Assembly: GCA_038869515.1 (NCBI GenBank)
Contig: JAWCQZ010000002.1
Location: 124,001 to 188,000 of the forward strand
DNA length: 64,000 nucleotides
DNA from: JAWCQZ01 sp038869515 [NCBI: Halobacteria archaeon]
GTDB lineage: Archaea; Halobacteriota; Syntropharchaeia; JACQPP01
Direction: 5' to 3'
Under the pieces are notes generated by a model. That model was not told where the DNA came from. It ran no database searches and saw only the letters and a list, made by a program, of their open reading frames with translations. The position numbers and the translations under genes were made by a program. This document shows, piece by piece, positions 1-64,000 of the stretch. Numbering within the stretch: the first letter of the stretch is position 1; every line of letters begins with the position of its first letter.

Positions 1-109
1 CCACGTAGATGACCCTCTGCGCGTCCCCGACGCAGTCCTCGGCCTGGGTCCGGGTGAGGCGCTCCAGGGCCGAAATCCACTGGAGTTCCGTCGTCCCGAG
101 GCGGATCAC
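1..109 (-). CDS. nusA: NusA-like KH-domain transcription factor, N-terminal fragment
   Basis: Only the first 36 codons lie in the window and the gene runs off the left edge. It starts at a GTG that overlaps the TGA stop of rpl30e (GTGA). The visible residues (IRLGTTELQWISALERLT) match the start of archaeal NusA homologues, which normally sit directly after rpl30e in the RNA polymerase operon. Position and sequence agree. The KH domains are outside the window. Confidence 0.75.
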   Translation of the reverse strand, partial: MIRLGTTELQWISALERLTRTQAEDCVGDAQRVIYV

Positions 110-495
110 TGCATCTTCTCTTCGGGGGCCGCCTCGGAGGCCTCCGCGGGGGGCTTCTCCTTCCTGGCCCGCTTTCCCCGTCCGCGGCGCGCGGGCCCCT
201 CCCCGCCCTTCACCGCAGCGAGAATGTCGGAGTCGCCGGGGTCGAGGACCGCCAGGAGGCCGACCGAGAAGGGCTTGCCGCACGCGGTCCCCAGCTCCTG
301 GTTGCTCCCCGGGAAGAGGAACAGGGGCGGGGGAGAGGCGGTCTGCTGGAGCCGCTCCACCACCCCTGGCGGCGGGTTGCGGGAGGCGACCACCAGTTTC
401 GCCTTCCTCTTCTCGACCGCCTGCAGGGCCCCCTTCGTCCCCAGGACGACGTCGCCGGTCTCGATCGCCCGGCGGAGGGAGCGGTCCAAGTCCAT
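106..495 (-). CDS. rpl30e: Ribosomal protein L30e
   Basis: 129 aa. L7Ae/L30e-fold protein of the large ribosomal subunit. The N-terminal stretch GDVVLGTKGALQAVEKRKAKLVVASRN is family-typical in layout (nucleotide-binding GTKG turn, then the basic helix), and the domain ends near residue 100. The tail (about residues 100-129) is lysine-, arginine- and alanine-rich and longer than in most archaeal L30e. The ATG follows the rpoA2 stop directly with no spacer, so it is translationally coupled. Its place between rpoA2 and nusA is the conserved archaeal order. Confidence 0.93.
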   Translation of the reverse strand: MDLDRSLRRAIETGDVVLGTKGALQAVEKRKAKLVVASRNPPPGVVERLQQTASPPPLFLFPGSNQELGTACGKPFSVGLLAVLDPGDSDILAAVKGGEGPARRGRGKRARKEKPPAEASEAAPEEKMQ

Positions 496-1860
496 CTACG
501 CGGAGTCCTCGGCCTTCGGGGCCTCGGGCCTGTCGTATCGCTTGGCGACCAGTTCGACGTCGCCGGTCCCCAGCCGGATGGGCTGCCCCACGATGACGTT
601 CTCCGTGACCCCCCGGAGGGCGTCCACGTCCCCCCGGACGGCGGCGTCGAGCAGCTGGTTCGTGGTGACCTCGAACGCGGCCCGGGAGAGGACCGAGGCC
701 TTCTCGCCGGCGATGCCGTGGCGGCCGATCTGCTTGACCTCGCCGTCGGCGGTCATGATGTCGGCCACCAGCATGATGTGCCGGACGTCCACGTCCAGCC
801 CCTGCTCGCCCAGGGTCTCAGTGGCCTCGTGGATGATGAGGTTCCGCGCGGCCTCGATGCCCAGGGTCTCGGCCACCTCGTAGATGTTGTTGGTCCGGGT
901 GCGGATGGCGTCAATGCCCTTGACCTTCAGGACCCGTTCGAGGTCGGAGCCTTCGGTGTAGAGGACGAATTCGTCCTCCACCTTCCGGATGACCACCCGC
1001 TCGATGGAGGAGATGCCCCGGAGCGTGAGCCGCCGGACGCGGTCCCGGAGTTTCAGGAGGTCCTTGTAAGTTCCCGACTTCGGCGTGAGGCGGATGCGGT
1101 TCCCCCGCACGTCCTTCTTGACCTCGGTGAAGGCGAGGCGCCGGTCCACGGTCTCGAAGGTGAGCTTGCGCTTCTCCAGGAGGGCCGGGTCGAGGCGGAC
1201 CTCCAGGGAGTTGTCCTCCGAGTCGGTGGCCAGTTCGCCCACGTGGTCCATGTAGGTGGCCTCGATCTCCCGGGCCAGGGTATGGGCCTTCTCCCGGTCG
1301 TAGCGGCAGTCCCGGTCGAGGTAGATGGTCATGATGGGGGTCGAGGGGATGCGCCGCGCGTCCACGATTTCGATGAGGCGGGGGAGCCCCAGGGTGACGT
1401 TGAGCTCTGCGACGCCCGCGTAGTGGAACGTCCGCATGGTCATCTGGGTCCCGGGCTCGCCGATGGACTGGGCGGCCACGATCCCCACGGGCTCGCAGGG
1501 CTCCACGCGGGCTTCGCGGTATTTCTGCACCACGAGGCGGAACACCCGGTCGAGGTCCTCGGGGTCGATCTCCTTCTCGTGCTTCAGCAGGTAGTACTGG
1601 AGCTCCCGGATGACGCCTGCGGGCAGGGGGAGCGCCCGGGTCTTCTCCGCGATGGCCCTCCAGAAGGGCGAGACGAGGCCGATGAGGTCCTCCACCCGGG
1701 CCCGGCTCCGGACGGCGGCGTAGTCCCACTCCGCCCGGAGGAGGAGGGAGGCGGTGCTGGTGTCCACGCCCCGGTTCTCCAACTCCTGCTTGGCTTCCTT
1801 GACCACTCGGATGTCCTTCCGGGGCTTGGTTTTCGCCGGGGGGGTCTTGGGGGTCGCCAT
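496..1860 (-). CDS. rpoA2: DNA-directed RNA polymerase subunit A'' (Rpo1C)
   Basis: 454 aa. C-terminal part of the largest RNA polymerase subunit, which is split in archaea. The trigger-loop segment [15 protein letters not shown] lies near residues 135-150, and the following [20 protein letters not shown] is the conserved continuation. Near the C-terminus, [20 protein letters not shown] is also diagnostic. The first 20 residues are a Lys/Pro-rich extension. The ATG lies one base after the rpoA1 stop, so the two subunits are made together. Confidence 0.97.
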
Positions 1861-1861
1861 G

Positions 1862-4612
1862 TCACTCCTCCGTCAGGCTCCCCGCCACGGTGCGGATGAT
1901 GCGGGGGATGTTCACGGCCTTGCCGTAGTCGCTCTTGGCAGGGTCCACGTTGTCCTCGCCGTAGAGGAACTGGACCACGACGCCCCGGGTCTCCCGGACG
2001 GTCCCGTCATACTTGACCTCGAGGTCCTGGAGGGCGTTGATGAGTCGCCGCTGGAGGTAGCCGCTCTGGGAGGTCCGGACGGCGGTGTCCACGAGCCCCT
2101 CGCGCCCGCCGATGGAGTGGAAGAAATATTCGAGCGGGGTGAGGCCCCGCTTGTAGGAGGACTGGATGAAGCCCCGCGCCGAGGCCTCCCGGTCCCCCTC
2201 TTTGAAGTGGGAGAGGGTACGCTTGTAGTAGCCCCGGGAGATGCGCTCGCCCCGCACCGACTGCTGGCCAACGCAGCCCGCCATCTGGGTCAGGTTCAGC
2301 ATGGAGCCCCGGGCGCCGGAGACCGCCATGATGACCGCGGGGTTCTGGGGGTCGAGGTGGCGCTCCGCAATCTGACCGGCCGTGTCCCGGGCGCGCCCGA
2401 GCTCCCGCATGATTTCCATCTCCAAGGTCTCCTCGAGGGTCCGGCCGGGCATCGGCTGCAGTTCGCCCGCGTCGTACGCCTCGATGAGTTTCCTGGCGCG
2501 GTTCCGCGCGTTCCCGATGACCTCGTCAATCTGGGCCCGGGCCTCGAGGGGGATGTCCTCGTCGCTGATGCCCGCCGTGAACCCGAGGTTCATGAGGGTC
2601 CGGATGGCGAGTTTGGTCGCGTCGTCGAGGAACAGCCGGGCCTGGTCCCGGGGGTACTCCTTGACGATTTTGTCGAGGATTTTGCCCTTGAAGGCCCCCA
2701 CGGCCGCCTCGTCCACGGCGCCGGCCAGCAGGACCCCGTCCCGGACCACGACGAACGCGTCCCGGGGGCACCTCTCCAGCTCCTCCGTGCTCTTGGCTCT
2801 CCGGCAGTGGTCGCAGGTCTTCGCGATTTCGGCCTTGAATGCGATGTTGAGGTCCTTGGGGAGGATGAGGCTGAAGAGCTGCTTGCCGGTCCAGTAGGGG
2901 GCGCCCCCCTCCTCGCCCGCCGGCTCTCCGAGGCCCGTGGCGCTGGTGTTGCGGATGATGTCGAGGGCCGCCTCCCGGCCGAACTTCTGCTGGCCGTGGG
3001 TGAGGAGGAAGAGGCCGGTGATGTGGTCGTGGATGCACCCGATGATGGGGCCGCCGAACCGCGGGCTGAGGATGTTCTCCTGGACCGCCATCAGGATGCG
3101 CGCCTCCGCCCGGGCCTCCTCGGTCTGGGGGGCGTGGAGGTTCATCTCGTCCCCGTCGAAGTCGGCGTTGTAGGGGGGGCAGACGGCGGGGTTGAGCCGG
3201 AAGGTCTTGTGGGGCGCGGGGACCACCTTGACCCGGTGCGCCATGATGGACATGCGGTGGAGGGAGGGCTGCCGGTTGAAGAGGACGATGTCGCCGTCGT
3301 GCAGCTGGCGGTCGAGTTTCCACCCGGGCTCCAACTGCGAGGCGAGCTCCTCGCAGTTCTTCTCGGTGACCTTGACCCGCCGGCCGTCGAGCCGCCGGGC
3401 GTAGTTGACGCCCCCGGCCCGCGGCCCCTTCTGGAGGGCGGCCCGCATCGCCTCCAGGTTCCGGGCGGTGACGGTCACCGGGATGGTGAGCTCCCGGGCG
3501 ATACCCTCGGGGACCCCGACCTCCCCGATGGAGAGGTTGGGGTCGGGGCTGATGACCGTCCGGGCCGAGAAGTTCACGCGCTTGCCGCTGAGGGAGCCCC
3601 GGAAGCGCCCCTCCTTGCCCTTGAGGCGCTGGCTCAGAGTCTTGAGGGGGCGGCCGGAGCGGTGGCGCGCGGGCGGGATGCCCGACACCTCGTTGTCCAT
3701 GTAGGTGGTGACGTGGTACTGGAGGAGTTCCCAGAGGTCCTCGATGATGAGCTGGGGCGCGCCCGCCTCCTTGTTCTCCTGGAACCGCTGGTTGATGCGG
3801 ATGATGTCCACGAGTTTGTGGGTCAAATCGTCCTCCGAGCGTTGCCCGCTCTCCAGGGTGATGGAGGGCCGGGTGGTGACGGGCGGGACGGGCAGGACCT
3901 TGAGGATGGCCCACTCGGGGCGGGCGTTCTTCGGGTCCATGCCGAAGAGGGAAACGTCCCCGTCCGGGATGCGTTCGAGGCGGTCCCGGACGTCCATCGT
4001 GGTGAGTTTCTGCTCGTCCTCGGCGGGGCCCCCGGTCCGGAGGGGCTCGTCGGCGTCGTCATCCTCCTTGGGCGGCGCGGGGGCGGCGGCCGCAGCGGGC
4101 GACTTGCCCCCCTTCTCGTAGTAGGTCGTCGGCTTCTCGAAGACCACGTCCTTCTGGGGCTCGCCGCAGTGGGGGCACGCCTTCTTCTTGATGCACTCCC
4201 GGGCCAGGTCGCGGGCGATCTCGTCGATGGTGAAGGCGCGGGTCACCTTCTCCTTGGCGGTCTCCAGGCCCTTCTCCCTCTCGGCGTCCGCCAGGAGGAC
4301 GCGGGAGCACTTGCGGCAGATGGACTGGAGGATGCGGTGGATGAGGCGGGCGTAGCCCACGTGGACCACCGGGGCCACCAGGTCGATGTGGCCGAAGTGG
4401 CCCGGGCACTCGCCGGGCCGCCCGCCGCAGGTCTTGCACCGGAGCCCGGGGTCGATGACTCCCAGGCGCTGGTCCATGAGCCCCATCTCGATGGGGAAGC
4501 CGTCCTCGTCGTAGGTGTCGGCGGTGATGATTTTGGTCACGCTCATCTTGCGGATTTCCTTCGGCGAGAGGAGGCCGAACTTGATGCGGGCGATGCGCTT
4601 CGGGGCCGCCAT
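1862..4612 (-). CDS. rpoA1: DNA-directed RNA polymerase subunit A' (Rpo1N)
   Basis: 916 aa. Carries the catalytic magnesium-binding motif [12 protein letters not shown]. The N-terminal zinc-binding region includes [17 protein letters not shown], and a second CxxC pair (CPHC) lies near residue 145. I chose the ATG at 4612 ([13 protein letters not shown]), two bases after the rpoB stop; the open frame continues upstream inside rpoB but that part is not polymerase-like. A Pro/Ala-rich and acidic insertion lies near residues 160-190. Operon position is conserved. Confidence 0.97.
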
Positions 4613-4614
4613 GG

Positions 4615-7600
4615 CTAAACGGCGTCCTCCAGTTCCAGCCTCGGCGCGATTCCGAGAGACTTCATCTCGTCCAGCAGGAGTTTGAAGGCGTACGACATCT
4701 CGACCGGGTAAATCTCGGTCTCCCCCTTGCAGTTGTTGCAGGTGGCCCGCTTGCTCGCCCGCTCGATGGCCGCCACCATGCCGCACTGGGTGCAGACGTA
4801 CTCCAGGACCTTGTCCGACTCGTCGAGGAGCCGCTCCTTGAGCGCGAGGGCGGCGCCGTGGCCGATGAGGACGTCCCGCTCCATCTCCCCGAACCGCAGG
4901 CCGCCCTCCCGGGCCCGCCCCTCGGTGGGCTGGCGGGTGAGGACCTGGACCGGTCCGCGGGAGCGGGCGTGGATTTTCGAGGCGACCGTGTGGTAGAGCT
5001 TCTGGTAGTAGGCGACCCCGACGAAGATGTCCGCCACGATGCGCTGGCCCGTGATGCCGTCGGTGAGGACCTCCTTCCCGGAGTGGTGGAACCCGAGGGC
5101 CTGGAGGGCGGGCCGGAGGGACTCCTCTTTCTCCCCGGAAAAGGGCGTGGCGTCGATGCGCCGCCCCTGCAGGGCGCCCACCTTGCCCGCAATCATCTCG
5201 AGGACGTGCCCGACGGTCATGCGGCTCGGGATGGCGTGGGGATTCACGATGAGGTCGGGAATCAGCCCGCTCTCGGTGAAGGGCATGTCCTCCTGGGGCA
5301 CGATGAGCCCCACCACGCCCTTCTGGCCGTGGCGGGAGGCGAACTTGTCCCCGATTTCGGGCAGCCGGGGGTCCCGGACCCGGACCTTCACCAGGGGCGT
5401 CCCGTTCTCCGACTCGCAGAGGAAGACCGAGTCCACCACGCCCTCCTCGTTGCTCCGCATCGTCACGGAGGACTCCCGCCGCTGCTGGGGGGCGAAGCCG
5501 AGTTCGGTCGGCTCCTCCAGGAACCGGGGCGGGGAGGTCTTGCCGATGAGCACCGCGTTCCCCGACATGCCGGTCTCCGGGTTCACCACGCCGTCCGCGT
5601 CGAGGTGGGCGTAGGCCTCGCTCTCGCGGGCCCCGTCCACCTCGGCGTCGGGAATCTCGAAGCGGTCCTTCTGCCCGCCGGGGTAGGTCCGCTCCTCGGC
5701 CTCGTAGGTGCGGAAGAAGTGGGAGCGCCCGAGCCCTCGGTCCACGGAGCCCCGGTTCAGGATGAGGGCGTCCTCGATGTTGTACCCTTCGTAGGGGAGG
5801 ACGGCGAGGACGAAGTTCTGCCCCCCGGGGCGGGCGTTGTAGCCCGTGGTCTCCGACGCGATGGTGGTGCTGATCTCGGACTGGGGGTAGTGGAGCATGT
5901 AGTTCCGCGTCTCGACCCGGAGGTAGACGTTCGCCATGGGGAAGCCGAGGGACTGCTTGACCATCCCCGCCCCCATGGTGTTCCGGGGCGCCGAGTTGTG
6001 CTCGGGGTAGGGGACGAGGGAGGCGCAGATGCCCAGGATGAGCGAGGGGTCCATCTCGAGGTGGGTGTGGGCTTCGGTCAGGTCCTCCTCCCGGATGGCG
6101 ATGTAGGCGTTCTCCTCTTCCTCGGCGTCGAGGAACTCGAGGACCCCCCTGACCGCGAGGTCGTCGGCGGCGAGGCGTCCCGCCTGGAGGTCGGCGATGT
6201 GCTTCTCGGTGAGGAGGGGCTTGCCCCTGTCCACGGAGATGAGGAGCCTCCGGGCCCGTCCCATCGAGGCGTTGACGATGACCTCGCCGGTCTTCCCGTA
6301 GTGGGTGACGTTGACCTGGGGCGAGAGCTCCCCGGCCCGGCGCATGCGCCGGATGTCCTCGGCGAGTTTCTTGGGGTCCTTGATGGTCCCGATGAGGGCC
6401 CCGTCCACGAAGACCCGGGCGTCGCCCGACGCCACCGAAGTCCCGACCTTCAAGGGCTTGACGCCGAGGCCGAAGAGGATGCGGCGCACCTCCTCCTCCG
6501 GGGCCCCGGTGCTGAGTTCGGCCATCTGGGCGAGGTTCTTCACCAGGCCGCAGTTGGGCCCCTCAGGGGTCTCGGTGGGGCAGATGCGGCCCCACTGGGT
6601 CGCGTGGAGGTCGCGCGCCTCGAAGTGGGGCTGCGTCCTGGAGAGCGGGCTGATGACCCGCCGGAGGTGGGAGAGGGTCGAGATGTGGTCGCTCCGGTCC
6701 AGCAACTGGGAGACGCCGGTGCGGCCGCCGACCCAGTTCCCCGTCCCGAGGGGGTGGAGGAGCCGGTCGGTGAGGACGTCCGCACGGACAGCCGTGAAGA
6801 CGGTCGGCTCCCGGTGGCGCATGACCGAGCGCTCCAGCTGGTACTTGACGTCCCGGGCGAGGCGGTTGAAGGAGACCCGGAAGAGGTCCTCGATGAGGTC
6901 CCCCGCCAGTTTGAGCCGCTTGTTGGCATAGTGGTCCTTGTCGTCCTCGTTCCGCAGCCCCATGGCGAGTTCGAAGCACGCCTCGGCCATGTGGCCCAGG
7001 AAGTAGGCCTTCGCGATGCGGTCCTTCTCCTCGACCCCCAGGTGGGGGAGGAGGTAGCGGTCCATGACGTAGCCGGCCCGCCGCTTCTGGTAGTCCTTCG
7101 TCTGGTTCGACGCCACACGCTTGCCGATGCGGAGGAGGGCGTCCTCGTGGTTCTGGACCTCGGCCTGCTCGAGGTTCTCGAGCATGAGCCGCTGGATGGC
7201 CGTGCTGCTCGAGACGAGGTTCACGATGTCCTCGTCGGTGAAGGCGTCCTTGCCGCTCTTGGGGTCGGTCCCGCCGAGGGCCTTGATGAGTGTGACGAAG
7301 TTGATGCGGCCCGACACCGACGGGAAGGAGACCTCCAGGATGCCCTCCCGGCTCTTCTCGACCACCACCAGGGCCCGGTAGCCCCGGCGCTGCGAGAAGA
7401 CCTTCGCGACCTCCACCTCCTCGTTGTAGCGCTCGGTCTTCTCCACGAGAATCTTGTTGGGGGCGAGGTCCTCCAGGGTCATGACCACGCGCTCGGTCCC
7501 GTTGATGACGAAGTAGCCGCCGGGGTCCACCGGGTCCTCGCCCGCGTGGACGAGGCAGCACCGCCGCTCCACGGAGGGGGCCTGGCCGCATTCGTCGGGC

Positions 7601-8025
7601 AGGCCGTAGAGGTGGCACCCCTTGGAGCGCAGCATGATCGGGAGTTCGCCGATGACGACCTCCTCCTCTTTCCCGCGCTCGTCCTTCTGCCCCTGCTCGT
7701 AGTAGTCGTAGACGATCTGCATCTTCAGATGGATGGGGGCCGCGTAGGTGAGGTTCCGGATGCGGGCGTCCGAGGGCAGCAGGGGCTCCCGCGCCCCGTC
7801 CGCCTCGGTGACTTCGGGCATCCCGACCCGGACCTTGCCCAGTTTCACGTAGATGCGGTATTTGCCCCGGTGGTCGGCCTCGTCGATGTCGGTCTGGATG
7901 ACCCCCTCCTCGTCAATCACGCGCTGCAGGCCCGACTCCAGGAACTTGTTGAAGGACTCCAGGTGGTGCCGCGCGATCTTGTCGCGGGTGAAGTAGGCGC
8001 GGGCGAGGGCCTTGCGGTCGATCAC
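4615..8025 (-). CDS. rpoB: DNA-directed RNA polymerase subunit B (Rpo2), unsplit
   Basis: 1136 aa, the full-length second-largest subunit. Archaeal landmarks include [21 protein letters not shown] near the N-terminus, the hybrid-binding region ([16 protein letters not shown]), [23 protein letters not shown], and a C-terminal zinc-binding segment (CTQCGMV ... CNNC). B'' and B' are one polypeptide, whereas halophiles and most classical methanogens split them. That supports a Thermoplasmatota-like, Thermococci-like or crenarchaeal-type arrangement. Confidence 0.97.
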
Positions 8026-8092
8026 GCTTTGCCCCCTTCCTGAGTTCGTTGCCGACGGAACGAGAGGGTTTCCGAGCGGAGCGGCAACATGA

Positions 8093-8326
8093 TCACGAAA
8101 CAGTCACCCGGTAGACGATGGCCTCTCCCGCCGTCTCGCTCTTGCGGTAAATCTTGATGACATCTCCCGGCTGTGCCCCGATCTCCTCGGCCGCGGGGTC
8201 GGTGGCCCGGATTTTCGGCAGCAGGTCCTTGGTGATGCCGAGGCGCTGGAGGACCTGCTTGACCTCCTCGGGCGCGGCCTTCTCGTGGCGGGGAACCAGA
8301 TCGTGTTGGCTGGGGCGGATTTTCAT
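8093..8326 (-). CDS. rpoH: DNA-directed RNA polymerase subunit H (Rpo5)
   Basis: 77 aa, the normal length for archaeal RpoH/Rpb5 C-terminal-domain homologues. The start ([20 protein letters not shown]), [24 protein letters not shown] and the terminal VYRVTVS are family hallmarks. It is first in the operon and 67 bases ahead of rpoB. A purine-rich Shine-Dalgarno-like stretch (GGAGGA) sits just before the ATG, unlike the leaderless starts common in this window. Confidence 0.95.
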
Positions 8327-8382
8327 CTATCCTCCTCCGGCCCTCGCTCGCCCGCTGACGCGGGCTCGCTCGGGCCCGGGCA

Positions 8383-8420
8383 AAATCGCCGGCCTCGCTT
8401 CGCTCGGCCGCGATTTTGCG
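8383..8420. repeat. GC-rich hairpin between rpoH and tRNA-Lys
   Basis: An inverted repeat: arms GCAAAATCGC and GCGATTTTGC enclose a second palindromic pair (GGCC...GGCC) around a CTTCG-type turn. It lies upstream of rpoH and downstream of the tRNA. It could serve as a structured leader for the RNA polymerase operon or as a transcription barrier; neither role can be assigned. It adjoins repeat copy A. Confidence 0.6.
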
Positions 8421-8442
8421 AGTTGCCATGAATGGCGACCTC

Positions 8443-8490
8443 GCAGAACCCGCCCGGAGCGAGCGAAGCGAGCGGAGGGCAGGGTTCTGC
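8443..8490 (+). repeat. Dispersed palindromic repeat, copy A (core)
   Basis: Arms GCAGAACCC and GGGTTCTGC flank GC-rich sequence with a GCGAGCGAAGCGAGC-type inner hairpin. The same core, with GGAACCC/GGGTTCC arms, recurs at 14412-14464 and, on the minus strand, at 40335-40388. Compensating changes at the same arm position (A with T here, G with C elsewhere) suggest selection for the hairpin. Confidence 0.75.
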
Positions 8491-8530
8491 GGACCGCGCC
8501 CCCCGTCGTATCACGAGCGGGCGCGGAGAC

Positions 8531-8683
8531 CGGGCCCGCGGGGATTTGAACCCCGGGCCACCTGGTCTCTTCCCCACTCTCGATGGACGGGAGGGACGTC
8601 CCGCGCGCCAACGCCGTGATTGGGTTTGTTCGCTCCATCGTCGGTTAAAAGCCAGGCGCTCTACCTGCCTGAGCTACGGGCCC
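8531..8683 (-). tRNA. tRNA-Lys(TTT) with a 79-nt intron
   Basis: The acceptor stem GGGCCCG pairs with CGGGCCC, followed by discriminator G at 8531. The D arm is GTAGCTCAGG..AGAGC and the T arm is CGGGG-TTCAAAT-CCCCG. The anticodon stem CCTGG/CCAGG closes the loop CTTTTAA, giving anticodon TTT. Exon 1 is 8646-8683 and exon 2 is 8531-8566; the mature RNA would be 74 nt. The interruption at 8567-8645 falls after position 37, the canonical archaeal site cut by the bulge-helix-bulge endonuclease. CCA is not encoded. Confidence 0.93.
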
Positions 8684-8710
8684 GAAGCAATCCCGGCTCC
8701 CTGCCCTCCG

Positions 8711-8720
8711 AATATATATC
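8711..8720 (-). promoter_or_regulatory. TATA box for tRNA-Lys
   Basis: GATATATATT on the minus strand is centred about 32 bases upstream of the tRNA 5' end. This is suitable spacing for an archaeal TATA box and a short 5' leader removed by RNase P. Confidence 0.7.
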
Positions 8721-8823
8721 TTTCGCCATACGCCCGCGTGTGTCGTGAACGAACAATCGGGCTGAAATCTGATGAATTCACAAGCAGCGCGGCTCGTTTT
8801 TTGAAATCTGCGCAATCCGGGTC

Positions 8824-10473
8824 CTACCCTTGGTAGTAGCGCACCCGGCGCGAAATCTCCCGCGCCCGGCGGAGGACCGCCCCGGCCCCCCGGAAACCCT
8901 CCCGATAACCCTCCCTGAACTCCCGCCCCGAACCCGGGGCGCACTGCAGGAAGAGGTGGAGGTCCACCCCGCGGGCCTCCTCTTCTGCCGAGGTCTCGGC
9001 CATGCCGAAATCGATCATGCAGAGGCGGCCTCCGTGGTAGAGAAAATTCGACGGCGTCGGGTCTCCGTGGACCACGCCCGCGGAGTGGAGCCTCCCGAGG
9101 AGCCGTCCCGCCTCCCGGCACCCATCGCGGGTGAGCCGGTCCCGGAGCGAGGGCCCCTCGAGCCGCTCCATGGTGATGACTCCGGCCGCAGGGTCCACCC
9201 TCCGGAGGAGGGGCGTCGGGATCCCGGCCCGCCGGGCCTCCACCGTCAGCCGGGCCTCCCGGCGCAGCCGCTCCTCCCGGAGCCGCTCTTCGATGGGGGC
9301 GATGCGGTAGGCCTTCGGGACCCTCGTCTTGACCGCCTCCCCATCCCTGAACTCGACCACCGCCTCCGCCCCGCGGAGCGCCGGCGGAGGGGGGGACAGT
9401 CCGGACGGGGAGGGGGGGCGAAGCCCCCCCTCCCCACCGGACAGCCAGGGGAGTTCGACCCCGTCGGCGCGCTGGTAGGGCAGAACCTCCGACTCCTCCA
9501 CCGGAGTCTCGACGCCGCTCCGGAGCAGCCGGAGCCCGAGGTGCGCAATCATCACTCCGTTGTCGGCCAGGAACTCCCGTTCCGGCACCAGGAACCGGGC
9601 GCCGCGCGCCTCCGCCATGGTCCGCAGCATCTCCTGGAGCCGGAGGTTGGCGCCGACGCCGCCGGCCAGCAGCACCTCCTCCTTGCCCGCGTAGGCCATC
9701 GCCCGCTCCGCGACCTCCACAGCCATGGCGAAGGCGGTCTCCTGGAGGCTGCAGGCCACCTCCTCGCGCCGCGCCCCCGAGGCCACGAGCCCCTCCGCAG
9801 CGGTCTCGAGGCCCGCGAAGGAGAGGTCCATCCCTTTCACCGTGTAGGGGAGCGGCAGGTGGCGGGAGCCCTCCCGGGCCCGCGCGTCCGTCGTGAGGCT
9901 CTGGCGGGCTGCGCCGGCAGACCGGGCCAACTCCTCGATGCGGGGCCCCCCGGGGTGGGGCAGGCCGAGGAACCGGCCGAACTTGTCGAGGGCGTTGCCG
10001 AGGCCGACGTCGAGGGTCTCGCCGAGGACCCGGTAGCGCCCCCGGTCGGCCACCAGGACCTGGGAGTTGGCGCCGCTCAAGTAGAGGACTGCGGGGTCGA
10101 GGGCTCCGGTCCGCCACCGCCCCACCTCGATGTGGGCCACCGGGTGATTCGCCCCGACCAGCGGCTTGCGGAGCTTGAGGGCGAGGGCCCGTGCGGCGGT
10201 CGCCACCGTCCGGAGGCAGGGGCCCATGCCGGGGCCCCTGGAGAAGGCGATGCCGTCCAGTTTCCGGGGCGGGACCCCCCGCGCCTCCGCCCCCGCGAGG
10301 GCCTCGCGCACGACCTCCCCGACGTGGGCCGAGTGGTGCTGCGCGGCCTCCCGGGGGTGGATGCCTCCGGAGGGGGGCCGGTAGGGCCGGTCGGCGCGGG
10401 AGAGGACCTCGGTCTCGGAGACCACCGCGGCGGAAAGGGCCCAGGCGGTTCCCTCGATCCCGAGGACGTGCAT
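8824..10473 (-). CDS. kae1-bud32: KEOPS Kae1-Bud32 fusion (tRNA t6A synthesis)
   Basis: 549 aa. The N-terminal Kae1 domain (about 1-335) is the TsaD-like threonylcarbamoyltransferase that makes t6A37 in ANN-decoding tRNAs. It shows metal-ligand HPVAH (H110, H114), YLSGANSQV and AGGVGANLRL. The C-terminal Bud32 atypical kinase/ATPase (about 345-549) shows HGDPTPSNFL and MIDFGMAE. The fusion is known in several euryarchaeal groups. The domain linker is Gly/Pro/Ser-rich. A CATATTTGA box at 10495-10503 lies 26 bases before the ATG, so the transcript is probably leaderless. Confidence 0.95.
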   Translation of the reverse strand: MHVLGIEGTAWALSAAVVSETEVLSRADRPYRPPSGGIHPREAAQHHSAHVGEVVREALAGAEARGVPPRKLDGIAFSRGPGMGPCLRTVATAARALALKLRKPLVGANHPVAHIEVGRWRTGALDPAVLYLSGANSQVLVADRGRYRVLGETLDVGLGNALDKFGRFLGLPHPGGPRIEELARSAGAARQSLTTDARAREGSRHLPLPYTVKGMDLSFAGLETAAEGLVASGARREEVACSLQETAFAMAVEVAERAMAYAGKEEVLLAGGVGANLRLQEMLRTMAEARGARFLVPEREFLADNGVMIAHLGLRLLRSGVETPVEESEVLPYQRADGVELPWLSGGEGGLRPPSPSGLSPPPPALRGAEAVVEFRDGEAVKTRVPKAYRIAPIEERLREERLRREARLTVEARRAGIPTPLLRRVDPAAGVITMERLEGPSLRDRLTRDGCREAGRLLGRLHSAGVVHGDPTPSNFLYHGGRLCMIDFGMAETSAEEEARGVDLHLFLQCAPGSGREFREGYREGFRGAGAVLRRAREISRRVRYYQG

Positions 10474-10494
10474 CCCATCAGTAGGGGGGCGACC

Positions 10495-10962
10495 TCAAAT
10501 ATGGAACTGGGTGCTCCTCCACTCGTCGTAGAACTTCCGGAAGTCGGCGCAGGCGCGGACCAGGTCGGTCCCGATGCCGAGGTAGTGCTTCAGGGGATGG
10601 CGCCCGGGGAGCGGCTCGTAGTGCCCCGTCACGGCGTAGCCCAGGGGCACGGGCATCACCCGGAAGTGGTACTGGTTCCGGCCGTCCCGGATGCGGCACG
10701 AGAGGACCTGCCGCCCGTGGTCGTTGCGGTCGATGGTCTGGAAGAGGTGGTCGAAGTCGGCCCGGCCCCCGATGCGCCCGGCCATGAAGCGGAACGCCTC
10801 CCTCAGGTCGCCGGGGCTGTCCCGGACGACCAGGCAGGAGGGGCTCTCGTGGGGGTTGTTCAGGCGGCGCCGGAGGAAGGTCCCAAGGGAGAAGTGGCGC
10901 CGCTCGACGTAGGCCATCAGAGGAATCGCAAGGGCGAGCCCAATCCACGCCGTCTCCATCAT
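10495..10962 (-). CDS. Hypothetical protein with N-terminal membrane segment
   Basis: About 155 aa; no family recognised. Residues 3-20 (ETAWIGLALAIPLMAYV) form one hydrophobic segment, followed by a basic stretch (RRHFSLGTFLRRRL) and a soluble alpha/beta-like domain rich in Arg, His and aromatic residues. Codons at 10965 (GTG), 10962 and 10959 (ATG) could all start it; a GTTTATC box at 10981-10987 favours one of the two ATGs. It ends just before the Kae1 promoter, whose TATA box overlaps its stop codon. Confidence 0.6.
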   Translation of the reverse strand: MMETAWIGLALAIPLMAYVERRHFSLGTFLRRRLNNPHESPSCLVVRDSPGDLREAFRFMAGRIGGRADFDHLFQTIDRNDHGRQVLSCRIRDGRNQYHFRVMPVPLGYAVTGHYEPLPGRHPLKHYLGIGTDLVRACADFRKFYDEWRSTQFHI

Positions 10963-11054
10963 CACTATGTTGTTCCCGGAGATAAACCCGGTTTCCCCGG
11001 AGCCCGAAGAGGGAATGGGGAAAAGCGGTCACGGGAGCCGTGGAGAACCGCCAT

Positions 11055-11086
11055 CTTTATCTACAAGCACTAACCGAAAGTTAGTG
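11055..11086 (+). promoter_or_regulatory. TATA box plus perfect 7-bp inverted repeat before the HEYLH gene
   Basis: A CTTTATCT box (11055-11062) is followed by CACTAAC-CGAAA-GTTAGTG (11068-11086), a perfect inverted repeat ending one base before the ATG at 11088. It lies where polymerase would start, so it could be a repressor operator; in RNA it would be a 5' hairpin. Confidence 0.6.
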
Positions 11087-11087
11087 A

Positions 11088-11588
11088 ATGGAACCCGGTT
11101 TCTCCGAGAGGCTGGAACGGGCCGGGGACCTCGCCGACATCTACGAACTGGTGAAGGAGGCGGCGCGCGTCTCTATCGGCCGCGAGCGGGGCGGGCTGAT
11201 GCTGGCCCTGGCCGACCTCGGGAACCACCCCCGCGGCTTCCTGGGCGCCTTCTACCCTCTCGACTCCAACGCCATCGTGATGAACCGCGTCCCGCTCGCG
11301 CGCATCCAGGCGACGCGGCCCGAGCTCTACAAGCCCTACGTCTTCATGGTCCTGCTCCACGAGTACCTCCACGCCCTCCGCTTCCACGACGAGGAGCAGA
11401 CCCGCATCCAGACCTACCGCATCTGCCGCGCCGTCCTCGGCGAGGAGAGCCCGGCGACCCGGATGGCGCTCGACCCGCTGCGGTACTTCCCGAACCTCGT
11501 CTTCCCCGACGCGGCGTGGAGCCCCGACATCACCCGGTTCGAGATTGTGCCGGGATTTGACAGATCGAGTGCGAGTTACATTCGCTGA
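11088..11588 (+). CDS. Small HExxH-containing protein (putative metallopeptidase-like)
   Basis: 166 aa. The segment LLHEYLHALRFHDE (about residues 86-99) contains a zincin-type HExxH motif, with a further His four residues on. The preceding helix is hydrophobic (YVFMVLLHEYLH), as in minimal gluzincins. I do not recognise a named family. No signal peptide or membrane segment is visible, so it is probably cytoplasmic. A protease role is inference from the motif; a non-peptidase metal protein is possible. The start is fixed by the promoter with its inverted repeat. Confidence 0.6.
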   Translation: MEPGFSERLERAGDLADIYELVKEAARVSIGRERGGLMLALADLGNHPRGFLGAFYPLDSNAIVMNRVPLARIQATRPELYKPYVFMVLLHEYLHALRFHDEEQTRIQTYRICRAVLGEESPATRMALDPLRYFPNLVFPDAAWSPDITRFEIVPGFDRSSASYIR

Positions 11589-11607
11589 GTCTTTTCGAAT
11601 ACGCCCG

Positions 11608-12987
11608 CTAATCGCGGGCGAGGCTCTTTGCGATCCGGACGGCCGCCGATGCGACCCCGGTCGCCGTCTCCCCGAGCAGCACCGCCATCGGCTCCTTCCC
11701 CCAGTCTCCCCGGTGGTAGAACAGGTCGGGCACCCTCCCCCCGTGGTTCCGGATCGCCTCCTCGGTCCCCCAGGCGATGGTCCGGTTCTCCACCCGCTTC
11801 ACCTCGGCGGGCTCGCTCCGGCGGTCGTAGGTCGAGACCGAGAGCCCGAGGGCCCGCGCGGCCCGGACCACATCGTCCCCCATGCGGAGATTCATCCCCG
11901 CCCGCATGCGGGGGTCGGACCTCATGGCGGTCAAGACGGCGGTCGCGACGTGGTGGGAGGCGCCGAACTCGGGCCAGCCGGAGGCCTTCACTCCGCGGGC
12001 CTTGCGGCCCATTTTGACGATGCGCCCCGGAATCCCGGCGACCTCCTCGACCGACGACGCCCACGGCAGGGCCATCACGACCGAAATCTGCGCCTCGGGA
12101 GCCAGCGAGGCGGCCAGCGGCTCCGCCTCCAGGAGGCGCGCCGCCAGGGACACTTCCCGGAGGACGCGGCCCCGCTCCGCCTCCCGGTGGAGCCACGCCG
12201 CCGGGTTCGCGGGGCCGTGGCCGCTTCCGAGGGGGAGGCCGGCCCGGACGGCGAGGGTCACGAACTCCTTGGCCACGGCGACGGCGTCGGGGACGGCCGC
12301 GCCCTTCGCCAGTTCCGCGGCAATGGCCGACGCGAAGGCGCAGCCGGTCCCGTGGGTGGCCAGCGTCGCTTCGCGGGGCGCGGGGTAGAGGCGAGTCTTG
12401 CCCCGGTGGAAAAGGACGTCCACCGCATCCGGGGTCCGCAGGTGCCCCCCCTTGACCACCACCGCCCCGGGGCCGAGGCGGGCGATGGAGCGGGCCGCCG
12501 CCCGCGCCTGCTCGAGAGTCCGGACTCTGCGGCCGGCGAGGGCCTCCGCCTCGGGGATGTTGGGGGTCAACACCGCGGCCAGGGGAAGAATCTCCCGGAT
12601 GAGCGATTCGCGGGCCTCCTCCTGGAGAAGCGAGTCGCCGCTCTTGGCCACCATGACCGGGTCCACCACCACCGGGGCCCGGATGCGGCGCAACTCGCCG
12701 GCCACGGCCTCGATGACGGGGGCGGTGTGGAGCATGCCGGTCTTCACCGCGTCCACCCCGATGTCCTCGACCACCGCGCGAATCTGCGCCCGGACCACCG
12801 CCGGGGGCACGCCGTGAACCGCCGCGACCCGCCGCGTGTCCTGGGCCGTGACGGTGGTCACCGCGCTCATGCCGAAGACGCCGAGGGCCGCGAAAGTCTT
12901 GAGGTCGGCCTGGATGCCCGCCCCGCCCCCGGAGTCGGAGCCGGCGATGGCGAGGACGCGGGGTATTGCAGCGCTCTTCGATTTCAC
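11608..12987 (-). CDS. thiDN: ThiD-ThiN fusion: HMP(-P) kinase / thiamine-phosphate synthase
   Basis: 459 aa. ThiD (about 1-265) phosphorylates hydroxymethylpyrimidine; AIAGSDSGGGAGIQAD is the substrate-binding start, and GTGCAFASAIAAELA is the anion-hole region. ThiN (about 270-459) is the archaeal ThiE replacement that joins HMP-PP and thiazole phosphate; it has the ISVVMALP, FGASHHVATAV and MNLRMGDDVV blocks. The GTG start overlaps the permease stop (GTGA), so the two genes are co-translated. The upstream open frame inside the permease gene is spurious. Confidence 0.93.
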   Translation of the reverse strand: MKSKSAAIPRVLAIAGSDSGGGAGIQADLKTFAALGVFGMSAVTTVTAQDTRRVAAVHGVPPAVVRAQIRAVVEDIGVDAVKTGMLHTAPVIEAVAGELRRIRAPVVVDPVMVAKSGDSLLQEEARESLIREILPLAAVLTPNIPEAEALAGRRVRTLEQARAAARSIARLGPGAVVVKGGHLRTPDAVDVLFHRGKTRLYPAPREATLATHGTGCAFASAIAAELAKGAAVPDAVAVAKEFVTLAVRAGLPLGSGHGPANPAAWLHREAERGRVLREVSLAARLLEAEPLAASLAPEAQISVVMALPWASSVEEVAGIPGRIVKMGRKARGVKASGWPEFGASHHVATAVLTAMRSDPRMRAGMNLRMGDDVVRAARALGLSVSTYDRRSEPAEVKRVENRTIAWGTEEAIRNHGGRVPDLFYHRGDWGKEPMAVLLGETATGVASAAVRIAKSLARD

Positions 12988-14300
12988 GGCGTCCTCTCCC
13001 CTCGGGCCAGGACCCAGTACAGGCCCGCCGAGGCCGCGAAGGATGGCAGGGAGGAGCCCAGGGACCCGGCCGACGCGGACAACACCGCGACCGGCGCCAG
13101 AAGGGGCAGGGTCGTGGTCAGGAGGTAGAGCAGCGCCCCCGCGCCCCACGCGGCGAAGGCGGGCCGCCGGAGCCCCCGGGAGTGGGGCGGGGAGCCGTCG
13201 AGAACCGCCCGGGGCTCGTAGGGCCGCTTCAGGACGTAGAGGTCCACCAGGAGCACGCCGAAGATGGGGATGAAGAGCGAGCCGATGGCGATGATGAAGA
13301 GTTCGTAGGTGACGAAGAGGCCGAGGGAGTCCACCGCGACGGCTGCGGCGGCGCAGAGGCCTCCCACGACCGCCGCGAGCAGGTGCTGGCGCGCCTTGGG
13401 GCGGAGGTTCTGGAGGCTGAGGACGGAACCGTAGAGATCGGCCCACGCCTCGTCGGTTTCGTAGGTCACGAGGAGGGCGAGGACCAGCGCCCCCGCAGGC
13501 AGGACGAGGAGGGCCGCCCCGATGTCAGCCCCGCCGGTGGTCTTGAACAGGAGGAACCCGAGGGTGAAGGTGACGACGTTGAGCAGGAAGTAACCGGCGA
13601 AAGTCCCCCAGGAGGCCCGGGAGCTCCGGGCGAAGCGGCCGTAGTCGGCGGCGAGGGGCATCCAGGAGAGGGGGAGGACTAGGACCAGGTCCACGGCCAG
13701 GGCGAAGCCCATGGCGTCGGCCCCCCGCTCTCCCCACCGCTCTCCGGCTCCGGGCTGGAGGGCCGCGGCCACCATGAGATAGAGGGCGGCGCCGTAGGCG
13801 ACCCAGATGGAGAACTTCTTCATCCATGTCTTGATGACCGCCTGGGGCCCGCCGACGGTCATGAGGATGACGACGGCGCCGAAGAGCGCGACGAGCCCGA
13901 GGAGGACCTCCTTCCCGCCGCCGACCAGCTGGCTCGTGAGCAGCGCCATGATGTAGATTTCGAGCACGGTCCAGCCGACCAGCTGGAAGACGTTGAGGCC
14001 GGTGGGGAGGAGGGAGCCGCGGACCCCGAAGGCGCCCCGGAGCAGGGCCATCGTGGGGAGGGGGCAGCGGGCCGCCGCGGCGCTCACCAGGGCGAGGGGG
14101 ACGCAGCCCGCGGCCGAACCGACCACGATGGCGGCGAGAGCGGAGGGGCCGTCCATCGAGGCGAGGAAACCGCCGGTGGTGAGGACCAGCAGGCCGAAGG
14201 CGAGGCCCGACCAGAGGATGAAGAGGTCGAATCCGCCCAGGGTCCGGTGCTCGTCCGGGACCGGCTCTATGCCCCAGGCGGGGGGAAGGTTGAGAGCCAT
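12984..14300 (-). CDS. cytX: NCS1-family permease, probable hydroxymethylpyrimidine/thiamine-precursor transporter
   Basis: 438 aa with about 12 membrane helices and the NCS1 (purine-cytosine permease) layout: a Pro/Trp-rich start (PPAWGIEPVP), then helix 1 with LWSGLAFG, and the MPLAADYGRFAR loop. Coupling to thiDN points to import of HMP or a related pyrimidine for thiamine salvage, the usual role of CytX-type members; the exact substrate is inference. The ATG at 14300 is chosen because the TATA box and inverted repeat lie immediately upstream. Confidence 0.82.
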   Translation of the reverse strand: MALNLPPAWGIEPVPDEHRTLGGFDLFILWSGLAFGLLVLTTGGFLASMDGPSALAAIVVGSAAGCVPLALVSAAAARCPLPTMALLRGAFGVRGSLLPTGLNVFQLVGWTVLEIYIMALLTSQLVGGGKEVLLGLVALFGAVVILMTVGGPQAVIKTWMKKFSIWVAYGAALYLMVAAALQPGAGERWGERGADAMGFALAVDLVLVLPLSWMPLAADYGRFARSSRASWGTFAGYFLLNVVTFTLGFLLFKTTGGADIGAALLVLPAGALVLALLVTYETDEAWADLYGSVLSLQNLRPKARQHLLAAVVGGLCAAAAVAVDSLGLFVTYELFIIAIGSLFIPIFGVLLVDLYVLKRPYEPRAVLDGSPPHSRGLRRPAFAAWGAGALLYLLTTTLPLLAPVAVLSASAGSLGSSLPSFAASAGLYWVLARGERTP

Positions 14301-14305
14301 GATTC

Positions 14306-14332
14306 CTCGGTTATAAAACCGAGTGATAAAAA
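14306..14332 (-). promoter_or_regulatory. Promoter with perfect inverted repeat controlling the thiamine-salvage operon
   Basis: On the minus strand a TTTTTATC box (14325-14332) lies 28 bases before the permease ATG. Between them is CTCGGTT-4 nt-AACCGAG (14306-14323), a perfect 7-bp inverted repeat directly over the expected start point. Such placement suits a repressor operator. Archaeal ThiN-domain regulators (ThiR) that sense thiamine phosphates are known, but whether one binds here is inference. Confidence 0.65.
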
Positions 14333-14411
14333 GCCGTCGGAGCCGCAAGCCCGAGGCGCTCCCCGCTGCGCCTCCTTCGTGGTCACCGGGTTCTCCCGGG
14401 GGGCGGCCCTC

Positions 14412-14464
14412 GCGGAACCCGCCCGAAGCGACCGCGAAGCGCGAGCGGAGGGCAGGGTTCCGCG
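14412..14464 (+). repeat. Dispersed palindromic repeat, copy B (core)
   Basis: GCGGAACCC ... GGGTTCCGC arms with an inner GCGAAGCGC-type hairpin. The match with copy C continues past the core through GCGCCATAAT. It sits between the divergent permease and NnrE/NnrD genes. No direct duplication of flanking bases was evident by eye. Confidence 0.75.
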
Positions 14465-14577
14465 CCATAATTTCCTTTCGCAAGAGCGGCAGGAGGTCTG
14501 TAGAGCCATAAACCGGCAGCGAACCCCGGCAAGGGCGCCGAGCAACCCTTATGGCGGCCCGCCGCCGACCCTCCAAC

Positions 14578-16059
14578 ATGGCCTCCCAACCGCAGGCGGA
14601 AATCACCTCCCGCGAGATGGCCGCCCTCGACGCCAACTGCGAGTTTTACGGCTTGAGCCGCCTGCAGTTGATGGAGAACGCCGGGGCCGCCGTGGCCCGC
14701 CGCATCCGGGCGCGGTTCCCGAAGCCCAAACCGGTGGTCGTCCTCTGCGGCCCGGGGAACAACGGCGGCGACGGCTTCGTCGCGGCCCGGAAACTGCTGG
14801 CGTCGGGCCGGGGCTACAAAGTGCGGGTCCTCCTGCTGGTCCCGCCGAAAGACCTGCGGACCCCCGAGGCCCGGAAGAACTACGATGCCCTCGTCAACGC
14901 CGGAGTCACGGTGGAACCGGTCTCGAACCCGAAGGACCTGCCCGACCTCGGCGGGTCCGTCGTCGTGGACGCCCTCTTCGGGACCGGGGTCCGCGGAACC
15001 ATCCGCGAGCCCCACGCCACCGCGATGCGGTTAATGAATTCGGCCCGCCGCCGTGGCGGGTTCGTGGTGGCGGTGGATGTTCCGAGCGGGGTGGACCCCG
15101 ACACCGGAAAAGCGGGGCTGAAGGTCGAGGCGGATTTGGTGGTGACGTTCCACAGGCGCAAGCCGGGCATCCGCCGATTCCGGGGCGAGGTGGCGGTGGC
15201 CGACATCGGCATCCCGGAGGGGATGGAGCACCTCACCGGTCCCGGCGACCTCCTGCTGCTTCCGGAGCGGAGCCGCGCGAGCCACAAGGGGATGAACGGC
15301 CGGGTCCTGGTGGTGGGGGGCGGGCCCTACCACGGCGCCCCGGCGCTCGCGGGGCTCGCGGCGCTCAGAGCGGGGGCCGATGTGGCGACCGTCGCCGTTC
15401 CCGAGGCCATCGAGTCCGCGGTCCGGAAGGTCTCGCCCAACCTGCAGGTGGTCGGGCTGCCCGGCAAGGTCCTGGGACCGCAGCACCTCCCCGCGATTCT
15501 CCAATGGCTGAAGCGCCATGACATCCTCTCCATCGGCTCGGGCCTCGGGAGGGACCCGGGGAGCCTGAAGACGGCTCGCGCCCTGTTGCGGAGAGCGAGG
15601 AAGGCGGTGGTGGACGGCGAAGCGCTCGTGCCCGGCCTGGTCCGGGGGCGCTTCATCCTCACCCCCCACACCGGGGAGATTTCGCGCCTCCTGGGAAGGA
15701 AGGTGAGCCTCACCGACAGCGCCGGGCGGCTGAAGGCGGCCCGGGAGGCGCACCGAAGGACCGGCGCGGCGGTGCTCCTGAAGGGGCCGGAGGATGTGAT
15801 TGTGGACGGAGAGCGCTGGAAAGTCAACAGAATCCACAATTCGGGGATGACTGTCGGGGGGACCGGCGACGTCCTCGCCGGGGTCTGCGCGGCCTTCTAC
15901 GCCAAGGTGGCCGACCCCTTCCACGCGGCGTGCGCGGCGGCCTACGTCAGCGGGGCGGCGGGCAACCTGGCACTGGAGGAGATGGGGTATGGGTTCCTGG
16001 CCACCGATGTCGCCCGAAAGATTCCCCACGCGATTCGAGAGGCGAAAAACGGCACGTAG
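14578..16059 (+). CDS. nnrE-nnrD: Bifunctional NAD(P)H-hydrate epimerase / ADP-dependent dehydratase
   Basis: 493 aa. Repairs hydrated NAD(P)H. The N-terminal epimerase (YjeF_N, about 1-215) shows LMENAG, VVLCGPGNNGGDGFVAAR and VDALFGTG. The C-terminal ribokinase-like dehydratase (about 225-493) shows KGMNGRVLVVGGG, LTPHTGEISRLLG and the catalytic GMTVGGTGDVLAG block. I prefer the ATG at 14578 over 14551 because a CCTTATGG box (14547-14554) lies 28 bases before it. Family length is about 490-510 aa, so it is intact. Confidence 0.93.
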   Translation: MASQPQAEITSREMAALDANCEFYGLSRLQLMENAGAAVARRIRARFPKPKPVVVLCGPGNNGGDGFVAARKLLASGRGYKVRVLLLVPPKDLRTPEARKNYDALVNAGVTVEPVSNPKDLPDLGGSVVVDALFGTGVRGTIREPHATAMRLMNSARRRGGFVVAVDVPSGVDPDTGKAGLKVEADLVVTFHRRKPGIRRFRGEVAVADIGIPEGMEHLTGPGDLLLLPERSRASHKGMNGRVLVVGGGPYHGAPALAGLAALRAGADVATVAVPEAIESAVRKVSPNLQVVGLPGKVLGPQHLPAILQWLKRHDILSIGSGLGRDPGSLKTARALLRRARKAVVDGEALVPGLVRGRFILTPHTGEISRLLGRKVSLTDSAGRLKAAREAHRRTGAAVLLKGPEDVIVDGERWKVNRIHNSGMTVGGTGDVLAGVCAAFYAKVADPFHAACAAAYVSGAAGNLALEEMGYGFLATDVARKIPHAIREAKNGT

Positions 16060-16248
16060 GGTATGACCGGGGGCGTGCCGAGAGACGCCGTCACCCCGGC
16101 AAATCGGGAGCCGCGGGGACCGCCGAACCTCTCCGGGGTGCTGGCGGCGAGACCGGCGTGGAATAACTGCCGGAATCTCCCAGGGGGAATTGGGGAGGCC
16201 CATGTCCACCGTCCACCGGAAGAACCGCCGGTCCCCGGAGGCACCGGC

Positions 16249-16383
16249 GTGACCCGCTGCTCCATCTGCGGCCGCTTCGCGAGGAAGGCCAAGCGCCTCC
16301 TCCTCGACGACCACTGGCGAACCCTCTGCCCGAAGTGCCACGCCTCGGTCACGGGGGCGGACGAGAGGGCGGTGGTGGCGTGA
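16249..16383 (+). CDS. Putative small zinc-ribbon protein
   Basis: About 44 aa from a GTG. It contains CSICG and CPKC (CxxC pairs about 24 residues apart) with a basic middle, a zinc-ribbon pattern. The frame stays open upstream to 16063, but that part looks non-coding in composition. A 16-codon ORF (ATG at 16202) ends in a TGA overlapping this GTG, which could allow reinitiation. No family assigned; start uncertain. Confidence 0.45.
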   Translation: MTRCSICGRFARKAKRLLLDDHWRTLCPKCHASVTGADERAVVA

Positions 16384-16413
16384 CGCACTCCCTCCGAGCG
16401 CCTTCCCAAGAAC

Positions 16414-16422
16414 GTTTTTAAC
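16414..16422 (+). promoter_or_regulatory. TATA box of valS
   Basis: GTTTTTAAC is centred 25 bases before the valS ATG at 16443, implying a leaderless mRNA. Confidence 0.65.
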
Positions 16423-16442
16423 ATTCGGAACGGCAGGGCTTG

Positions 16443-19070
16443 ATGCCCTCCCCGAAGCCCCTCCCGAAGTCCTACGCCCCCGGCCCCCTCGAAAAGAAGT
16501 GGTCCTCCCGCTGGAAATCCTCCAACCTCTACCGCTGGAACGTGAAATCGAAGAGGCCTATCTTCTCCATCGACACGCCCCCGCCCTACCCTTCCGGCGA
16601 GTTCCACCTGGGCAACGCCCTGAACTGGTTCTGCATGGACTTCACGGCCCGCTACAAGCGGATGCGGGGGTTCGAGGTCTTCTTCCCCCAGGGGTGGGAC
16701 TGCCACGGGCTGCCGACCGAGGTGGCGGTCGAGAAGCGGGACAACATCCGGAAGGGGGACGTCCCCCGCGACGAGTTCCGGAGGCGGTGCATCGGTCTGA
16801 CCCTCGAGAACATCCGCAACATGAAGCGGGCGATGCTCCGGCTGGGTCTCTCGACCGACTGGAGCGAGGAGTATCGCACCATGGACCCCTCCTACTGGGT
16901 CAACACCCAGCGCTCCTTCGTGCGGCTCCGGAAGAAGGGGCTCATCTACCGCGGGGCCCACCCGGTGGACTGGTGCCCGAGGTGCCAGACCGCCATCGCC
17001 CACGCCGAAGTGGAGTATGACGACCGGAACACCCACCTGAACACCATCCTGTTCGGAGGGCCCGACGGGACGAGGATTCCGATTGCCACCACGCGGCCCG
17101 AACTCCTCGGGGCATGCCAGGCCGTGGCGGTCCACCCGGAGGACGCCCGGAACCGGGCGCTCATCGGCAAGAAACTGCGGGTCCCACTCCACGGCAAGGA
17201 GGTCCCGGTGCTCGCCGACGAGGCGGTGGACCCAGACTTCGGAACCGGCATCGTGATGATTTGCACCTTCGGCGACCGGACCGACGTGCGGTGGGTCCAG
17301 AAGCACAAACTCCCGGTGACGACCCTGCTTGACGATGCGGGCCGCATGGTCCCCGCGGCCGGGAAATACGCAGGCCTGGAGGTCAAGGAGGCGCGGAGGG
17401 CCGTCCTGGCCGATTTGCAGGCGGCCGGGCTTGTGGCGAAGGTCGAGCAGATTTCGCAGTCGGTCGGCATCTGCTGGAGGTGCAAGACCCCGGTCGAAAT
17501 CCTGCCACGGGAGCAGTGGTTCATGGATGTCACCTCCTGGCGCGACCGCATCCTTGCCGAGCACCGGAAGGTCAAGTGGATCCCGGAGGCCATGGCCGAG
17601 CGCCTGGAAACCTGGGCCAAGGCGATGGAGTGGGACTGGGTCATCTCCCGCCAGCGCATCTTCGCGACCCCCATCCCGGCGTGGACCTGCGCGAAGTGCG
17701 GCGAGGTCCGGGTGGCCGAAGAATCTGAGCTGCCGGTCGACCCGACCCGCAAGAAGCCAAAAGAGTCCTGCCGGAAATGCGGCGCCCCCGAGTGGAGGGG
17801 GGAGACCGACGTTTTCGACACCTGGATGGACTCCTCGGTGACCATCCTCAACCACGCGGGCTGGCCCGATGTGAAGAGCGCGCGGTTCAAGCGGCTCTTC
17901 CCGGCCACCCTCCAGCAGAACGGGACCGACATCATCCGGACCTGGGACTACTACCTCCTGGTCCGCCACCTCGCTCTCCTCGGCCGCGCCCCCTACCGGA
18001 CCGTGGCCATCAACGGGATGGTCACCGGCTCCGACGGCAAGAAGATGTCCAAGAGCGCGGGGAACTACGTCTCGCCCCACGTCGTCCTCGACAAGTATGG
18101 CGCCGACGCCCTCCGCCAGTGGGCCGCCCTCGGGGGCGCTCTCGGCTCCGACATCGCCTATCAGGAGAAGGAGGTGGTCGCAGGACACCGGTTTTTGCAG
18201 AAACTCTGGAACGTCCTGCGGTTTGCCCAGCCCCACGCCCTCCCCCATCCGCGCGCGAAGTTGCGGGACGCCGACCTCTGGCTCTTGAAGACGCTGAAGG
18301 AGACGGTGGCCGAGGTCACCCGGGCGATGGAGGGCTACCAGTTCGACCGCGCGTTCCGCGCCATCCGGACCTGGGCGTGGGAGGTCCTCGCCGACGAGTA
18401 CGTCGAACTGGTGAAGTGGCGCCTCTACGGCTCCGACAGGGCGGCCCGGGAGGCCGCCGAGCACACCCTCCACGCCGCCCTCGACGCGCTCGCCCGCCTC
18501 CTGGCCCCGTTCGTCCCCTTCTTCGCAGAGGAGATGTTCCACCACCTCCCCGGCGCCCGGGGGTCGGTCCACACCTCCTCCTGGCCCGCGGCACCGAAGG
18601 GGGCCCTGCCCCCCCGCCGGGCGGAGGCCGGAGCCAGGACCCAGGGCGTCGTCGCCGAAATCCGCCGGTGGAAGGCGGCCCACGGATTGCCGCTGAACGC
18701 GCCGGTGGAGTCCATCCGGGTCTACGCCGAGGGGCCCGTGGACCGCGAAGAGGTGGCCGGGGCCACGAGGTGCGCGGTGGAGTTCCTGCCGGGAGCCCCG
18801 CCGGTGGAGCGGACCGTCAAGTCGGTGACGCCGCGCGCCGCAGCCCTGGGCCGCCTCTTCCGGGAGAAGACTCCCTCGGTCCTTGAGGCCCTCCGGGGCG
18901 TCGAGGCGGCCCGCTGGCCCTCCCTGCTGGAGGGCTCCGGCCCCCTGCGGCTGGGAGAGTTCGAGGTCCCCCGGGAAGCCCTCCATGTGGAGGAGGCCTC
19001 CACGCTCCGCGGCGCCCCGGTGGAGGTCCGCCGGATGCGGGGCGCGACCGTGGTCTTCCCGAACGCCTAA
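16443..19070 (+). CDS. valS: Valyl-tRNA synthetase
   Basis: 875 aa class I synthetase charging tRNA-Val. The HIGH-type motif is HLGN (55-58) within PPPYPSGEFHLGNAL, and KMSKS is at 534-538. The connective editing domain includes ATTRPELLGACQAVAVHP. Zinc-binding CxxC pairs (CPRC, CWRC, CAKC, CRKC) are archaeal/eukaryal-like. The anticodon-binding helical domain follows (about 590-740) with a shortened C-terminal end. A TTG three bases upstream is possible but TATA spacing fits the ATG. Confidence 0.95.
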   Translation: MPSPKPLPKSYAPGPLEKKWSSRWKSSNLYRWNVKSKRPIFSIDTPPPYPSGEFHLGNALNWFCMDFTARYKRMRGFEVFFPQGWDCHGLPTEVAVEKRDNIRKGDVPRDEFRRRCIGLTLENIRNMKRAMLRLGLSTDWSEEYRTMDPSYWVNTQRSFVRLRKKGLIYRGAHPVDWCPRCQTAIAHAEVEYDDRNTHLNTILFGGPDGTRIPIATTRPELLGACQAVAVHPEDARNRALIGKKLRVPLHGKEVPVLADEAVDPDFGTGIVMICTFGDRTDVRWVQKHKLPVTTLLDDAGRMVPAAGKYAGLEVKEARRAVLADLQAAGLVAKVEQISQSVGICWRCKTPVEILPREQWFMDVTSWRDRILAEHRKVKWIPEAMAERLETWAKAMEWDWVISRQRIFATPIPAWTCAKCGEVRVAEESELPVDPTRKKPKESCRKCGAPEWRGETDVFDTWMDSSVTILNHAGWPDVKSARFKRLFPATLQQNGTDIIRTWDYYLLVRHLALLGRAPYRTVAINGMVTGSDGKKMSKSAGNYVSPHVVLDKYGADALRQWAALGGALGSDIAYQEKEVVAGHRFLQKLWNVLRFAQPHALPHPRAKLRDADLWLLKTLKETVAEVTRAMEGYQFDRAFRAIRTWAWEVLADEYVELVKWRLYGSDRAAREAAEHTLHAALDALARLLAPFVPFFAEEMFHHLPGARGSVHTSSWPAAPKGALPPRRAEAGARTQGVVAEIRRWKAAHGLPLNAPVESIRVYAEGPVDREEVAGATRCAVEFLPGAPPVERTVKSVTPRAAALGRLFREKTPSVLEALRGVEAARWPSLLEGSGPLRLGEFEVPREALHVEEASTLRGAPVEVRRMRGATVVFPNA

Positions 19071-19113
19071 TCCCCGGGAAAGACCATATTGGGGCAGGGG
19101 GAGAACGGGTTCC

Positions 19114-20010
19114 ATGAGACCGCACCGTTTTCCGCGCCACCGCCTCTTCTACGCCGTTCTCCTCGCGGCCACCCTCAGCGTGGGCGGCCTGGCCATCCTC
19201 ACGCCTCCCGAGAGCGCCCTCTTCCTCCTGAACGCGGTCTTCCAGGGCATCCTGGGGGCCCTCGCCCTCCTCATCGCCGGCTTCGTCTTCCTCAAGCAGC
19301 GGCTCAGCGACTTCGAGCGCCATCTGCAGGACGCCTACGACGACAGCCGGACGGAGGTGGCCGAGTATCTCGACCGGCTCAAGCAGGAGAACCTCCTCGA
19401 CGCCGACGGCCAGAGGTTGCGCTCCATGCTGGAGGGGTGGTCGCCGAGCCAGAGGGAGAAGGTCGAGGCTCTCGTCTCGGTCCACTCCCACTTCACCCCC
19501 GCCCGGGTCCTCCACGCCATCCGGAAGGCGGCCGAGCACCGGTTCCCCGAGGCCTCGCCCCGGGTCGAGGCCTCCCCCTACGGGCTGGCGATTTTCCTCG
19601 AGGGCAACGGCGAGCGGCTCCGCATCCAGGTGGACGCCCGGGGGGCCCGCCTGAGCCGCGAGGGGCCCGACGGCGTCTTCGAGGAGCAGTTCCTCGTCTC
19701 CCGCCGCATCAAGCCGCTGGTCGAGGAGTTCCTCCGCTTCGCCGACCTCTCCTTCCGGTTCGACACCTTCATCCGGAGGCTGCCGGTCCGGGAGTACTCT
19801 TTCCTGAACGTCGCGTCGAGCCGGCAGTTCTCCCTCGGGTTCCTCATCATCCTCTGCTTCACCGCGTCCACCCTCCTCTCCATGGTCCTCCTGGCCGTCT
19901 CCCGGGTCGCCGGCCCCGCCTTCGGGGCGGGAATGGGGGTCACCGTGGGGCTGTCGGCCTTCGGCATCTGCCTGCTGTCCTACTTGCTGCTGCTGATTCT
20001 GCGCTCGTGA
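19114..20010 (+). CDS. Four-helix membrane protein with central cytoplasmic domain, unknown function
   Basis: 298 aa; no family recognised. Two hydrophobic helices near residues 11-33 and 42-60, then a charged, partly coiled-coil domain of about 170 residues (LKQRLSDFERHLQDAYDD...), then two more helices at about 235-262 and 268-296. The Glu/Arg-rich centre should be cytoplasmic. A CCATATTGG box at 19084-19091 lies 26 bases before the ATG, so it has its own promoter although it follows valS closely. Confidence 0.65.
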   Translation: MRPHRFPRHRLFYAVLLAATLSVGGLAILTPPESALFLLNAVFQGILGALALLIAGFVFLKQRLSDFERHLQDAYDDSRTEVAEYLDRLKQENLLDADGQRLRSMLEGWSPSQREKVEALVSVHSHFTPARVLHAIRKAAEHRFPEASPRVEASPYGLAIFLEGNGERLRIQVDARGARLSREGPDGVFEEQFLVSRRIKPLVEEFLRFADLSFRFDTFIRRLPVREYSFLNVASSRQFSLGFLIILCFTASTLLSMVLLAVSRVAGPAFGAGMGVTVGLSAFGICLLSYLLLLILRS

Positions 20011-20024
20011 TAGGGTCCAACCGG

Positions 20025-20420
20025 TCAGGCGTACAGTCCCTCAGGCCCCTCGCCGTGCCCCTCCGGCTTCTCCGGCGGGTGGCGGCGCCCGCACACCTTG
20101 CACTCCGGCAACTCCGACTCGTAGACCACGTTCCCCTCCTCGTCGAGGGTGAAGTGCTCCTGGACGAAGAGGTCCACGCCATGGGCCCGGGCAGCCCTCT
20201 CCACCACCTGCGCCACGCGGGCCGCGGCCGCGGGCAGGAGGTCCATGTGGAAGTAGAGGTCGAGGTGGAGTCTCCTCTTCTCTTCGTGCAACTGGAGGAG
20301 CGCGTCCTCCCCCACCCAGAGCGAGTCCCCCTCCCGCTCCACCGCGTAGCCGCTCTTGGCCTCCGCGAGGGCAAGGACGAGGGCTTTGGCCAGTTCCTCC
20401 TTCGGTTTCCCCGCGGCCAT
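20025..20420 (-). CDS. Hypothetical protein with possible metal-binding tail
   Basis: 131 aa; not recognised. The body alternates helix and strand (LHLDLYFHMDLLPAAAARVAQVVERAARAHGVDLFVQEHF). Near the C-terminus CKVCGRRH could bind zinc with neighbouring His residues, but only one CxxC is present. The ATG at 20420 is set by the shared promoter at 20445-20450, which also serves udgB in the other direction. Confidence 0.6.
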   Translation of the reverse strand: MAAGKPKEELAKALVLALAEAKSGYAVEREGDSLWVGEDALLQLHEEKRRLHLDLYFHMDLLPAAAARVAQVVERAARAHGVDLFVQEHFTLDEEGNVVYESELPECKVCGRRHPPEKPEGHGEGPEGLYA

Positions 20421-20444
20421 TCTCCTCCACGGACCCCCCGTCTC

Positions 20445-20450
20445 TTTTAA
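20445..20450. promoter_or_regulatory. Single symmetric TATA element serving two divergent genes
   Basis: TTTTAA is the only A/T-rich element between the two start codons. Its centre is 27.5 bases from the minus-strand ATG (20420) and 27.5 bases from the udgB ATG (20475). The sequence reads TTAAAA or TTTTAA on the two strands, so one TBP site may direct transcription both ways. Confidence 0.6.
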
Positions 20451-20474
20451 GGCCTGCGCCTCCCGGCCGGAAGG

Positions 20475-21239
20475 ATGGAGTCGCTGCGGGTCCTGAACGC
20501 TGAAATCACCGCCTGCCGGGCCTGCCCGCGCCTCGTCGCCTGGCGGGAGAGGGTCGCCCGGGAGAAGAAGCCGGAATACCGGGACGAGCGCTACTGGGGT
20601 CTCCCCCTGCCCGGCTTCGGCGACCCCGGGGCCCGCGTGCTCGTGGTCGGCCTCGCTCCCGCCGCCCACGGGGGGAACCGGACCGGCCGGATGTTCACCG
20701 GCGACTCCTCCGGGAACACCCTCATGCGCGCCCTCCACGCGGCGGGCTTCGCGAACCGGCCCCGCTCCGAGAGCCGGGACGACGGCCTGCGACTCGCGGA
20801 CCTCTACATCACCGCCGCGGTCCGGTGCGCGCCGCCCGGCAACAAGCCGACGCCGAGGGAGTTCGCCAACTGCGGGGGATACCTGGGTCGGGAGTTCGCG
20901 CTGCTCGACCGCGTCCGGGTCGTGGTGGCGCTCGGGGGCCACGCATTCGGCGCGTCGCTCAGGTTGCTGGAGTCGGCCGGTGCCGCGATTCCGAAACCGA
21001 AACCCCGTTTCGGCCACGCGGTCGAGCATCGGTTTGTGGTTCCGGGGCGCTCTCGGCCCGCGACGCTCGCGTTCCGAAGCGAAACGGGGTTGCGTCGCGG
21101 GCCTCGCCGAGTGGTGTTGATCGGGGCCTACCACCCGAGCCGGCAGAACACCAACACGGGCAGGCTCACGCAGGAGATGCTCGACCGGGTGTTCCGCGCG
21201 GCAGGCAGGATTGCGCGCCTCCCGGCCGGGGCGCCGTAG
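20475..21239 (+). CDS. udgB: Family 5 (UdgB-type) uracil-DNA glycosylase
   Basis: 254 aa. Removes uracil from deaminated DNA. An early CRACPRLVAWR block supplies two Cys (CxxC). The glycosylase motifs are GLAPAAHGGNRTGRMFTGDSSG (motif 1 of family 5, lacking the Asp/Asn of families 1-2) and HPSRQNTNTGRLT (leucine-loop motif 2). Family-5 enzymes usually carry a 4Fe-4S cluster; two further Cys lie in ITAAVRCAPP and FANCGGYLG. Transcription starts at the symmetric element. Confidence 0.9.
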   Translation: MESLRVLNAEITACRACPRLVAWRERVAREKKPEYRDERYWGLPLPGFGDPGARVLVVGLAPAAHGGNRTGRMFTGDSSGNTLMRALHAAGFANRPRSESRDDGLRLADLYITAAVRCAPPGNKPTPREFANCGGYLGREFALLDRVRVVVALGGHAFGASLRLLESAGAAIPKPKPRFGHAVEHRFVVPGRSRPATLAFRSETGLRRGPRRVVLIGAYHPSRQNTNTGRLTQEMLDRVFRAAGRIARLPAGAP

Positions 21240-21254
21240 CCACGGACGCCCCCT

Positions 21255-22490
21255 TCACAACGGGGGCAGGCTCTCCAGGCTCCGGCGAAGGCCCTCGAGA
21301 GCCCTCCTCTTCTCCGCGATTTCCGCCTCCAGCATCCCGTTCCATCGCTTCCGGGCCGCTTCCCCGTGCTCGGCGTAGATTACCGCGCTCCGCTGAATCG
21401 CCTCCAACCGGCCCGCCTGCGCCAGGGCCTGGAGCGCCCGGAGGTGCCGGAGGGCTTCCTCTCCTCCGGGGACCTTGGCCAGGATCCGGAGGAGGGAGTC
21501 CATCCTCCGGAGGAGCGACGCCGGGGGCTCCCGGAGGGAGAGCCCCACTCCGCTCTCGGACTGAACGAGGCTGCGCAGCCAGGAGGCGCACGACGCGAGG
21601 GCGCCGCGCAGCCGGTGGGAGCCCGCCCCGAGGTGGGCGAATCGGGCCTCGGAGTATCCCGCGACCTCGACGAGGCCGTGCAGGTCCATCCGGCCCAACT
21701 CCCCGCCCTGCCCCTCGAGGAGACGGAGCAGCTCCCGGGCCGCCTCCGGGTCCGGGGGCGGGGGGAGAGGCAGGACCCCTTCGGCGATTCCATCGAGCCA
21801 GACCCGGAGGACCTCCCGCCCGGGGGCGCGGGCGAGGAACTCCCGAACCGCCCGGGCCGAGGATGCGTTGAAGAGCGCGGCTTCCCGCTCCGCGGCTTCG
21901 ACGTCGGAGGAGCTGGCTTCGGGCGCGGGGACGCCCTGGAGGGCGAGGACCCTCTCCTCCGCGCCCCTCGTCTCCTCCTCCAACCGCCGCCGGTAGGGGC
22001 GATACGCCGCTTGCGCGCGCTCCCTCTCCGCGACGAGGGCGAGGGCCTCGTCGAACCTCCTCAGCAATTTGTCGGCCGTGCGGAACCGCCGGTGCTTGAG
22101 GCCGGTGAGGGCCGCGTCCAGCAGGCCGAGGTGCTCCGGGGAGAGGCTCCCTTTCCGGGCGAGGCCCCGCACCTCCAGCGCGATGGCGTCCAGTTCCCGG
22201 ACCAGGAACCGGTGGTGCCACCAGGGGCGCTTCCCGTACTCCCGGACGAGTCCCCGGAGGGAGGCGTGGAGGCGCCCGAGGTGACCCTCGTCCAGGCCCG
22301 GGACCTCACGGATTCTCCGCGAGAGGTCCGCGATTCGATCGGCGGCGTTCCGGGCCTCCTCCAGGGAGGTGACGGTCGCCTCCGGGTCGGGCCGGCGGCC
22401 TGCGTCCCGCGCCAGGAGGAGCCACAGGTGGGCGCCCGACAGGGCTCCTTCGGCGCGGTCTGCAATCCAGTGGGCGTCGACCTCGCTCAT
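21255..22490 (-). CDS. Hypothetical helical protein
   Basis: 411 aa; not recognised. Almost entirely alpha-helical by composition (Leu, Glu, Arg and Ala), with no transmembrane segment or signal peptide. Heptad-like stretches lie near residues 40-65 and 385-405 (EAEIAEKRRALEGLRRSLESL). It sits 13 bases downstream of the DUF4349 gene on the same strand, so the two are probably co-transcribed, suggesting a cytoplasmic partner of an envelope protein; that link is inference. Confidence 0.6.
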   Translation of the reverse strand: MSEVDAHWIADRAEGALSGAHLWLLLARDAGRRPDPEATVTSLEEARNAADRIADLSRRIREVPGLDEGHLGRLHASLRGLVREYGKRPWWHHRFLVRELDAIALEVRGLARKGSLSPEHLGLLDAALTGLKHRRFRTADKLLRRFDEALALVAERERAQAAYRPYRRRLEEETRGAEERVLALQGVPAPEASSSDVEAAEREAALFNASSARAVREFLARAPGREVLRVWLDGIAEGVLPLPPPPDPEAARELLRLLEGQGGELGRMDLHGLVEVAGYSEARFAHLGAGSHRLRGALASCASWLRSLVQSESGVGLSLREPPASLLRRMDSLLRILAKVPGGEEALRHLRALQALAQAGRLEAIQRSAVIYAEHGEAARKRWNGMLEAEIAEKRRALEGLRRSLESLPPL

Positions 22491-22503
22491 GGCGGGCGCC
22501 GAC

Positions 22504-23406
22504 CTACTTGGCCCCCGGCGGAGACGACCGTTTCCTGTAGATTTTCCACCCCGCCCAGACCACGACCGCGAGCGGCAGCAGCGTCGCCCCCGCGACCACC
22601 AGGGCTCCGACCATCGCGAGGAACCCCCCGACGGCCGCCTTCACCGTGTCGAAGGCCGACTGCCCCGGGGCCGGCGGGGCGAGGGAGGTCGGCTCGGCGA
22701 CATCCGCCACGAGGGTCGCCATCTCGGCCCGGTTGGCGAGCAAGTTGAGCCGGCCCTGCATGGACTCGATGTCGCTCCGGATGCGGCCCAGTTCCCGCTC
22801 CACCGCCAGGAGGTCCGACACGTTCTGGGCCCGGTCGAGGAGGGCCAGGTAGCGCTTCTCCTGCGCCTTCGCGTTGTTCAGGCGCGCCTCCAGGTCCACG
22901 AACTGCTCGGTGATGTCCTCGCCCTGGATGTTCTCGCTGAGCACCCGCCCCAGCCGCCGCACCTCCGAGAGGACCGCGGGGAATGAGGCGTTCGGGACCC
23001 GGAGCGTCACGCTCCCCGAGGGGACCCCCGCGGAACTGATGCTGCGGGTGGCGGCTCCCACGAACCCGTTGTGGCGGGTCGCGAGGGCGGTCAGGGCGTC
23101 GAGAGCCGTGGAGACGTTGGCGACCTCGATGCCGATGCTGCCGGAGGTGATGATTTTCCGCTCCCCGCCCGAGACGGGCGCTTCGCCGGCGATGTCGGCC
23201 ATCCGCGCGGGCGCCGGGGCGGGCATGGTGCGGATGCCCTCCGGCACCCCCTTTCCGTAGGCGGCCCCATACTCCCCGAACCCCCCGTCGCCGAGCGCCC
23301 CCCGCGGCGCGGTCGCGGAGAAGGCCGCCAGCGCAGCCACAACGACGGCGGCGGCCGCCACGGCGAACTTCCAGTGCCGGCGGAGCAGGGGGCCGAGGGA
23401 GTCCAT
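22504..23406 (-). CDS. DUF4349 family membrane protein
   Basis: 300 aa. N-terminal membrane segment (about 13-32), an extracytoplasmic domain with the DUF4349 signature (RKIITSGSIGIEVANVSTAL, FVGAATRSISSAGVPSGSVTLRVP, VLSENIQGEDITEQFVDLEARL), a coiled coil (about 160-220) and a C-terminal membrane helix (about 262-288) followed by basic residues. The family is widespread and of unknown function. It is first of a probable two-gene unit. Confidence 0.85.
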   Translation of the reverse strand: MDSLGPLLRRHWKFAVAAAAVVVAALAAFSATAPRGALGDGGFGEYGAAYGKGVPEGIRTMPAPAPARMADIAGEAPVSGGERKIITSGSIGIEVANVSTALDALTALATRHNGFVGAATRSISSAGVPSGSVTLRVPNASFPAVLSEVRRLGRVLSENIQGEDITEQFVDLEARLNNAKAQEKRYLALLDRAQNVSDLLAVERELGRIRSDIESMQGRLNLLANRAEMATLVADVAEPTSLAPPAPGQSAFDTVKAAVGGFLAMVGALVVAGATLLPLAVVVWAGWKIYRKRSSPPGAK

Positions 23407-23531
23407 CCGGGAAGCGTTCCCCGCTCCATTTGAATCTATCTCCCGAACGCTCGGGCAGCTCTCGGCCCGTCGAGAGACTCCGTGCGACCAAAAGGAGGAG
23501 AGAATGCCCGGGATGTTGCGAAGCGGCAGGA

Positions 23532-24599
23532 CTAAATGTCCGGCACCCAGCGGTTCTCACGATACCAGCGCACGGTCTCGATGATGCCCTGCCGGTAGTC
23601 GGGGTGGAGCGGCTTCCAGCCCAGGGCCCTGAGGCGCGAGGTGTCGTAGACGTAGCGGCCCGTGAGGTAGTAGAGCCACCCCATGTCGAGGCGGGGCTTG
23701 AGGGCGTCCACCAGGTTGTGCTTCGCGACGAGCTCTCTCCACCCCTTCTCGATTTTCCGGTTCCACCGCCGCTCGATGAGCCGGCCCATGCGGAGCCCGG
23801 CGCGGACCACGGGGCCCGAGACCCGGAGGCGCAACCGCTTCCGTACCCCCGCCGCGTCCGCGACCGCTTCGAGGGTTTCGCCGATGGAGGTCGCGCGGTC
23901 GTCCGCCACGTGGAAGGGGCGCCCCTCGGCGCTCTTCGAACGGGCGACGACGAGAGCCGCCCGCGCCACGTCCTCGGCGTGGACGTGGTGGCCCCGCGAT
24001 TTCCCCGACAGGAGGATGGCCCTCTTACCCTGCGACTTCAGGAGGAGATAGACCGCCAGGAACATCGCCTGGCCGTAGCGGGAGCGCGGGCCGTAGACGA
24101 ACCCGGGGCGCAGGACCCGCGCCGGGAGACCGCTTTCCCGCCGGTGGCGCCACACCACCTCCTCGGCCTCGGCCTTGGTCCTCTCGTAAGGGTTCCGGGG
24201 GCTCCGCGGGTGGTCCTCGGTCGCCGGGGGATTCTCGACGCCCCCGTAGACGGCCACGGTGCTGGCGTGGACGAAGGACTCCACGTCCGACTCCCGGAGC
24301 GCGGCGCAGAGGTTCGCGGTCACCTCGACGTTGGCGCGGCGGAGGACCTCCGCGGGAGCCCCGAGGTCGAACATGCCGGTGAAGTTGTAGGCCTCCTGCG
24401 CCCCCTCCAGGAGGGCCCGGTCCACCGGCCCCGCGAGGTCCGCGAACGCCGCCTCCGCCCCGAGGTCCCGGGCGCCCGAGAGGTCCGCCCCCGGCCGGTC
24501 CACCGCGCGGACGCGGGTGCCCCCCCTGACCAGCGCCTCCACGACGTGCGAGCCAAGAAATCCTGCAGCCCCAAAGACCACCGCGAGACGATCCGCCAT
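23532..24599 (-). CDS. NAD(P)-dependent epimerase / 3-beta-HSD-like extended SDR
   Basis: 355 aa. Rossmann start AVVFGAAGFLGSHVVEAL (GxxGxxG), ASTVAVYGG, and the catalytic Tyr-x-x-x-Lys in NPYERTKAEAEE. Length and C-terminal half (RHLDMGWLYYLTGRYVYD-like region) resemble sterol/isoprenoid 3-beta-hydroxysteroid dehydrogenase-like SDRs more than sugar epimerases, but the substrate cannot be fixed. The ATG shares one base with the TGA of the upstream AMP-ligase gene (TGATG), so the two are co-translated and may act on one acyl or lipid pathway. Confidence 0.8.
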   Translation of the reverse strand: MADRLAVVFGAAGFLGSHVVEALVRGGTRVRAVDRPGADLSGARDLGAEAAFADLAGPVDRALLEGAQEAYNFTGMFDLGAPAEVLRRANVEVTANLCAALRESDVESFVHASTVAVYGGVENPPATEDHPRSPRNPYERTKAEAEEVVWRHRRESGLPARVLRPGFVYGPRSRYGQAMFLAVYLLLKSQGKRAILLSGKSRGHHVHAEDVARAALVVARSKSAEGRPFHVADDRATSIGETLEAVADAAGVRKRLRLRVSGPVVRAGLRMGRLIERRWNRKIEKGWRELVAKHNLVDALKPRLDMGWLYYLTGRYVYDTSRLRALGWKPLHPDYRQGIIETVRWYRENRWVPDI

Positions 24600-26566
24600 C
24601 AACTCGCAGGGTTGCCGCCGTTCCCCGGACCCGCCGGGGGCTTCCCGTAGATCTCCCGGACCTTCCCGCGCTGGATTTTCCCCACCGGAGTGATGGGGAG
24701 ACTTTCCGCGAAGACCACCGAGCGGGGCTTCTTGTAGCCGGCCATCTTGCCCTGGCACCACGCCATCAACTCGTCGGGGCTCGCCCGGGCCCCCGGCTTC
24801 AACTGCACCACAGCCCGGACCGACTCCCCCCAGTCCGGGTGGGGGAATGCGATGACGCACGCCTCCTGCACCGCGGGGTGCTTGACCAGGACCTCCTCCA
24901 CCTCCAGGGGGTAGACCTTCTCGCCCCCCGAGTTGATGCACTCCTGGACCCGCTCCACCGTGTAGATGCGGCCGTCGGCGTCTCGCCAGCCCAGGTCGCC
25001 GCTCCGGAACCACCCTTCCTTCAGGACCCGGGCCGTCCGCTCGGCGTCCTTGTAGTAGCCGTCCATCACGGTGTCGGACTTGTACCAGATCTCGCCGGTC
25101 TGCCCCGCCGGGACCTCCCGCCCGTCGGCATCCCGGATGGAGACCTCGATGCCGGGCAGGCCGAAGCCGACGCACCGCTCCCGGACCTGCTCCGGGTCGC
25201 CGTCCACCTGGATGGAGGTGGCCGGGGACATCTCGGTCTGGCCGAAGACGTCCACCACGAGGGCGTTCGGGAACGCCCTGAGAATCCGCTTCTTGGTTTC
25301 GCTCGGGAGGAGGGCCGCCCCCGAGAGGGCGGTCACCACCGAGCCAGCGTCCACCGGCTCCCGCTCCAGGTGGTCGAGGAGCCGCTTCCACATGGTGGGG
25401 ACCAGCAGGAGGCCGTGGAGGTGGTGCTCCCGCACGGCGTGGACCACCTCGGCGGGGTCGAAGCTCGCCGACTTCGGCAGGACGAGGACCCCCTCGCCGG
25501 AGATGATCCAGGAGGCCATGGCGGCGTAGCCGGCGCCGTGGAAGAACGGGGGGCCGAGGAAGAGGTGGGAGATGGTGCGCTCCGCGAGGGCGTGCTGCCG
25601 CATCAGCCGCAGGTAGCGGAGGCCCGCCTTGCGGGGACGGATTTTGTATTGGCCCGTGACAGCCCCGCGAAGGACGCGGCCCATCTGCTTCACCTTTGCC
25701 ATCCGGCTCTTGCTCCAGAGGAAGGTCTGCAACTTCCCGACCTCTTCGGGAATGTTCCCCCTCTGGAAGATGTAGATGTGGGGCCCCTCGGGGCGCCCGC
25801 GGTAGATGCGGAACTTCCCGTCCTCGATTTTCAGAGTCATCTTCTGCGGGTCCTGGTCAATGGTCACCGGGAGGCCCGCCATCTCGGGGTCCTTGAGGGC
25901 TTTGGCGAAGGCGCCGAGACGGCTCTCCAGGGCCCGGGAAATGCGCCGCTGGAACTCGCTCTCTGCCTTGCCGCCCTTCCCCAGAGGGGTGAGGAAGGCG
26001 TTCATGGCCCGGGCGACCTTGTCCACGTCCCGGAGGAAGTGCTCGTAGGTGAGGACCACGCCCTTGGGCATTCCGGTGGTCCCGCCGGTGTAGAGGATGA
26101 CGCCCGTCGCGGTCTTGGGGACCCGGCTCCGGAAGGGGCCGGGCCGCATGAGGGACTCGTAGTCGCGGAAGCCCCCGGGGACCTTGACCCCCGAGGCGCG
26201 GACGACGCGCTCGACCTTGAGGTTGGCCCGCTGGACCTCGGGCAGGAACTCCTCCTCCAGCAGGAGGACCTTGGCGTCCGAATTGGAGACCACGTATTCG
26301 AGTTCGGGCGCCACGTACCGGTAGTTCAGGGGGACGGGAATCGCGCCGAGTTTCTGGAGGGCGAAATTGGCCTCGAGGAACTCCGGGGAGTTGCGGAAGA
26401 GGAGCGCCCCCTTGTCGCCCCGGCCCACCCCCATCTCCCGGAGTCCCCGGGCAAGGGCGGAGGCGCGGCGGTCGAGGTCCCCCCAGGTGACGCGCCGCTC
26501 CCCGTGGACGAGGCAGGTGTCGGCGGGGATGTATTTGGCGTAGCGCTCCAGCAGGGGGCCGAACAC
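24599..26566 (-). CDS. AMP-forming acyl-CoA synthetase/ligase with a large insertion
   Basis: 655 aa ANL-superfamily ligase that activates a carboxylate with ATP before transfer, usually to CoA. The P-loop YTGGTTGMPKGV is at 159-170; DVFGQTEMSP, GEIWYKSDTVMDGYYKD, WFRSGDLGWRD and the catalytic Lys in TPVGKIQRGK are all present. The gap from P-loop to PPFFHGAG (339-346) is about 170 residues where about 30-50 is usual. The insertion (roughly 190-330) is basic and helical. The start is GTG, with a TTTTTATC box 26 bases upstream. Confidence 0.85.
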   Translation of the reverse strand: MFGPLLERYAKYIPADTCLVHGERRVTWGDLDRRASALARGLREMGVGRGDKGALLFRNSPEFLEANFALQKLGAIPVPLNYRYVAPELEYVVSNSDAKVLLLEEEFLPEVQRANLKVERVVRASGVKVPGGFRDYESLMRPGPFRSRVPKTATGVILYTGGTTGMPKGVVLTYEHFLRDVDKVARAMNAFLTPLGKGGKAESEFQRRISRALESRLGAFAKALKDPEMAGLPVTIDQDPQKMTLKIEDGKFRIYRGRPEGPHIYIFQRGNIPEEVGKLQTFLWSKSRMAKVKQMGRVLRGAVTGQYKIRPRKAGLRYLRLMRQHALAERTISHLFLGPPFFHGAGYAAMASWIISGEGVLVLPKSASFDPAEVVHAVREHHLHGLLLVPTMWKRLLDHLEREPVDAGSVVTALSGAALLPSETKKRILRAFPNALVVDVFGQTEMSPATSIQVDGDPEQVRERCVGFGLPGIEVSIRDADGREVPAGQTGEIWYKSDTVMDGYYKDAERTARVLKEGWFRSGDLGWRDADGRIYTVERVQECINSGGEKVYPLEVEEVLVKHPAVQEACVIAFPHPDWGESVRAVVQLKPGARASPDELMAWCQGKMAGYKKPRSVVFAESLPITPVGKIQRGKVREIYGKPPAGPGNGGNPAS

Positions 26567-26587
26567 GTGCCAAGGTCTGCCGGGAGT

Positions 26588-26656
26588 GATAAAAACGTTG
26601 GCCGTCGCAGGGGGGGAGGACCCGGCCCCTCCTCCTCGAAAACCGAGAAACTATAC
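26588..26656. promoter_or_regulatory. Divergent promoter region: AMP-ligase and coiled-coil gene
   Basis: TTTTTATC on the minus strand (26588-26595) is 26 bases before the ligase GTG. AACTATAC on the plus strand (26649-26656) is 27 bases before the ATG at 26680. Two independent leaderless promoters lie back to back. Confidence 0.6.
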
Positions 26657-26679
26657 GAGCCGCCCGACCCAGGTGGGAG

Positions 26680-28242
26680 ATGGCTTTCCCCGGAAAAAGA
26701 GAGTTGCCGAAGAAAAGCGGTCTCTCGACCCCGGAGGCGCTGGAGTTCCGCGAGTTCCAGGTCCGGAAGATCCTCGCCTACATGGACGCGAAGAAGACTC
26801 TCGACTCCCTCGGCCTCTCCCTCGACCACCTCATGGCATTCGCCTCCCTCCAGGAGAGCCTCGGGCCCGACGGCCTCAAGCGCCTCGCGCCTCTCCTGCG
26901 GTCGGCAGGTCCCCGGTCGGGAGGGGACATCCCCGCCCTGCTGGCTCTGGGGCTCACCGCCGACGAGGTGGAGGCCGTGCGGAAAATCTACACTCCCCTG
27001 AAGAGCGCCGGGCTGTCGGCGGAGGATGCGGCGGCCCACGTCGAGGCGGCCGCGGAGATGGCGAAGATGGGGCTTCCCGCAGCGGCCATCCAGGGGCTGA
27101 CGCGGGAGGTCGGGCGGCTGCGCATGGCCGGAGTCCCTGTGGAGAGGGTGGCGGGAGTCCTCGCCGCGTGGGCGGAGCAGCAGGCGGGAGCTGAGGGGGC
27201 GCTGGTGGATGCGGTCCGGAGGCAGAAGGAGGCCGAGGCGCGGCTGGCGGCCGTCGAGAGGAAAATCAGGGAGCGGGAGGCGGAGGCCGATTCCATGGAG
27301 AGGTCGGCCGACGAGGCGGCGGCCGCGCTGGTGGAGGTGCGGCGCCAGATTGAGGCCCTCCGCCAGGAGAGGAACTTCCTCGACGCCGAGGTCCAGGGAC
27401 TGGGCCGGGCGCGCGGGGCCCCCTGGAGGGAGTCCCTCGGGCGCGTCCGCAAGGGGCTGGAGGGGCTGGAGAAGGGGTTGGAGAAGGGCCGCGAGGCCCT
27501 TGAGGGCATCCGCATGGAGATCGAGCGGCTCCACCGGGAGCGGGCGCGCGCGGCCGCCCCGCCCCCCGAGGCGGCGCCCGCGGGCGAAGCCAAGGAGATT
27601 GCGCCGGGGACCCGATACTCCCGCCTGATGCAGAGAATCCAGCAGGCGGCCATCGGCCCGGCGCCGGCCCCGGAGGCGCCTGCGTCCGCGCCCCCCGTTC
27701 CGCTCCCGATCGAGGTCCGCGTGGCGGAGGCGGCGGCCGGAGAGGCGCTGGGGGGGCTGGCGGCGCTGAAAGCGGACGCCGACGCCCTCCTCCAGCGGCG
27801 GGAGGCCCTGGCGGTCGAGGTCCGGAAGAGGGAGGCGGAGCTGAAGGCGTCGGACGCGCTCTGGACCCTGCTCGCGGGCCAGGGCGACGCCGACCTCCTC
27901 ACGGCGGCCGAGAGGCTGGCCCGGGCGGCCCGTGAGGCCCCGGAGTCCGGGCCGGAAGTCTCCATCCCTCCCGAGTTCGCCCACCGGCTCCGGGAGGGCG
28001 CGCGGAGACTCCTCCAGGCGGAGATGGTCCCCGAGGCGAAATTGCGGGAGGCGGAGAGGGAGGTGGCGCGGCTGCGGGAGCGGCTCGACGCGACGGTTTC
28101 CCGCTCCCGGTTCGAGTCGCTCCTCCGGGAGACCGAGGACCTGAGGAGGCGGCTGGGCGAGGCGGTTCCCCGCTGGCAGGTCGAGGCCCAGGAGCACGAG
28201 TTGAAGTTCCTGAAAAAAGTCGCCTTCCGGAAGGGCGCCTGA
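26680..28242 (+). CDS. Large coiled-coil protein of unknown function
   Basis: 520 aa; no family recognised. Residues 20-170 form a helical region with repeated turns of the kind ALGLTADEVEAVRKIY / SAGLSAEDAAAHVEAA / KMGLPAAAIQGLTREV. From about 172 to 290 there is a strong heptad coiled coil (RLAAVERKIREREAEADSM). A Pro/Ala linker follows (about 290-345), then a second coiled coil to the end. There are no membrane segments. It resembles structural or chromosome-associated proteins in shape only. Confidence 0.65.
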   Translation: MAFPGKRELPKKSGLSTPEALEFREFQVRKILAYMDAKKTLDSLGLSLDHLMAFASLQESLGPDGLKRLAPLLRSAGPRSGGDIPALLALGLTADEVEAVRKIYTPLKSAGLSAEDAAAHVEAAAEMAKMGLPAAAIQGLTREVGRLRMAGVPVERVAGVLAAWAEQQAGAEGALVDAVRRQKEAEARLAAVERKIREREAEADSMERSADEAAAALVEVRRQIEALRQERNFLDAEVQGLGRARGAPWRESLGRVRKGLEGLEKGLEKGREALEGIRMEIERLHRERARAAAPPPEAAPAGEAKEIAPGTRYSRLMQRIQQAAIGPAPAPEAPASAPPVPLPIEVRVAEAAAGEALGGLAALKADADALLQRREALAVEVRKREAELKASDALWTLLAGQGDADLLTAAERLARAAREAPESGPEVSIPPEFAHRLREGARRLLQAEMVPEAKLREAEREVARLRERLDATVSRSRFESLLRETEDLRRRLGEAVPRWQVEAQEHELKFLKKVAFRKGA

Positions 28243-28278
28243 CGCAAGATTCATGGAGTCCCGGGCACAACGGCCCCC

Positions 28279-29307
28279 ATGGGACCGACCGAGGCCGCCC
28301 GACGCTACAGCCGCCCGGTCATCGCCACCCTCCTGAGCCACTCCGCGCTCCAGATTTTCCACGGCGCCCGCATGGAGGGGCTCCCCACCCTCGGCATCGG
28401 GCGGAAGGAGGACCGGGAGATGTACGACGCCTTCCCCCGCGCCAGGCCCGACAAGTTCATCGAGGTCCCGGAATGGCCCGCCGTCGCCGAGCCGGAGGTG
28501 CAGCGCGCTCTGCTGAAGGAGCAGGCGCTGCTGGTGCCCCACGGCTCCTTCGTCGAATACGTGGGGGCGGCGAAGGTCATGGCCCTCGAGGTCCCGATGT
28601 TCGGCAACCGGGCGACCCTCGAGTGGGAGGGCTCCCGGGAGAAGCAGCGGAAGTGGCTGATGGAGGCGGGCCTCCAGACGCCCCGGGTCTTCATGCCCCA
28701 GGAGGTCAAGTCGAAGGTCTTCGTGAAGTTCCACGGCGCGCGGGGGGGACGCGGCTACTTCACCGCGAAGACCCCCAAGGAGGTGATGCGGGGGCTCGCC
28801 GCCGCCGGGGTGCCCCCGGAGCGGGCGGAGGTGCAGGAGTTCCTGACCGGCGTGCGCTACTACATGCACTACTTCCAGTCGCCGCTCTTCGGCCGGACCG
28901 AACTGCTCTCCATGGACCGCCGCATCGAGACCGTGGACGAGGGGCTCCGGAACTGGCCCGACCCTCCCGACATGGAATTCACCGTGTCGGGGAACCTGCC
29001 GGTGGTCGTGCGGGAGAAGTTCCTGCGCGACCTGGTCGCTGCGGGCCGCAAGGTGGCGACCATCGCGAAGGTCCTCTTCTCCCCGGGCGTCATCGGTCCC
29101 TTCTGCCTCGAGTCCATCTACCACCCCGGCCGGGGCTTCACCTTCTTCGAAATCAGCGCCCGCATCGTGGCCGGGACCAACCTCTACCCGACGGGCTCCC
29201 CCTACTCCCCCTACACCTGGGACGAGCCGATGTCCACCGGCCGGAGACTGGCGCGGGAAGTGAAAATCGCGTTCCAGAAGCGGCGGCTCGGGGAACTGGT
29301 CGCATAG
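28279..29307 (+). CDS. purP: FAICAR synthetase PurP (formate-, ATP-dependent)
   Basis: 342 aa. Archaeal purine enzyme that formylates AICAR with free formate and ATP, replacing folate-dependent PurH1. Diagnostic blocks: ATLLSHSALQIFHGARMEG at the start, FVKFHGARGGRGYF in the ATP-grasp core, GVRYYMHYFQSPLFGRTELLSMDRRIET, GPFCLESIY and EISARIVAGTNLYPTGSPYS. Full length for the family. The gene lies 36 bases after the coiled-coil gene. Confidence 0.95.
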   Translation: MGPTEAARRYSRPVIATLLSHSALQIFHGARMEGLPTLGIGRKEDREMYDAFPRARPDKFIEVPEWPAVAEPEVQRALLKEQALLVPHGSFVEYVGAAKVMALEVPMFGNRATLEWEGSREKQRKWLMEAGLQTPRVFMPQEVKSKVFVKFHGARGGRGYFTAKTPKEVMRGLAAAGVPPERAEVQEFLTGVRYYMHYFQSPLFGRTELLSMDRRIETVDEGLRNWPDPPDMEFTVSGNLPVVVREKFLRDLVAAGRKVATIAKVLFSPGVIGPFCLESIYHPGRGFTFFEISARIVAGTNLYPTGSPYSPYTWDEPMSTGRRLAREVKIAFQKRRLGELVA

Positions 29308-29335
29308 TTTTTAAGACCCCCGTCTCAGTGGGCGG

Positions 29336-29737
29336 ATGCCCCCCAAACTGGACCACGTCGGCATCGCCGTCAAGGACCTCAAGGAAGCGATCAAACTCTA
29401 CGAGGCGGTCGGCCTCAAAGTGGACCACATCGAGGAGGTCCCATCGGAGAAGGTGCGCACCGCGTTCATCCAGGTCGGCGAGGTGGCCAAAATCGAACTC
29501 CTGGAATCCACCGCCCCCGACGGGCCCGTGGCCAAGGCCATCGAGAAGCGGGGCGAGGGGGTCCACCACGTCGCCCTCGCGGTCGACAACATCGAGGCGG
29601 CCATGGAGGCGGCGAAGAGGGCGGGGCTCGTGCTGGTGAACGACCGGCCCCGGCCCGGGGCGCACGGCACGAAGGTCAACTTCGTCCACCCCAAATCCGC
29701 CCGGGGCGTGCTGCTGGAGCTCTGCCAGCACGAATAG
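29336..29737 (+). CDS. mce: Methylmalonyl-CoA epimerase
   Basis: 133 aa glyoxalase/VOC fold. It has LDHVGIAVKDLKEAIKLYE, a metal Glu in IELLEST, GEGVHHVALAVDNIEAAM and the final LLELCQ with a metal-binding Glu. Converts (S)- to (R)-methylmalonyl-CoA in propionyl-CoA/succinyl-CoA interconversion. The mutase is not in this window. GTTTTTAAG (29307-29315), overlapping the purP stop, lies 25 bases before the ATG, so mce is transcribed separately and leaderless. Confidence 0.93.
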   Translation: MPPKLDHVGIAVKDLKEAIKLYEAVGLKVDHIEEVPSEKVRTAFIQVGEVAKIELLESTAPDGPVAKAIEKRGEGVHHVALAVDNIEAAMEAAKRAGLVLVNDRPRPGAHGTKVNFVHPKSARGVLLELCQHE

Positions 29738-29743
29738 CGGACC

Positions 29744-30118
29744 CTACCCCTTCTCCAGTCTGCGTTTCCGGAGATAGGCCAGGAGGGGCGGCTCCTTGCC
29801 CCGGCCCACGTAGTAGGAGTAGACGTAGCCCGCGCAGAGGGGCACGATGATGACCAGGAGGATGGGGACGTCGGGGAGGTCGTCAATGGCTTCGGGCGCG
29901 ACGGCAAGCGTCGCCAGGAGCAGGAGCGTGGCCCCCAGCGCCATGAACGCGACGATGACGAAGGAGGTCTCGAAGCACCGGTAGCGGAGGAAGAGCCTCG
30001 CCTTCCTCAACTCCAGGGTCGAGTTCCGGTAGTAGGCGGCGTAGAAGAGGAGGATGGAGGCGACGGCTGCGGCTCCGGAGAGCAGGAGGGCCCCGACCAG
30101 GGCGGGGGGGAGGGCCAT
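29744..30118 (-). CDS. Four-helix membrane protein, paralogous 'ARxFL' family, member 1
   Basis: 124 aa with four hydrophobic helices (about 5-27, 50-72, 82-104 and a weaker last one). Between helices 1 and 2 is ELRKARLFLRYRCFE, the signature shared with 30121-30450, 60358-60738, 60735-61079 and 61144-61854. It ends in a basic cytoplasmic tail (LRKRRLEKG). I know of no family of this description. It lies two bases after the second member, so the two are co-transcribed. Confidence 0.65.
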   Translation of the reverse strand: MALPPALVGALLLSGAAAVASILLFYAAYYRNSTLELRKARLFLRYRCFETSFVIVAFMALGATLLLLATLAVAPEAIDDLPDVPILLVIIVPLCAGYVYSYYVGRGKEPPLLAYLRKRRLEKG

Positions 30119-30120
30119 CC

Positions 30121-30450
30121 TCAGCCCTCCACCTTGAACTCCCGCAGGAGCAGGAAAATCCGGAAATAGACCACGACCGCCGCAGTGTGGACCAGGAGGA
30201 GGACCATGACGTCCGGGAAGAGGTCAATGGCGTCGGGCCAGAGGGCCAGGCAGGCGAACTCGAGCCCGATCATCGCGACGAGGCTCAGCGAGACGACCAG
30301 GAAGTAGGGCTCCCACATCCCGAACCGGAGGAAGAGGTTCGCCCGCCTCAGCTCGAACCCGCTCCGGAGGAGGCGGAAGAAGAGGGCGATGGAGACGAGA
30401 GAGACGAATCCAAGGAGCCACAGGACGGGGACCCAGACCGGGGAGACCAT
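30121..30450 (-). CDS. Four-helix membrane protein, paralogous 'ARxFL' family, member 2
   Basis: 109 aa, four hydrophobic helices. The helix 1-2 loop reads FELRRANLFLRFGMWEP, matching the family signature. The helix 2-3 turn LWPDAIDLFPDVMVLLL resembles member 1 (EAIDDLPDVPILLV), so these two are the closest pair and probably a local duplication. ATTTATTG at 30473-30481 lies 27 bases before the ATG. Function unknown. Confidence 0.65.
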   Translation of the reverse strand: MVSPVWVPVLWLLGFVSLVSIALFFRLLRSGFELRRANLFLRFGMWEPYFLVVSLSLVAMIGLEFACLALWPDAIDLFPDVMVLLLVHTAAVVVYFRIFLLLREFKVEG

Positions 30451-30510
30451 GGGGGAGGCTTCACGGGCCCGTTCAATAAATGTTGCCGGAGAGGCGCCGG
30501 ACTCCGCGGC

Positions 30511-31392
30511 TCAACGGAGGCCCAGGGCGGGAATGAGGAGGACCTGGCTCCCCTGGGACTCGGTCAGGGCCCGGACCTGGGTCAGGAAGGGGGCGAGGGG
30601 GGAGTCCCGGCGGACGACCTCCTTCGCCTCGGCCGGGGGCGCGACGCCCGCCAGCCTCGCCGCGCCCTCAAGGGCGTCGTAGAAGTTGCCGATTTCGTCC
30701 ACCAGTTTGAACCCCCGGGCCGCCACCCCGGAGTAAACGCGCCCGTCGGCGAGGGGGAGCACCTCCGAGCGGTTCAGCCTCCGCCCCGAGGCCACGGCGT
30801 CCACGAACCGGTCGGTGACTTCGTTCACCAGTTGCTGGATGTAGGCCTCCTCGGCCTCGGTCAGCCCCCGGTAGTCTGCGCCGAGGTCCTTGAAGGCGCC
30901 CGATTTGATGACGGTGAAGTTGACCCCCTCCTCGGCGTGCTTGCCCGACGCGTTCTGGAAGACCCAGAGGGCGCCGATGGAGCCGGTCAGGGTGTCGTTG
31001 TCGGCGTAGATGCGCCGGGCCTGGGAGGCGATGTAGTAGGCCCCGCTGGCCGCGATGTCGCCCAGGGAGGCGACGACGGGCTTCTGCACCCGTCGCAACT
31101 CGGTCACGACCTCCTGCACCGCCGCCGGGGTCCCGCCGGGGCTGTTGATGCGGAGGACGACCGCAGCCACAGAGGGGTCCCGGTCGGCATCCCGGAGGGC
31201 CCGGGTGATGCCGCCGCTGGAGGCGAGGCCCAGGGCGGACGCGGAGGGGGTGGCCGAGATGAGCCCCTCGATCGGGATGACCGCCACCTCCCGGGGGGCG
31301 GCCAGGAGTCCCGAAGGGAGGAGGGCCACGAACGCCAGGGAGGTCCCGAGGACCGCGCCCGACGCGAGGAGGATGAGGAGCCAGAGCCGCAT
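30511..31392 (-). CDS. sppA: Signal peptide peptidase SppA (S49 family)
   Basis: About 293 aa. One N-terminal membrane anchor (MRLWLLILLASGAVLGTSLAF), then the Clp-like S49 protease domain. INSPGGTPAA is conserved; the nucleophile Ser is in DIAASGAYYIAS and the general-base Lys in VIKSGAFKDLG. Degrades cleaved signal peptides in the membrane. I prefer the ATG at 31392 to 31410 because CATTATTT (31416-31423) lies 27 bases before it. It is divergent from moeA. Confidence 0.9.
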   Translation of the reverse strand: MRLWLLILLASGAVLGTSLAFVALLPSGLLAAPREVAVIPIEGLISATPSASALGLASSGGITRALRDADRDPSVAAVVLRINSPGGTPAAVQEVVTELRRVQKPVVASLGDIAASGAYYIASQARRIYADNDTLTGSIGALWVFQNASGKHAEEGVNFTVIKSGAFKDLGADYRGLTEAEEAYIQQLVNEVTDRFVDAVASGRRLNRSEVLPLADGRVYSGVAARGFKLVDEIGNFYDALEGAARLAGVAPPAEAKEVVRRDSPLAPFLTQVRALTESQGSQVLLIPALGLR

Positions 31393-31505
31393 CACCCACG
31401 TCGCCGCCATAAGGGAAATAATGCTCTTGTCGCCGCTCTCCTCGGGAACACTCTCGCTCCCTCCGGCAACGACGGTTTGACATATCCCACGCCCGAAGGG
31501 GGGCC

Positions 31506-32783
31506 ATGGCACCGCCCAAGAACCCCCCGCGCCGGGCCGGAGGCCACGGCCACGACGGGTGCGACCGCGAGATGCGCCCCCTGAAGGCCCTCCTCTCCCT
31601 CGAGGAGGCGCTGGCCGCCCTCATCGGCGCCGCCCGGCCGCTGGCGGCCACGGAGCGCGTCCCCCTCCAAGAGGCGGGCGGCCGGGTCCTCGCCCTCGAC
31701 CTGGTCGCTCCCGGCGACGTGCCCCCCTTCCGGCGCGCCGCTATGGACGGATACGCGGTCCGGGCGCGGGAGACCTTCGGCGCCTCGACCCAGAGGCCGA
31801 AGAAACTCCGCAAGGTGGACGAGGTCCACGCCGGGGAGGCGGCCCGGGTCCCCGTGGGGCCCGGGGAGTGCGTCCAAATCGCCACTGGAGCCCCCATGCC
31901 GGAGGGGGCCGACGCGGTGGTGATGGTGGAGGACACCGAGGCCGAAGGAGAGGCGGTCTCCGTCTATTCCGCGCTCCATCCCGGGGCCAACGTCTCGCCC
32001 GCGGGAGAGGACATCCGGAAGGGGACGCGGGTCCTGGCTGCCGGGACCCTCCTCGACCCCTCCCGGGTCGGAGTGCTGGCGGCCCTCGGCGTCGCGGAGG
32101 CGGAGGTCTACCGGAAGCCGGCCGTGGCCATCCTCCCCTCGGGGAACGAAGTGGTCCCCCCCGGCCGCGCCCTGGGGGCGGGGGAGATTCACGACGTGAA
32201 CACCTACACGCTCTCGACGCTCGTGGCGGCCCACGGCGGGGTGGCGAAAGTCTTCCCGCCGGTCCCCGACGACTCCCGGTCCATCCGCGAGGCCCTCAGC
32301 TGGGCCCTGAAGGGGAGCGACCTGGTGGTGGCCACCGGGGGCTCCTCGGTCGGGGCGCGCGACCTCATGGTGGAGGTCCTCGGCTCCATGGGGCGCATCC
32401 TCTTCCACGGCATCGCGGTGAAGCCCGGGAAGCCCACCCTGGCGGCGGTCGTGGAGGGGAAAATCGCGCTCGGGATGCCAGGATACCCGACCTCATGCCT
32501 CACGAACGGCTACGGGATGCTGGTGCCGCTCCTCCGGAACATCGGCCGCTACCCGCCCTGGGAGCCCCGGGTGGTCCGGCTGCCGCTCGCGCGGCGTGTG
32601 GTGAGCCCGGTGGGGAGGTTCCAGTTCCTGCCGGTCAAGGTCGCAGGCGGAAAGGCGGTTCCGGTCTACAAGGAGTCGGGGGCCATCACCAGCATGAGCG
32701 AGGCGGACGGGTATGTGGAGATCGCCGCGAACGTGGACCTGGTCGACCGGGGGGAAGAGGTCGAGGTCAAGCTGTTCGGGTAG
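31506..32783 (+). CDS. moeA: Molybdopterin molybdenumtransferase MoeA
   Basis: 425 aa. Inserts molybdate into adenylated molybdopterin. Family blocks: PPFRRAAMDGYAVRA, IATGAPMPEGADAVVMVEDT, GEDIRKGT, LPSGNEVV, ATGGSSVGARDL and GIAVKPGKPTL, followed by MPGYPTSCLT and the C-terminal beta domain. An N-terminal extension of about 20 residues contains HGHDGCD. ACATATCC (31480-31487) lies 23 bases before the ATG. MoeA implies a molybdenum- or tungsten-cofactor enzyme elsewhere in the genome. Confidence 0.93.
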   Translation: MAPPKNPPRRAGGHGHDGCDREMRPLKALLSLEEALAALIGAARPLAATERVPLQEAGGRVLALDLVAPGDVPPFRRAAMDGYAVRARETFGASTQRPKKLRKVDEVHAGEAARVPVGPGECVQIATGAPMPEGADAVVMVEDTEAEGEAVSVYSALHPGANVSPAGEDIRKGTRVLAAGTLLDPSRVGVLAALGVAEAEVYRKPAVAILPSGNEVVPPGRALGAGEIHDVNTYTLSTLVAAHGGVAKVFPPVPDDSRSIREALSWALKGSDLVVATGGSSVGARDLMVEVLGSMGRILFHGIAVKPGKPTLAAVVEGKIALGMPGYPTSCLTNGYGMLVPLLRNIGRYPPWEPRVVRLPLARRVVSPVGRFQFLPVKVAGGKAVPVYKESGAITSMSEADGYVEIAANVDLVDRGEEVEVKLFG

Positions 32784-32793
32784 CGGCTTTCGC

Positions 32794-32988
32794 TCAGTCA
32801 ATCTCGATGAGGTCCACCCACTCGAGGAGGGTCTCGGCCGCCTCGGGGTCCACCTCTCCCCAGTTCGGGGCGTAGGGCTCCGGCGGGGGCGGGAGGAGGG
32901 GCCTGGCCGGGGCCTTCTTGCGGGCGGACGGGGGCTTCCTGGCGGCCTTCGCCCTCCCCCGCTTCACTTGAGATTTTTTTCGACCCAT
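32794..32988 (-). CDS. Small basic protein, third gene of a nested operon
   Basis: 64 aa; not recognised. The N-terminal half is Lys/Arg/Ala/Pro-rich (GRKKSQVKRGRAKAARKPP), the C-terminal third acidic (PEAAETLLEWVDLIEID). Its ATG lies 25 bases inside the preceding gene, whose last codons supply the upstream sequence. Could bind nucleic acid; function unknown. Confidence 0.5.
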   Translation of the reverse strand: MGRKKSQVKRGRAKAARKPPSARKKAPARPLLPPPPEPYAPNWGEVDPEAAETLLEWVDLIEID

Positions 32989-33212
32989 TCCCGGAGGGCC
33001 TCCTGCGCGGCCTTCTGGACGTTGACCGGGGAGAACTTGCCGAACTTCCGGGCGAGGGCTTTCTCGAAATCGCCCCACATCTCGGGGTCCACGGTGATGT
33101 GGATTTTCGGCTTCATCTCGTCGAGGAAATACTCCACCAGGATGTTCTGGTCCCTCATGTAGGAGGACACGTCCTCCCGGGTGGCCCGGGGCTTGCCGAG
33201 GAACTCCGCCAT
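32964..33212 (-). CDS. Small ribbon-helix-helix-like protein
   Basis: 82 aa. The C-terminal half (KIHITVDPEMWGDFEKALARKFGKFSPVNVQKAAQEALREWVEKNL) reads as strand-helix-helix, the order of a ribbon-helix-helix DNA-binding or antitoxin domain. The N-terminus (ATREDVSSYMRDQNILVEYFLDE) is helical. The start shares bases with the stop of the upstream gene at 33212. An RHH assignment is by pattern only. Confidence 0.55.
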   Translation of the reverse strand: MAEFLGKPRATREDVSSYMRDQNILVEYFLDEMKPKIHITVDPEMWGDFEKALARKFGKFSPVNVQKAAQEALREWVEKNLK

Positions 33213-33493
33213 TACCTGGTCCCCTTGGGCACGCGCAGGATGACGAAGTGCCCGTTCAGTGGCCAGTCGATGACCACCCGCTGGCCCTTGGACCAGATGC
33301 CGGTCCAGACGCCGCCGGCGTGGTGGGACCACTCGGTCACGATGGCTCCGGCGAGGGACTCGGGGCTCAGGCGGGCCTTCCGGGCCCACCGGTCGAGCGC
33401 CTCCTTGGTGGCCTTCGAGACCTGGAAGGAGACGGTCTCGGTCCTCTCCTCGGCGAAAAAGCGGGAGGGGCCGTCCTCGGCTTCCGATGCCAT
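33212..33493 (-). CDS. Small protein with RHH-like N-terminus and beta-rich C-terminus
   Basis: 93 aa, first of three overlapping genes. Residues 17-50 (TETVSFQVSKATKEALDRWARKARLSPESLAGAIVTEW) fit a ribbon-helix-helix pattern. The rest (GIWSKGQRVVIDWPLNGHFVILRVPKG) is beta-rich. GTTTTAAATC at 33514-33523 lies 24 bases before the ATG. The operon may encode a DNA-binding complex; no toxin is recognisable. Confidence 0.55.
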   Translation of the reverse strand: MASEAEDGPSRFFAEERTETVSFQVSKATKEALDRWARKARLSPESLAGAIVTEWSHHAGGVWTGIWSKGQRVVIDWPLNGHFVILRVPKGTR

Positions 33494-33650
33494 CCCATCG
33501 GCAGGAAGGGGACGATTTAAAACCTTCGGCGGGATTTCCCCGCGGTTACTGGCTCGCGGTGCGGTTCGGGGACCGGGCCTCCCCGTCCCGCCTCCGCAAC
33601 TTCGAAAAATCGGGTCTCGGAAGCCGTCCGCTCCGATTATTCCGCCGGTG

Positions 33651-33691
33651 ATAAGTTCGCAAACTTATTAAGAAATCCGAATAACGTCGGA
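33651..33691 (+). promoter_or_regulatory. Promoter with two inverted repeats upstream of 33695
   Basis: ATAAGTT-CGCA-AACTTAT (33651-33668) is a perfect 7-bp inverted repeat whose right arm overlaps the CTTATTAAG TATA box (about 33664-33672). A second, TCCGA-6 nt-TCGGA (33676-33691), ends three bases before the ATG. The first is placed to block TBP binding. Confidence 0.55.
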
Positions 33692-33694
33692 GCG

Positions 33695-34198
33695 ATGGCG
33701 ACGGAAGAGTCGGCGGGCGTCCAACCGCAGAAGCCGCAGGGCGCCGCGAAGAGGAACTTCGACAAACTGGCCCAGCGAATGGGTCTGGCGGGCGGAGCCC
33801 CCGCGGCGACGCCCCCCGCCGGCGGCCCGGCCGCTCCCGCCCCCCGCCCCTCCGCTCCCGCGCCGCTGAGCGCCGCCCAGGCCCTCGCGATGGCGGGTAG
33901 ACTCATGGAGCTCGATTTCAACGAGTTCGAGGCGGAGGCGAAGCGCCTCCTGGCCGGGGGCCAGGGGCGCGTCCTCAAGGTCCTCGCCTCCTCCCGGCCC
34001 GACTTCGAGCAGGACCTCGACGTCCTCCGCAAGTGGGCACGGTCGGCCTACGCCGCCTATCTGGTCCGGGAGATAACCGACGACGCCCGCTGGCAGGTGG
34101 CCCGCCTCCTGAACGACCGCCTCCTCCTCTGGGTCGAGACCCGGAGCGAGAGGCTGGCCGACGAACTGCGGACCATCCGGCGGGAAATCGGGTTCTAA
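33695..34198 (+). CDS. Hypothetical protein, Pro/Ala-rich linker plus helical domain
   Basis: 167 aa; not recognised. A short basic N-terminus (AAKRNFDKLAQRMG), a Pro/Ala-rich linker (about 32-58) and a helical domain (about 60-167: ALAMAGRLMELDFNEFEAEAKRLLAGG ... RSERLADELRTIRREIGF). There is no membrane segment. It is followed nine bases later by another hypothetical gene and then taw1. Confidence 0.55.
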   Translation: MATEESAGVQPQKPQGAAKRNFDKLAQRMGLAGGAPAATPPAGGPAAPAPRPSAPAPLSAAQALAMAGRLMELDFNEFEAEAKRLLAGGQGRVLKVLASSRPDFEQDLDVLRKWARSAYAAYLVREITDDARWQVARLLNDRLLLWVETRSERLADELRTIRREIGF

Positions 34199-34207
34199 GC
34201 GCCGCCC

Positions 34208-34750
34208 GTGGCGCTCCCTCGCATCGGCCGGAAAAAACAGGCCGAGTCCGACCCTGCCGGGGAATACCGGAAGCGGAGGGAGGCCATGCTGCGGAGGCTG
34301 CGGAAGGCGGGGGTTCCGGAGGCGCTCCTGCGGGACGACCCCCTCCCCGCGGGCCCGGTCCGGAAGGAGCGGGCGGTCTTCCAGAGCGCCGCCGAGCAGG
34401 CGTTCAACGCCGAACTCCATCTGGAGCGCATCTTGCGGAAGGAGGAGACCTTCGACACGCCGCTCCAGCGCGCAGCCCGCCTCCGCGCCCTCGCCGTGGA
34501 GGCGGGCCGGATGGGGCGGGGCCTGGAGGCGTGGGCCGACCTCCTGGCTCGGCCGCGCGCGGAACTCGGCTCCGGCGAGGAGGCCCGCGCCGCGGCCATT
34601 CGCTCCGCCCCGATCCCGCTCTGGGAGGGCTACGTCCGCCTGGCGCGGCACGTCCGAAGGGTGGAAGCGCGGTGCGACCGGGCCGCCCGGCTCGCGGAGA
34701 CCCGGGCCGACGTGAAGCGGAAGAAGTTCGCGCCCAGCGTGAAACTATAA
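34208..34750 (+). CDS. Hypothetical basic helical protein
   Basis: 180 aa from a GTG; not recognised. Very Arg-rich and helical (EYRKRREAMLRRLRKAGVPEALL ... ARHVRRVEARCDRAARLAETRADVKRKK). The gene lies nine bases after 33695-34198 and ends inside the taw1 promoter. Binding to nucleic acid is plausible from charge but unproven. Confidence 0.5.
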   Translation: MALPRIGRKKQAESDPAGEYRKRREAMLRRLRKAGVPEALLRDDPLPAGPVRKERAVFQSAAEQAFNAELHLERILRKEETFDTPLQRAARLRALAVEAGRMGRGLEAWADLLARPRAELGSGEEARAAAIRSAPIPLWEGYVRLARHVRRVEARCDRAARLAETRADVKRKKFAPSVKL

Positions 34751-34752
34751 GG
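34744..34752 (+). promoter_or_regulatory. TATA box of taw1
   Basis: ACTATAAGG overlaps the stop codon of the upstream gene and is centred 27 bases before the taw1 ATG. Confidence 0.6.
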
Positions 34753-34774
34753 CCCGGGTGGCCTCTGTCTTGGG

Positions 34775-35887
34775 ATGCCCGACGGGGAATCCATCATTCT
34801 TTGCCGCGAACGCCCGGGCGAGCCCCCGCCCGATCCCCACCCGGTCTTCGAGAGCCAGGGATACCACTTCATCGGCAACCAGGCGGCGGTGAAGACCTGC
34901 CACTGGACCCGGAACTCCCTCGGCGGCGGCGAGCCCTGCTACAAGCAGAAGTTCTACGGCATCGCGAGCCACCGGTGCGTCCAGATGACGCCGGTGATGG
35001 CGTGCAACCACAGGTGCATGCACTGCTGGCGGCCGATTGACGTGAAGTTCCCGGAAATCCGGTGGGACGACCCGGCCGAAGTCGCGGAGAGCGCGGTCGA
35101 GGAGCAGAAGCGGGTCTTGACCGGCTTCGGCGGGAACCCGAACACCCCGGGGGCGATGTTCGAGGAGGCGATGGCCCCGGCCCACGTCGCCATCTCGCTC
35201 GACGGCGAGCCGACCCTCTACCCGCGCCTGCCCGAACTCATCGAGGAGTACCACCGGCGAGGCATGACCACATTCGTCGTCACCAACGGCTCGCGGCCGG
35301 AGATGGTCCGGGCCATCCGGCCGACCCAGCTCTACTTGAGCATGAACGCGCCCGACGAGGGGACCTACCGACTGGAGGTCAACCCCCACGGCGACACCTG
35401 GCCGCAGTTCCTCGAAACGCTCGACGCCCTCCGGGACCACCCGAGCCGCACGGCGGTCCGCATCACCCTTGTGCGCGGGGTGAACGACCACGGCACGGAG
35501 ATGTATGCGGCCATGCTCAAGCGCGCCCGGCCCTGGTTCGTCGAGGTGAAGTCCTACATGCACGTGGGATACTCGCGGCTGCGGCTGGAGAGGGAGAACA
35601 TGGCGCCGATGGAGCATGTGCGGGCCTTCGCGAAGGCGCTGGAAGGCCATCTGGGGCCGGAGTATAAAATCGAGGACGAGTCGGAAGCGAGCAGGGTGGT
35701 GATGTTGATGCGGGGCGGGGTGGAGCGGTTTTTGGAGATTGAAACACGGTCGGTGCGGCAGGTCTCGCCTTTCAATCGCCCTTCCCGCCAACCGTCCATC
35801 CACCGAGCCCCATCTCTTGAAGGATCCTCCGAATCTCCTGCTCCAGCCGGGCCCGGTCCGCAGACGAAACATCCAGCGCGGCGGTGA
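34775..35887 (+). CDS. taw1: Taw1/TYW1-like 4-demethylwyosine synthase (radical SAM)
   Basis: 370 aa. Builds the tricyclic base of wyosine at G37 of tRNA-Phe from N1-methylguanosine and pyruvate. The radical SAM cluster motif is CNHRCMHCW (C77, C81, C84). Additional conserved Cys include C42 (KTCHWTRNSL) and CYKQKFYGI, where the family binds a second cluster. ISLDGEPTLYPRLPELIEEYHRRGMTTFVVTNG is diagnostic. The last 35 or so residues are an unrelated Pro/Ser/Arg tail that overlaps, antisense, the 3' end of the DUF499 gene by 116 bases. Confidence 0.93.
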   Translation: MPDGESIILCRERPGEPPPDPHPVFESQGYHFIGNQAAVKTCHWTRNSLGGGEPCYKQKFYGIASHRCVQMTPVMACNHRCMHCWRPIDVKFPEIRWDDPAEVAESAVEEQKRVLTGFGGNPNTPGAMFEEAMAPAHVAISLDGEPTLYPRLPELIEEYHRRGMTTFVVTNGSRPEMVRAIRPTQLYLSMNAPDEGTYRLEVNPHGDTWPQFLETLDALRDHPSRTAVRITLVRGVNDHGTEMYAAMLKRARPWFVEVKSYMHVGYSRLRLERENMAPMEHVRAFAKALEGHLGPEYKIEDESEASRVVMLMRGGVERFLEIETRSVRQVSPFNRPSRQPSIHRAPSLEGSSESPAPAGPGPQTKHPARR

Positions 35888-38546
35888 GCGAGAGGCTCAA
35901 ATTCTGGCCCGTCCTGAGCTTCGGCAGCAACTTCGTCCCCAGCCGGTTCCAGACCTCGGGCGGAACCTCCCCGCGGACATGCAGCCGCGCAATCGCAGCC
36001 ACTTCCGTCGGCAATGAGGCCCGGGACGCATCCTCTCCCGGCGACGTCTCCACGGCCACAGTCCCTTCTGGAGACGCGGCACCGGCGACCTCCGGAGCCC
36101 GCTCGGCCTCCGCCCGTCTGCGCAGGGTCTCCACCCTCTGCTTCCGGAGCAGGAAGGTCTGGGCGTCGAAGACGACCTCCTCCTGCGGCAGGGCCTCCTT
36201 GAACCAGACCCGCTCGAACGTGCCATCCGGCCTCTGGCCCGACCCGAGCCCGAACTCGCCACGCTCCACGAACTCGGGGATTCTCTCCCGGAGAACCCGC
36301 TCCGGGTCGGAGAGGCGGGTGAGGGAACCGTTCATGAAGGCCTGCCGGAGTCCCTGGAGGGGCCAGACGCCCGTCTCCTTCAATGAGGGGGGCCAGCTCC
36401 GGTCGAGGTAGCCCGCGCCGATGGTCTCGTTCAGCAACTCCTCGTCCCGGAGAGCCTTCAGGACGCGGCCGGTGAGGGTCGAGGAGCCGCTCGCGTGGCC
36501 CGCGCCCAGGTCAATCTGCCGGAGTTGGTCGGGGTGCTGCGGGTCGTAGAGGAGGATGAAGCGGTAGCTGGCCCACACCTCGTCCTTGACGGCTCCCTCC
36601 GCAGATATCGTGTGTCTCCTCACCTCTTCCCTCTCGGCGGCCTCGAAGTCGCCCCCGATGATGCCCTGCTGGATTTCGGTAGAGACGCGCTTCCAGGCCA
36701 GGGAGGTCTCCGTTTTCTCCCGCAGGTCCCGCCCGGCCTTCTTGACGCACCATATTAGGGAGGCGGGGTGGAGCCTCGGGGACTTCCCGTGCTCGCGGGT
36801 CCACGACGCCAGGGTGGAGGCGAGATTGTCGGCCAGGGCGGTCTCGGGCTCCAGAATGACCAGCGTCAGCCTCGGGGTGTCCGGGGCCGAAGTGGAGTCC
36901 TCGGGGTAGAGGACCAGGGGGACCGTCGCGCCGCGCTCGAACTCCTGCTTCACCGCCTCCCTGGCCTCCTTCCTGATCTCCTCCTCGTCCAGGGAGGCCT
37001 TGCGGTCCCCCACCACCTTCTTCAGGGTGGGCTTGCTCCCGAAGCGGAACCCGTCGGTCCCCACCTTGCGGAGGTAGAACCCCCGCCGCTCCAGGTTCTC
37101 CGCGGCGGTGTCGATGGAGGTGGTGTCCATCCCCGGCTCCCCGATGGCGAAGCGCAGCTCGGGGAGGTGGCCCACCCTGTCCACCATCCCGCCGGAGGAC
37201 TCGAAGAGGATGGCGGCCCCGACCCTGCGGTGGAGGTCCTTCAGGGCCCCCTTCGAGTCCGCGTCCAGGGCGCGGGAGTGGCTGGTGCTGCCCGCGATGT
37301 CGGTCTCGATGGCGTCCTTCAGCCGGGGCTCCCCCAACTGGCCCAGCAGGGTCGCCCGGAACTCGGCCACATCAAGGGGGGCGGAGCCGAGGGTGACGAG
37401 GGGCTCGTTCCGCGCGCGCTGGAACCCCTCCCGGTAGGCCCAGGAGACCCACTGGGCGAGCATGGCGAGGGTTCCCCGGGTCTGCTGGTATTGGGGCAGG
37501 GTCTGCCACTTGCGCTGGAAGACTGAGAGGGTCGCGGGGTGGAAGGGGTAGCACGCCTCGAAGCGTTTGCGGAGGAACTCCCGGGCCCTCGCGTCCGTCA
37601 TGGTGGTGTCCACGTCGGTCCACTCGGGGGGGAGTTGGGCGCGCCGCTCGAAGCACCAGTCGGCGTAAGCCTTCGCCACCGCCGCCCGGGTCTTTTCCGG
37701 TCCCAAATCCTCGAAGAGGCGGCGCCGGACCACCTCGGCGATTTCGCTCTCGTTGGTGACGATGAGTTCCCGCGCCACCCGCCGCACCACCTTGTTGATC
37801 TTCTCCTGCCACTCCAGGTCGAAGGGGGTCATCTCCACCTGGCTCCGGGGCAGGCTCACCATCGCGGCGCAGTTCTTGGCTCCGGTCATGGCGCGGACCA
37901 GGTTGTCGAGGAAGGCGTAGAAGGGCTCGGCCATGTCCCGGTGGCGGTTGAGGAAGTTGAGGACCTCGTCCATGAGGACCAGGACGCAGCCGCCTGCGGC
38001 TTGGAAGAGGTTGCCCAGGGCCTCGGTGCCCGGGGGCGTCGTCTTCGCCTTCGGCCCAAGAGCCGCGACTCCCTTCTCCCCCGCGAGTTGCCTGGCCACG
38101 TCGAGCCACGGGTTCTCCTTTCCGGGCCCGGGGTCCCAGGCGTTTCCGACGAAGACCGCCACCCTGGCCTTCGGAATCTCCTTCACGCCCGCCTCTTTGA
38201 GAAGCGACTTGACCCGCTCGTCCTTCATCGCGACGGCGGGGCTCTTCAGGACGTGGTAGAGGAAGGCGAGGGTGTGGGTCTTGCCTCCGCCGAACTGGGT
38301 GACGAGGGCCATGACCGGGGGCGCGTTCTCGGTCTGGCCTGAGAGGCGCCGGAGCACCATCCCTGCGTGCTCCCGGAGGGCCTGGGTGAAGACCGTGCGG
38401 GCGAAGAACTGGTCGGGCCTCTGGTAGTCGGCGGGGGCCTTCCCGGCCACCACCTGCTCCAGGGCGATGGCGAACTCGTCGGGGTGGAAGGAGCGCCCCT
38501 CGCGGACCTCGGGGCGGGGGGTGACGGCTTTATACCAGGGCTCCAT
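35772..38546 (-). CDS. DUF499-family P-loop ATPase (BrxC/PglY-like)
   Basis: 924 aa, last gene of the defence array. Walker A is QFGGGKTHT (84-92) and Walker B LVLMDEV (188-194), in a typical DUF499 N-terminus (FFARTVFTQALREHAGMVLRRL). The rest is a long alpha/beta and helical region ending in a Pro-rich linker and a domain containing LHVRGEVPPEVWNRLGTKLLPKL. In type 3 BREX and related arrays large ATPases of this kind accompany a DUF1156 methyltransferase. The ATG is three bases after the HEPN stop codon, so it is in the same transcript. Confidence 0.88.
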   Translation of the reverse strand: MEPWYKAVTPRPEVREGRSFHPDEFAIALEQVVAGKAPADYQRPDQFFARTVFTQALREHAGMVLRRLSGQTENAPPVMALVTQFGGGKTHTLAFLYHVLKSPAVAMKDERVKSLLKEAGVKEIPKARVAVFVGNAWDPGPGKENPWLDVARQLAGEKGVAALGPKAKTTPPGTEALGNLFQAAGGCVLVLMDEVLNFLNRHRDMAEPFYAFLDNLVRAMTGAKNCAAMVSLPRSQVEMTPFDLEWQEKINKVVRRVARELIVTNESEIAEVVRRRLFEDLGPEKTRAAVAKAYADWCFERRAQLPPEWTDVDTTMTDARAREFLRKRFEACYPFHPATLSVFQRKWQTLPQYQQTRGTLAMLAQWVSWAYREGFQRARNEPLVTLGSAPLDVAEFRATLLGQLGEPRLKDAIETDIAGSTSHSRALDADSKGALKDLHRRVGAAILFESSGGMVDRVGHLPELRFAIGEPGMDTTSIDTAAENLERRGFYLRKVGTDGFRFGSKPTLKKVVGDRKASLDEEEIRKEAREAVKQEFERGATVPLVLYPEDSTSAPDTPRLTLVILEPETALADNLASTLASWTREHGKSPRLHPASLIWCVKKAGRDLREKTETSLAWKRVSTEIQQGIIGGDFEAAEREEVRRHTISAEGAVKDEVWASYRFILLYDPQHPDQLRQIDLGAGHASGSSTLTGRVLKALRDEELLNETIGAGYLDRSWPPSLKETGVWPLQGLRQAFMNGSLTRLSDPERVLRERIPEFVERGEFGLGSGQRPDGTFERVWFKEALPQEEVVFDAQTFLLRKQRVETLRRRAEAERAPEVAGAASPEGTVAVETSPGEDASRASLPTEVAAIARLHVRGEVPPEVWNRLGTKLLPKLRTGQNLSLSLTAALDVSSADRARLEQEIRRILQEMGLGGWTVGGKGD

Positions 38547-38549
38547 CGG

Positions 38550-38972
38550 CTACCCGCTCCCTGTCCGGAGCAGTTGTCCGGGCAGAAGTTTGCGGACCTC
38601 GGCTCGCACCCGCCGCGCCAGCGCAACGGCGCGCCGGGCCTCCGCGAAGGAGATGTCAGTCCAGCCGGGGTAACGGGCTGCGGTGGCGTAGTGCGTAAGA
38701 CTTCGCGCTTCCTCGCCGGTCAGCCTCACGCTGGCCCGCTTGGGGAGGAGGGAGCTCAGCTGTGCGATGTTGTGGGTTTTGGGAACGTCGCGCTCTCCGA
38801 GGACGAGGAGGGCTTTCAGGTACTTCTCCACGCATTGCTGGGCATGAAAGCACACCGTGTCGGTCGGGCATTTCTCGCCCAGTTTGAGCGCGTGCGAACC
38901 GGCCGTCCAATCGTTCTCGGCCTTCTCGACCCACTCGGCAACGACCGCGAGGAGCCGGTCACGTTCGGGCAT
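38550..38972 (-). CDS. HEPN-domain protein, partner of the MNT nucleotidyltransferase
   Basis: 140 aa. HEPN features: a first helix WVEKAENDWTAGSHAL, the CFHAQQCVEKYLKALLV block, KTHNIAQLSSLL and the RYPGW segment. It belongs to the COG2250-like group that pairs with minimal nucleotidyltransferases; many such HEPN proteins are RNases or toxins silenced by AMPylation. The classical RX4HXY toxin motif of HepT is not evident. It overlaps the end of the MNT gene by 14 bases. Confidence 0.88.
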   Translation of the reverse strand: MPERDRLLAVVAEWVEKAENDWTAGSHALKLGEKCPTDTVCFHAQQCVEKYLKALLVLGERDVPKTHNIAQLSSLLPKRASVRLTGEEARSLTHYATAARYPGWTDISFAEARRAVALARRVRAEVRKLLPGQLLRTGSG

Positions 38973-39288
38973 ACACCACTTTTCCCTTGCGGGCGGCCGG
39001 ATACTCGATGGTCCCGACCACGTCTTTCCTCCAGGCGAATTCCTCGGGCGTGGTCACGATGACGTCCGCCGGCACACGGAACCGGTCGAGAAGGACTCCG
39101 ATTCGGACCGCCAGGTCGCGCTTCGAGCCCTTCACCGGCATCACCACGAGAAGGTCCACGTCGCTGTCGGGTCCCGCGTCGCCCCGCGCGTGGGAGCCGA
39201 ACAGGATGACCCTCTCCGGGTGGAACTTGGCCACGATTCGCCGGACCATCTCATCCACCATCCGCCGGGTCGACCGCTTCCGTGTCAT
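38959..39288 (-). CDS. MNT-type minimal nucleotidyltransferase
   Basis: 109 aa. Polymerase-beta fold with the active-site pattern GSHARG ... DSDVDLLVV (GSx10DxD). In the HEPN/MNT (type VII toxin-antitoxin) modules the MNT protein AMPylates its HEPN partner. The ATG overlaps the TGA of the upstream nuclease gene (ATGA), which ties this pair to the defence operon. Confidence 0.9.
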   Translation of the reverse strand: MTRKRSTRRMVDEMVRRIVAKFHPERVILFGSHARGDAGPDSDVDLLVVMPVKGSKRDLAVRIGVLLDRFRVPADVIVTTPEEFAWRKDVVGTIEYPAARKGKVVYART

Positions 39289-40505
39289 CCCGCTCCTCCG
39301 TCGCTGCGCATCCGCGAGAAGAGGTCCACGCTCGATTGCTTTAACCTTTCCAGGTTGGCGTAGGCCACAGGCCGGTAGTTCTCCCCGGAGGCATAAAGGC
39401 GATACCGGAATCCGTCGGTCAGCAGGATATCGGGCAGACGGACAGGGTCACGGGGCACGATCTTGATGCCTTCCGGCCCGGGGCCTGTCCGAACAAAGTC
39501 GGCGTTGGGGAGCAGCCTCTCCACGTAGTCTTTGGCCTGCCCGAGCGCCACCTCCAGGGCCGAGCCGACCCTCTTGGCCTCGACGACGAACCGGCAGTTC
39601 TCCGGGGTCCTGGGCAGTTTGGAGAAGAGAGCGACATCGATGTCCCTCCACTGGACGGCGATCTGCTCCGTTCTCCACCCCAGAGCCTTCAGAAAGGGGA
39701 CGACCAGATGGACGATGATTTCATCCTCGGCGGGAAGGTCGCCGAACTTCTCCCCGTTCTGGAAGAAGAGCGGCGCCAGGTCTTGCGCTTCGGCCACAAC
39801 AGGTGCCAGCCGTTCGGGGACCCTCTCCAGCTGCGGCTCCACGGGAGGCAATTCCGGGAGGCGGGACGTCTGCCAATCTTGCGGAGGGGATTGGATAATC
39901 CGCGACACGTAGCCCCGTATCTCGGCGTCCTGGATGCGGGACAGCCGGGAGGGATTCGCCCCGAACACAGGCCTGCCGAAATCGTACTCCTTGGGGAGCT
40001 TGAACCACCGCACCCGGCGGCCGTGGCGCAGGTCCCAGCCGTTCACGTCGTCGAACTGCTCCAGATACTGGTAGCCGCTGGCCACGAGTCCAACGGCCAG
40101 AACCCTCGTCTGGCCGCTCCGCAGCAGGATGGCATCGCCGATATCCATCTCGCTTGAGAACCAGCGAAGATAGCGCGCGTCCTCCTCCGGCAGATTGGTT
40201 CCTCCATGACTCCAGGGGCCTGTGCCTCCCGGCCCCAGGAGGGCCACGCCGTGCCGCAGAAACACATCTGCCAGGGGGCGGCCTTTGGGTTCCCCCGCAA
40301 TCTGCCAGATTTCTCGTTGCGCAAGGAGATTATGGCGCGGAACCCTGCCCTTTGCTCGCGCTTCGCGCTCGCTCCGGGCGGGTTCCGCGGGGGCCGACCC
40401 CCGGGGACCCCGTTGTGCGGGGGGAGGCCCCGGGGGTGGACCTGCCGCTTTCCGCGCGGGCGGAGCCCGCGCGGAAAGCGGCCTATGTTCAATGGGTGGT
40501 TCCAT
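39285..40505 (-). CDS. Putative nuclease: PUA/EVE-like reader plus PD-(D/E)XK domain
   Basis: 406 aa. Residues 115-170 (SSEMDIGDAILLRSGQTRVLAVGLVASGYQY ... RRVRWFKLP) have the layout of EVE/PUA-like domains that recognise modified bases in McrBC-type and related enzymes. Residues 258-330 form an HsdR_N-like PD-(D/E)XK nuclease: E262, DID 288-290 and VEAK 308-311. Its ATG has a GGAGG site in the end of the methyltransferase gene. Residues 6-60 are encoded by repeat copy C, an in-frame insertion of Pro/Ala/Arg-rich sequence. The reader assignment is by pattern; the nuclease fold is better supported. Confidence 0.7.
   Translation of the reverse strand: MEPPIEHRPLSARAPPARKAAGPPPGPPPAQRGPRGSAPAEPARSEREARAKGRVPRHNLLAQREIWQIAGEPKGRPLADVFLRHGVALLGPGGTGPWSHGGTNLPEEDARYLRWFSSEMDIGDAILLRSGQTRVLAVGLVASGYQYLEQFDDVNGWDLRHGRRVRWFKLPKEYDFGRPVFGANPSRLSRIQDAEIRGYVSRIIQSPPQDWQTSRLPELPPVEPQLERVPERLAPVVAEAQDLAPLFFQNGEKFGDLPAEDEIIVHLVVPFLKALGWRTEQIAVQWRDIDVALFSKLPRTPENCRFVVEAKRVGSALEVALGQAKDYVERLLPNADFVRTGPGPEGIKIVPRDPVRLPDILLTDGFRYRLYASGENYRPVAYANLERLKQSSVDLFSRMRSDGGAG
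40326..40490 (-). repeat. Dispersed palindromic repeat, copy C (full length), inside a coding region
   Basis: About 165 bases made of three consecutive hairpins on the minus strand: one with CCGCGCGGGC arms, one with CCCCGGGG / CCCCGGGGG arms, and the GGAACCC/GGGTTCC core shared with copies A and B. The first two hairpins match copy D at the right window edge. It begins at GAACATAGG, five codons into the nuclease gene, and leaves the frame open. Confidence 0.8.
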
Positions 40506-40508
40506 GGA

Positions 40509-43500
40509 CTACCTCCTCGGCACCGCCAGCAACATGGCATCCAGCAACCGCTTCTCCTCGCTCTCCTTCGGGTAGAGCGCCGAGAGCGCGTTCGCCAGCC
40601 GCAGGAACTCCGGCCCCCGCGCCGTCTCCTGGGCGACAAGTTCCCGCAGGGCCGCCGCCTGCCCGCCGGCCTGGAAGAGCATGGCGGCGTGGACACGGTC
40701 CAGGGTTGTGGCCTCGCGATGGACCGGGGCCTCCCCCTCTTCTGCGACTTCGCCTTTTTTCCGCGCCCGGCCGGTCTTCTTCTCCTGCGCCTTGGCGGTC
40801 TCCTCCTCGGGGAAGAGTTTGAGTTGGACCCCGCGCCTGCGGGCTACGGCCTCGGCGGCGGCCTCTGCCCCTTCCCGCCCGAAGAGCCGTTCCGCCCGCT
40901 CGGCCACCGGCAGGAGCCTCACGACCCCCTTGTCGGTCTCCACGATGCGGCCCTCCCAGGCGTCAAGATGGACCCCGAGGGGCTGGGTGAACCGGCGGAC
41001 GATGTCGAAGGGGAGGGAGTAGCCCCTCTTTTTCTTCCCGCCGCCTTCTTCTTCGTCCTCCTCCTCATCCCCCTCTCCGTCAGCCTCGCCATCGGCATCA
41101 TTGGCCTTGACATCGGTGGCTTGGAGCGTCCAGAGGAAGAGCGCGGTCAGCCGGGCGTCCTCTTCCAGGGCCCCCACCTGGCTGTTGCGGGCCCGCGCCT
41201 CGGCGGTGCCGAGAATCTGGCCGAGGGCGGTGCGGCCGACGACCTCCCAGACCTTTTCCAGGTATTCGGCCAGGGCGACTTCTCGCCCTTCGGCGGTTTC
41301 GACCTTCTTGTAGCGGCTGAAAATCTCCAGTGCGGGGCCGATGCAGGCGAAGACGAGGTCGGCGCCGCGGATGCCCTCGGACTGGAGGCGTTCCATCCAG
41401 TCTCCGACGCGCTTTGGAAGTTCGCGGAGGACTTCGGCCCAGTCGCCCACGGGGGCGTCGTCGGGTCGCGGGCGGCAGATGAGATGGACGCTGGTCGCCA
41501 GAGCGGCGGAATCGCGGGCGCGCAGGCGGGAGCCCATCTCGGTCGCAATCGGCCACGACCCCGTGATGGTCCAGCCGCCGCGAATCATGCCGGAAAGGAG
41601 CGCCTCCCAGCCTTCGGTGGTCTTGTGGGCAAACACCACCGCGCCCACGCCGTCCTCCCGCAGCACCCGCCGGCCCTCGGCAAAGGCCCTGGCCATCGCC
41701 TCCTCGTAAAAGGCCTTGTCTTTGGGGCGGCCGTCGGTGGTCTCGGAGCGCTCGTTCTGGACCGCCTCGCCCGCTTTGGGCGTCAGGGGATTGGCGGGAT
41801 TGAAGGGGTCGCGCAGGAGCGGATGGCCCGGCAGGGTGCGCTTGAGCCAGACGAAGAAGAAGTCAGAGAGGTCGGCGTAGGGCACCGCGTCGTAGTAGGG
41901 TGGGTCGGTGAACCACACCGTCGCCGCGGCATCCGGCAACGGATGCTCCGTCGCATCGGCAGGTTGGACTTGGCCAGTCGCCGAACCAGGCCACGCCGCG
42001 GCGACTTTGGCGACCCAGTCGAGTGCGCCTTCGTAGCCACCGGTAGCATCAGAAAACGGATTGCCTTCACAGAAGTCCCAGCATATCGGCAATGCTTGGC
42101 GGGACATCGTATTGGTTATCGTCTCACGGGATGTATCAAGGCGACATACAGTGCTCAGCCGATCTCCGCACCGGTTCACCACCACCGCCAACCCGTCCCT
42201 CAGCGTCCCTGCCTGCGCCGCGTCCCGCGACGCGGCAGGCAGGTCTGTGCTGAATTCCCGCACCAGCCGCGCGAGCGTCACCAGCGCCACCTTCTGCCGC
42301 GCCGTGAAGAGGTCGCCCCAGTGGAGCATCCCATAACGCTGGACCCGAAAGCCCAGGGTTCCAATAGGCGGCAGCGGCTCATCCGGCACCGGGCACAACC
42401 CCTTCTTGCCGCCGCGCTCCCACTCATCGAGAATCGCCTCGAGCCGCTGCTGCGCCTTCCAGACGGCCTGGTAGTCGCGCTCCGCGGGCAGCCGGTAGTG
42501 CCGCCCCTGCTGGCCGGGCTTGAGCGTCACCACCGCGAGCAGCCGCGCCCCGCCGGTGCGCTGGCCCTTCGCGTTGAAGACCACGTCGGCCCCGCCGCGC
42601 TGCGCGGCGAGTTGCGCCCGGACCCGCTCCGGAGGGAGCACCGTGCCGCAGGCGAGGCAGGTCGCCTTCGCCCTCGCCACCGTCCCGCCGGGCACCTCCG
42701 CGTCCTTCTTCGGCTCGAATATCTCGAACACCGCCTCCGGCGGCCCCTTCTTCGGCCTCTCAACCTTCCACCTCAAGGCGCGCTTTCGCTCCGCCTTCCT
42801 GCAGAGCCAGAACGACCTGGCGAGCGGGATTTCGGCCCCGCAGTTGGGCGCCTCGCAGCGCACGGTCCGGGCCCAGAGGTAGGCGATGGGCGTGGCGCCG
42901 GCGGGGTCACGGGGATAGAGGTCCGCCAGCTCCTTCTCCGCCTGCGCCTTGATTTCGGCCCCGACCTTCCGCAACTCCTCGGCCATCTCCGGCCCGTGGC
43001 GCGGGATGTCCTCCAGCATGACCTTGAGAATCAAGCAGGCGACCGGGTTCAGGTCGCTGGCGAAGGCATCGCACCCGAGGCGGAGCGCCTCCAGAGGAAT
43101 GGAGCCGCCACCGGCGAAGGGGTCCACCACCAGCGGCGGCTCCTCTCCGTTGGCTGCCTTCACGAGGGCCCGGGCGTTGTTGATGTAGCCCGTGTTGGAG
43201 GAGTTGTCCCAGTTGGCGAAGTCGGCGATGAACTTCAGGAGGGCCTTCCGCAGTTCTTCGTCTGTTTTCGGAGGCTCGGCAAGGCCCGCGACCGACTTTC
43301 GGGCCTTCTCTTTGAACTCCTTCGGGCAGTTCGGGTCGCACGGGTCGGGCAGCAACAGCCCCATGAGAACCGCCCGGCAGGCGGCGAGGGGCCGACGGGC
43401 CCACCAGAGGTGGAGGGTGGAGGGGTGGCCGTGGCGGATGGACTTCTCCCGGGCGGAGTGGCGGCTGACCTCGGCGATGGGGAAGTCCGCTTCGATGAGG

Positions 43501-43523
43501 CGCTTGCAGGATTGGGGGATCAT
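40509..43523 (-). CDS. DUF1156 DNA methyltransferase (PglXI-like)
   Basis: 1004 aa. The N-terminal DUF1156 domain (RLIEADFPIAEVSRHSAREKS ... LHLWWARRPL) is the signature of this group. SAM-binding motif I is DPFAGGGS (134-141) and catalytic motif IV is DPPY (540-543). CxxC pairs (CLACG, and CEAPNC nearby) suggest a zinc site near residues 250-295. An acidic stretch (DADGEADGEGDEEEDEEEG) lies near residue 815. DUF1156 (COG1743) enzymes are the modification component of type 3 BREX. It follows the Ymh gene by 18 bases. Confidence 0.92.
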   Translation of the reverse strand: MIPQSCKRLIEADFPIAEVSRHSAREKSIRHGHPSTLHLWWARRPLAACRAVLMGLLLPDPCDPNCPKEFKEKARKSVAGLAEPPKTDEELRKALLKFIADFANWDNSSNTGYINNARALVKAANGEEPPLVVDPFAGGGSIPLEALRLGCDAFASDLNPVACLILKVMLEDIPRHGPEMAEELRKVGAEIKAQAEKELADLYPRDPAGATPIAYLWARTVRCEAPNCGAEIPLARSFWLCRKAERKRALRWKVERPKKGPPEAVFEIFEPKKDAEVPGGTVARAKATCLACGTVLPPERVRAQLAAQRGGADVVFNAKGQRTGGARLLAVVTLKPGQQGRHYRLPAERDYQAVWKAQQRLEAILDEWERGGKKGLCPVPDEPLPPIGTLGFRVQRYGMLHWGDLFTARQKVALVTLARLVREFSTDLPAASRDAAQAGTLRDGLAVVVNRCGDRLSTVCRLDTSRETITNTMSRQALPICWDFCEGNPFSDATGGYEGALDWVAKVAAAWPGSATGQVQPADATEHPLPDAAATVWFTDPPYYDAVPYADLSDFFFVWLKRTLPGHPLLRDPFNPANPLTPKAGEAVQNERSETTDGRPKDKAFYEEAMARAFAEGRRVLREDGVGAVVFAHKTTEGWEALLSGMIRGGWTITGSWPIATEMGSRLRARDSAALATSVHLICRPRPDDAPVGDWAEVLRELPKRVGDWMERLQSEGIRGADLVFACIGPALEIFSRYKKVETAEGREVALAEYLEKVWEVVGRTALGQILGTAEARARNSQVGALEEDARLTALFLWTLQATDVKANDADGEADGEGDEEEDEEEGGGKKKRGYSLPFDIVRRFTQPLGVHLDAWEGRIVETDKGVVRLLPVAERAERLFGREGAEAAAEAVARRRGVQLKLFPEEETAKAQEKKTGRARKKGEVAEEGEAPVHREATTLDRVHAAMLFQAGGQAAALRELVAQETARGPEFLRLANALSALYPKESEEKRLLDAMLLAVPRR

Positions 43524-43541
43524 CGGCCTGCCTGTTCTACC

Positions 43542-44321
43542 TCAGGCTTTCGATACACCTCGCTTGCGGTCTTCGTGTTTTTGGATTGCCAAGGAATCTG
43601 CTGACCCTGCTGTGGCTCCTTGCTGGACTGTCCCTTTGTCTATCAGCATCAAGGTCAGGTTCACAGCTCCACACACCGCAAGTGCTTCCTGTTGCGTAAC
43701 GTCGTTTCGAAGTGAGTGATGCGCAGGGTTGCCAAACAATCCCATGAGGCCACTGCAGATGAAGAACGCCCCCTTTTGCTCGTCCGGGTCTTGGCTGACG
43801 ACAATGAGTGCCTCGTTCGGATTTGGATTCAAAGCTTTCGCTACCAGCCCCGCCCGTGTCTTCTCCTGAGCCTTTCCCAGTCCTGTCCGCGCTCGCAAAC
43901 GATTTTCCAATACGGTTATTGCCTCCCTCACAGGACTATCGAGGAACTTCTTCTTCCTTAAATAGCCTGAGCATCTACTTCGTAGTTCCTTGTCTGTGAG
44001 CAGACATTCGATGGCCGAAGCGACCGGGTCCGGCTGACTGATCCCTCGTCCAGTGGAACTGCTTGGTTTCGGGCTATGGGACTCCGATGCGGGGGTTTCC
44101 AAAGCGGCTCCAACTTGCTGCTGAACAGCAGGGTCGAGTCTCGCAAGTGGTCTTGCGATACCAATGCCTGCCTGACGGGCCAACCTCAGAAGCGCAGCCT
44201 GTGAAGAAATTCCCAACTTCGACGAGAGTCTACTTACGCGCTCGCGCACGGACTTTACAGACTTCCGTTTCTTCTTCGCAATCTTCGCAAGGAGTTCTTG
44301 GTCCAGCCGAGTTCTGCCCAT
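43542..44321 (-). CDS. TIGR02391/Ymh (HEPN-like) family protein with N-terminal HTH-like region
   Basis: 259 aa. The C-terminal half (about 130-240) reads LRSRCSGYLRKKKFLDSPVREAITVLENRLRAR, then GLMGLFGNPAHHSLRND and EALAVCGAVNLTLMLID, the TIGR02391/Ymh pattern (HEPN superfamily, often in abortive-infection contexts). The N-terminus (LAKIAKKKRKSVKSVRERVSRLSSKLGISSQAALLRLARQAGI) is lysine-rich and may form an HTH. Its DNA is visibly lower in G+C than its neighbours, suggesting recent acquisition. Confidence 0.7.
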   Translation of the reverse strand: MGRTRLDQELLAKIAKKKRKSVKSVRERVSRLSSKLGISSQAALLRLARQAGIGIARPLARLDPAVQQQVGAALETPASESHSPKPSSSTGRGISQPDPVASAIECLLTDKELRSRCSGYLRKKKFLDSPVREAITVLENRLRARTGLGKAQEKTRAGLVAKALNPNPNEALIVVSQDPDEQKGAFFICSGLMGLFGNPAHHSLRNDVTQQEALAVCGAVNLTLMLIDKGTVQQGATAGSADSLAIQKHEDRKRGVSKA

Positions 44322-44325
44322 GGAG

Positions 44326-44535
44326 TCATCGCCTCTTCTCCTTGTGCGGAAGGTGTCGCCATACCCGACTGACGCGGTGTATGTCCACCCTCAACAGTTC
44401 CCTTACCTGATTTCGACTCAGGCCAGCTCGTTTACCTTCGATTATAAAAGTATCTCGGAGCAGTTCCAGAATAGCATCTAACTTCTGTGTAGCGGGATCG
44501 GCCGGTCGTCTTGCCTTACTTGTTCTTTTCGCCAT
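44326..44535 (-). CDS. Small HTH-like protein 2 of the defence array
   Basis: 69 aa. Basic N-terminus (AKRTSKARRPADP), then AILELLRDTFIIEGKRAGLSRNQVRELLRVDIHRVSRVWRHL, which fits a helix-turn-helix (SRNQVRELLRVDIHRVSRVWR). It overlaps the preceding small gene by 20 bases and precedes the Ymh gene by four. Similar length and layout to its neighbour suggest they are paralogues acting together as regulators; that is inference. Confidence 0.6.
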   Translation of the reverse strand: MAKRTSKARRPADPATQKLDAILELLRDTFIIEGKRAGLSRNQVRELLRVDIHRVSRVWRHLPHKEKRR

Positions 44536-44731
44536 GACGTGCCCTCCCCTTACTATGTTTACCTGCCTTTAACCCGAGATGTCTTACAATCACCGTGACG
44601 GTGTTCATGTCACACCGAGCGATTGCCCTAATCCGATGCGGCGAAATACCGGCAAGCGCAAGCTGCGTGATCAGAATCGTCCTAAGAAATTCGGTTTGCT
44701 TGTTCTCAGAAGAACGACGTGCTTTCTTCAT
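44516..44731 (-). CDS. Small HTH-like protein 1 of the defence array
   Basis: 71 aa. Helical TEFLRTILITQLALAGISPHRIRAIARCDMNTVTVIVRHLGL resembles a helix-turn-helix (SPHRIRAIARCDMNTVTVIVR) of resolvase/sigma-like type. A basic tail follows. A strong TATTTAAAT box lies 27 bases before the ATG, so the downstream half of the array has its own promoter. G+C is low here. Confidence 0.6.
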   Translation of the reverse strand: MKKARRSSENKQTEFLRTILITQLALAGISPHRIRAIARCDMNTVTVIVRHLGLKAGKHSKGRARHGEKNK

Positions 44732-44753
44732 CCAATACCACCTAAATGCGAGG

Positions 44754-44762
44754 TATTTAAAT
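44754..44762 (-). promoter_or_regulatory. Internal promoter of the defence array
   Basis: TATTTAAAT (minus strand) is centred 27 bases before the ATG at 44731, within the 163-base gap after the helicase gene. It is the clearest promoter in the array and would drive the HTH-like genes, Ymh, methyltransferase, nuclease, MNT, HEPN and DUF499 genes. Confidence 0.7.
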
Positions 44763-44894
44763 GTAACGCAGTATTGCCGGACTTCCAGGTCCAGAGGCCG
44801 TCTTCCGGGCTGTTGACCCGGCGCCCAAGATTCCGAGAGGAAGTCTCTATTTTTCCCTTCGCAAGTTGCTTGATTGATGGCGTCTCGTTCATTT

Positions 44895-47800
44895 TCATTT
44901 CAGCACGCTCTTCTCCCCATTTTGCCTCAAAGTGGATAGCGAAAGAGTGTAGTGCTGTATCCTCTGCACCGGCTGCCAGGGGCAGGCCGCCGGGTCCCTG
45001 AATGCATTCACCCTCGGCTTCTCCGTCCCGCAGTCCGTCACCACGTAGAGCCAGTAGCAGTCCCTCCGGTCCTCGGCGACCCTCCGCTCGTTGGGGGTCA
45101 GAACGATGGTCCCGTCGCTGGCGGAGAGCCCCTTGACCTCGATGAGCCGAAGGTCGCCGTTGCGCGAATCGAGGCTGGTGATGTCGTATCCAAGGTTCTT
45201 CTCGTGAACATCCTGCACGATGCGGCCTTGAGCGGTCTCGTGCTCGATGGCCGTCTCCATGGCGATGCGCTCGACCTCCGCGTCCGGGCGCAGGTTCCGT
45301 ATCTCGGGCCTGTCGCGCTCGGGGTGGGGGAGGACCAGGACGCTGGTGAGCCGCTCGATGTTCTGGAGTTTGAGGCCCCGCTGGCGCTTCAGTTCTTCCC
45401 GCCGCCGGTCCCGGCGGGCCAGGAGCTTGGCGTGGGCATCCAGTGCCTTGGCGAGGTTCTGGTCCGCCATGGGCACTCCTCTCTTCTTTTCCTCTTCGAA
45501 GCGTCCTATCTTCTCGTCCTCGCGGGCGATGAGTTCGGTGAGGGCGATGTCCACGTGGCGGGCCACCCGGTCCAGCTCCTCCAACCGCTCCTTCTTGACC
45601 TTTTCGAGGAAGGGCTGCAACGCCGAGTCGTGGAGGAACGCCATGGGTTCCGGCAGGGTGGCCACCGGCGGCAGGCTGGCGGGCGCGGGGGCGGGCAGCA
45701 TGTCGCCCAGGATTCCGGGCTCGCGGAGCACGGGGTCGGCCACCTCGTCCAGCTCGACGGCGAAGAGGTGCTCGTGGATGACGCGGTCGAGGCCGTCGGC
45801 CACCTGGGCGCGGTAGAAGTCGATTCTGGCGGGCCGGGTGTGGGCCAGGGAGTGGACGCAGGCTCCCTGGCCGAACATCGGCCGGGCCGTTTCCACGGCG
45901 TGACGCCGCAGCGCCTCGAAGAGGGGGTGGCCGGGGGTCACCCACTCGAACTTCTTCTCCTCGGCGGTCTTCCGGTCGGTGGTGAAACGGGGGTATCGGT
46001 TCGCCAGCGGCGGGAGCCTCCATGTGGAGTCGGTCTCGTAGCGGCGCAGGGCGGGTGGCGTGGCGCCCGGGTCGAAGGTGTGGCGGTAGGCCCCCACCGG
46101 CTTGAGGGACATCCCCGCCACCCCCCCGGTCTCCACGATGAACCGGGAGACGGTCTCGGGGACCAGCCTCCGCTCCTGGGCGCGGGCCTTCCGCTCCACG
46201 AGCATGGCGAGATTGAGGCTCCGGGTCGCAAGCCCCTCCAGGGCGTTCTGGCAGATGTTGCGGAAGCGGTCCTCGCTCACGTTCCGGAGGACCCGCTCCT
46301 CCAGGTCGGCTTTTCCAATTTTGCCCGCGTAGTAGTCGCGGAGGATTCGCTCGATGTGGGCCGGGGGGATGGCCTCGCCCACCACGTTGAAGACCGCGTC
46401 GTCCTTCAGGGCGTCCCGAATCCCCTGGAGCTTCTCCAGCAGCGTCTCCAGGACATGGCCCTCGATGGTGTTGACCGCCACGAAGTTGAAGATGAGGCAG
46501 GGCTCCTTCTGGCCGTAGCGGTGGATGCGGCCCATGCGCTGCTCCAAGCGGTTGGGGTTCCAGGGGATGTCGTAGTTGAACATGAGGTTGCAGCAGTGGA
46601 GGTTGATGCCCTCTCCGGCGGCCTCGGTGGCGACCAGAATCTGGATTTTGCCGTCCCAGAACTGCTGCTCGGTCCAGATGCGGGTGCCCTCTTCGTCCCG
46701 GGAGCCGGGCTTCATGCTCCCGTGGATGAATCCCACTCGGAAGTTCCATTCTTGCAGGCGCTCGACGAGGTATTTCAGGGTGTCTTTGAACTCGGTGAAA
46801 ATCAGGAGGCGCTTGTCGGGGTTGTCGAAGAACCCTTGCTCTCGGAGCAGTTCCTTCAACTTGTTGAGTTTGGCCTCCACTTCTGCGTCGATGACCTTCT
46901 GGGCTTGCTTGGCCAACTCCCGGAGGGCCGAAACTTCCTCCAAGACCTCCTCTTTGTTCCGGGCCAGGGTGACCGCCTGGGCTTTCTCCTCCAGACGCTC
47001 CCGCTCCTCTTCCTCCATCTCCTCCAGCTCTTCTTCGCCCGGAATCTCGAAGGGGCCGTTCTTCGCCACGTCTTCGGCCAGCTGGAGTCTCTTCTCCAGC
47101 AGGTTGGCCCGTTTTTCGAGGGAACTCTTGAGGGCGAAGGTGCTGGAAGCGAGGCGTCTCTGGAAGAGGGCCATGAGAAATCCGAGAGCCCGCGCCCGGG
47201 GGTCGGTGGCTTCCCGGGCGGCGGCCAGGGCGCTCTGGTCCTTCACGAACTTGGTGACGGCGTCGTAGAGCGCAAACTCGTCCCCGTCGATGGAGAAGCG
47301 GACCGTGCTGGGGATTCGCTTGGTGAAGATTTTCTCGGTCTGCCAGGTGCCGTCAGGCTGGCGCTGGGGGAAGTAGACCATCGCCTCCTTCAGACGGCGG
47401 AGGTAGAAGGGGGCCCGGCGCCGTGCCATCGCCTCCTGAATCGATTTCACGTCGGCGTAGGCGTCCTGGTCCAGGAGCCGGAGAAAGAGGGTGAAGTTCT
47501 GGGGGTCCCCCCGGTGGGGCGTGGCCGTGAGCAGGAGGATGTTGTGGGTGGTGTCGCGCAGGAGTTCCCCCAGCCGGTATCGAAGGCTTTTGCGCTCCTC
47601 CGAGGAGGCGGACATGCGGTGGGCCTCGTCGATGATGACCAGGTCCCACTGGGATTGGCGGAGGCCCGGAAGCACGTCCTCTTTTTTGGCCAGATCGAGG
47701 GAGGTGATGACCTGCGGATGCTCCCGCCAGGGGTTGATGCCGAACTGGGTTCGCAACTCGGCCCCCTTGATGACGAGGAACTTCTCGTCGAACTTCTCCT

Positions 47801-48296
47801 TCAGTTCGCGCTGCCACTGGAAGGTGAGGTTCGCGGGGCACACGATGAGGGTCTTCTCGACCAGCCCCCGGAGTTTCAGTTCGCGGAGGAGGAGGCCCGC
47901 CATGATGGTCTTGCCTGCGCCCGCGTCGTCGGCGAGGAGGAACTTGACGACCGGGAGCTTCAGGAGGTAGTCGTAGACCGCCTCCAGTTGGTGGGGGAGG
48001 GGGTCCACCCGGGAGATCGAGAGGCCGAAGTAGGGGTCGAACTCGTAGGCGATTCCGAGGGCGTGGGCCTGGAGCCCCAGGCGGAGGAGGGAACCGTCAC
48101 CCTTGTAGGTCGGAATCGCGGACCGGACGGTGAGTCGCGAGAGTTCCTTCTCGGTGAGGCGGACCCTTCGGAATGTCTCTGAGCGAACTCCAACGAGCCC
48201 CAGGGCCCACACCCCGTTTCCGTCGGTCTGGGTGGTCTCCACCCTCATGGGTTCGTTGAAGAGGTCGCCTTCCAGAATGTCTCCGGGTTTGATCAT
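44895..48296 (-). CDS. SNF2-like superfamily 2 helicase with C-terminal DUF3883
   Basis: 1133 aa from the ATG at 48296; a GTG at 48341 in frame is possible. Helicase motifs: LLADDAGAGKT (120-130), IDEAH (222-226), LLLTATPHRG, LLIFTEFKDT, and the SNF2-type motifs V-VI ILVATEAAGEGINLHCCNLMFNYDIPWNPNRLEQRMGRIHRYGQ. The C-terminal DUF3883 region (YDITSLDSRNGDLRLIEVKG, about 1020-1100) is a PD-(D/E)XK-like fold. This architecture is seen in BREX BrxHII-like and DISARM DrmD-like proteins, which translocate on DNA. It is followed by a 163-base gap. Confidence 0.92.
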   Translation of the reverse strand: MIKPGDILEGDLFNEPMRVETTQTDGNGVWALGLVGVRSETFRRVRLTEKELSRLTVRSAIPTYKGDGSLLRLGLQAHALGIAYEFDPYFGLSISRVDPLPHQLEAVYDYLLKLPVVKFLLADDAGAGKTIMAGLLLRELKLRGLVEKTLIVCPANLTFQWQRELKEKFDEKFLVIKGAELRTQFGINPWREHPQVITSLDLAKKEDVLPGLRQSQWDLVIIDEAHRMSASSEERKSLRYRLGELLRDTTHNILLLTATPHRGDPQNFTLFLRLLDQDAYADVKSIQEAMARRRAPFYLRRLKEAMVYFPQRQPDGTWQTEKIFTKRIPSTVRFSIDGDEFALYDAVTKFVKDQSALAAAREATDPRARALGFLMALFQRRLASSTFALKSSLEKRANLLEKRLQLAEDVAKNGPFEIPGEEELEEMEEEERERLEEKAQAVTLARNKEEVLEEVSALRELAKQAQKVIDAEVEAKLNKLKELLREQGFFDNPDKRLLIFTEFKDTLKYLVERLQEWNFRVGFIHGSMKPGSRDEEGTRIWTEQQFWDGKIQILVATEAAGEGINLHCCNLMFNYDIPWNPNRLEQRMGRIHRYGQKEPCLIFNFVAVNTIEGHVLETLLEKLQGIRDALKDDAVFNVVGEAIPPAHIERILRDYYAGKIGKADLEERVLRNVSEDRFRNICQNALEGLATRSLNLAMLVERKARAQERRLVPETVSRFIVETGGVAGMSLKPVGAYRHTFDPGATPPALRRYETDSTWRLPPLANRYPRFTTDRKTAEEKKFEWVTPGHPLFEALRRHAVETARPMFGQGACVHSLAHTRPARIDFYRAQVADGLDRVIHEHLFAVELDEVADPVLREPGILGDMLPAPAPASLPPVATLPEPMAFLHDSALQPFLEKVKKERLEELDRVARHVDIALTELIAREDEKIGRFEEEKKRGVPMADQNLAKALDAHAKLLARRDRRREELKRQRGLKLQNIERLTSVLVLPHPERDRPEIRNLRPDAEVERIAMETAIEHETAQGRIVQDVHEKNLGYDITSLDSRNGDLRLIEVKGLSASDGTIVLTPNERRVAEDRRDCYWLYVVTDCGTEKPRVNAFRDPAACPWQPVQRIQHYTLSLSTLRQNGEKSVLK

Positions 48297-48363
48297 GGTC
48301 TCGATGCAGCGGTCCCCCACGAGGCGTTCAAAGCAACACACAGGGGGCTAAAAGAATTTGCGT

Positions 48364-49809
48364 TCATATCTTCGGCTCCCTGGGCACGACCACGTTCTCA
48401 AACTTCTTCCGGAACAGGTCGAACCCGAGCGTGTGGACGGGGATGACCTCCTTCGGCTCGATTTCCCGGACCGCCTGGAAAATCTCCTCCTGCCCCGCGT
48501 GGCCAGAGCAGTGGGCGTACTCGTATTTCAGGCCGAAGGTGTCCAGCCAGTTCTTGAATCGGGCGAAGTCGATGGCCATCTCCTCGGTGAAGGGCTCGCT
48601 GGAGGAGTGGATGAAGAGCCCGCCCCGGGGCTTGAGGTCGATGAGGTTCTGGAGGCTCCAGAAATCCAGATAGACCATGACCTCGCCCAGGTGCTCCCTG
48701 AGCCAGTCGGGCCTCTTAGCGTTCGGGTAGTGGATGATTTCTCGCTCGGGCCACTTGGCCGCGTAGTCCCTGTCGTCGAAGGAGCCGCTCTTCTGCCTCT
48801 CCACGAAGATGAGGAGGTTCTCGTCCCGGGGCGGGATGCCCACCTCTTTCTGGAGCTGGTCGAGGTAGTAGGCCATCTTGGTCGGAATCACCAGCTTGCG
48901 GCCGGTCGCCTTGGCGACCTGGTGGAATGTCCTGAATCGGTCGAAGTCCCGCTGCATGAAGTCGAGGAACACGGGGCTCTTCGGGTGGGCCTTCACCAGC
49001 TCGGCGCATCTCTTCAGGACCTCACCCTCGTTCGCCATCTTGTGGCCCGGGTTGCCCCCCATCATGCGGACGACCGCCTCCTCCTCGGGGTTTTCGGGGC
49101 CCACCTGGGTGCCCTCGATGAGGAGGGTGTCCACCTCCTCCTCCGCCACCGTCTCTACGAAGGCCCTCCCTTTGGCTCCCCGCCAGCCGTGGAACCGGAT
49201 GTCCCCCGTGTAGGCGACGGTCCCCTCGTCGGCGTGGAGGATGAAGCCGGCGGCCCCGAGGGTGGAGTGGTCCACCTCGAAGGGCTTGCACTCGACCTCC
49301 TTGAAGCTGGCGATGTCCTGCCAGGGGCGTTCCGGGTCCTCCTCGCCTCGCTTCGAGGGGGTGTATTGACCGAGGTTCTTCGGTTTGTAGGTGAGCAGTT
49401 CCCTGGAGAGCCCCGCCTGGGAGGTCTCCTGGTAAGTCGCCAGCAGTTTGCGGGCCAGTGGGGAGGAGAAGATGGGGATTCGGGGGTCCAGGAACGGGAT
49501 GGCCCCTACGTGGTCGATGTGGGGGTGGCTCACCAGCACCCCGGCCACCGCGGGCTCGGCGGGCTTCAGGTCGGTGGTCTTGAGGAGGTCGTGCCGGTAG
49601 AGCCCTTCGACCCGGGGCAGGATTCCCAGGTCGAGGTAGTCCTGGAGGCCCGCGGAGGCGCGGGGCTGGAGGAACTCGGCGTAGAACTTGCCGAACTTGG
49701 AGAAGGACATGCCGAAGTCGAGGAGGAACTTCGCGTCGGCGGACTCCAGCAGGATTTTGTTGCCGCCGATTTCGTTGGCGCCGCCGTAGAAGGTGATGTT
49801 GGTCTTCAT
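48364..49809 (-). CDS. Metallo-beta-lactamase-fold nuclease, RNase J-like
   Basis: 481 aa. The start ITFYGGANEIGGNKILLES ... FLLDFGMSF is RNase J-like. Metal ligands: HPHIDH (HxHxDH) in VSHPHIDHVGAIPFL, GDIRFHG, and a C-terminal VIPVHTLGFD. The central region has SFxPLAR/LLIEGTQVG and a beta-CASP-like segment. Probably an exonuclease acting on RNA or DNA. The ATG overlaps the NYN stop (ATGA). I used 49809 rather than the upstream ATG at 49851, which lies inside the NYN gene. Confidence 0.88.
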   Translation of the reverse strand: MKTNITFYGGANEIGGNKILLESADAKFLLDFGMSFSKFGKFYAEFLQPRASAGLQDYLDLGILPRVEGLYRHDLLKTTDLKPAEPAVAGVLVSHPHIDHVGAIPFLDPRIPIFSSPLARKLLATYQETSQAGLSRELLTYKPKNLGQYTPSKRGEEDPERPWQDIASFKEVECKPFEVDHSTLGAAGFILHADEGTVAYTGDIRFHGWRGAKGRAFVETVAEEEVDTLLIEGTQVGPENPEEEAVVRMMGGNPGHKMANEGEVLKRCAELVKAHPKSPVFLDFMQRDFDRFRTFHQVAKATGRKLVIPTKMAYYLDQLQKEVGIPPRDENLLIFVERQKSGSFDDRDYAAKWPEREIIHYPNAKRPDWLREHLGEVMVYLDFWSLQNLIDLKPRGGLFIHSSSEPFTEEMAIDFARFKNWLDTFGLKYEYAHCSGHAGQEEIFQAVREIEPKEVIPVHTLGFDLFRKKFENVVVPREPKI

Positions 49810-50327
49810 TGCCTGCTTCTCTTGGGCCGATAATCCCGCGGGTCGATGCATGCGTCGTATAGGGTGCGACCTATCGGAATCCAGTCGGTCTTGTCGACGC
49901 CCCTGAGGTTGCGGTAAGTCGGGCTCTGGGGATAGGCGCTCGCGATCTTGATCCAGCAGTTCCGCTCGCGCGCGATTGCGCGGATTTCAACGGCCACCTC
50001 GGAGAGGTCCTGGTCCTGGCTGAACAGGAGCGCGACATCGTATTCATTGCGGTAGGCCATGCGGACCACATCCAGGGCGAGGCGGACGTCCACGCCCTTC
50101 TCCTCCCCGACAAGGAACGTGTGTTCGGTGCCGTCGGGGAGAGTGACCCGCCGGTTCCGGTAGCGAAGGGGCCGGGAGAATGTCCAGACCCCCTGCCGTC
50201 CCAGGTGCGCCAACTTGTGAGAAGAGATAACCCCGCCCGAGGCCTCGCGGCGGGTCGAGCGGGGGGCAAGTGTTGCTGAGTTGGCTTTGGCCGAAATAAG
50301 TCTTTCGGTGGACGCAACCTTACCCAC
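49806..50327 (-). CDS. NYN-domain nuclease, apparently lacking its N-terminus
   Basis: Up to 173 aa in this frame. The C-terminal 115 residues are a clear NYN (LabA/DUF88-like) domain: GEEKGVDVRLALDVVRMAYRNEYDVALLFSQDQDLSEVAVEI holds the second and third acidic clusters. The usual first strand with its catalytic Asp (xxFxDGxNL) is absent from this and the neighbouring frames. The first 55 residues look unlike any NYN protein, so the gene may be a 5'-truncated remnant. It overlaps the end of the phosphatase gene by 8 bases. Confidence 0.65.
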   Translation of the reverse strand: MGKVASTERLISAKANSATLAPRSTRREASGGVISSHKLAHLGRQGVWTFSRPLRYRNRRVTLPDGTEHTFLVGEEKGVDVRLALDVVRMAYRNEYDVALLFSQDQDLSEVAVEIRAIARERNCWIKIASAYPQSPTYRNLRGVDKTDWIPIGRTLYDACIDPRDYRPKRSRQ

Positions 50328-50793
50328 CCCTCCTCCCGCGGCCGTTTTGCAGTCGGTTCAAGACGCCCTCCGCAGCCCCCGTTATCTCCGCGGCGCACCT
50401 CCGGTAGACCTCCAGATCGTGGCTGGGGTAGGGGTCTTGGATGTCGGGACTGGCCCCGTTCCCGAAGGCGAAGGCCTTCAGGAGGTGGGACTTGCCCTCG
50501 GCCTCCGGGAACCTCTGGAGCAGCTCCTCCTGAACGGTCCGGTCCAGGGTCAGAATCAGGTCGGCGCCCCGCACAATCCCGCCCGTGACCTCCCGGGCCC
50601 GGTGGCGGCGAATGTCGAGGCCGTAGTCCTGCATCGCCTGGACGGCGTACTCGTGGGCCCGGCCGAGGCCGTTGGTGATGCCGGCGGAGGAGACCTCCAA
50701 GGGGAGGCCCCGGCGGCGGGCTGCGTCCCGCATCAAGGCCTCGGCCATGGGGGACCGGCAGGAGTTGCCGTAGCAGAGGACCAGGACGCGCAT
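50320..50793 (-). CDS. Low-molecular-weight protein tyrosine phosphatase family
   Basis: 157 aa. The P-loop CYGNSCRS (C7 to R13, CX5R) and the following MAEALMRDAARRR are family hallmarks; the general acid lies in the DPYP segment near residue 121. It could be a tyrosine phosphatase or an arsenate reductase of the LMW-PTP fold. ATG chosen at MRVLVLCYGNSCRS; the longer frame upstream is not conserved-looking. It borders the defence array on its upstream side. Confidence 0.85.
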   Translation of the reverse strand: MRVLVLCYGNSCRSPMAEALMRDAARRRGLPLEVSSAGITNGLGRAHEYAVQAMQDYGLDIRRHRAREVTGGIVRGADLILTLDRTVQEELLQRFPEAEGKSHLLKAFAFGNGASPDIQDPYPSHDLEVYRRCAAEITGAAEGVLNRLQNGRGRRGG

Positions 50794-50822
50794 GGGGGGC
50801 GCTCCCGATGTTCTCCCCGGGC

Positions 50823-51043
50823 TCAAAACCATTTCACCGCCATCCAAGCCAGGACGAACCCGCCCGCGAGCCACCAGAGGCCTCCCGAACTCGATTTCTC
50901 TGATTGAGGTTCCTCAACCCCTCCTTCAGGCGGATATAGACGTGGACCGTTCCCCCTCCCGGTGCGAGCCGCACTTCTTGGCCTTCGTCGACCTCGACGA
51001 CCTCCACTGGGTCCCCCTCCTCGTCGAAGCGGAACTCCTTCAT
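50823..51043 (-). pseudogene. Small tail-anchored protein gene with an apparent 1-base frameshift
   Basis: The ATG at 51043 overlaps the stop of the PrsW-like gene (ATGA) and reads EFRFDEEGDPVEVVEVDEG ... HVYIRLKEG. In another frame the downstream part continues as EEPQSEKSSSG followed by a membrane helix (GLWWLAGGFVLAWMAVKWF) and a stop at 50823. Adding one G in the G4 run near 50925-50930 joins them into about 72 residues. Sequencing error, real mutation or programmed shift cannot be told apart here. Confidence 0.55.
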
Positions 51044-51675
51044 GCCGACCCCGGCGACGGCCGCCGCTTCCTGATCCGTGGCAACTCAAGCAAAGCGGTG
51101 AACCTCGGCGGCCCCTCCCGCCAGCGGGAGACCCGGCCCATTGCGAGGAGGAGGGGCGACCAGGCCACCAGCGGAACGAGGGCCTGGTTCACTCCCGTGA
51201 GGCCGACGTGGTCGGAGCCGTTGAAAAAGCCGTGGATGGCGGCCCCTGCGGCAATCCCCCAGACGAAGCTGCCGGTCCATCCCCGGCGGCAGGCAAGCAA
51301 CGCGACGGCCACCGCCGAGGCCGTGTAGGTGGGGTGGGCGGCGAGGCGGAGAAGGAGGTAGAACCGGTGCTCGCTCGGATATGTGGTGTAGTGCTCCCCG
51401 AGACCGAACACGAGCCCGATGAAGAGCGCCATCCCGAACGCCGCTCCGGCCGTTTTTCTCCAGTCTCCATCCAGCCCGCCGAGCTTTCGGACAGCGGCCA
51501 CGGAGAGGACCACGTAGCCGAATTTGAGCGACTCTTCGGCGATCGGCGCCCAGAGGACGGCTTCGAGGAACGTCCCGATGAAAACCATCTTGAAGGCGAC
51601 CGCGACGAGCAGGATTCCGACGAGAAGGTACCAGAACCGGAGCAGAGCCTTGCGCTCGCCCGCCGGGTGCTCCAT
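51040..51675 (-). CDS. PrsW-like intramembrane protease family
   Basis: 211 aa, about six to seven membrane helices. Motifs in PrsW order: EESLK (47-51, EExxK), FGLGEHYTTYP, the RLAAHPTYTASA His and AAGAAIHGFFNGSDH. PrsW-type proteins are integral-membrane peptidases that cleave membrane-anchored regulators. The start at 51675 overlaps the upstream gene's stop. It lies in a string of six genes with ATGA-type junctions, one encoding a single-pass membrane protein that could be its substrate (inference). Confidence 0.78.
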   Translation of the reverse strand: MEHPAGERKALLRFWYLLVGILLVAVAFKMVFIGTFLEAVLWAPIAEESLKFGYVVLSVAAVRKLGGLDGDWRKTAGAAFGMALFIGLVFGLGEHYTTYPSEHRFYLLLRLAAHPTYTASAVAVALLACRRGWTGSFVWGIAAGAAIHGFFNGSDHVGLTGVNQALVPLVAWSPLLLAMGRVSRWREGPPRFTALLELPRIRKRRPSPGSA

Positions 51676-51905
51676 CAGACCTCCCCTCTCCCGCCGCGCG
51701 GCTGGAGGGGGGCCCCTTCGCCCCGGCCCCCGTCGCATTCCCTGACCCACAGCCGCATGCTCCGGGCCCCGTGGCTGTTGAAGGTCCAGTCGAGGACATG
51801 GAGCCTGAACGCCCCGACCCTGCAGGCGTACTCAAAGCGACGCCAACACCTCTTTCCCGTGTTAAGCATGCTCTTGTGAATTTTGAAAGGCAGTTCTGCA
51901 GTCAT
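51675..51905 (-). CDS. Small hypothetical protein in the PrsW operon
   Basis: 76 aa; not recognised. FKIHKSMLNTGKRCWRRFEYACRVGAFRLHVLDWTF is basic and aromatic; the end is Gly/Arg-rich. Support comes mainly from the junctions: its ATG overlaps the stop of the 59-residue gene (ATGA) and its stop overlaps the PrsW start. Confidence 0.45.
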   Translation of the reverse strand: MTAELPFKIHKSMLNTGKRCWRRFEYACRVGAFRLHVLDWTFNSHGARSMRLWVRECDGGRGEGAPLQPRGGRGEV

Positions 51906-52081
51906 GGTCTCTCAAGGAAGAATCCGTATTCATGAGTGTCTGGATTGCCAGATGTCAGGTATAGCCAGAGTGTCACAACTATGATGAAGAATATTGTGAT
52001 GACGAACGCACCGTAGCACAGCCCTATTGTGTCTTGTGCCAGTTCAATCTCTGCCGGAGACGCTTCGTCTTCACCGATCAT
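51902..52081 (-). CDS. 59-residue single-pass membrane protein
   Basis: Short acidic N-terminus (MIGEDEASPAEIELAQDT), one strong membrane helix (LCYGAFVITIFFIIVVTLWLYL) and a short tail (SGNPDTHEYGFFLERP). Start and stop both overlap neighbours by ATGA, which supports a real gene. G+C is clearly lower than around it. No family recognised. Confidence 0.6.
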   Translation of the reverse strand: MIGEDEASPAEIELAQDTIGLCYGAFVITIFFIIVVTLWLYLTSGNPDTHEYGFFLERP

Positions 52082-52380
52082 TTGAAGGATCTCGCCGGGT
52101 TCGGAATCCGCTCCATCCCCGCCAGCCGCCTCTTGAATCCCTGAGTGTAGGGGAACTCGGTCACCACGCGGAACGGCCCTTCGAGGCAGACGTAGACCCG
52201 CAGGTTGTTGTAGACGCAGAGCAGGGAGCCGTCCCGGTCCCGCCAGAAGGTCCCCCGGCGGACCTCGCGCTGAATCTTCTCGGTCACGCCGAACCGGGAG
52301 CCGACTTGGACCTCGCGGGCGTGCCTCTCTGCGAACCTCGCCACCGCGTGGGCGGTCAGGTGAACTGCGGCGGCCTCCAC
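52078..52380 (-). CDS. Hypothetical protein, possibly RelE/BrnT-like fold
   Basis: 100 aa. LTAHAVARFAERHAREVQVG, then IQREVRRGTFWRDRDGSLLCVYNNLRVYVCLEGPFRVVTEFPY, resembles small beta-rich DUF4258 or BrnT-type proteins that begin with a His-x-x-x-Arg-Phe-x-x-Arg helix. The assignment is weak. Its ATG is one base after the wHTH gene's stop; its own stop overlaps the next ATG. Confidence 0.55.
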   Translation of the reverse strand: MEAAAVHLTAHAVARFAERHAREVQVGSRFGVTEKIQREVRRGTFWRDRDGSLLCVYNNLRVYVCLEGPFRVVTEFPYTQGFKRRLAGMERIPNPARSFK

Positions 52381-52381
52381 C

Positions 52382-52825
52382 TCAGACGCCTCCTACTGCA
52401 ACTGGAGCCGGGGCGTCAACGGGGCCGGGGCCGACCGGCCCCGGGTCCGCCTTGGCGCCCTGGTCGGAAGCCCGGGAGCCCTCGGGAGGCGGTTTGCAGT
52501 CGAGGGGGAGCGCCTCGACGCTGCCCCTGCGGATTCCCAGCCGGACGCTCCTCCTCGCAGGGTTCGGGCTGCGCTTCTCCCGCCTCTCCAGGAGGCCGCC
52601 CCGGACCAGCCGCTCGATGTCGTAGTTCAGGTCGTTGAGACTCGCCTCCTCGCGGAAGAGGCGGTTGTGCGCCCGGACCAACTCGTGCTTGCTTGCGAAG
52701 GAGTCCCTGCCCTCCCGCAGGGCTTGGGCGCAGAGGTGGGCCAGCTTGAGCCGCTTGGGGTGGCCCAGGAGGCGGAACACCGCGGCCTGGCTGCGGATGA
52801 GCCCATTGTCGGGGGCCGGGGTCAT
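52382..52825 (-). CDS. Winged-helix DNA-binding protein
   Basis: 147 aa. The ArsR-like start IRSQAAVFRLLGHPKRLKLAHLCAQAL, then HELVRAHNRLFREEASLNDLNYDIERLVRGGLLERREKRS, reads as a winged helix. The C-terminal 45 residues are Pro/Gly-rich. It is second gene of the operon and a candidate local regulator. ATG chosen at 52825 because upstream sequence in the frame is low-complexity. Confidence 0.7.
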   Translation of the reverse strand: MTPAPDNGLIRSQAAVFRLLGHPKRLKLAHLCAQALREGRDSFASKHELVRAHNRLFREEASLNDLNYDIERLVRGGLLERREKRSPNPARRSVRLGIRRGSVEALPLDCKPPPEGSRASDQGAKADPGPVGPGPVDAPAPVAVGGV

Positions 52826-52877
52826 GGGCCGCCTCCGGGGGCGGGCGGTCGAGGGCCCGTCGGGGGGCGGACGGGGG

Positions 52878-53105
52878 TCATAGCAGCACCGCCAGGGCCA
52901 GCAGGGCCACGACCAGGAAGGCCGAGGAGCCCGCGCAGCAGCCGTCCTGCCTGTCCCCCTTCCCGCCGAGGGCGTGGCTCGTGAGGCCGTAGCCCACGGC
53001 GAACCCCCCGGCGAAGGCCAGCAGGCTGTCGAAGAGGGGCGGCCCGTCCTCCTCACCCGACAGGCCGGCCCGGGGGGGTTGGCGGAGTTCTACATTGGGC
53101 GCCAT
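52878..53105 (-). CDS. Small membrane protein with glycine-rich hydrophobic segments
   Basis: About 75 aa. Polar N-terminus (NVELRQPPRAGLSGEEDGPP), one hydrophobic segment (FDSLLAFAGGFAVGYGLTSHAL), a short loop with CC, and a C-terminal hydrophobic helix (SSAFLVVALLALAVLL). AACTTATCC (53128-53136) lies 27 bases before the ATG at 53105. First gene of the operon; no family recognised. Confidence 0.6.
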   Translation of the reverse strand: MAPNVELRQPPRAGLSGEEDGPPLFDSLLAFAGGFAVGYGLTSHALGGKGDRQDGCCAGSSAFLVVALLALAVLL

Positions 53106-53127
53106 CAACCACCCTCGCCGTGGGTAT

Positions 53128-53150
53128 GGATAAGTTCTTATGATTTAACA
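53128..53150. promoter_or_regulatory. Divergent promoter between the small-membrane-protein operon and the CARF regulator
   Basis: The minus-strand box AACTTATCC (53128-53136) serves 53105. On the plus strand an A/T-rich stretch (TTATGATTTAACA, about 53138-53150) is centred 22-26 bases before the ATG at 53166. The two boxes nearly abut, so binding at one could affect both. Confidence 0.6.
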
Positions 53151-53165
53151 TCTTTATCATTTCCG

Positions 53166-53945
53166 ATGCAGGAGCAGGTCCACATCATCCCCCTCGGGTT
53201 CGAGATATCCCGGGCCACCGCCCCCTTCGAGAAGAGGAGGCTCTTCGCCCACCGGGCCTACATCCTCACGGTCCCGCCCCCCGGGGGGGGCAGGGAGAGC
53301 GAGAACCGGAGGAGGGGGGAGTATTGCATCCAGGAGACCATCCGGAGGCTGAAGGCCCTGACCATCGGCGTGGAGCGGGTCGACCTCGACCTCTTCGACC
53401 TCCGGGCGGTCATGGGGACGGTCAGCGGCCTGATTCGGAAGGAGAGGGCGGACCGGAACTCCGTCTACGTCAACATGTCCGCCTCGGGCAGACTCACGTC
53501 GGTGGGCGCGACCCTCGCCGGGATGGTCCACGGGGCGCAGGTCTACTACGTGTCGGCGGAGGGCTATTTCCCGAACCCGAAGGAGGAGAGGGAGTTCGGG
53601 CAGTCCATCTGCCGGAGCGGCGAGGTCACGGTGCTGGAGAACTTCAAGTTCGAGCTGCCGGACGCACGGGCGATGAAGGTGCTGGGCAAACTCGACGGAG
53701 AGAAGAAGCCGATGAGCACGCGCGACCTGCTTGGGTTTCTGCGGGAAGAGAAGGTGGAGGGGTTCGAGCGGGAGTACAAGAAGATGGAGCGGGGGGACAA
53801 AATCAACTACCTGATGAAACTGTCGAAAGGGATATTGGAGAAGTTGGAGGATGCCGGATACGTCGAAGTGAAGAGGGAGGGGAAGCACAACCGGATTTCG
53901 ATAACCGAGGCGGGGAGGCACATTGCGGCGATTGGTGGGGGCTAA
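53166..53945 (+). CDS. CARF-like domain fused to a winged helix (DUF6293/Csa3-like regulator)
   Basis: 259 aa. The N-terminal Rossmann-like domain (about 1-150) opens with VHIIPLGFEISRATAPF and includes VYVNMSASGRLTSVGATLAGMVHGAQVYYV, the nucleotide-ligand loop pattern of CARF proteins. The C-terminal part (about 180-259) is a winged helix (STRDLLGFLREEKVEGF ... LEDAGYVEVKREGKHNRISITEAGRHI). CARF domains bind cyclic oligoadenylates or related ligands in CRISPR and other defences; DUF6293 members also occur outside CRISPR loci. None is seen here. Confidence 0.78.
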   Translation: MQEQVHIIPLGFEISRATAPFEKRRLFAHRAYILTVPPPGGGRESENRRRGEYCIQETIRRLKALTIGVERVDLDLFDLRAVMGTVSGLIRKERADRNSVYVNMSASGRLTSVGATLAGMVHGAQVYYVSAEGYFPNPKEEREFGQSICRSGEVTVLENFKFELPDARAMKVLGKLDGEKKPMSTRDLLGFLREEKVEGFEREYKKMERGDKINYLMKLSKGILEKLEDAGYVEVKREGKHNRISITEAGRHIAAIGGG

Positions 53946-54045
53946 GCCGATCGTCCGTAGATTGATTTTGGCGCGCCGGTTCCCACGGCCCAGCATGACG
54001 CGGCAATAATTCATTTGCAACGGCACAGCCGGCGATGGCCCAACA

Positions 54046-54053
54046 TCTTTAAT
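54046..54053 (+). promoter_or_regulatory. TATA box of msrA
   Basis: TCTTTAAT is centred 25 bases before the msrA ATG at 54075 and so decides the start over an upstream in-frame ATG at 54015. Confidence 0.6.
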
Positions 54054-54074
54054 CCCGGGCTTCCGTTTCATTCG

Positions 54075-54587
54075 ATGCCTCTCGAAAAAGCCACATTGGC
54101 CAGCGGCTGCTTCTGGTGCGCCGAGGCGGTCTTCCGCCGGATGAAGGGGGTCAAGGAGGTGGTGGTTGGCTACACGGGGGGCAAGAGGCCCAACCCGACC
54201 TACGAGGAGGTCTGCTCGGGGGCGACCGGCCACGCGGAGGCCTCCCAAATCACATTCGACCCCGCGGAGGCCTCCTACGAGGACCTGCTCCGGCTCTTTT
54301 TCGAGAGCCACGACCCCACGACCCTCAACCGGCAGGGGGCGGACGTCGGGGCGCAATACCGCTCCGCGATTTTCTACCACGACGAGGCGCAGAAACGGGC
54401 CGCCGAGAAAGCGAAAGCGGAGGCGCAGAAAGAGTGGGACGACCCCATCGTGACCGAAATCGTGCCGCTGGAGAAGTTCTACCCCGCCGAGGACTACCAC
54501 CAGGACTACTACGCGAAGAACCCGCGGGCGCCCTACTGCGCGTTCGTGATTGCGCCGAAGTTGAAGAAGATGTTTGGGAAGGTGTAA
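54075..54587 (+). CDS. msrA: Peptide-methionine (S)-S-oxide reductase MsrA
   Basis: 170 aa. Repairs oxidised methionine. The catalytic GCFWCAE (C12) is followed by VVVGYTGGKRPNPTYEEVCSGATGHAEA, FESHDPTTLNRQGADVGAQYRSAIFYH and AEDYHQDYY, all family-typical. No C-terminal resolving cysteine is present, so recycling may use C15 of GCFWC or an external thiol. Confidence 0.95.
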   Translation: MPLEKATLASGCFWCAEAVFRRMKGVKEVVVGYTGGKRPNPTYEEVCSGATGHAEASQITFDPAEASYEDLLRLFFESHDPTTLNRQGADVGAQYRSAIFYHDEAQKRAAEKAKAEAQKEWDDPIVTEIVPLEKFYPAEDYHQDYYAKNPRAPYCAFVIAPKLKKMFGKV

Positions 54588-54751
54588 GGGACTCAGGAGC
54601 CTTGGGCGGTAGTTTCGTCCGTGAAACGATAGCCCCCGCCCGACTCCCCACCCACCCGCCCCCCACCGCCACCCCGGGCCACCCGCCCCGCTCTCCCAGC
54701 GGCGAGATGCGAGGACCCAAATCCTTTAATTCTTTCCTTCGTTTCCCCCGG

Positions 54752-55507
54752 ATGGCCCAGGTTGCCCAGACCGCCCCCGTCCTCATCTACGACAAAGCGG
54801 GCCAGGTCGTCACCATCACCCTCAACCGCCCCGACAAGATGAACGCCCTGAACCGGGCTCTCTGGAAGGGGCTCGGGGAGGCGCTGGCGAAGGCCAACGC
54901 GGACCCCGAGGCGCGGGTGGTGATTCTGACCGGCGCGGGCAAAGCGTTCTCCGCCGGCAACGACCTTGCCGACTTCGGAGGCATCTCCGAGGGGGGAAAG
55001 GTCATAGACGCCCTCTTCGCGATGGAGAAGCCGGTGATTGCGGCGGTCCGCGGTCCCTGCATGGCCGGGGCCTTCGAAATCACCATCCTCTGCGACTTCG
55101 TGATTGCGGCCTCCGACGCCCGCCTCTCCGCCCGGGAGGCGCGAATCGGCCTCAACCCGGTCTGGACCCTGACCCACCTGGTCCACGCCATCGGCGAGCG
55201 GGCCGCCCGGGACATCGCCCTCACCGGCCGCGACCTCTCGGCGGAGGAGGCGTTCCGTGTGGGGCTGGTCTGGAAGGTGGTGCCCCCCGAGAAGTTGATG
55301 GACGAGGCGCGCGGGCTCGCCGCGCTGCTCATGGAGGCCGCGCCCCTGCCCCAGAGGGAGATCAAGAAGTACCTGGCGAAGAAGCACGGCCGAGACGAAG
55401 CGAAGCCCCTGATGGAGACCTTCGCGCGGCTCATGGCCTCCGAGGACTTCAAGGAGGCAATCCGCGCCTTCGCGGAGAAGAGGAAGCCGGTCTGGAAGGG
55501 AAAATAA
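54752..55507 (+). CDS. Enoyl-CoA hydratase/isomerase family protein
   Basis: 251 aa crotonase fold. ITLNRPDKMNALN, ILTGAGKAFSAGNDL (first oxyanion-hole strand) and the GPCMAGAFEITILCDFVIAASDARLSAREARIGLNP region. The Glu in GAFEITILCD is present, but the second catalytic Glu of hydratases is not clear (AREARIGL), so the reaction could be hydration, isomerisation or hydrolysis. CCTTTAATTC at 54723-54732 lies 25 bases before the ATG, which excludes the longer upstream frame. Confidence 0.88.
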   Translation: MAQVAQTAPVLIYDKAGQVVTITLNRPDKMNALNRALWKGLGEALAKANADPEARVVILTGAGKAFSAGNDLADFGGISEGGKVIDALFAMEKPVIAAVRGPCMAGAFEITILCDFVIAASDARLSAREARIGLNPVWTLTHLVHAIGERAARDIALTGRDLSAEEAFRVGLVWKVVPPEKLMDEARGLAALLMEAAPLPQREIKKYLAKKHGRDEAKPLMETFARLMASEDFKEAIRAFAEKRKPVWKGK

Positions 55508-55536
55508 CGATTCGCATCGGGCGATTCAAGGCGGAC

Positions 55537-55710
55537 ATGGAGCGCACCGTCGCTGGCGCCGCGGCCCGCTGGCTCCCCGCCGTCAACCTGCGGTCCGGCA
55601 CATTCTGCTGCCGGGACTCCCCCCTCATCCTCTGCGACGGTTGGCTCTCGTTCCCGACCTGCCGCGATGGGCTGGAGGCCGGGGCGGAGAAGCGGCTTCA
55701 GGCGCGGTGA
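55537..55710 (+). CDS. Possible 57-residue Cys-containing protein
   Basis: An ORF fills the gap between the hydratase-like and hydrolase genes. It has four Cys (SGTFCCRDSPLILCDGWLSFPTC) and two Trp. No promoter or ribosome site stands out. It may be chance in high-G+C DNA. Confidence 0.25.
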   Translation: MERTVAGAAARWLPAVNLRSGTFCCRDSPLILCDGWLSFPTCRDGLEAGAEKRLQAR

Positions 55711-55747
55711 CCGCCAAACGCTTTTGACCCCCCTCCCCATCCCACCC

Positions 55748-56533
55748 ATGCCTTTCGTGAAGAGCGGGGACTGCAATATCCATTACGAGGTCTTCGGCTC
55801 CGGCCCCGCGATGGTCTGGCACCACGGCTTCTCCTCCTGCGGGAAGTTCTGGCTGCAGTTCGTCGGGGAGTTGCCCGGCAGGCACATTCTCGTGGACGCC
55901 CGGGGCCACGGCTACTCCGACCCGTCGAAGGAGGAGGTCATCACCGCCGCTGCGATGGCGGAGGACGTGCTCCGCATCCTCGACGCCGAAGGGGCGGACC
56001 GGGCGGTGGTGCTGGGGCACTCCATGGGCGGCATCGTGGCCCAGGAGTTGACCCTGCGCCACCCCGACCGGGTCCGGGGCCTCATCCTCGCGGGCACCCT
56101 CCCATCGGCCCCCATGCTCGGCTTCAAGGCGCGCCTCTCCGCCAACCGGATTCTCAAATACGCCCGCTTCCTCGCCAAGCCCGTCGTCAAGGCGGTCATC
56201 CGCATCACCGAGCCCTGGCTCACCCTCGAGCAGGCGGACATGGTCATGGACGAATTCTACCGGTGCGACTTCCGGACCCTCTGGGCCATCGGCCGCGGCC
56301 TGCGCCGCTTCGACGCCCTCGACCGGCTCGGCCAGATCAAGGTCCCGACCCTGGTCCTGGTGGGTGCGGGCGACAAACTGACCCCTCCGAAGGTCAACGA
56401 GGAGATTCACCGGCGCATCCCGGGCTCGGAGTTCGTTGTCCTGCCCGAGAGCGGCCACTGGGTCCCGCTGGAGAGGCCCCGGGAATTCACCGGCGCGATT
56501 CGAAAGCTGCTCGACCGGCTCACTTCGCCGTAA
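55748..56533 (+). CDS. Alpha/beta hydrolase
   Basis: 261 aa. The nucleophile elbow is GHSMGG (Ser), the acid lies in VGAGDKLTPP (Asp), and the His in ESGHWVPLERP. WHHGFSSCGKFW supplies the oxyanion loop (HG) and DARGHGYSD the next conserved turn. A cap of helices spans about 130-190. Substrate unknown; similar enzymes hydrolyse esters or 3-oxoadipate enol-lactone. CTTTTGAC (55721-55728) is 24 bases before the ATG. Confidence 0.88.
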   Translation: MPFVKSGDCNIHYEVFGSGPAMVWHHGFSSCGKFWLQFVGELPGRHILVDARGHGYSDPSKEEVITAAAMAEDVLRILDAEGADRAVVLGHSMGGIVAQELTLRHPDRVRGLILAGTLPSAPMLGFKARLSANRILKYARFLAKPVVKAVIRITEPWLTLEQADMVMDEFYRCDFRTLWAIGRGLRRFDALDRLGQIKVPTLVLVGAGDKLTPPKVNEEIHRRIPGSEFVVLPESGHWVPLERPREFTGAIRKLLDRLTSP

Positions 56534-56612
56534 TCAGGTTGCACTCCGGGTCCACCTCGACGAAGCGGGCGGAGTTGGCGAGCCGGAAGCCGGGGAGCGC
56601 CCGGTAGAGCAT
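56520..56612 (-). CDS. Possible 30-residue leaderless ORF
   Basis: MLYRALPGFRLANSARFVEV then DPECNLITAK and a stop. GTTTTATG (56638-56645) lies about 29 bases before its ATG. Its end overlaps the hydrolase gene's 3' end, antisense, by 14 bases. No family known; it could instead be a short non-coding transcript. Confidence 0.35.
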   Translation of the reverse strand: MLYRALPGFRLANSARFVEVDPECNLITAK

Positions 56613-56657
56613 GGAGGGCCCCCGTGCGCACGGGTTTCATAAAACCAGGGGCCGGCG

Positions 56658-56966
56658 CTACGCGATGATGAACTCGCCCTCTTTGGTCTTCTGGCGGTAG
56701 ACCTTGGGGACCTGGGCGGGAATGAGGCTCGGAATGCGGTCGGGGTAGGCGGGCGTCTTGACCATGGAGGGGAGTTCCGCGGCCCTCTTCGCGGCCGCCG
56801 CCTCGGCCTTGATGGCCGCGGCCTCGGTCTTCAGCGCGGCGACCTCGCCCGCCATGCCCTCGATTTTCTGCTCCAGCCGCCTCAGGCTGGCCTGGTTGCC
56901 GATTTCGATTTCGAGGAGCCGCTTCTCCATCCTCCGGACCGCCACGACAATCTCCTCGGGAATCAT
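56658..56966 (-). CDS. Small coiled-coil protein
   Basis: 102 aa; not recognised. Heptads RRMEKRLLEIEIGNQASLRRLEQKIEGMAGEVAALKTEAAAIKAEAAAAKRAAEL run from about 10 to 70, followed by a Pro-rich tail (VKTPAYPDRIPSLIPAQVPKVYRQKT). TATATAAT at 56989-56996 lies 27 bases before the ATG, one of the strongest boxes here, so it may be well expressed. The tail could dock on a partner. Confidence 0.65.
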   Translation of the reverse strand: MIPEEIVVAVRRMEKRLLEIEIGNQASLRRLEQKIEGMAGEVAALKTEAAAIKAEAAAAKRAAELPSMVKTPAYPDRIPSLIPAQVPKVYRQKTKEGEFIIA

Positions 56967-57077
56967 CGAGGGGAATTCCCGAGAGGCGATTATATACTTT
57001 CTACACTTTCCATCCGTCCCCGGTCCGCGACCCGCGCGGACGACGCCCTTTTTTCCTCCGGAGGGTCCGGGACTACC

Positions 57078-57878
57078 ATGGACGCCTTCCTGGTCACCCC
57101 GGCATGGCTCAAGGAGCGCATTTCGGACCCCCGGGTCCGGGTGGTGGACGCGCGCAAGCCGATGGACTACGCCGCGGGCCACATCCCCGGGGCGGTGAAC
57201 ATTCCGGCGGGCGAGTTCATCGAGATGCGCGGCCGGGTCGCGACCCTTCCCCCGAAGGAACGCGTGGAGCAGATGCTCGGCTCACGGTCCATCGCCAACG
57301 ACAGCCTCGTCGTCGCCTACGACGACCGCTTCGGGACCCTCGCGGGGCGCTTCCTCTACACCCTCGCCTACTTCGGCCACCGGGACCTGGCCATCCTGAA
57401 CCGGAACTTCGACCAGTACGCGCTCCAGGGCAACCCGGTGGAGACCGGCGTCCCGGCCGTGGCCCCGGCCCAATACCGGGCCTCGTCCCCGGCCCCCATC
57501 CGGGCGACCAAGGAGGAGGTCCTGGCCCGGTCGGGCAACGGGGGTAGCAGGCTGGTGGACACCCGGGCCCCCAACGAATACATGATGGGCCACATCCCCA
57601 ACTCCGTGAACGTCCCGTGGATGGCCGGCGCGGCCCGGGACCGCATCTTCCGCCCGCCCGAGGAGTTGAAAAAGCTTTTCGCCGAGCGCGGGCTCAAGCC
57701 CGACGACGAAGTCATCTGCTACTGCAACATGGGCATGACCTCGTCCCACACCTACTGGGCCCTGCGCCTCGCCGGCTTCACCAAGGTCAAGATGTATCCC
57801 GAAAGCATGGGGGAGTGGATGATGGACGGCAAACTCCCCGTCGCGCGGGCCTCGTTCGGGGGTGAGCATGGCCGCTGA
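57078..57878 (+). CDS. Tandem-rhodanese sulfurtransferase
   Basis: 266 aa. Two rhodanese domains: the N-terminal, inactive-type one has VVDARKPMDYAAGHIPGAVNIP; the C-terminal has LVDTRAPNEYMMGHIPNSVNVPW and the catalytic Cys in CYCNMGMTSSHTYWAL. Moves sulfane sulfur from thiosulfate or 3-mercaptopyruvate to acceptors. It overlaps the SelD/PurM-like gene by 11 bases, suggesting a shared sulfur or selenium transfer task. CTTTTTTCC (57049-57057) is 25 bases before the ATG. Confidence 0.9.
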   Translation: MDAFLVTPAWLKERISDPRVRVVDARKPMDYAAGHIPGAVNIPAGEFIEMRGRVATLPPKERVEQMLGSRSIANDSLVVAYDDRFGTLAGRFLYTLAYFGHRDLAILNRNFDQYALQGNPVETGVPAVAPAQYRASSPAPIRATKEEVLARSGNGGSRLVDTRAPNEYMMGHIPNSVNVPWMAGAARDRIFRPPEELKKLFAERGLKPDDEVICYCNMGMTSSHTYWALRLAGFTKVKMYPESMGEWMMDGKLPVARASFGGEHGR

Positions 57879-59307
57879 CGCCGCCGGAGCGGTCGAGGAG
57901 TTCTGGGACCGCGTCGCCCGCTACAAGCAGTTGGGCATGGACCCCCTGAAGTGGATCGCCGGGTGCGCGGTGAAGGTGGACCTCACCTCGGTCGTCTATC
58001 CGGCCCTGAGGCAGATCCGGCCCGAGTTGCAGCGCATCGGTGTCAAGATCTCCCCCCGGGCCGACGCGGACGTCTTCCCGAGCGGGGACAGCGGCCCGAA
58101 ATTCCACCGCCGCATCTACAACCTCGGCGAGCCGAACGTGGACCCCGCGGACCTGGGGCGCCTCGGCCCCGACCGGGCCATCTCCCTCGTCCAGGTCCAC
58201 CAGCGCAGCGCCGACAAGCCCGGCCCGTTCGCGGAGGCCCTCCTGCGCCTCTACCGGCAGATGGAGCCGGCGAAGCCCCATTTCACCGTCGGGAAGGGCC
58301 ACTCCATCATCACCCCCTTTGCCCAGTCCCAGTTCGCCCTCTTCGACTTCATCAAGGAGGGGAAGGGGTCACCCGACGGCTACACGGTCGCGAACAACGA
58401 CACCATCCAGGTGATCGACCCCACGCTCGACCCGGCCAGCAAGGAGCAGGCCTACGTCGCCGTCTCGAACTCGCTGAACGACCTCCTCACCCTGGCGACC
58501 TGCGAGGACCTCCAGCTCCGCCCGGTGGTGGACGCGCCCACGCCCGAGATGAAGGCCCAAATCCTCCGCAACATGGATGCCTTCGCGAAGGCGCACGGGC
58601 TGGAGTTCGTCGAGACCCCCCAGCCCGAGACCGGGAAACTCATCATGGGGGCGACCGTGGTGGGCAGAATCCGCAAGGAACCGCCGGTGGCGCCCCGGGG
58701 AGTGGAGCCCGGCATGGAGATTGTCGTCTCCCGGCCCTTCGGGGACCTCGCGCCCATCAACGTCTACCTCTCCTCCCTCGCCGACGAGGAGTATCTCAAG
58801 AAACTGGAGGCGGAGTCCATCTCCCTGGAGCAGGCCCGCAAGGCGAAGGAGGACGTGGTGAAGACCATGACGCGGCCCAACATCGCCATCGGCCGCATCC
58901 TGAACCGCTACTGCCCACCCTTCGGCGGCAGGTTTGACCCCGACCGCCACGTCTCGGGCACCGGAGACCTGTCGGGCCCCGGCGTCTACATCTTCAAGGA
59001 GTTTGCGGAACTGGCGAAGTTCGACCTCCGGCTCGACGACCTGCCCCTCAAGTATCCGGAGTATGTCGAGTTCGCCACCCGGGAGTTCATCATGGACAAC
59101 GGAACGGCGGGGACCAACGGGGCCGTGGCCGCCATCGGCCGCCCCTCCGTCATCCGCGCCATCGCGGACGAGATGAGAAAAGCCGGCTACGACCCCCGGG
59201 TCATCGGAAAGGTGACGGGCCCCGGGGCGGGCTCGGTCCAGGCCCCGAAGGCCCTGGAGCGGTACATGGCCTCCAGGAAGCTCCTCTCCGAGTTCATCCT
59301 CCAGTGA
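57868..59307 (+). CDS. SelD/PurM-superfamily protein (selenophosphate synthetase-like)
   Basis: 479 aa. The opening LKWIAGCAVKV (C33, K36) resembles the Cys/Lys active-site loop of selenophosphate synthetase. DADVFPSGDSG, then TVANNDTIQVIDPT and PAYVAVSNSLNDLLT-like text, match the AIR-synthase ATP fold; GPGAGSV near the end fits the C-terminal domain. About 130 residues longer than classical SelD. It could make selenophosphate or a thiophosphate, fed by the coupled rhodanese; no selenoprotein gene is evident here. A GTG at 57862 is an alternative start. Confidence 0.65.
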   Translation: MAADAAGAVEEFWDRVARYKQLGMDPLKWIAGCAVKVDLTSVVYPALRQIRPELQRIGVKISPRADADVFPSGDSGPKFHRRIYNLGEPNVDPADLGRLGPDRAISLVQVHQRSADKPGPFAEALLRLYRQMEPAKPHFTVGKGHSIITPFAQSQFALFDFIKEGKGSPDGYTVANNDTIQVIDPTLDPASKEQAYVAVSNSLNDLLTLATCEDLQLRPVVDAPTPEMKAQILRNMDAFAKAHGLEFVETPQPETGKLIMGATVVGRIRKEPPVAPRGVEPGMEIVVSRPFGDLAPINVYLSSLADEEYLKKLEAESISLEQARKAKEDVVKTMTRPNIAIGRILNRYCPPFGGRFDPDRHVSGTGDLSGPGVYIFKEFAELAKFDLRLDDLPLKYPEYVEFATREFIMDNGTAGTNGAVAAIGRPSVIRAIADEMRKAGYDPRVIGKVTGPGAGSVQAPKALERYMASRKLLSEFILQ

Positions 59308-60158
59308 ATCCCCGGGCCTGCACCGCCCCGGCTCTCGTCTGCGTGCTCCTGCTGGCCGCCTCCCCGTCCATCGCGGAGGACCGGGTCGGCTACAACTCGG
59401 TCGGCGGGTGCGTCACCACCTCGGACTCTCCCGGCGAGCTCTACGTGACCACGGTTCCGGCCCTGGCCGACGTCTGGGTGGACGGCGCCAAAGCGGGCGA
59501 GACCTCGGCGGCGGTCCCGGGCTCCTTCCGGACCTCTCTGGCCCCCGGGGAGCACTCCGTCGAAATACGCAAGGAAAACTACCGGACCTACGCCTTCCGC
59601 GCCTGTGTCCCGAACGGGAAAATCACATTCCACGAGACGCGGCTGGAGTTCGCCCCCGCGACCCCCGCCCCCACTCTCCCGCCCCCCACGACCGCCCCGG
59701 AGCCCCCTGCGTCTCCCACGGCGTCGCCGCAGAAGTCCCCGGCCCCAACGCCCGAGGCCACGAAGCCCCCCCAGGCCACCGCGGCGGCCCTTCTGGCGTT
59801 CCTCGACAGCGCCCTCTCGGACGGGCAGATTCCGCAGAACGAGGAACTCGCCCTCCGGGCCGCCCTCGACCGACTCCGCGCCGCGGGAAACACCTCCCCC
59901 GGCCTCTTCACCCCGGGCAGCGCCTCCTGCCGGGCCATCGCCGCGTCCATCATCCGGGAGGTGGGGGGATGCATCCAGGTGGACGCTTCGTCCCACCCCA
60001 GCATCCAGAGCGCGTGCTGCTCGACGGCGGCTTCAGGAGCCCCGCAGCCCCCGGCGGCCCGGCGGAGTCCCGGGTTCGGGTGGGCCATCGCCGTCGTCGC
60101 TCTCGGGTCCGTGGCCGCCACCGGATTCCTGGCGCAACGCCGGCGCGGGGAAGGGTGA
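59304..60158 (+). CDS. Secreted, membrane-anchored PEGA-like domain protein
   Basis: 284 aa from a GTG overlapping the previous stop (GTGA). Signal peptide (about 1-24), then a PEGA-like beta domain (GELYVTTVPALADVWVDGAKAGETS ... LAPGEHSVEIRKENYRTY). A Pro/Thr/Ser stalk (about 116-155) follows, then a helical Cys-containing domain (CRAIAASIIREVGGCIQVD ... SACCS) and a C-terminal membrane helix (GWAIAVVALGSVAATGFLA) with a basic tail. PEGA domains are envelope-associated; the role here is unknown. Confidence 0.75.
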   Translation: MNPRACTAPALVCVLLLAASPSIAEDRVGYNSVGGCVTTSDSPGELYVTTVPALADVWVDGAKAGETSAAVPGSFRTSLAPGEHSVEIRKENYRTYAFRACVPNGKITFHETRLEFAPATPAPTLPPPTTAPEPPASPTASPQKSPAPTPEATKPPQATAAALLAFLDSALSDGQIPQNEELALRAALDRLRAAGNTSPGLFTPGSASCRAIAASIIREVGGCIQVDASSHPSIQSACCSTAASGAPQPPAARRSPGFGWAIAVVALGSVAATGFLAQRRRGEG

Positions 60159-60171
60159 GCCCCGGACTGAA

Positions 60172-60231
60172 ACTATTTAGCGCACCTTGCCCATGAGGGA
60201 ACGGGAGGCGTTCGCCCCCCGACAGGAGGTG
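60172..60231 (+). promoter_or_regulatory. Promoter and Shine-Dalgarno site of the 28-residue basic peptide
   Basis: ACTATTTAG (60172-60180) would give a start near 60203 and a leader of about 30 nt. GGAGGTG (60225-60231) lies four bases before the ATG. This is one of very few clear Shine-Dalgarno sites in the window. Confidence 0.6.
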
Positions 60232-60234
60232 TCC

Positions 60235-60321
60235 ATGGGAACCAAGCGCAAGCAGAAGCGCAAGAAGATGCGCAAGCACAAACTCAAGAAATTGAGGCGC
60301 AAGATGAAGCACCGGCGATAG
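60235..60321 (+). CDS. 28-residue, extremely basic peptide (candidate small ribosomal protein)
   Basis: The sequence MGTKRKQKRKKMRKHKLKKL plus RRKMKHRR is almost all Lys, Arg, His and Met. The order K-R-x-K-K-M-x-K-H-K-x-x-K-x-R-R resembles the COX24/AURKAIP1 (mS38, bacterial bS22) domain and, more loosely, archaeal eL41. A ribosomal or rRNA-binding role is inferred from composition and size. It has its own promoter and a strong Shine-Dalgarno site, fitting high expression. Confidence 0.65.
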   Translation: MGTKRKQKRKKMRKHKLKKLRRKMKHRR

Positions 60322-60357
60322 TCGCCTCTTTTTCAGTTCTCGGCCGCGGCCCCGCCC

Positions 60358-60738
60358 TTATTTTCTGCGGCGGAGCGGGGTGCGCCCGCCCATGGTGGCG
60401 ATGATGAAGAGCGCCAGGGCGATGAACAGGGCGTGGAGGAGGATGACGTAGATTCCGAAGGGATAGAACCCGCCGGGCCGCGTGACGAAGGAGAGCCCGA
60501 GGACGGTGTAGGCGAGATTGAAGGCGATGATGCATGCCACCGCCGCGATGATGAAGTAGTGGACGCGGTGGAGCATGGGGAACTGGAGGTAGAACCGCGC
60601 CCGGGTCAGGGGCGTGTCCTTCCGCAACTCGAGGAACAGGGCCACCAGGGCGGCGACGGCGGGGAGGGCGGTGGCGATGATGGCGCCCCGCATGGCGATT
60701 CCCTGCGACGTCAGCAGGAAGAGGGGCGCCTCCGTCAT
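60358..60738 (-). CDS. Four-helix membrane protein, 'ARxFL' family, member 3
   Basis: 126 aa with four hydrophobic helices. The loop after helix 1 is DTPLTRARFYLQFPMLHRVHY, the family signature. It ends in a basic tail (TPLRRRK). The ATG overlaps the stop of member 4 (ATGA). Later helices differ from members 1 and 2, so the signature loop is the most conserved part. Confidence 0.65.
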   Translation of the reverse strand: MTEAPLFLLTSQGIAMRGAIIATALPAVAALVALFLELRKDTPLTRARFYLQFPMLHRVHYFIIAAVACIIAFNLAYTVLGLSFVTRPGGFYPFGIYVILLHALFIALALFIIATMGGRTPLRRRK

Positions 60739-61079
60739 GGCCCCCGTCCTTCCGCCCCCGGCATGCCCCGGGAGACTCGGATGACCAGCCGGATGTAGTA
60801 GACCACGATCGCCTGGAAGAAAACCACCAGGAACCCGTAGGGGATGAAGAACTGGGTGATGACCTCCTCCTCCCACGTGATGGCGAACACGAGGCCCGTC
60901 AGGACCAGGAGGGCGCCCGCCAAGCCCAGGGCTCTCCACATCCGCAAGTAGAGGGCCCACTTGAGGAAGACCCGGGCGCGGGTCACCTCCATCTTCTCCC
61001 GCAGGACCCGGAGGTAGGGCACGACGAGCAGCAGGGCGGCGACTCCGCTGCCGTAGACCGCGGCCTCCTCGGGAGTCAT
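60735..61079 (-). CDS. Four-helix membrane protein, 'ARxFL' family, member 4
   Basis: 114 aa. Helix 1 (AVYGSGVAALLLVVPYLRVL), signature loop MEVTRARVFLKWALYLRMW, then three more helices and a short polar tail. The cytoplasmic side is predicted basic at the signature loop. Co-translated with member 3. Function unknown. Confidence 0.65.
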   Translation of the reverse strand: MTPEEAAVYGSGVAALLLVVPYLRVLREKMEVTRARVFLKWALYLRMWRALGLAGALLVLTGLVFAITWEEEVITQFFIPYGFLVVFFQAIVVYYIRLVIRVSRGMPGAEGRGP

Positions 61080-61143
61080 GGACGGCTCGATGCCCCCATC
61101 CCGCCTGTGTCGGGTCCGGGGGGCAAAAAGATTCGCGGAGCCG

Positions 61144-61854
61144 TCAGGACCGCGACGGGCGGAGCAGGAGGCCGCGCATGGTGAAGGTGACGAACCAGGC
61201 GACCGCGATGAAGGAGACCTGGACCGCCAGGATCCCGATTCCCGTGGGCGCGAGGAACCCGGTCTGCCAGAGCGTCTCCGGGTGGAAGGCGAAGTAGGCC
61301 AGGTTGAGCCCGAAGCCCGCGATGGCCGCCGCGATGAACCCCTCGGTCACCCGGTTGGTCCTCTTGAACTGCAGATAGTAGCGGGCCTTCACCGCCTCGT
61401 TCTCGTGGGGAGTGATGAGGCCGAGGGTGAGCAGCAGGGCGAAGGCGGGAATCCCGGTCGCGATGAGGACCCCCTTCAGCGCCACGCCCGGGGAGATGAG
61501 CACGAGAGCTCCGGCGGCAAGGGTCGCGGGCTGGCGCGGGCCGCGGGCGATGGAGAGGATGGTCCACCCGTAGTAGGCCGCCCCCACCTGGAGGATGAGC
61601 TGGAACGTCCGGACCGGGAAGAAGGAGGCGGCGACGTATTCGTCGGGGGAGAGCAGGTTGTCGGCCAGAAGGACGAGGATGAACACCGCCCCGACGAAGG
61701 CCACGACCCGAAGGCCCCGGACATAGGTCTTCCACCGGAGGAAGACCCGGGCCCGAGCGAGTTCCATGTTGCTCCGGAGGGCGCGGATGAGCGGGATGGC
61801 GGAGACCATGGAGAGGGCCCCGGTGGCGTAGACGGCCCACTCCAGCCAGGTCAC
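61144..61854 (-). CDS. Eight-helix membrane protein, tandem duplication of the 'ARxFL' unit, member 5
   Basis: 236 aa holding two family units in one chain. Unit 1 (about 1-115) has MELARARVFLRWKTYVRGL; unit 2 (about 120-236) has NEAVKARYYLQFKRTNRVTEG. Each unit contributes about four helices. The fusion suggests that the single-unit members act as dimers or hetero-oligomers. It lies 64 bases upstream of members 4 and 3 on the same strand. Confidence 0.68.
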   Translation of the reverse strand: MTWLEWAVYATGALSMVSAIPLIRALRSNMELARARVFLRWKTYVRGLRVVAFVGAVFILVLLADNLLSPDEYVAASFFPVRTFQLILQVGAAYYGWTILSIARGPRQPATLAAGALVLISPGVALKGVLIATGIPAFALLLTLGLITPHENEAVKARYYLQFKRTNRVTEGFIAAAIAGFGLNLAYFAFHPETLWQTGFLAPTGIGILAVQVSFIAVAWFVTFTMRGLLLRPSRS

Positions 61855-61944
61855 GGCGCCCCCCGGCGACGTTCAGCGCTCACGGAAGTGGCTCTCGCAG
61901 GGGATACAAAAGGGTTGCCGCTCCCGGAGGCTCGGGAACAGATA

Positions 61945-63063
61945 TCAGCGGGCCCCGACCCTGCGGGCGCCGGACCCCGGCTTCTTCGGGCCGGCATCGG
62001 GAGGGGGACCCGCGGGCGGGGGGCCGCCCCGGGGCCGGGTCTTGACCCGGTAGTAGGTGAGCGGGTGCCCCTTCTTCGGGGGCTCGTTGATCCGTGCGCA
62101 GAGGTTGTCGGCGTTCACGCAGAGGCCGTAGGACTTCATGGTGGCGCAGGAGGGCGCGGTGTATTCGGTCCGGCTGCCGATCTGTCCCCCGATGTGCTTC
62201 ACCTGGTACTCGGTGACGTCGGAGCGGTAGTCGGGGAACTGCTGGTAGATGGCAAGCAGCTTCTCGAAGGGGAGGCCCACGTTGAGCATGAAGGTGGTGA
62301 GGGCGAAGCGGCCGGGGTGGGTGAGGCCCGCGCCCACGTTCTCCAGGAGGCTCCGGATGCAGGGCGGCAGGACCTCCGGATTCACCGATTCGAGGGCGGT
62401 GCGCTCCCTCTGGAACCTCTGCAGCGACTCCCGCACCGGCTCCAGGTAGGGCTGGAGGCCCCGGCACATCTCGGGCGGCACGGCGGGGGGCATCTCGGCG
62501 AGGCGCCGCTGGACAATTTCCTGCAGGAGCCGGGCGAACTCCCGCGGGCTGGTCCTCACCCTTCCACCCGCCACGGGCCGGTTCACCAGTTTCCACCCGT
62601 AGGCGATGCCGGCGGTGAGGTCGGCGTAGCGCGCGAAGTGGACCCACACGCCCCCGGCGCGCCCTTCCCCGTTCTCGCGGGCCATCCCCGGGGGGGCCGC
62701 GGAGGCCTCGAGGCCGAGTTCCCTCCCGAGGGCCAGGAGAGCCTCGGGCTCCTCCTCCAGCATCCGGGCGTAGGCGCGCTTCGCCTCGGCCACCGCGTAG
62801 CGCCGGACAAGGCCGGTGTCGCGGAGGCAGCCGAGGAGCATCCGCGCGAAGGGGTGGCTGAGGACCTCCAGGTCGGGGTTGTGGGAGATGAGCGGGTCGG
62901 CGGAGGGGCGGATCTCGCCCTCCACCGCCTGGAGGAGCCTCTCCTGCCCCCGGCGGCGGGCCGCCTCGAAGCCGCGCCCCCTGACCAGGTCCTCGAGGGG
63001 GTGCCGGTTCACCACCTCTGCGGCTGCGGGAATCCAGGGGTAGAGACGGGGCTCCAGGGCCAT
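61945..63063 (-). CDS. priL: DNA primase large subunit PriL
   Basis: 372 aa. Helical N-terminal domain (about 1-225) and a C-terminal iron-sulfur domain with C235, C306, C315 and C322, within LPPCIRSLL and APSCATMKSYGLCVNADNLC, the 4Fe-4S layout of archaeal/eukaryal PriL. FALTTFMLNVGLPFEKLLAIYQQFPDY is also typical. The last 40 residues are a Pro/Gly-rich tail. Works with PriS, not present in this window, to start DNA strands. Confidence 0.93.
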   Translation of the reverse strand: MALEPRLYPWIPAAAEVVNRHPLEDLVRGRGFEAARRRGQERLLQAVEGEIRPSADPLISHNPDLEVLSHPFARMLLGCLRDTGLVRRYAVAEAKRAYARMLEEEPEALLALGRELGLEASAAPPGMARENGEGRAGGVWVHFARYADLTAGIAYGWKLVNRPVAGGRVRTSPREFARLLQEIVQRRLAEMPPAVPPEMCRGLQPYLEPVRESLQRFQRERTALESVNPEVLPPCIRSLLENVGAGLTHPGRFALTTFMLNVGLPFEKLLAIYQQFPDYRSDVTEYQVKHIGGQIGSRTEYTAPSCATMKSYGLCVNADNLCARINEPPKKGHPLTYYRVKTRPRGGPPPAGPPPDAGPKKPGSGARRVGAR

Positions 63064-63225
63064 CCTCTGAGGCGGGGAGGCCCGTTGGGTTCAAACTTCC
63101 GGTGAACCCGACCTCCGGTCAGGGGAGCGAGTAGGGATTTGGCTCCCAGGCGAGGGGATGGATAGGAGACAAAAGGCCCAAGACACCAAATCCCCAAGGA
63201 CGAATGACCCGAGGACGTAATAAAA
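63064..63225. other. Intergenic region between priL and rnhB
   Basis: 162 bases of lower G+C than the genes. GTTTGAAC on the minus strand (about 63090-63097) lies about 30 bases before the priL start and is a weak TATA candidate. A GACGT/ACGTC pair (63214-63233) around an A/T-rich centre overlaps the rnhB stop and might end its transcription. Nothing else is seen. Confidence 0.4.
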
Positions 63226-63888
63226 CTAACGTCGGCCCCCGCTCGCGAAATCGGACAATGGCGCGTTCTTGAGCCTCCCGACGGTCTCCCACGAGTGGCG
63301 GACCTCCCCCGGGGCCTCCTTCAGGACGCGGGGCAGGGCCGCCACGGTCGCCGGGTCGGAGGGGTATCCCGAGCCGATGGGGAAGCCGAGGCGCGCCTCG
63401 AGGGCCCGAACGGAGCGGTCTCTCCGGACCTTGGCGATGATGGAGGCCGCCGAGACGACGGGGTAGGTCGCGTCCGCCCTGTGCTCCGCCACGATTTCCG
63501 GCGGGGGCCGGAGTCCGCAGGCGGCCCCGACCCTCTCGGCGAAACGCTCGGGCTTGACGTCGGGGGCGTCGAGCCACGCCTTTCCCGGCTTGAGGGCGCG
63601 GAGGACTTCGGCGTAAGCCTCCACCAGGAGGCTGTTCATCGTGGTCCTCTTCCGCAGTTCATCAATGCGGGCGGCGGAGAGTTCGACCACATGGACCTTG
63701 CCGAGAGGATCGATTCTCGCGGCCAACTCCTCGCGCCGCTTCGGGGCCAGGAGTTTGGAGTCGCGGACCCCGAGCCGCTTCAGCGTCTCGACGCCCCGCT
63801 CGTCGGTGGCGAAGCCGGCGATGAACATCGAGCCGAGGACGGGGCCTTTGCCCGCTTCGTCCACGCCAGCGAGGAGCGCAGGCGGCAT
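63226..63888 (-). CDS. rnhB: Ribonuclease HII
   Basis: 220 aa. Removes RNA from RNA-DNA hybrids and single ribonucleotides from DNA. The active-site start is GVDEAGKGPVLGSM (D10, E11), followed by GVRDSKLLAPKRREELA and AWLDAPDVKPERF; the conserved AASIIAKVRRDRSV and FPIGSGYPSD complete the archaeal pattern. Beside priL it forms a small replication group. Repeat copy D begins 21 bases upstream of its ATG. Confidence 0.95.
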   Translation of the reverse strand: MPPALLAGVDEAGKGPVLGSMFIAGFATDERGVETLKRLGVRDSKLLAPKRREELAARIDPLGKVHVVELSAARIDELRKRTTMNSLLVEAYAEVLRALKPGKAWLDAPDVKPERFAERVGAACGLRPPPEIVAEHRADATYPVVSAASIIAKVRRDRSVRALEARLGFPIGSGYPSDPATVAALPRVLKEAPGEVRHSWETVGRLKNAPLSDFASGGRR

Positions 63889-63908
63889 TTACTCTCTCAT
63901 GTGATATG

Positions 63909-64000
63909 GAACATAGGCCGTTTTCCGCGCGGGCGGAGCCCGCGCGCAAAAGGGCGGCTCCACCCCCGGGGCCTCCCCCGCACACGGGGTCCCGGGGGTC
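63909..64000 (+). repeat. Dispersed palindromic repeat, copy D, cut by the window edge
   Basis: It starts at GAACATAGG, as copy C does, then has a CCGCGCGGGC hairpin and the CCCCGGGGCCTCCCCC / GGGGTCCCGGGGG hairpin. The sequence ends before the GGAACCC core would appear. It lies just upstream of rnhB, facing away from it. Confidence 0.7.

What the first reader, a model, noticed from the sequence alone, without database searches (positions are those of the whole stretch)
35772..50327. Eleven-gene unidirectional defence array: type 3 BREX-like core without PglZ, joined to MBL, NYN, HEPN and MNT modules
Seen: minus-strand genes, many overlapping or a few bases apart, in the order NYN fragment, RNase J-like MBL, SNF2-DUF3883 helicase, two tiny HTH-like proteins, Ymh, DUF1156 methyltransferase, PUA/EVE-like-PD-(D/E)XK nuclease, MNT, HEPN, DUF499 ATPase. 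Known: type 3 BREX uses a DUF1156 methyltransferase, a helicase and a large ATPase together with PglZ, BrxA and BrxF; DISARM class 1 uses an SNF2-DUF3883-like DrmD. None of the missing BREX proteins, nor a DUF1998 helicase, is seen here. Inference: a distinct modification-based system in which the methyltransferase marks self DNA, helicase and ATPase survey, and the nuclease with the HEPN modules acts on invaders.
Basis: partly seen in the sequence, partly recalled or inferred. Interest (0 to 1): 0.85.

Follow-up and report, generated by a model that had tools for sequence, protein, structure and literature searches.

The report
Known antiviral operon carrying borrowed modules
This archaeal gene array is a known three-gene antiviral system (Hma, also called a BREX-related system) with extra defence and toxin genes lodged between its core genes, and its relatives suggest how such extra genes pile up.

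Summary
The genes are real, in the stated range and order. Helicase, methyltransferase and DUF499 ATPase are HmaA, HmaB and HmaC (E 2e-164, 1e-122, 3e-93), the published Hma system, redefined in 2026 as DUF499-centred BREX-related Type-1. It normally lacks PglZ, BrxA and BrxF.

The other genes are best read as embedded modules. In the window plus 33 bacterial relatives, slot 1 (Hel–MTase) is filled in 26 of 31 loci and slot 2 (MTase–DUF499) in 23 of 32, with contents differing even between cores 91% identical. A PUA/EVE-like (unconfirmed)–PD-(D/E)XK gene is the commonest slot-2 family. MNT–HEPN pairs recur but are exchanged. The NYN is a truncated HEC-09, a family named for embedding in Hma. 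MBL and Ymh did not recur.

New lead: slots of 8 relatives hold 15 broken-off core-gene ends, always ends of the two bordering genes (decoys 0), three times fused start-to-end in frame. Modules may stack by merging of Hma operons. The window has no such stub. Embedding itself is already known; archaeal relatives could not be sampled.

The parts
35772..38546 (-). HmaC: DUF499 AAA+ ATPase (core gene 3)
   Evidence: PADLOC HmaC E 2.7e-93; PF04465 4.6e-14; NCBIfam DUF499_antiphage 3.9e-29, below its cut-off; Walker A GGGKT and VLVLMDE
38550..38972 (-). HEPN (PF05168) putative RNase toxin, slot 2
   Evidence: PF05168 7.8e-24; RDVPKTH = R-x5-H; no PADLOC match; family common genome-wide, 65 of 94 genomes of one phylum
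38959..39288 (-). MNT nucleotidyltransferase, putative antitoxin, slot 2
   Evidence: PF01909 1.1e-13; PADLOC PDC-S09 5.8e-12; MntA 2.3e-8, below cut-off; GSx10DxD
39285..40505 (-). PUA/EVE-like (unconfirmed) N-domain plus PD-(D/E)XK nuclease ('PUA-REase'), slot 2
   Evidence: DVALF...VVEAK motif; HSDR_N weak in 5 of 7 homologues; PDC-S02 1.2e-5 over the N-domain only; 50-57% identical homologues in slot 2 of L004, L053, L054, L058
40509..43523 (-). HmaB: DUF1156 DNA methyltransferase (core gene 2)
   Evidence: PADLOC HmaB 1.4e-122; PF06634 4.6e-24; DPFAGGG and DPPY motifs, no PCQ
43542..44321 (-). Ymh (PF09509) protein, HEPN-like by published classification, slot 1
   Evidence: PF09509 2.5e-12; TIGR02391 4.4e-8, below cut-off; Ymh counted as a HEPN family in PMC3710099 (passages); no plasmid relative
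44326..44535 (-). small HTH-like protein hth2, slot 1
   Evidence: resembles hth1, 36% over 39 aa; weak HTH_31 E 0.08
44516..44731 (-). small HTH-like protein hth1, slot 1
   Evidence: resembles hth2; no significant family match
44754..44761 (-). putative archaeal TATA box (TTTAAATA) ending 22 nt before the hth1 ATG
   Evidence: sequence; TTTAAA at 44756-44761; function inferred
44895..48341 (-). HmaA: SNF2 helicase with C-terminal DUF3883/NOV_C nuclease domain (core gene 1)
   Evidence: PADLOC HmaA 2.4e-164; PF13020 5.2e-22; GAGKT, DEAH, QRMGRIHRYGQ and GYD...IEVK motifs
48364..49851 (-). RNase J-like metallo-beta-lactamase, flanking gene, membership doubtful
   Evidence: PF12706 9.2e-11; best PDB match 2az4, E 3.8e-23; no hit in 24 Hma loci
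49806..50327 (-). truncated NYN, remnant of an HEC-09 type module
   Evidence: PF01936 5.5e-8, profile 56-125 of 145 only; PADLOC HEC-09 9.6e-9; no N-terminal part in any frame

Best explanation
It is an Hma operon (= DUF499-centred BREX-related Type-1 system) in an archaeon, with independent defence and toxin-antitoxin modules embedded in its two between-gene slots. Inferred working: HmaB marks host DNA, probably as N6-methyladenine. HmaC (an ORC/Cdc6-like AAA+ ATPase) and HmaA (SNF2 helicase with a PD-(D/E)XK-type C-domain) survey DNA, and HmaA cuts DNA that lacks the mark. The embedded PUA-REase probably cuts DNA carrying unusual modified bases that would otherwise escape. The MNT-HEPN pair is probably a toxin-antitoxin whose HEPN RNase stops growth if the first lines fail or are inhibited. 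Ymh with its two small HTH-like partners may be a second such unit. Shown: gene content, order, intact motifs, recurrence of the core order, turnover of slot content in relatives. Inferred: every biochemical step.
For: Core identity. Intact motifs in the window. Across the relatives' core proteins held without stops: Walker A in 31 of 31 DUF499, [DNS]PPY in 30 of 31 MTases (the miss, L004, is a contig-truncated piece), helicase REase motif in 18 of 27 (the 9 misses are L066, L068, L069, L084, L087-L090, L092). In the 34 loci used, order Hel-MTase-DUF499 on one strand in 29 of the 29 that hold all three; one distant locus not used, L091, has weak hits in the order DUF499-MTase-Hel. Slots filled 26 of 31 and 23 of 32. 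Cargo is defence/TA-like: 37 of 40 slot proteins scanned (of 77 listed) had a Pfam match, e.g. Mrr+UvrD, Fic, AAA_21+DUF4276 (HEC-01A/B), DarT+ADP-ribosylglycohydrolase, GmrSD, SIR2, DUF433+DUF5615, MNT+HEPN. PUA-REase: in 392 genomes of two phyla the matches of at least 50% identity (G036:C28, G038, G124, a remnant in G092) all abut DUF499. Embedding in Hma is documented in print (passages).
Against: No archaeal relative was sampled: no genome is held for the window, and the only genome scan used weak patterns and returned 4 bacterial loci. The PUA/EVE assignment is unproven: AlphaFold mean pLDDT 44, no supporting Pfam match, no PADLOC match for the L053 homologue. The 2021 paper calls HmaB an m5C enzyme, the 2026 paper an N6 enzyme; motifs favour the latter. 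The tight overlaps in the window's slot 2, and its lack of stubs, could also mean a co-evolved unit. No activity was tested.
Confidence: 0.85

Rival explanations
1. A single distinct eleven-gene defence system in which MBL, NYN, Ymh, HEPN, MNT and nuclease are obligate parts.
For: One strand, short gaps and overlaps. T. barophilus plasmid pTBMP1 also has an NYN gene near an RNase J-like MBL.
Against: Slot genes turn over between close cores in relatives; MBL, Ymh and the small genes gave no hit in 24 relatives' loci at E<1e-4; NYN truncated; a putative promoter inside the array; the T. barophilus NYN shows no similarity to the window's at E<0.1.
Confidence: 0.05
2. A degenerate or incomplete type 3 BREX, or type 3 BR, whose pglZ was lost or lies elsewhere.
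For: Homology of all three core proteins to type 3 BREX parts, described in PMC12839542; BrxHII 7e-92 for the helicase.
Against: HmaB scores 408 bits against 14 for PglXI, HmaC 312 against 13 for BrxC. The helicase keeps its nuclease domain, the Type-1 BR trait; no PglZ among 30 proteins scanned. The rest of the genome is unavailable.
Confidence: 0.06
3. PUA-REase is a fourth, semi-permanent component of this Hma clade rather than passing cargo.
For: Slot 2 in the window and 4 relatives plus remnant L081, never slot 1. In those four relatives it is 50-57% identical to the window's, near the 61-64% of their DUF499, while MNT is 36-47% (60% over one 30-aa piece in L053) and HEPN 31%.
Against: Absent from most slot 2s of the loci; weaker relatives stand alone (L079, L080; viral contig L082); the frame appears broken in L058 and the gene is deleted to a remnant in L081.
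Confidence: 0.3

Closest known systems
Hma (PADLOC; Payne et al. 2021, PMC8565338, passages seen)
   Same: helicase-methylase-ATPase operon; all three proteins match its models strongly; other systems such as Septu are reported with or inside it (passages)
   Different: extra slot modules; PUA-REase has only a weak partial PADLOC match
DUF499-centred BR Type-1 (PMC12839542; sections 29, 30, 31, 33, 34 and part 1 of 35 read, plus passages)
   Same: helicase with C-terminal REase, DUF1156 MTase, DUF499 ATPase, no PglZ, no DUF3780; auxiliary PD-(D/E)XK and HEPN/MNT modules reported
   Different: no HEPN fused to DUF499 here; HEPN is a separate MNT-paired gene
HEC/PDC embedded candidates (Payne et al. 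2024 preprint, not seen; cited in passages of PMC12988326 and PMC12255303)
   Same: defence genes lodged inside Hma; NYN = HEC-09, MNT like PDC-S09
   Different: Ymh, HEPN and the nuclease half of PUA-REase have no match in the PADLOC models
EVE + COG1743-DUF499-SNF2 association in archaea (PMC7641849, passages seen)
   Same: modified-base reader beside the same core in archaea
   Different: there a standalone EVE protein; here a reader-like domain fused to a nuclease, domain identity unconfirmed
MNT-HEPN toxin-antitoxin (PMC3710099, passages seen)
   Same: MNT 5' of HEPN, overlapping, motifs present
   Different: embedded in a restriction-like operon

Membership tests
Hma / BR Type-1 | SNF2 helicase (HmaA) | tested here: met
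   E 2.4e-164
Hma / BR Type-1 | DUF1156 methyltransferase (HmaB) | tested here: met
Hma / BR Type-1 | DUF499 ATPase (HmaC) | tested here: met
Hma / BR Type-1 | active C-terminal REase on the helicase | tested here: met
   NOV_C/DUF3883 and GYD...IEVK motif; activity itself not tested
Hma / BR Type-1 | N-terminal TUDOR, C-terminal RRM on the ATPase, C-terminal HTH triad on the MTase | not tested
   no fold of these proteins was made
BR Type-2 | DUF3780 and HKD nuclease on the helicase | tested here: not met
   neither among Pfam matches of the array proteins
BR Type-3 | PglZ and iSTAND genes | tested here: not met
   no PglZ among 30 window proteins scanned; iSTAND not searched specifically; genome not held
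BREX type 3 | PglZ, BrxA, BrxF | tested here: not met
   absent from PADLOC matches of the 10 array proteins scanned (for the helicase the best 25 of 69 families were shown) and no PglZ in Pfam; genome not held
DISARM class 1 | DrmA/DrmB with DUF1998 beside DrmD | tested here: not met
   helicase is DrmD-like (1.2e-118) but HmaA scores higher; no DUF1998 match among the proteins
MNT-HEPN toxin-antitoxin | MNT 5' of HEPN, GSx10DxD and R-x4-6-H | tested here: met
MNT-HEPN toxin-antitoxin | toxicity neutralised by nucleotidylation | not testable with these tools
   needs an assay
type IV (modification-dependent) restriction | modified-base reader fused to a nuclease | tested here: inconclusive
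   nuclease motif present; reader domain unsupported by Pfam or fold

The most novel reading that the evidence does not exclude
Hma operons act as stacking platforms. Modules arrive with the ends of the bordering core genes, by recombination between or collapse of neighbouring Hma operons. This leaves in-frame fused stubs (start of the downstream core gene joined to the end of the upstream one) that keep the polycistron continuous. Slot 2 of this clade has acquired a semi-resident reader-nuclease that covers modified DNA which the core would miss.
Probability: 0.45. Interest if true: 0.6.

Novelty: new member of a known kind. Interest (0 to 1): 0.42.

Why it matters
It moves a suspected new system into a known one and separates core from cargo, so experiments can target the right genes. 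It adds a recurrent reader-like nuclease that PADLOC models barely cover. The stub pattern in relatives, if it holds in larger sets, would give a physical trace of how defence genes become embedded inside other defence operons, and a way to find module borders from sequence alone.

Tried and rejected
Whole-genome search of the window's own genome: none held. Close relatives of the DUF499 protein in viral contigs: none. PUA-REase in 50,697 phage records: none; in plasmids: 2 Cupriavidus records at 29%, context not examined; a second viral-contig scan only re-found the contig of L082. PDB search with the PUA-REase profile gave only E 0.86, and with HmaB nothing. Ymh in plasmids: no match; HEPN in plasmids: 1 partial match. 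Core-gene stubs in the window: none in its slots; one weak internal minus-strand hit far away, E 0.026, taken as chance. A shared NYN-MBL module with T. barophilus: the MBLs match (34%) but the NYNs do not. That the stubs are chance: reversed core proteins gave 6 hits, none a same-strand terminal piece in a slot. That HEPN in the slot is specific: rejected, PF05168 occurs in 65 of 94 genomes.

Rows dropped: from the fetched core loci I left out of the 34 L064 and L093-L096 (DUF499 only) and L091 (weak, split hits in another gene order). Slot ORFs were picked by a simple rule (length and GC3), so the 66 proteins of 80 aa or more in 46 clusters may include false ORFs, and they cover only the 24 loci. 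L001, L070 and L071 have near-identical slot-1 genes and are not independent. In one search hits within 60 bp of the matching intact core gene were dropped by the script, and I counted the two adjoining L056 pieces as one stub.

Full report
What is there. Eleven minus-strand genes lie in the stated range and order. The window looks archaeal: an archaeal-type primase large subunit, RNA polymerase large subunits, a TYW1-like wyosine enzyme, an HFX_2341-type regulator and a tRNA match stretched over 153 bp, read here as intron-bearing. G+C is mostly 67-73% outside and 61-67% over 42-56 kb, compatible with an acquired island.

What the core is. PADLOC scores the helicase as HmaA (E 2.4e-164), the DUF1156 methyltransferase as HmaB (1.4e-122) and the DUF499 ATPase as HmaC (2.7e-93), far above any BREX model for the last two. 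Hma was named in 2021 as a putative helicase–methylase–ATPase system found in 26 phyla (PMC8565338, passages). A 2026 paper renames such systems DUF499-centred BREX-related and divides them in three; it also cites an experimental study confirming a phage-defence role of HmaA (PMC12839542; sections 29-31, 33, 34 and part 1 of 35 read, plus passages). The window fits Type-1: the helicase keeps a C-terminal DUF3883 nuclease domain with GYD…IEVK, and there is no DUF3780 and no PglZ among the proteins scanned. So the missing PglZ, BrxA and BrxF are normal for the family. The methyltransferase has DPFAGGG and DPPY and no PCQ, which favours an adenine (or N4-cytosine) enzyme (motif rules recalled); the 2021 paper calls it m5C.

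What the other genes are. Relatives of the window's DUF499 were sought in four bacterial phyla: 20 of 95 genomes at E<=0.001, and 13 of 297, 1 of 286 and 2 of 124 at E<=1e-100; DNA around them was fetched. With the four loci this made 33 relatives, 34 loci with the window; six fetched core loci were left out (see Tried and rejected). In all 29 loci that hold the three core genes the order is Hel–MTase–DUF499 on one strand; L091, distant and left out, has weak hits in the order DUF499–MTase–Hel. The gap Hel–MTase (slot 1) exceeds 300 bp in 26 of 31 loci and MTase–DUF499 (slot 2) in 23 of 32; some empty slots leave the core genes overlapping by 1 to 8 bases. Forty of 77 slot ORFs of relatives were scanned with Pfam: Mrr nuclease with UvrD, Fic, AAA_21 with DUF4276, DUF4062, HerA, DUF3800, DUF433 with DUF5615, DUF2283, DUF4258, NYN, YhcG, AAA with subtilase, 23S IVP, ORF6N, DarT with ADP-ribosylglycohydrolase, HEPN, DUF3644, an OLD-like ATPase with UvrD, GmrSD–Schlafen, SIR2, PDDEXK_3 and MNT–HEPN among others; 3 of the 40 gave no match at E<=0.001. 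The AAA_21 pair of L052 is HEC-01A/B (1.8e-161 and 3e-66) and the window's NYN matches HEC-09 (9.6e-9), while the DUF4276 protein of L003 and the PUA-REase of L053 match no PADLOC model. PMC12988326 (passages) expands HEC as Hma-embedded candidates from a 2024 preprint that I could not read. Six annotated plasmid regions of Thermus and Planktothrix show Fic or a small ORF in its place, HicAB or HicB–RelE, two HTH genes, PIN genes, an AAA ATPase, HsdR_N and Uma2 nucleases between or beside the same core genes; in the Thermus plasmids the helicase lies on the other strand.

Turnover. L053 and L054 have DUF499 proteins 91% identical but share 0 of 8 slot-1 families and 1 of 3 in slot 2; L052 and L059 (87%) share none in the same slot; L052 and L054 (85%) share 2 of 8 in slot 1. 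Against this, L070 and L071 (94%) share everything. So extra genes are mostly passing cargo in these relatives; the window itself has no near relative to compare.

PUA-REase. Homologues 50-57% identical sit in slot 2 of L004, L053, L054 and L058, and a deleted remnant in L081. Searching 392 genomes of two phyla directly with the protein found the same slot-2 places (G038, G036, G124, G092) plus two weaker ones (30% and 38%) with no core gene nearby, so the link to slot 2 is not an effect of where I looked, within those phyla. A relative also lies on a viral contig near a recombinase-like ORF. The D…EAK motif and weak HSDR_N matches support a nuclease. The reader domain is a reading by eye; no profile confirms it and the fold failed.

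MNT–HEPN. The window's pair keeps GSx10DxD and R-x5-H. In L061 a related pair (47% and 31%) is in slot 1. In L004 slot 2 holds an MNT with a HepT-type (PF01934) toxin, a different HEPN family. The position recurs while the toxin is exchanged. PF05168 HEPN is common (65 of 94 genomes of one phylum).

Core-gene stubs. With core genes masked, core proteins held without stops were searched against all 34 loci at E<=0.05. In 113 kb of slots there are 15 same-strand pieces that begin within 10 residues of a core gene's start or end within 25 of its end: in slot 1 twelve, all MTase starts or helicase ends; in slot 2 three, a DUF499 start and two MTase ends. They occur in 8 loci (L004, L052, L053, L056, L081, L084, L089, L092), six of them from one phylum, one from each of two others. 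The weakest are E 0.001 and 0.004. One other slot hit was internal (L059, E 0.013). In 250 kb of flanks there were 8 hits, 7 internal and one terminal: in L003 a helicase start, followed by a helicase end that I read by eye. Reversed decoys gave 6 hits, none of the slot-terminal kind. In L004, L084 and L089 a start stub is fused directly and in frame to an end stub, as expected if two neighbouring operons, or an operon and an incoming relative, were joined by a deletion or one illegitimate crossover that kept the reading frame. In L004 this junction separates PUA-REase from MNT–HEPN. L001-L004 are titled metagenome assemblies and the rest are unnamed, so assembly error is possible, but the stubs are only about 41-96% identical to their best-matching core. 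My searches of print (listings) showed no report of it, but the 2024 preprint is unread.

Flanking genes. The RNase J-like MBL has relatives beside an N-6 methylase gene, near Avs2, VapC and restriction genes, and near an NYN–restriction gene pair on three of four thermophile plasmids looked at, so it may itself be defence-related, but it was not found in 24 Hma loci.

Verdict. A known antiviral core with embedded modules: ordinary in kind, with one recurrent nuclease barely covered by PADLOC and an unexpected trace, in relatives, of how modules may accumulate.

Noticed in passing
L004:2004-2189; L084:7842-8075; L089:13176-13442 (minus strand): Start of the downstream core gene fused in frame to the end of the upstream one, between two cargo modules, forming a small chimeric ORF.
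   Followed up: partly
window 52974-53945 +: HFX_2341-like (CARF-type, recalled) regulator, DUF6293 C-terminal domain, diverging from the island.
   Followed up: no
window 35772-35887: TYW1-like wyosine gene (34775-35887, +) overlaps the end of DUF499 convergently by 116 bp, perhaps the island's insertion border.
   Followed up: no
window 8531-8683 -: Rfam finds a tRNA stretched over 153 bp, probably intron-bearing, that ARAGORN misses.
   Followed up: no
L105:4279-7536 (Thermococcus barophilus pTBMP1): NYN gene, type I restriction gene and RNase J-like MBL in a row, echoing the NYN-MBL pair beside the window's Hma, though the NYNs are not similar.
   Followed up: partly
L098-L101 (Thermus thermophilus plasmids): Similar Hma backbone with HicAB in two and HicB plus RelE in two, and Fic in one but a small ORF in three: a natural set for watching module exchange.
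   Followed up: no
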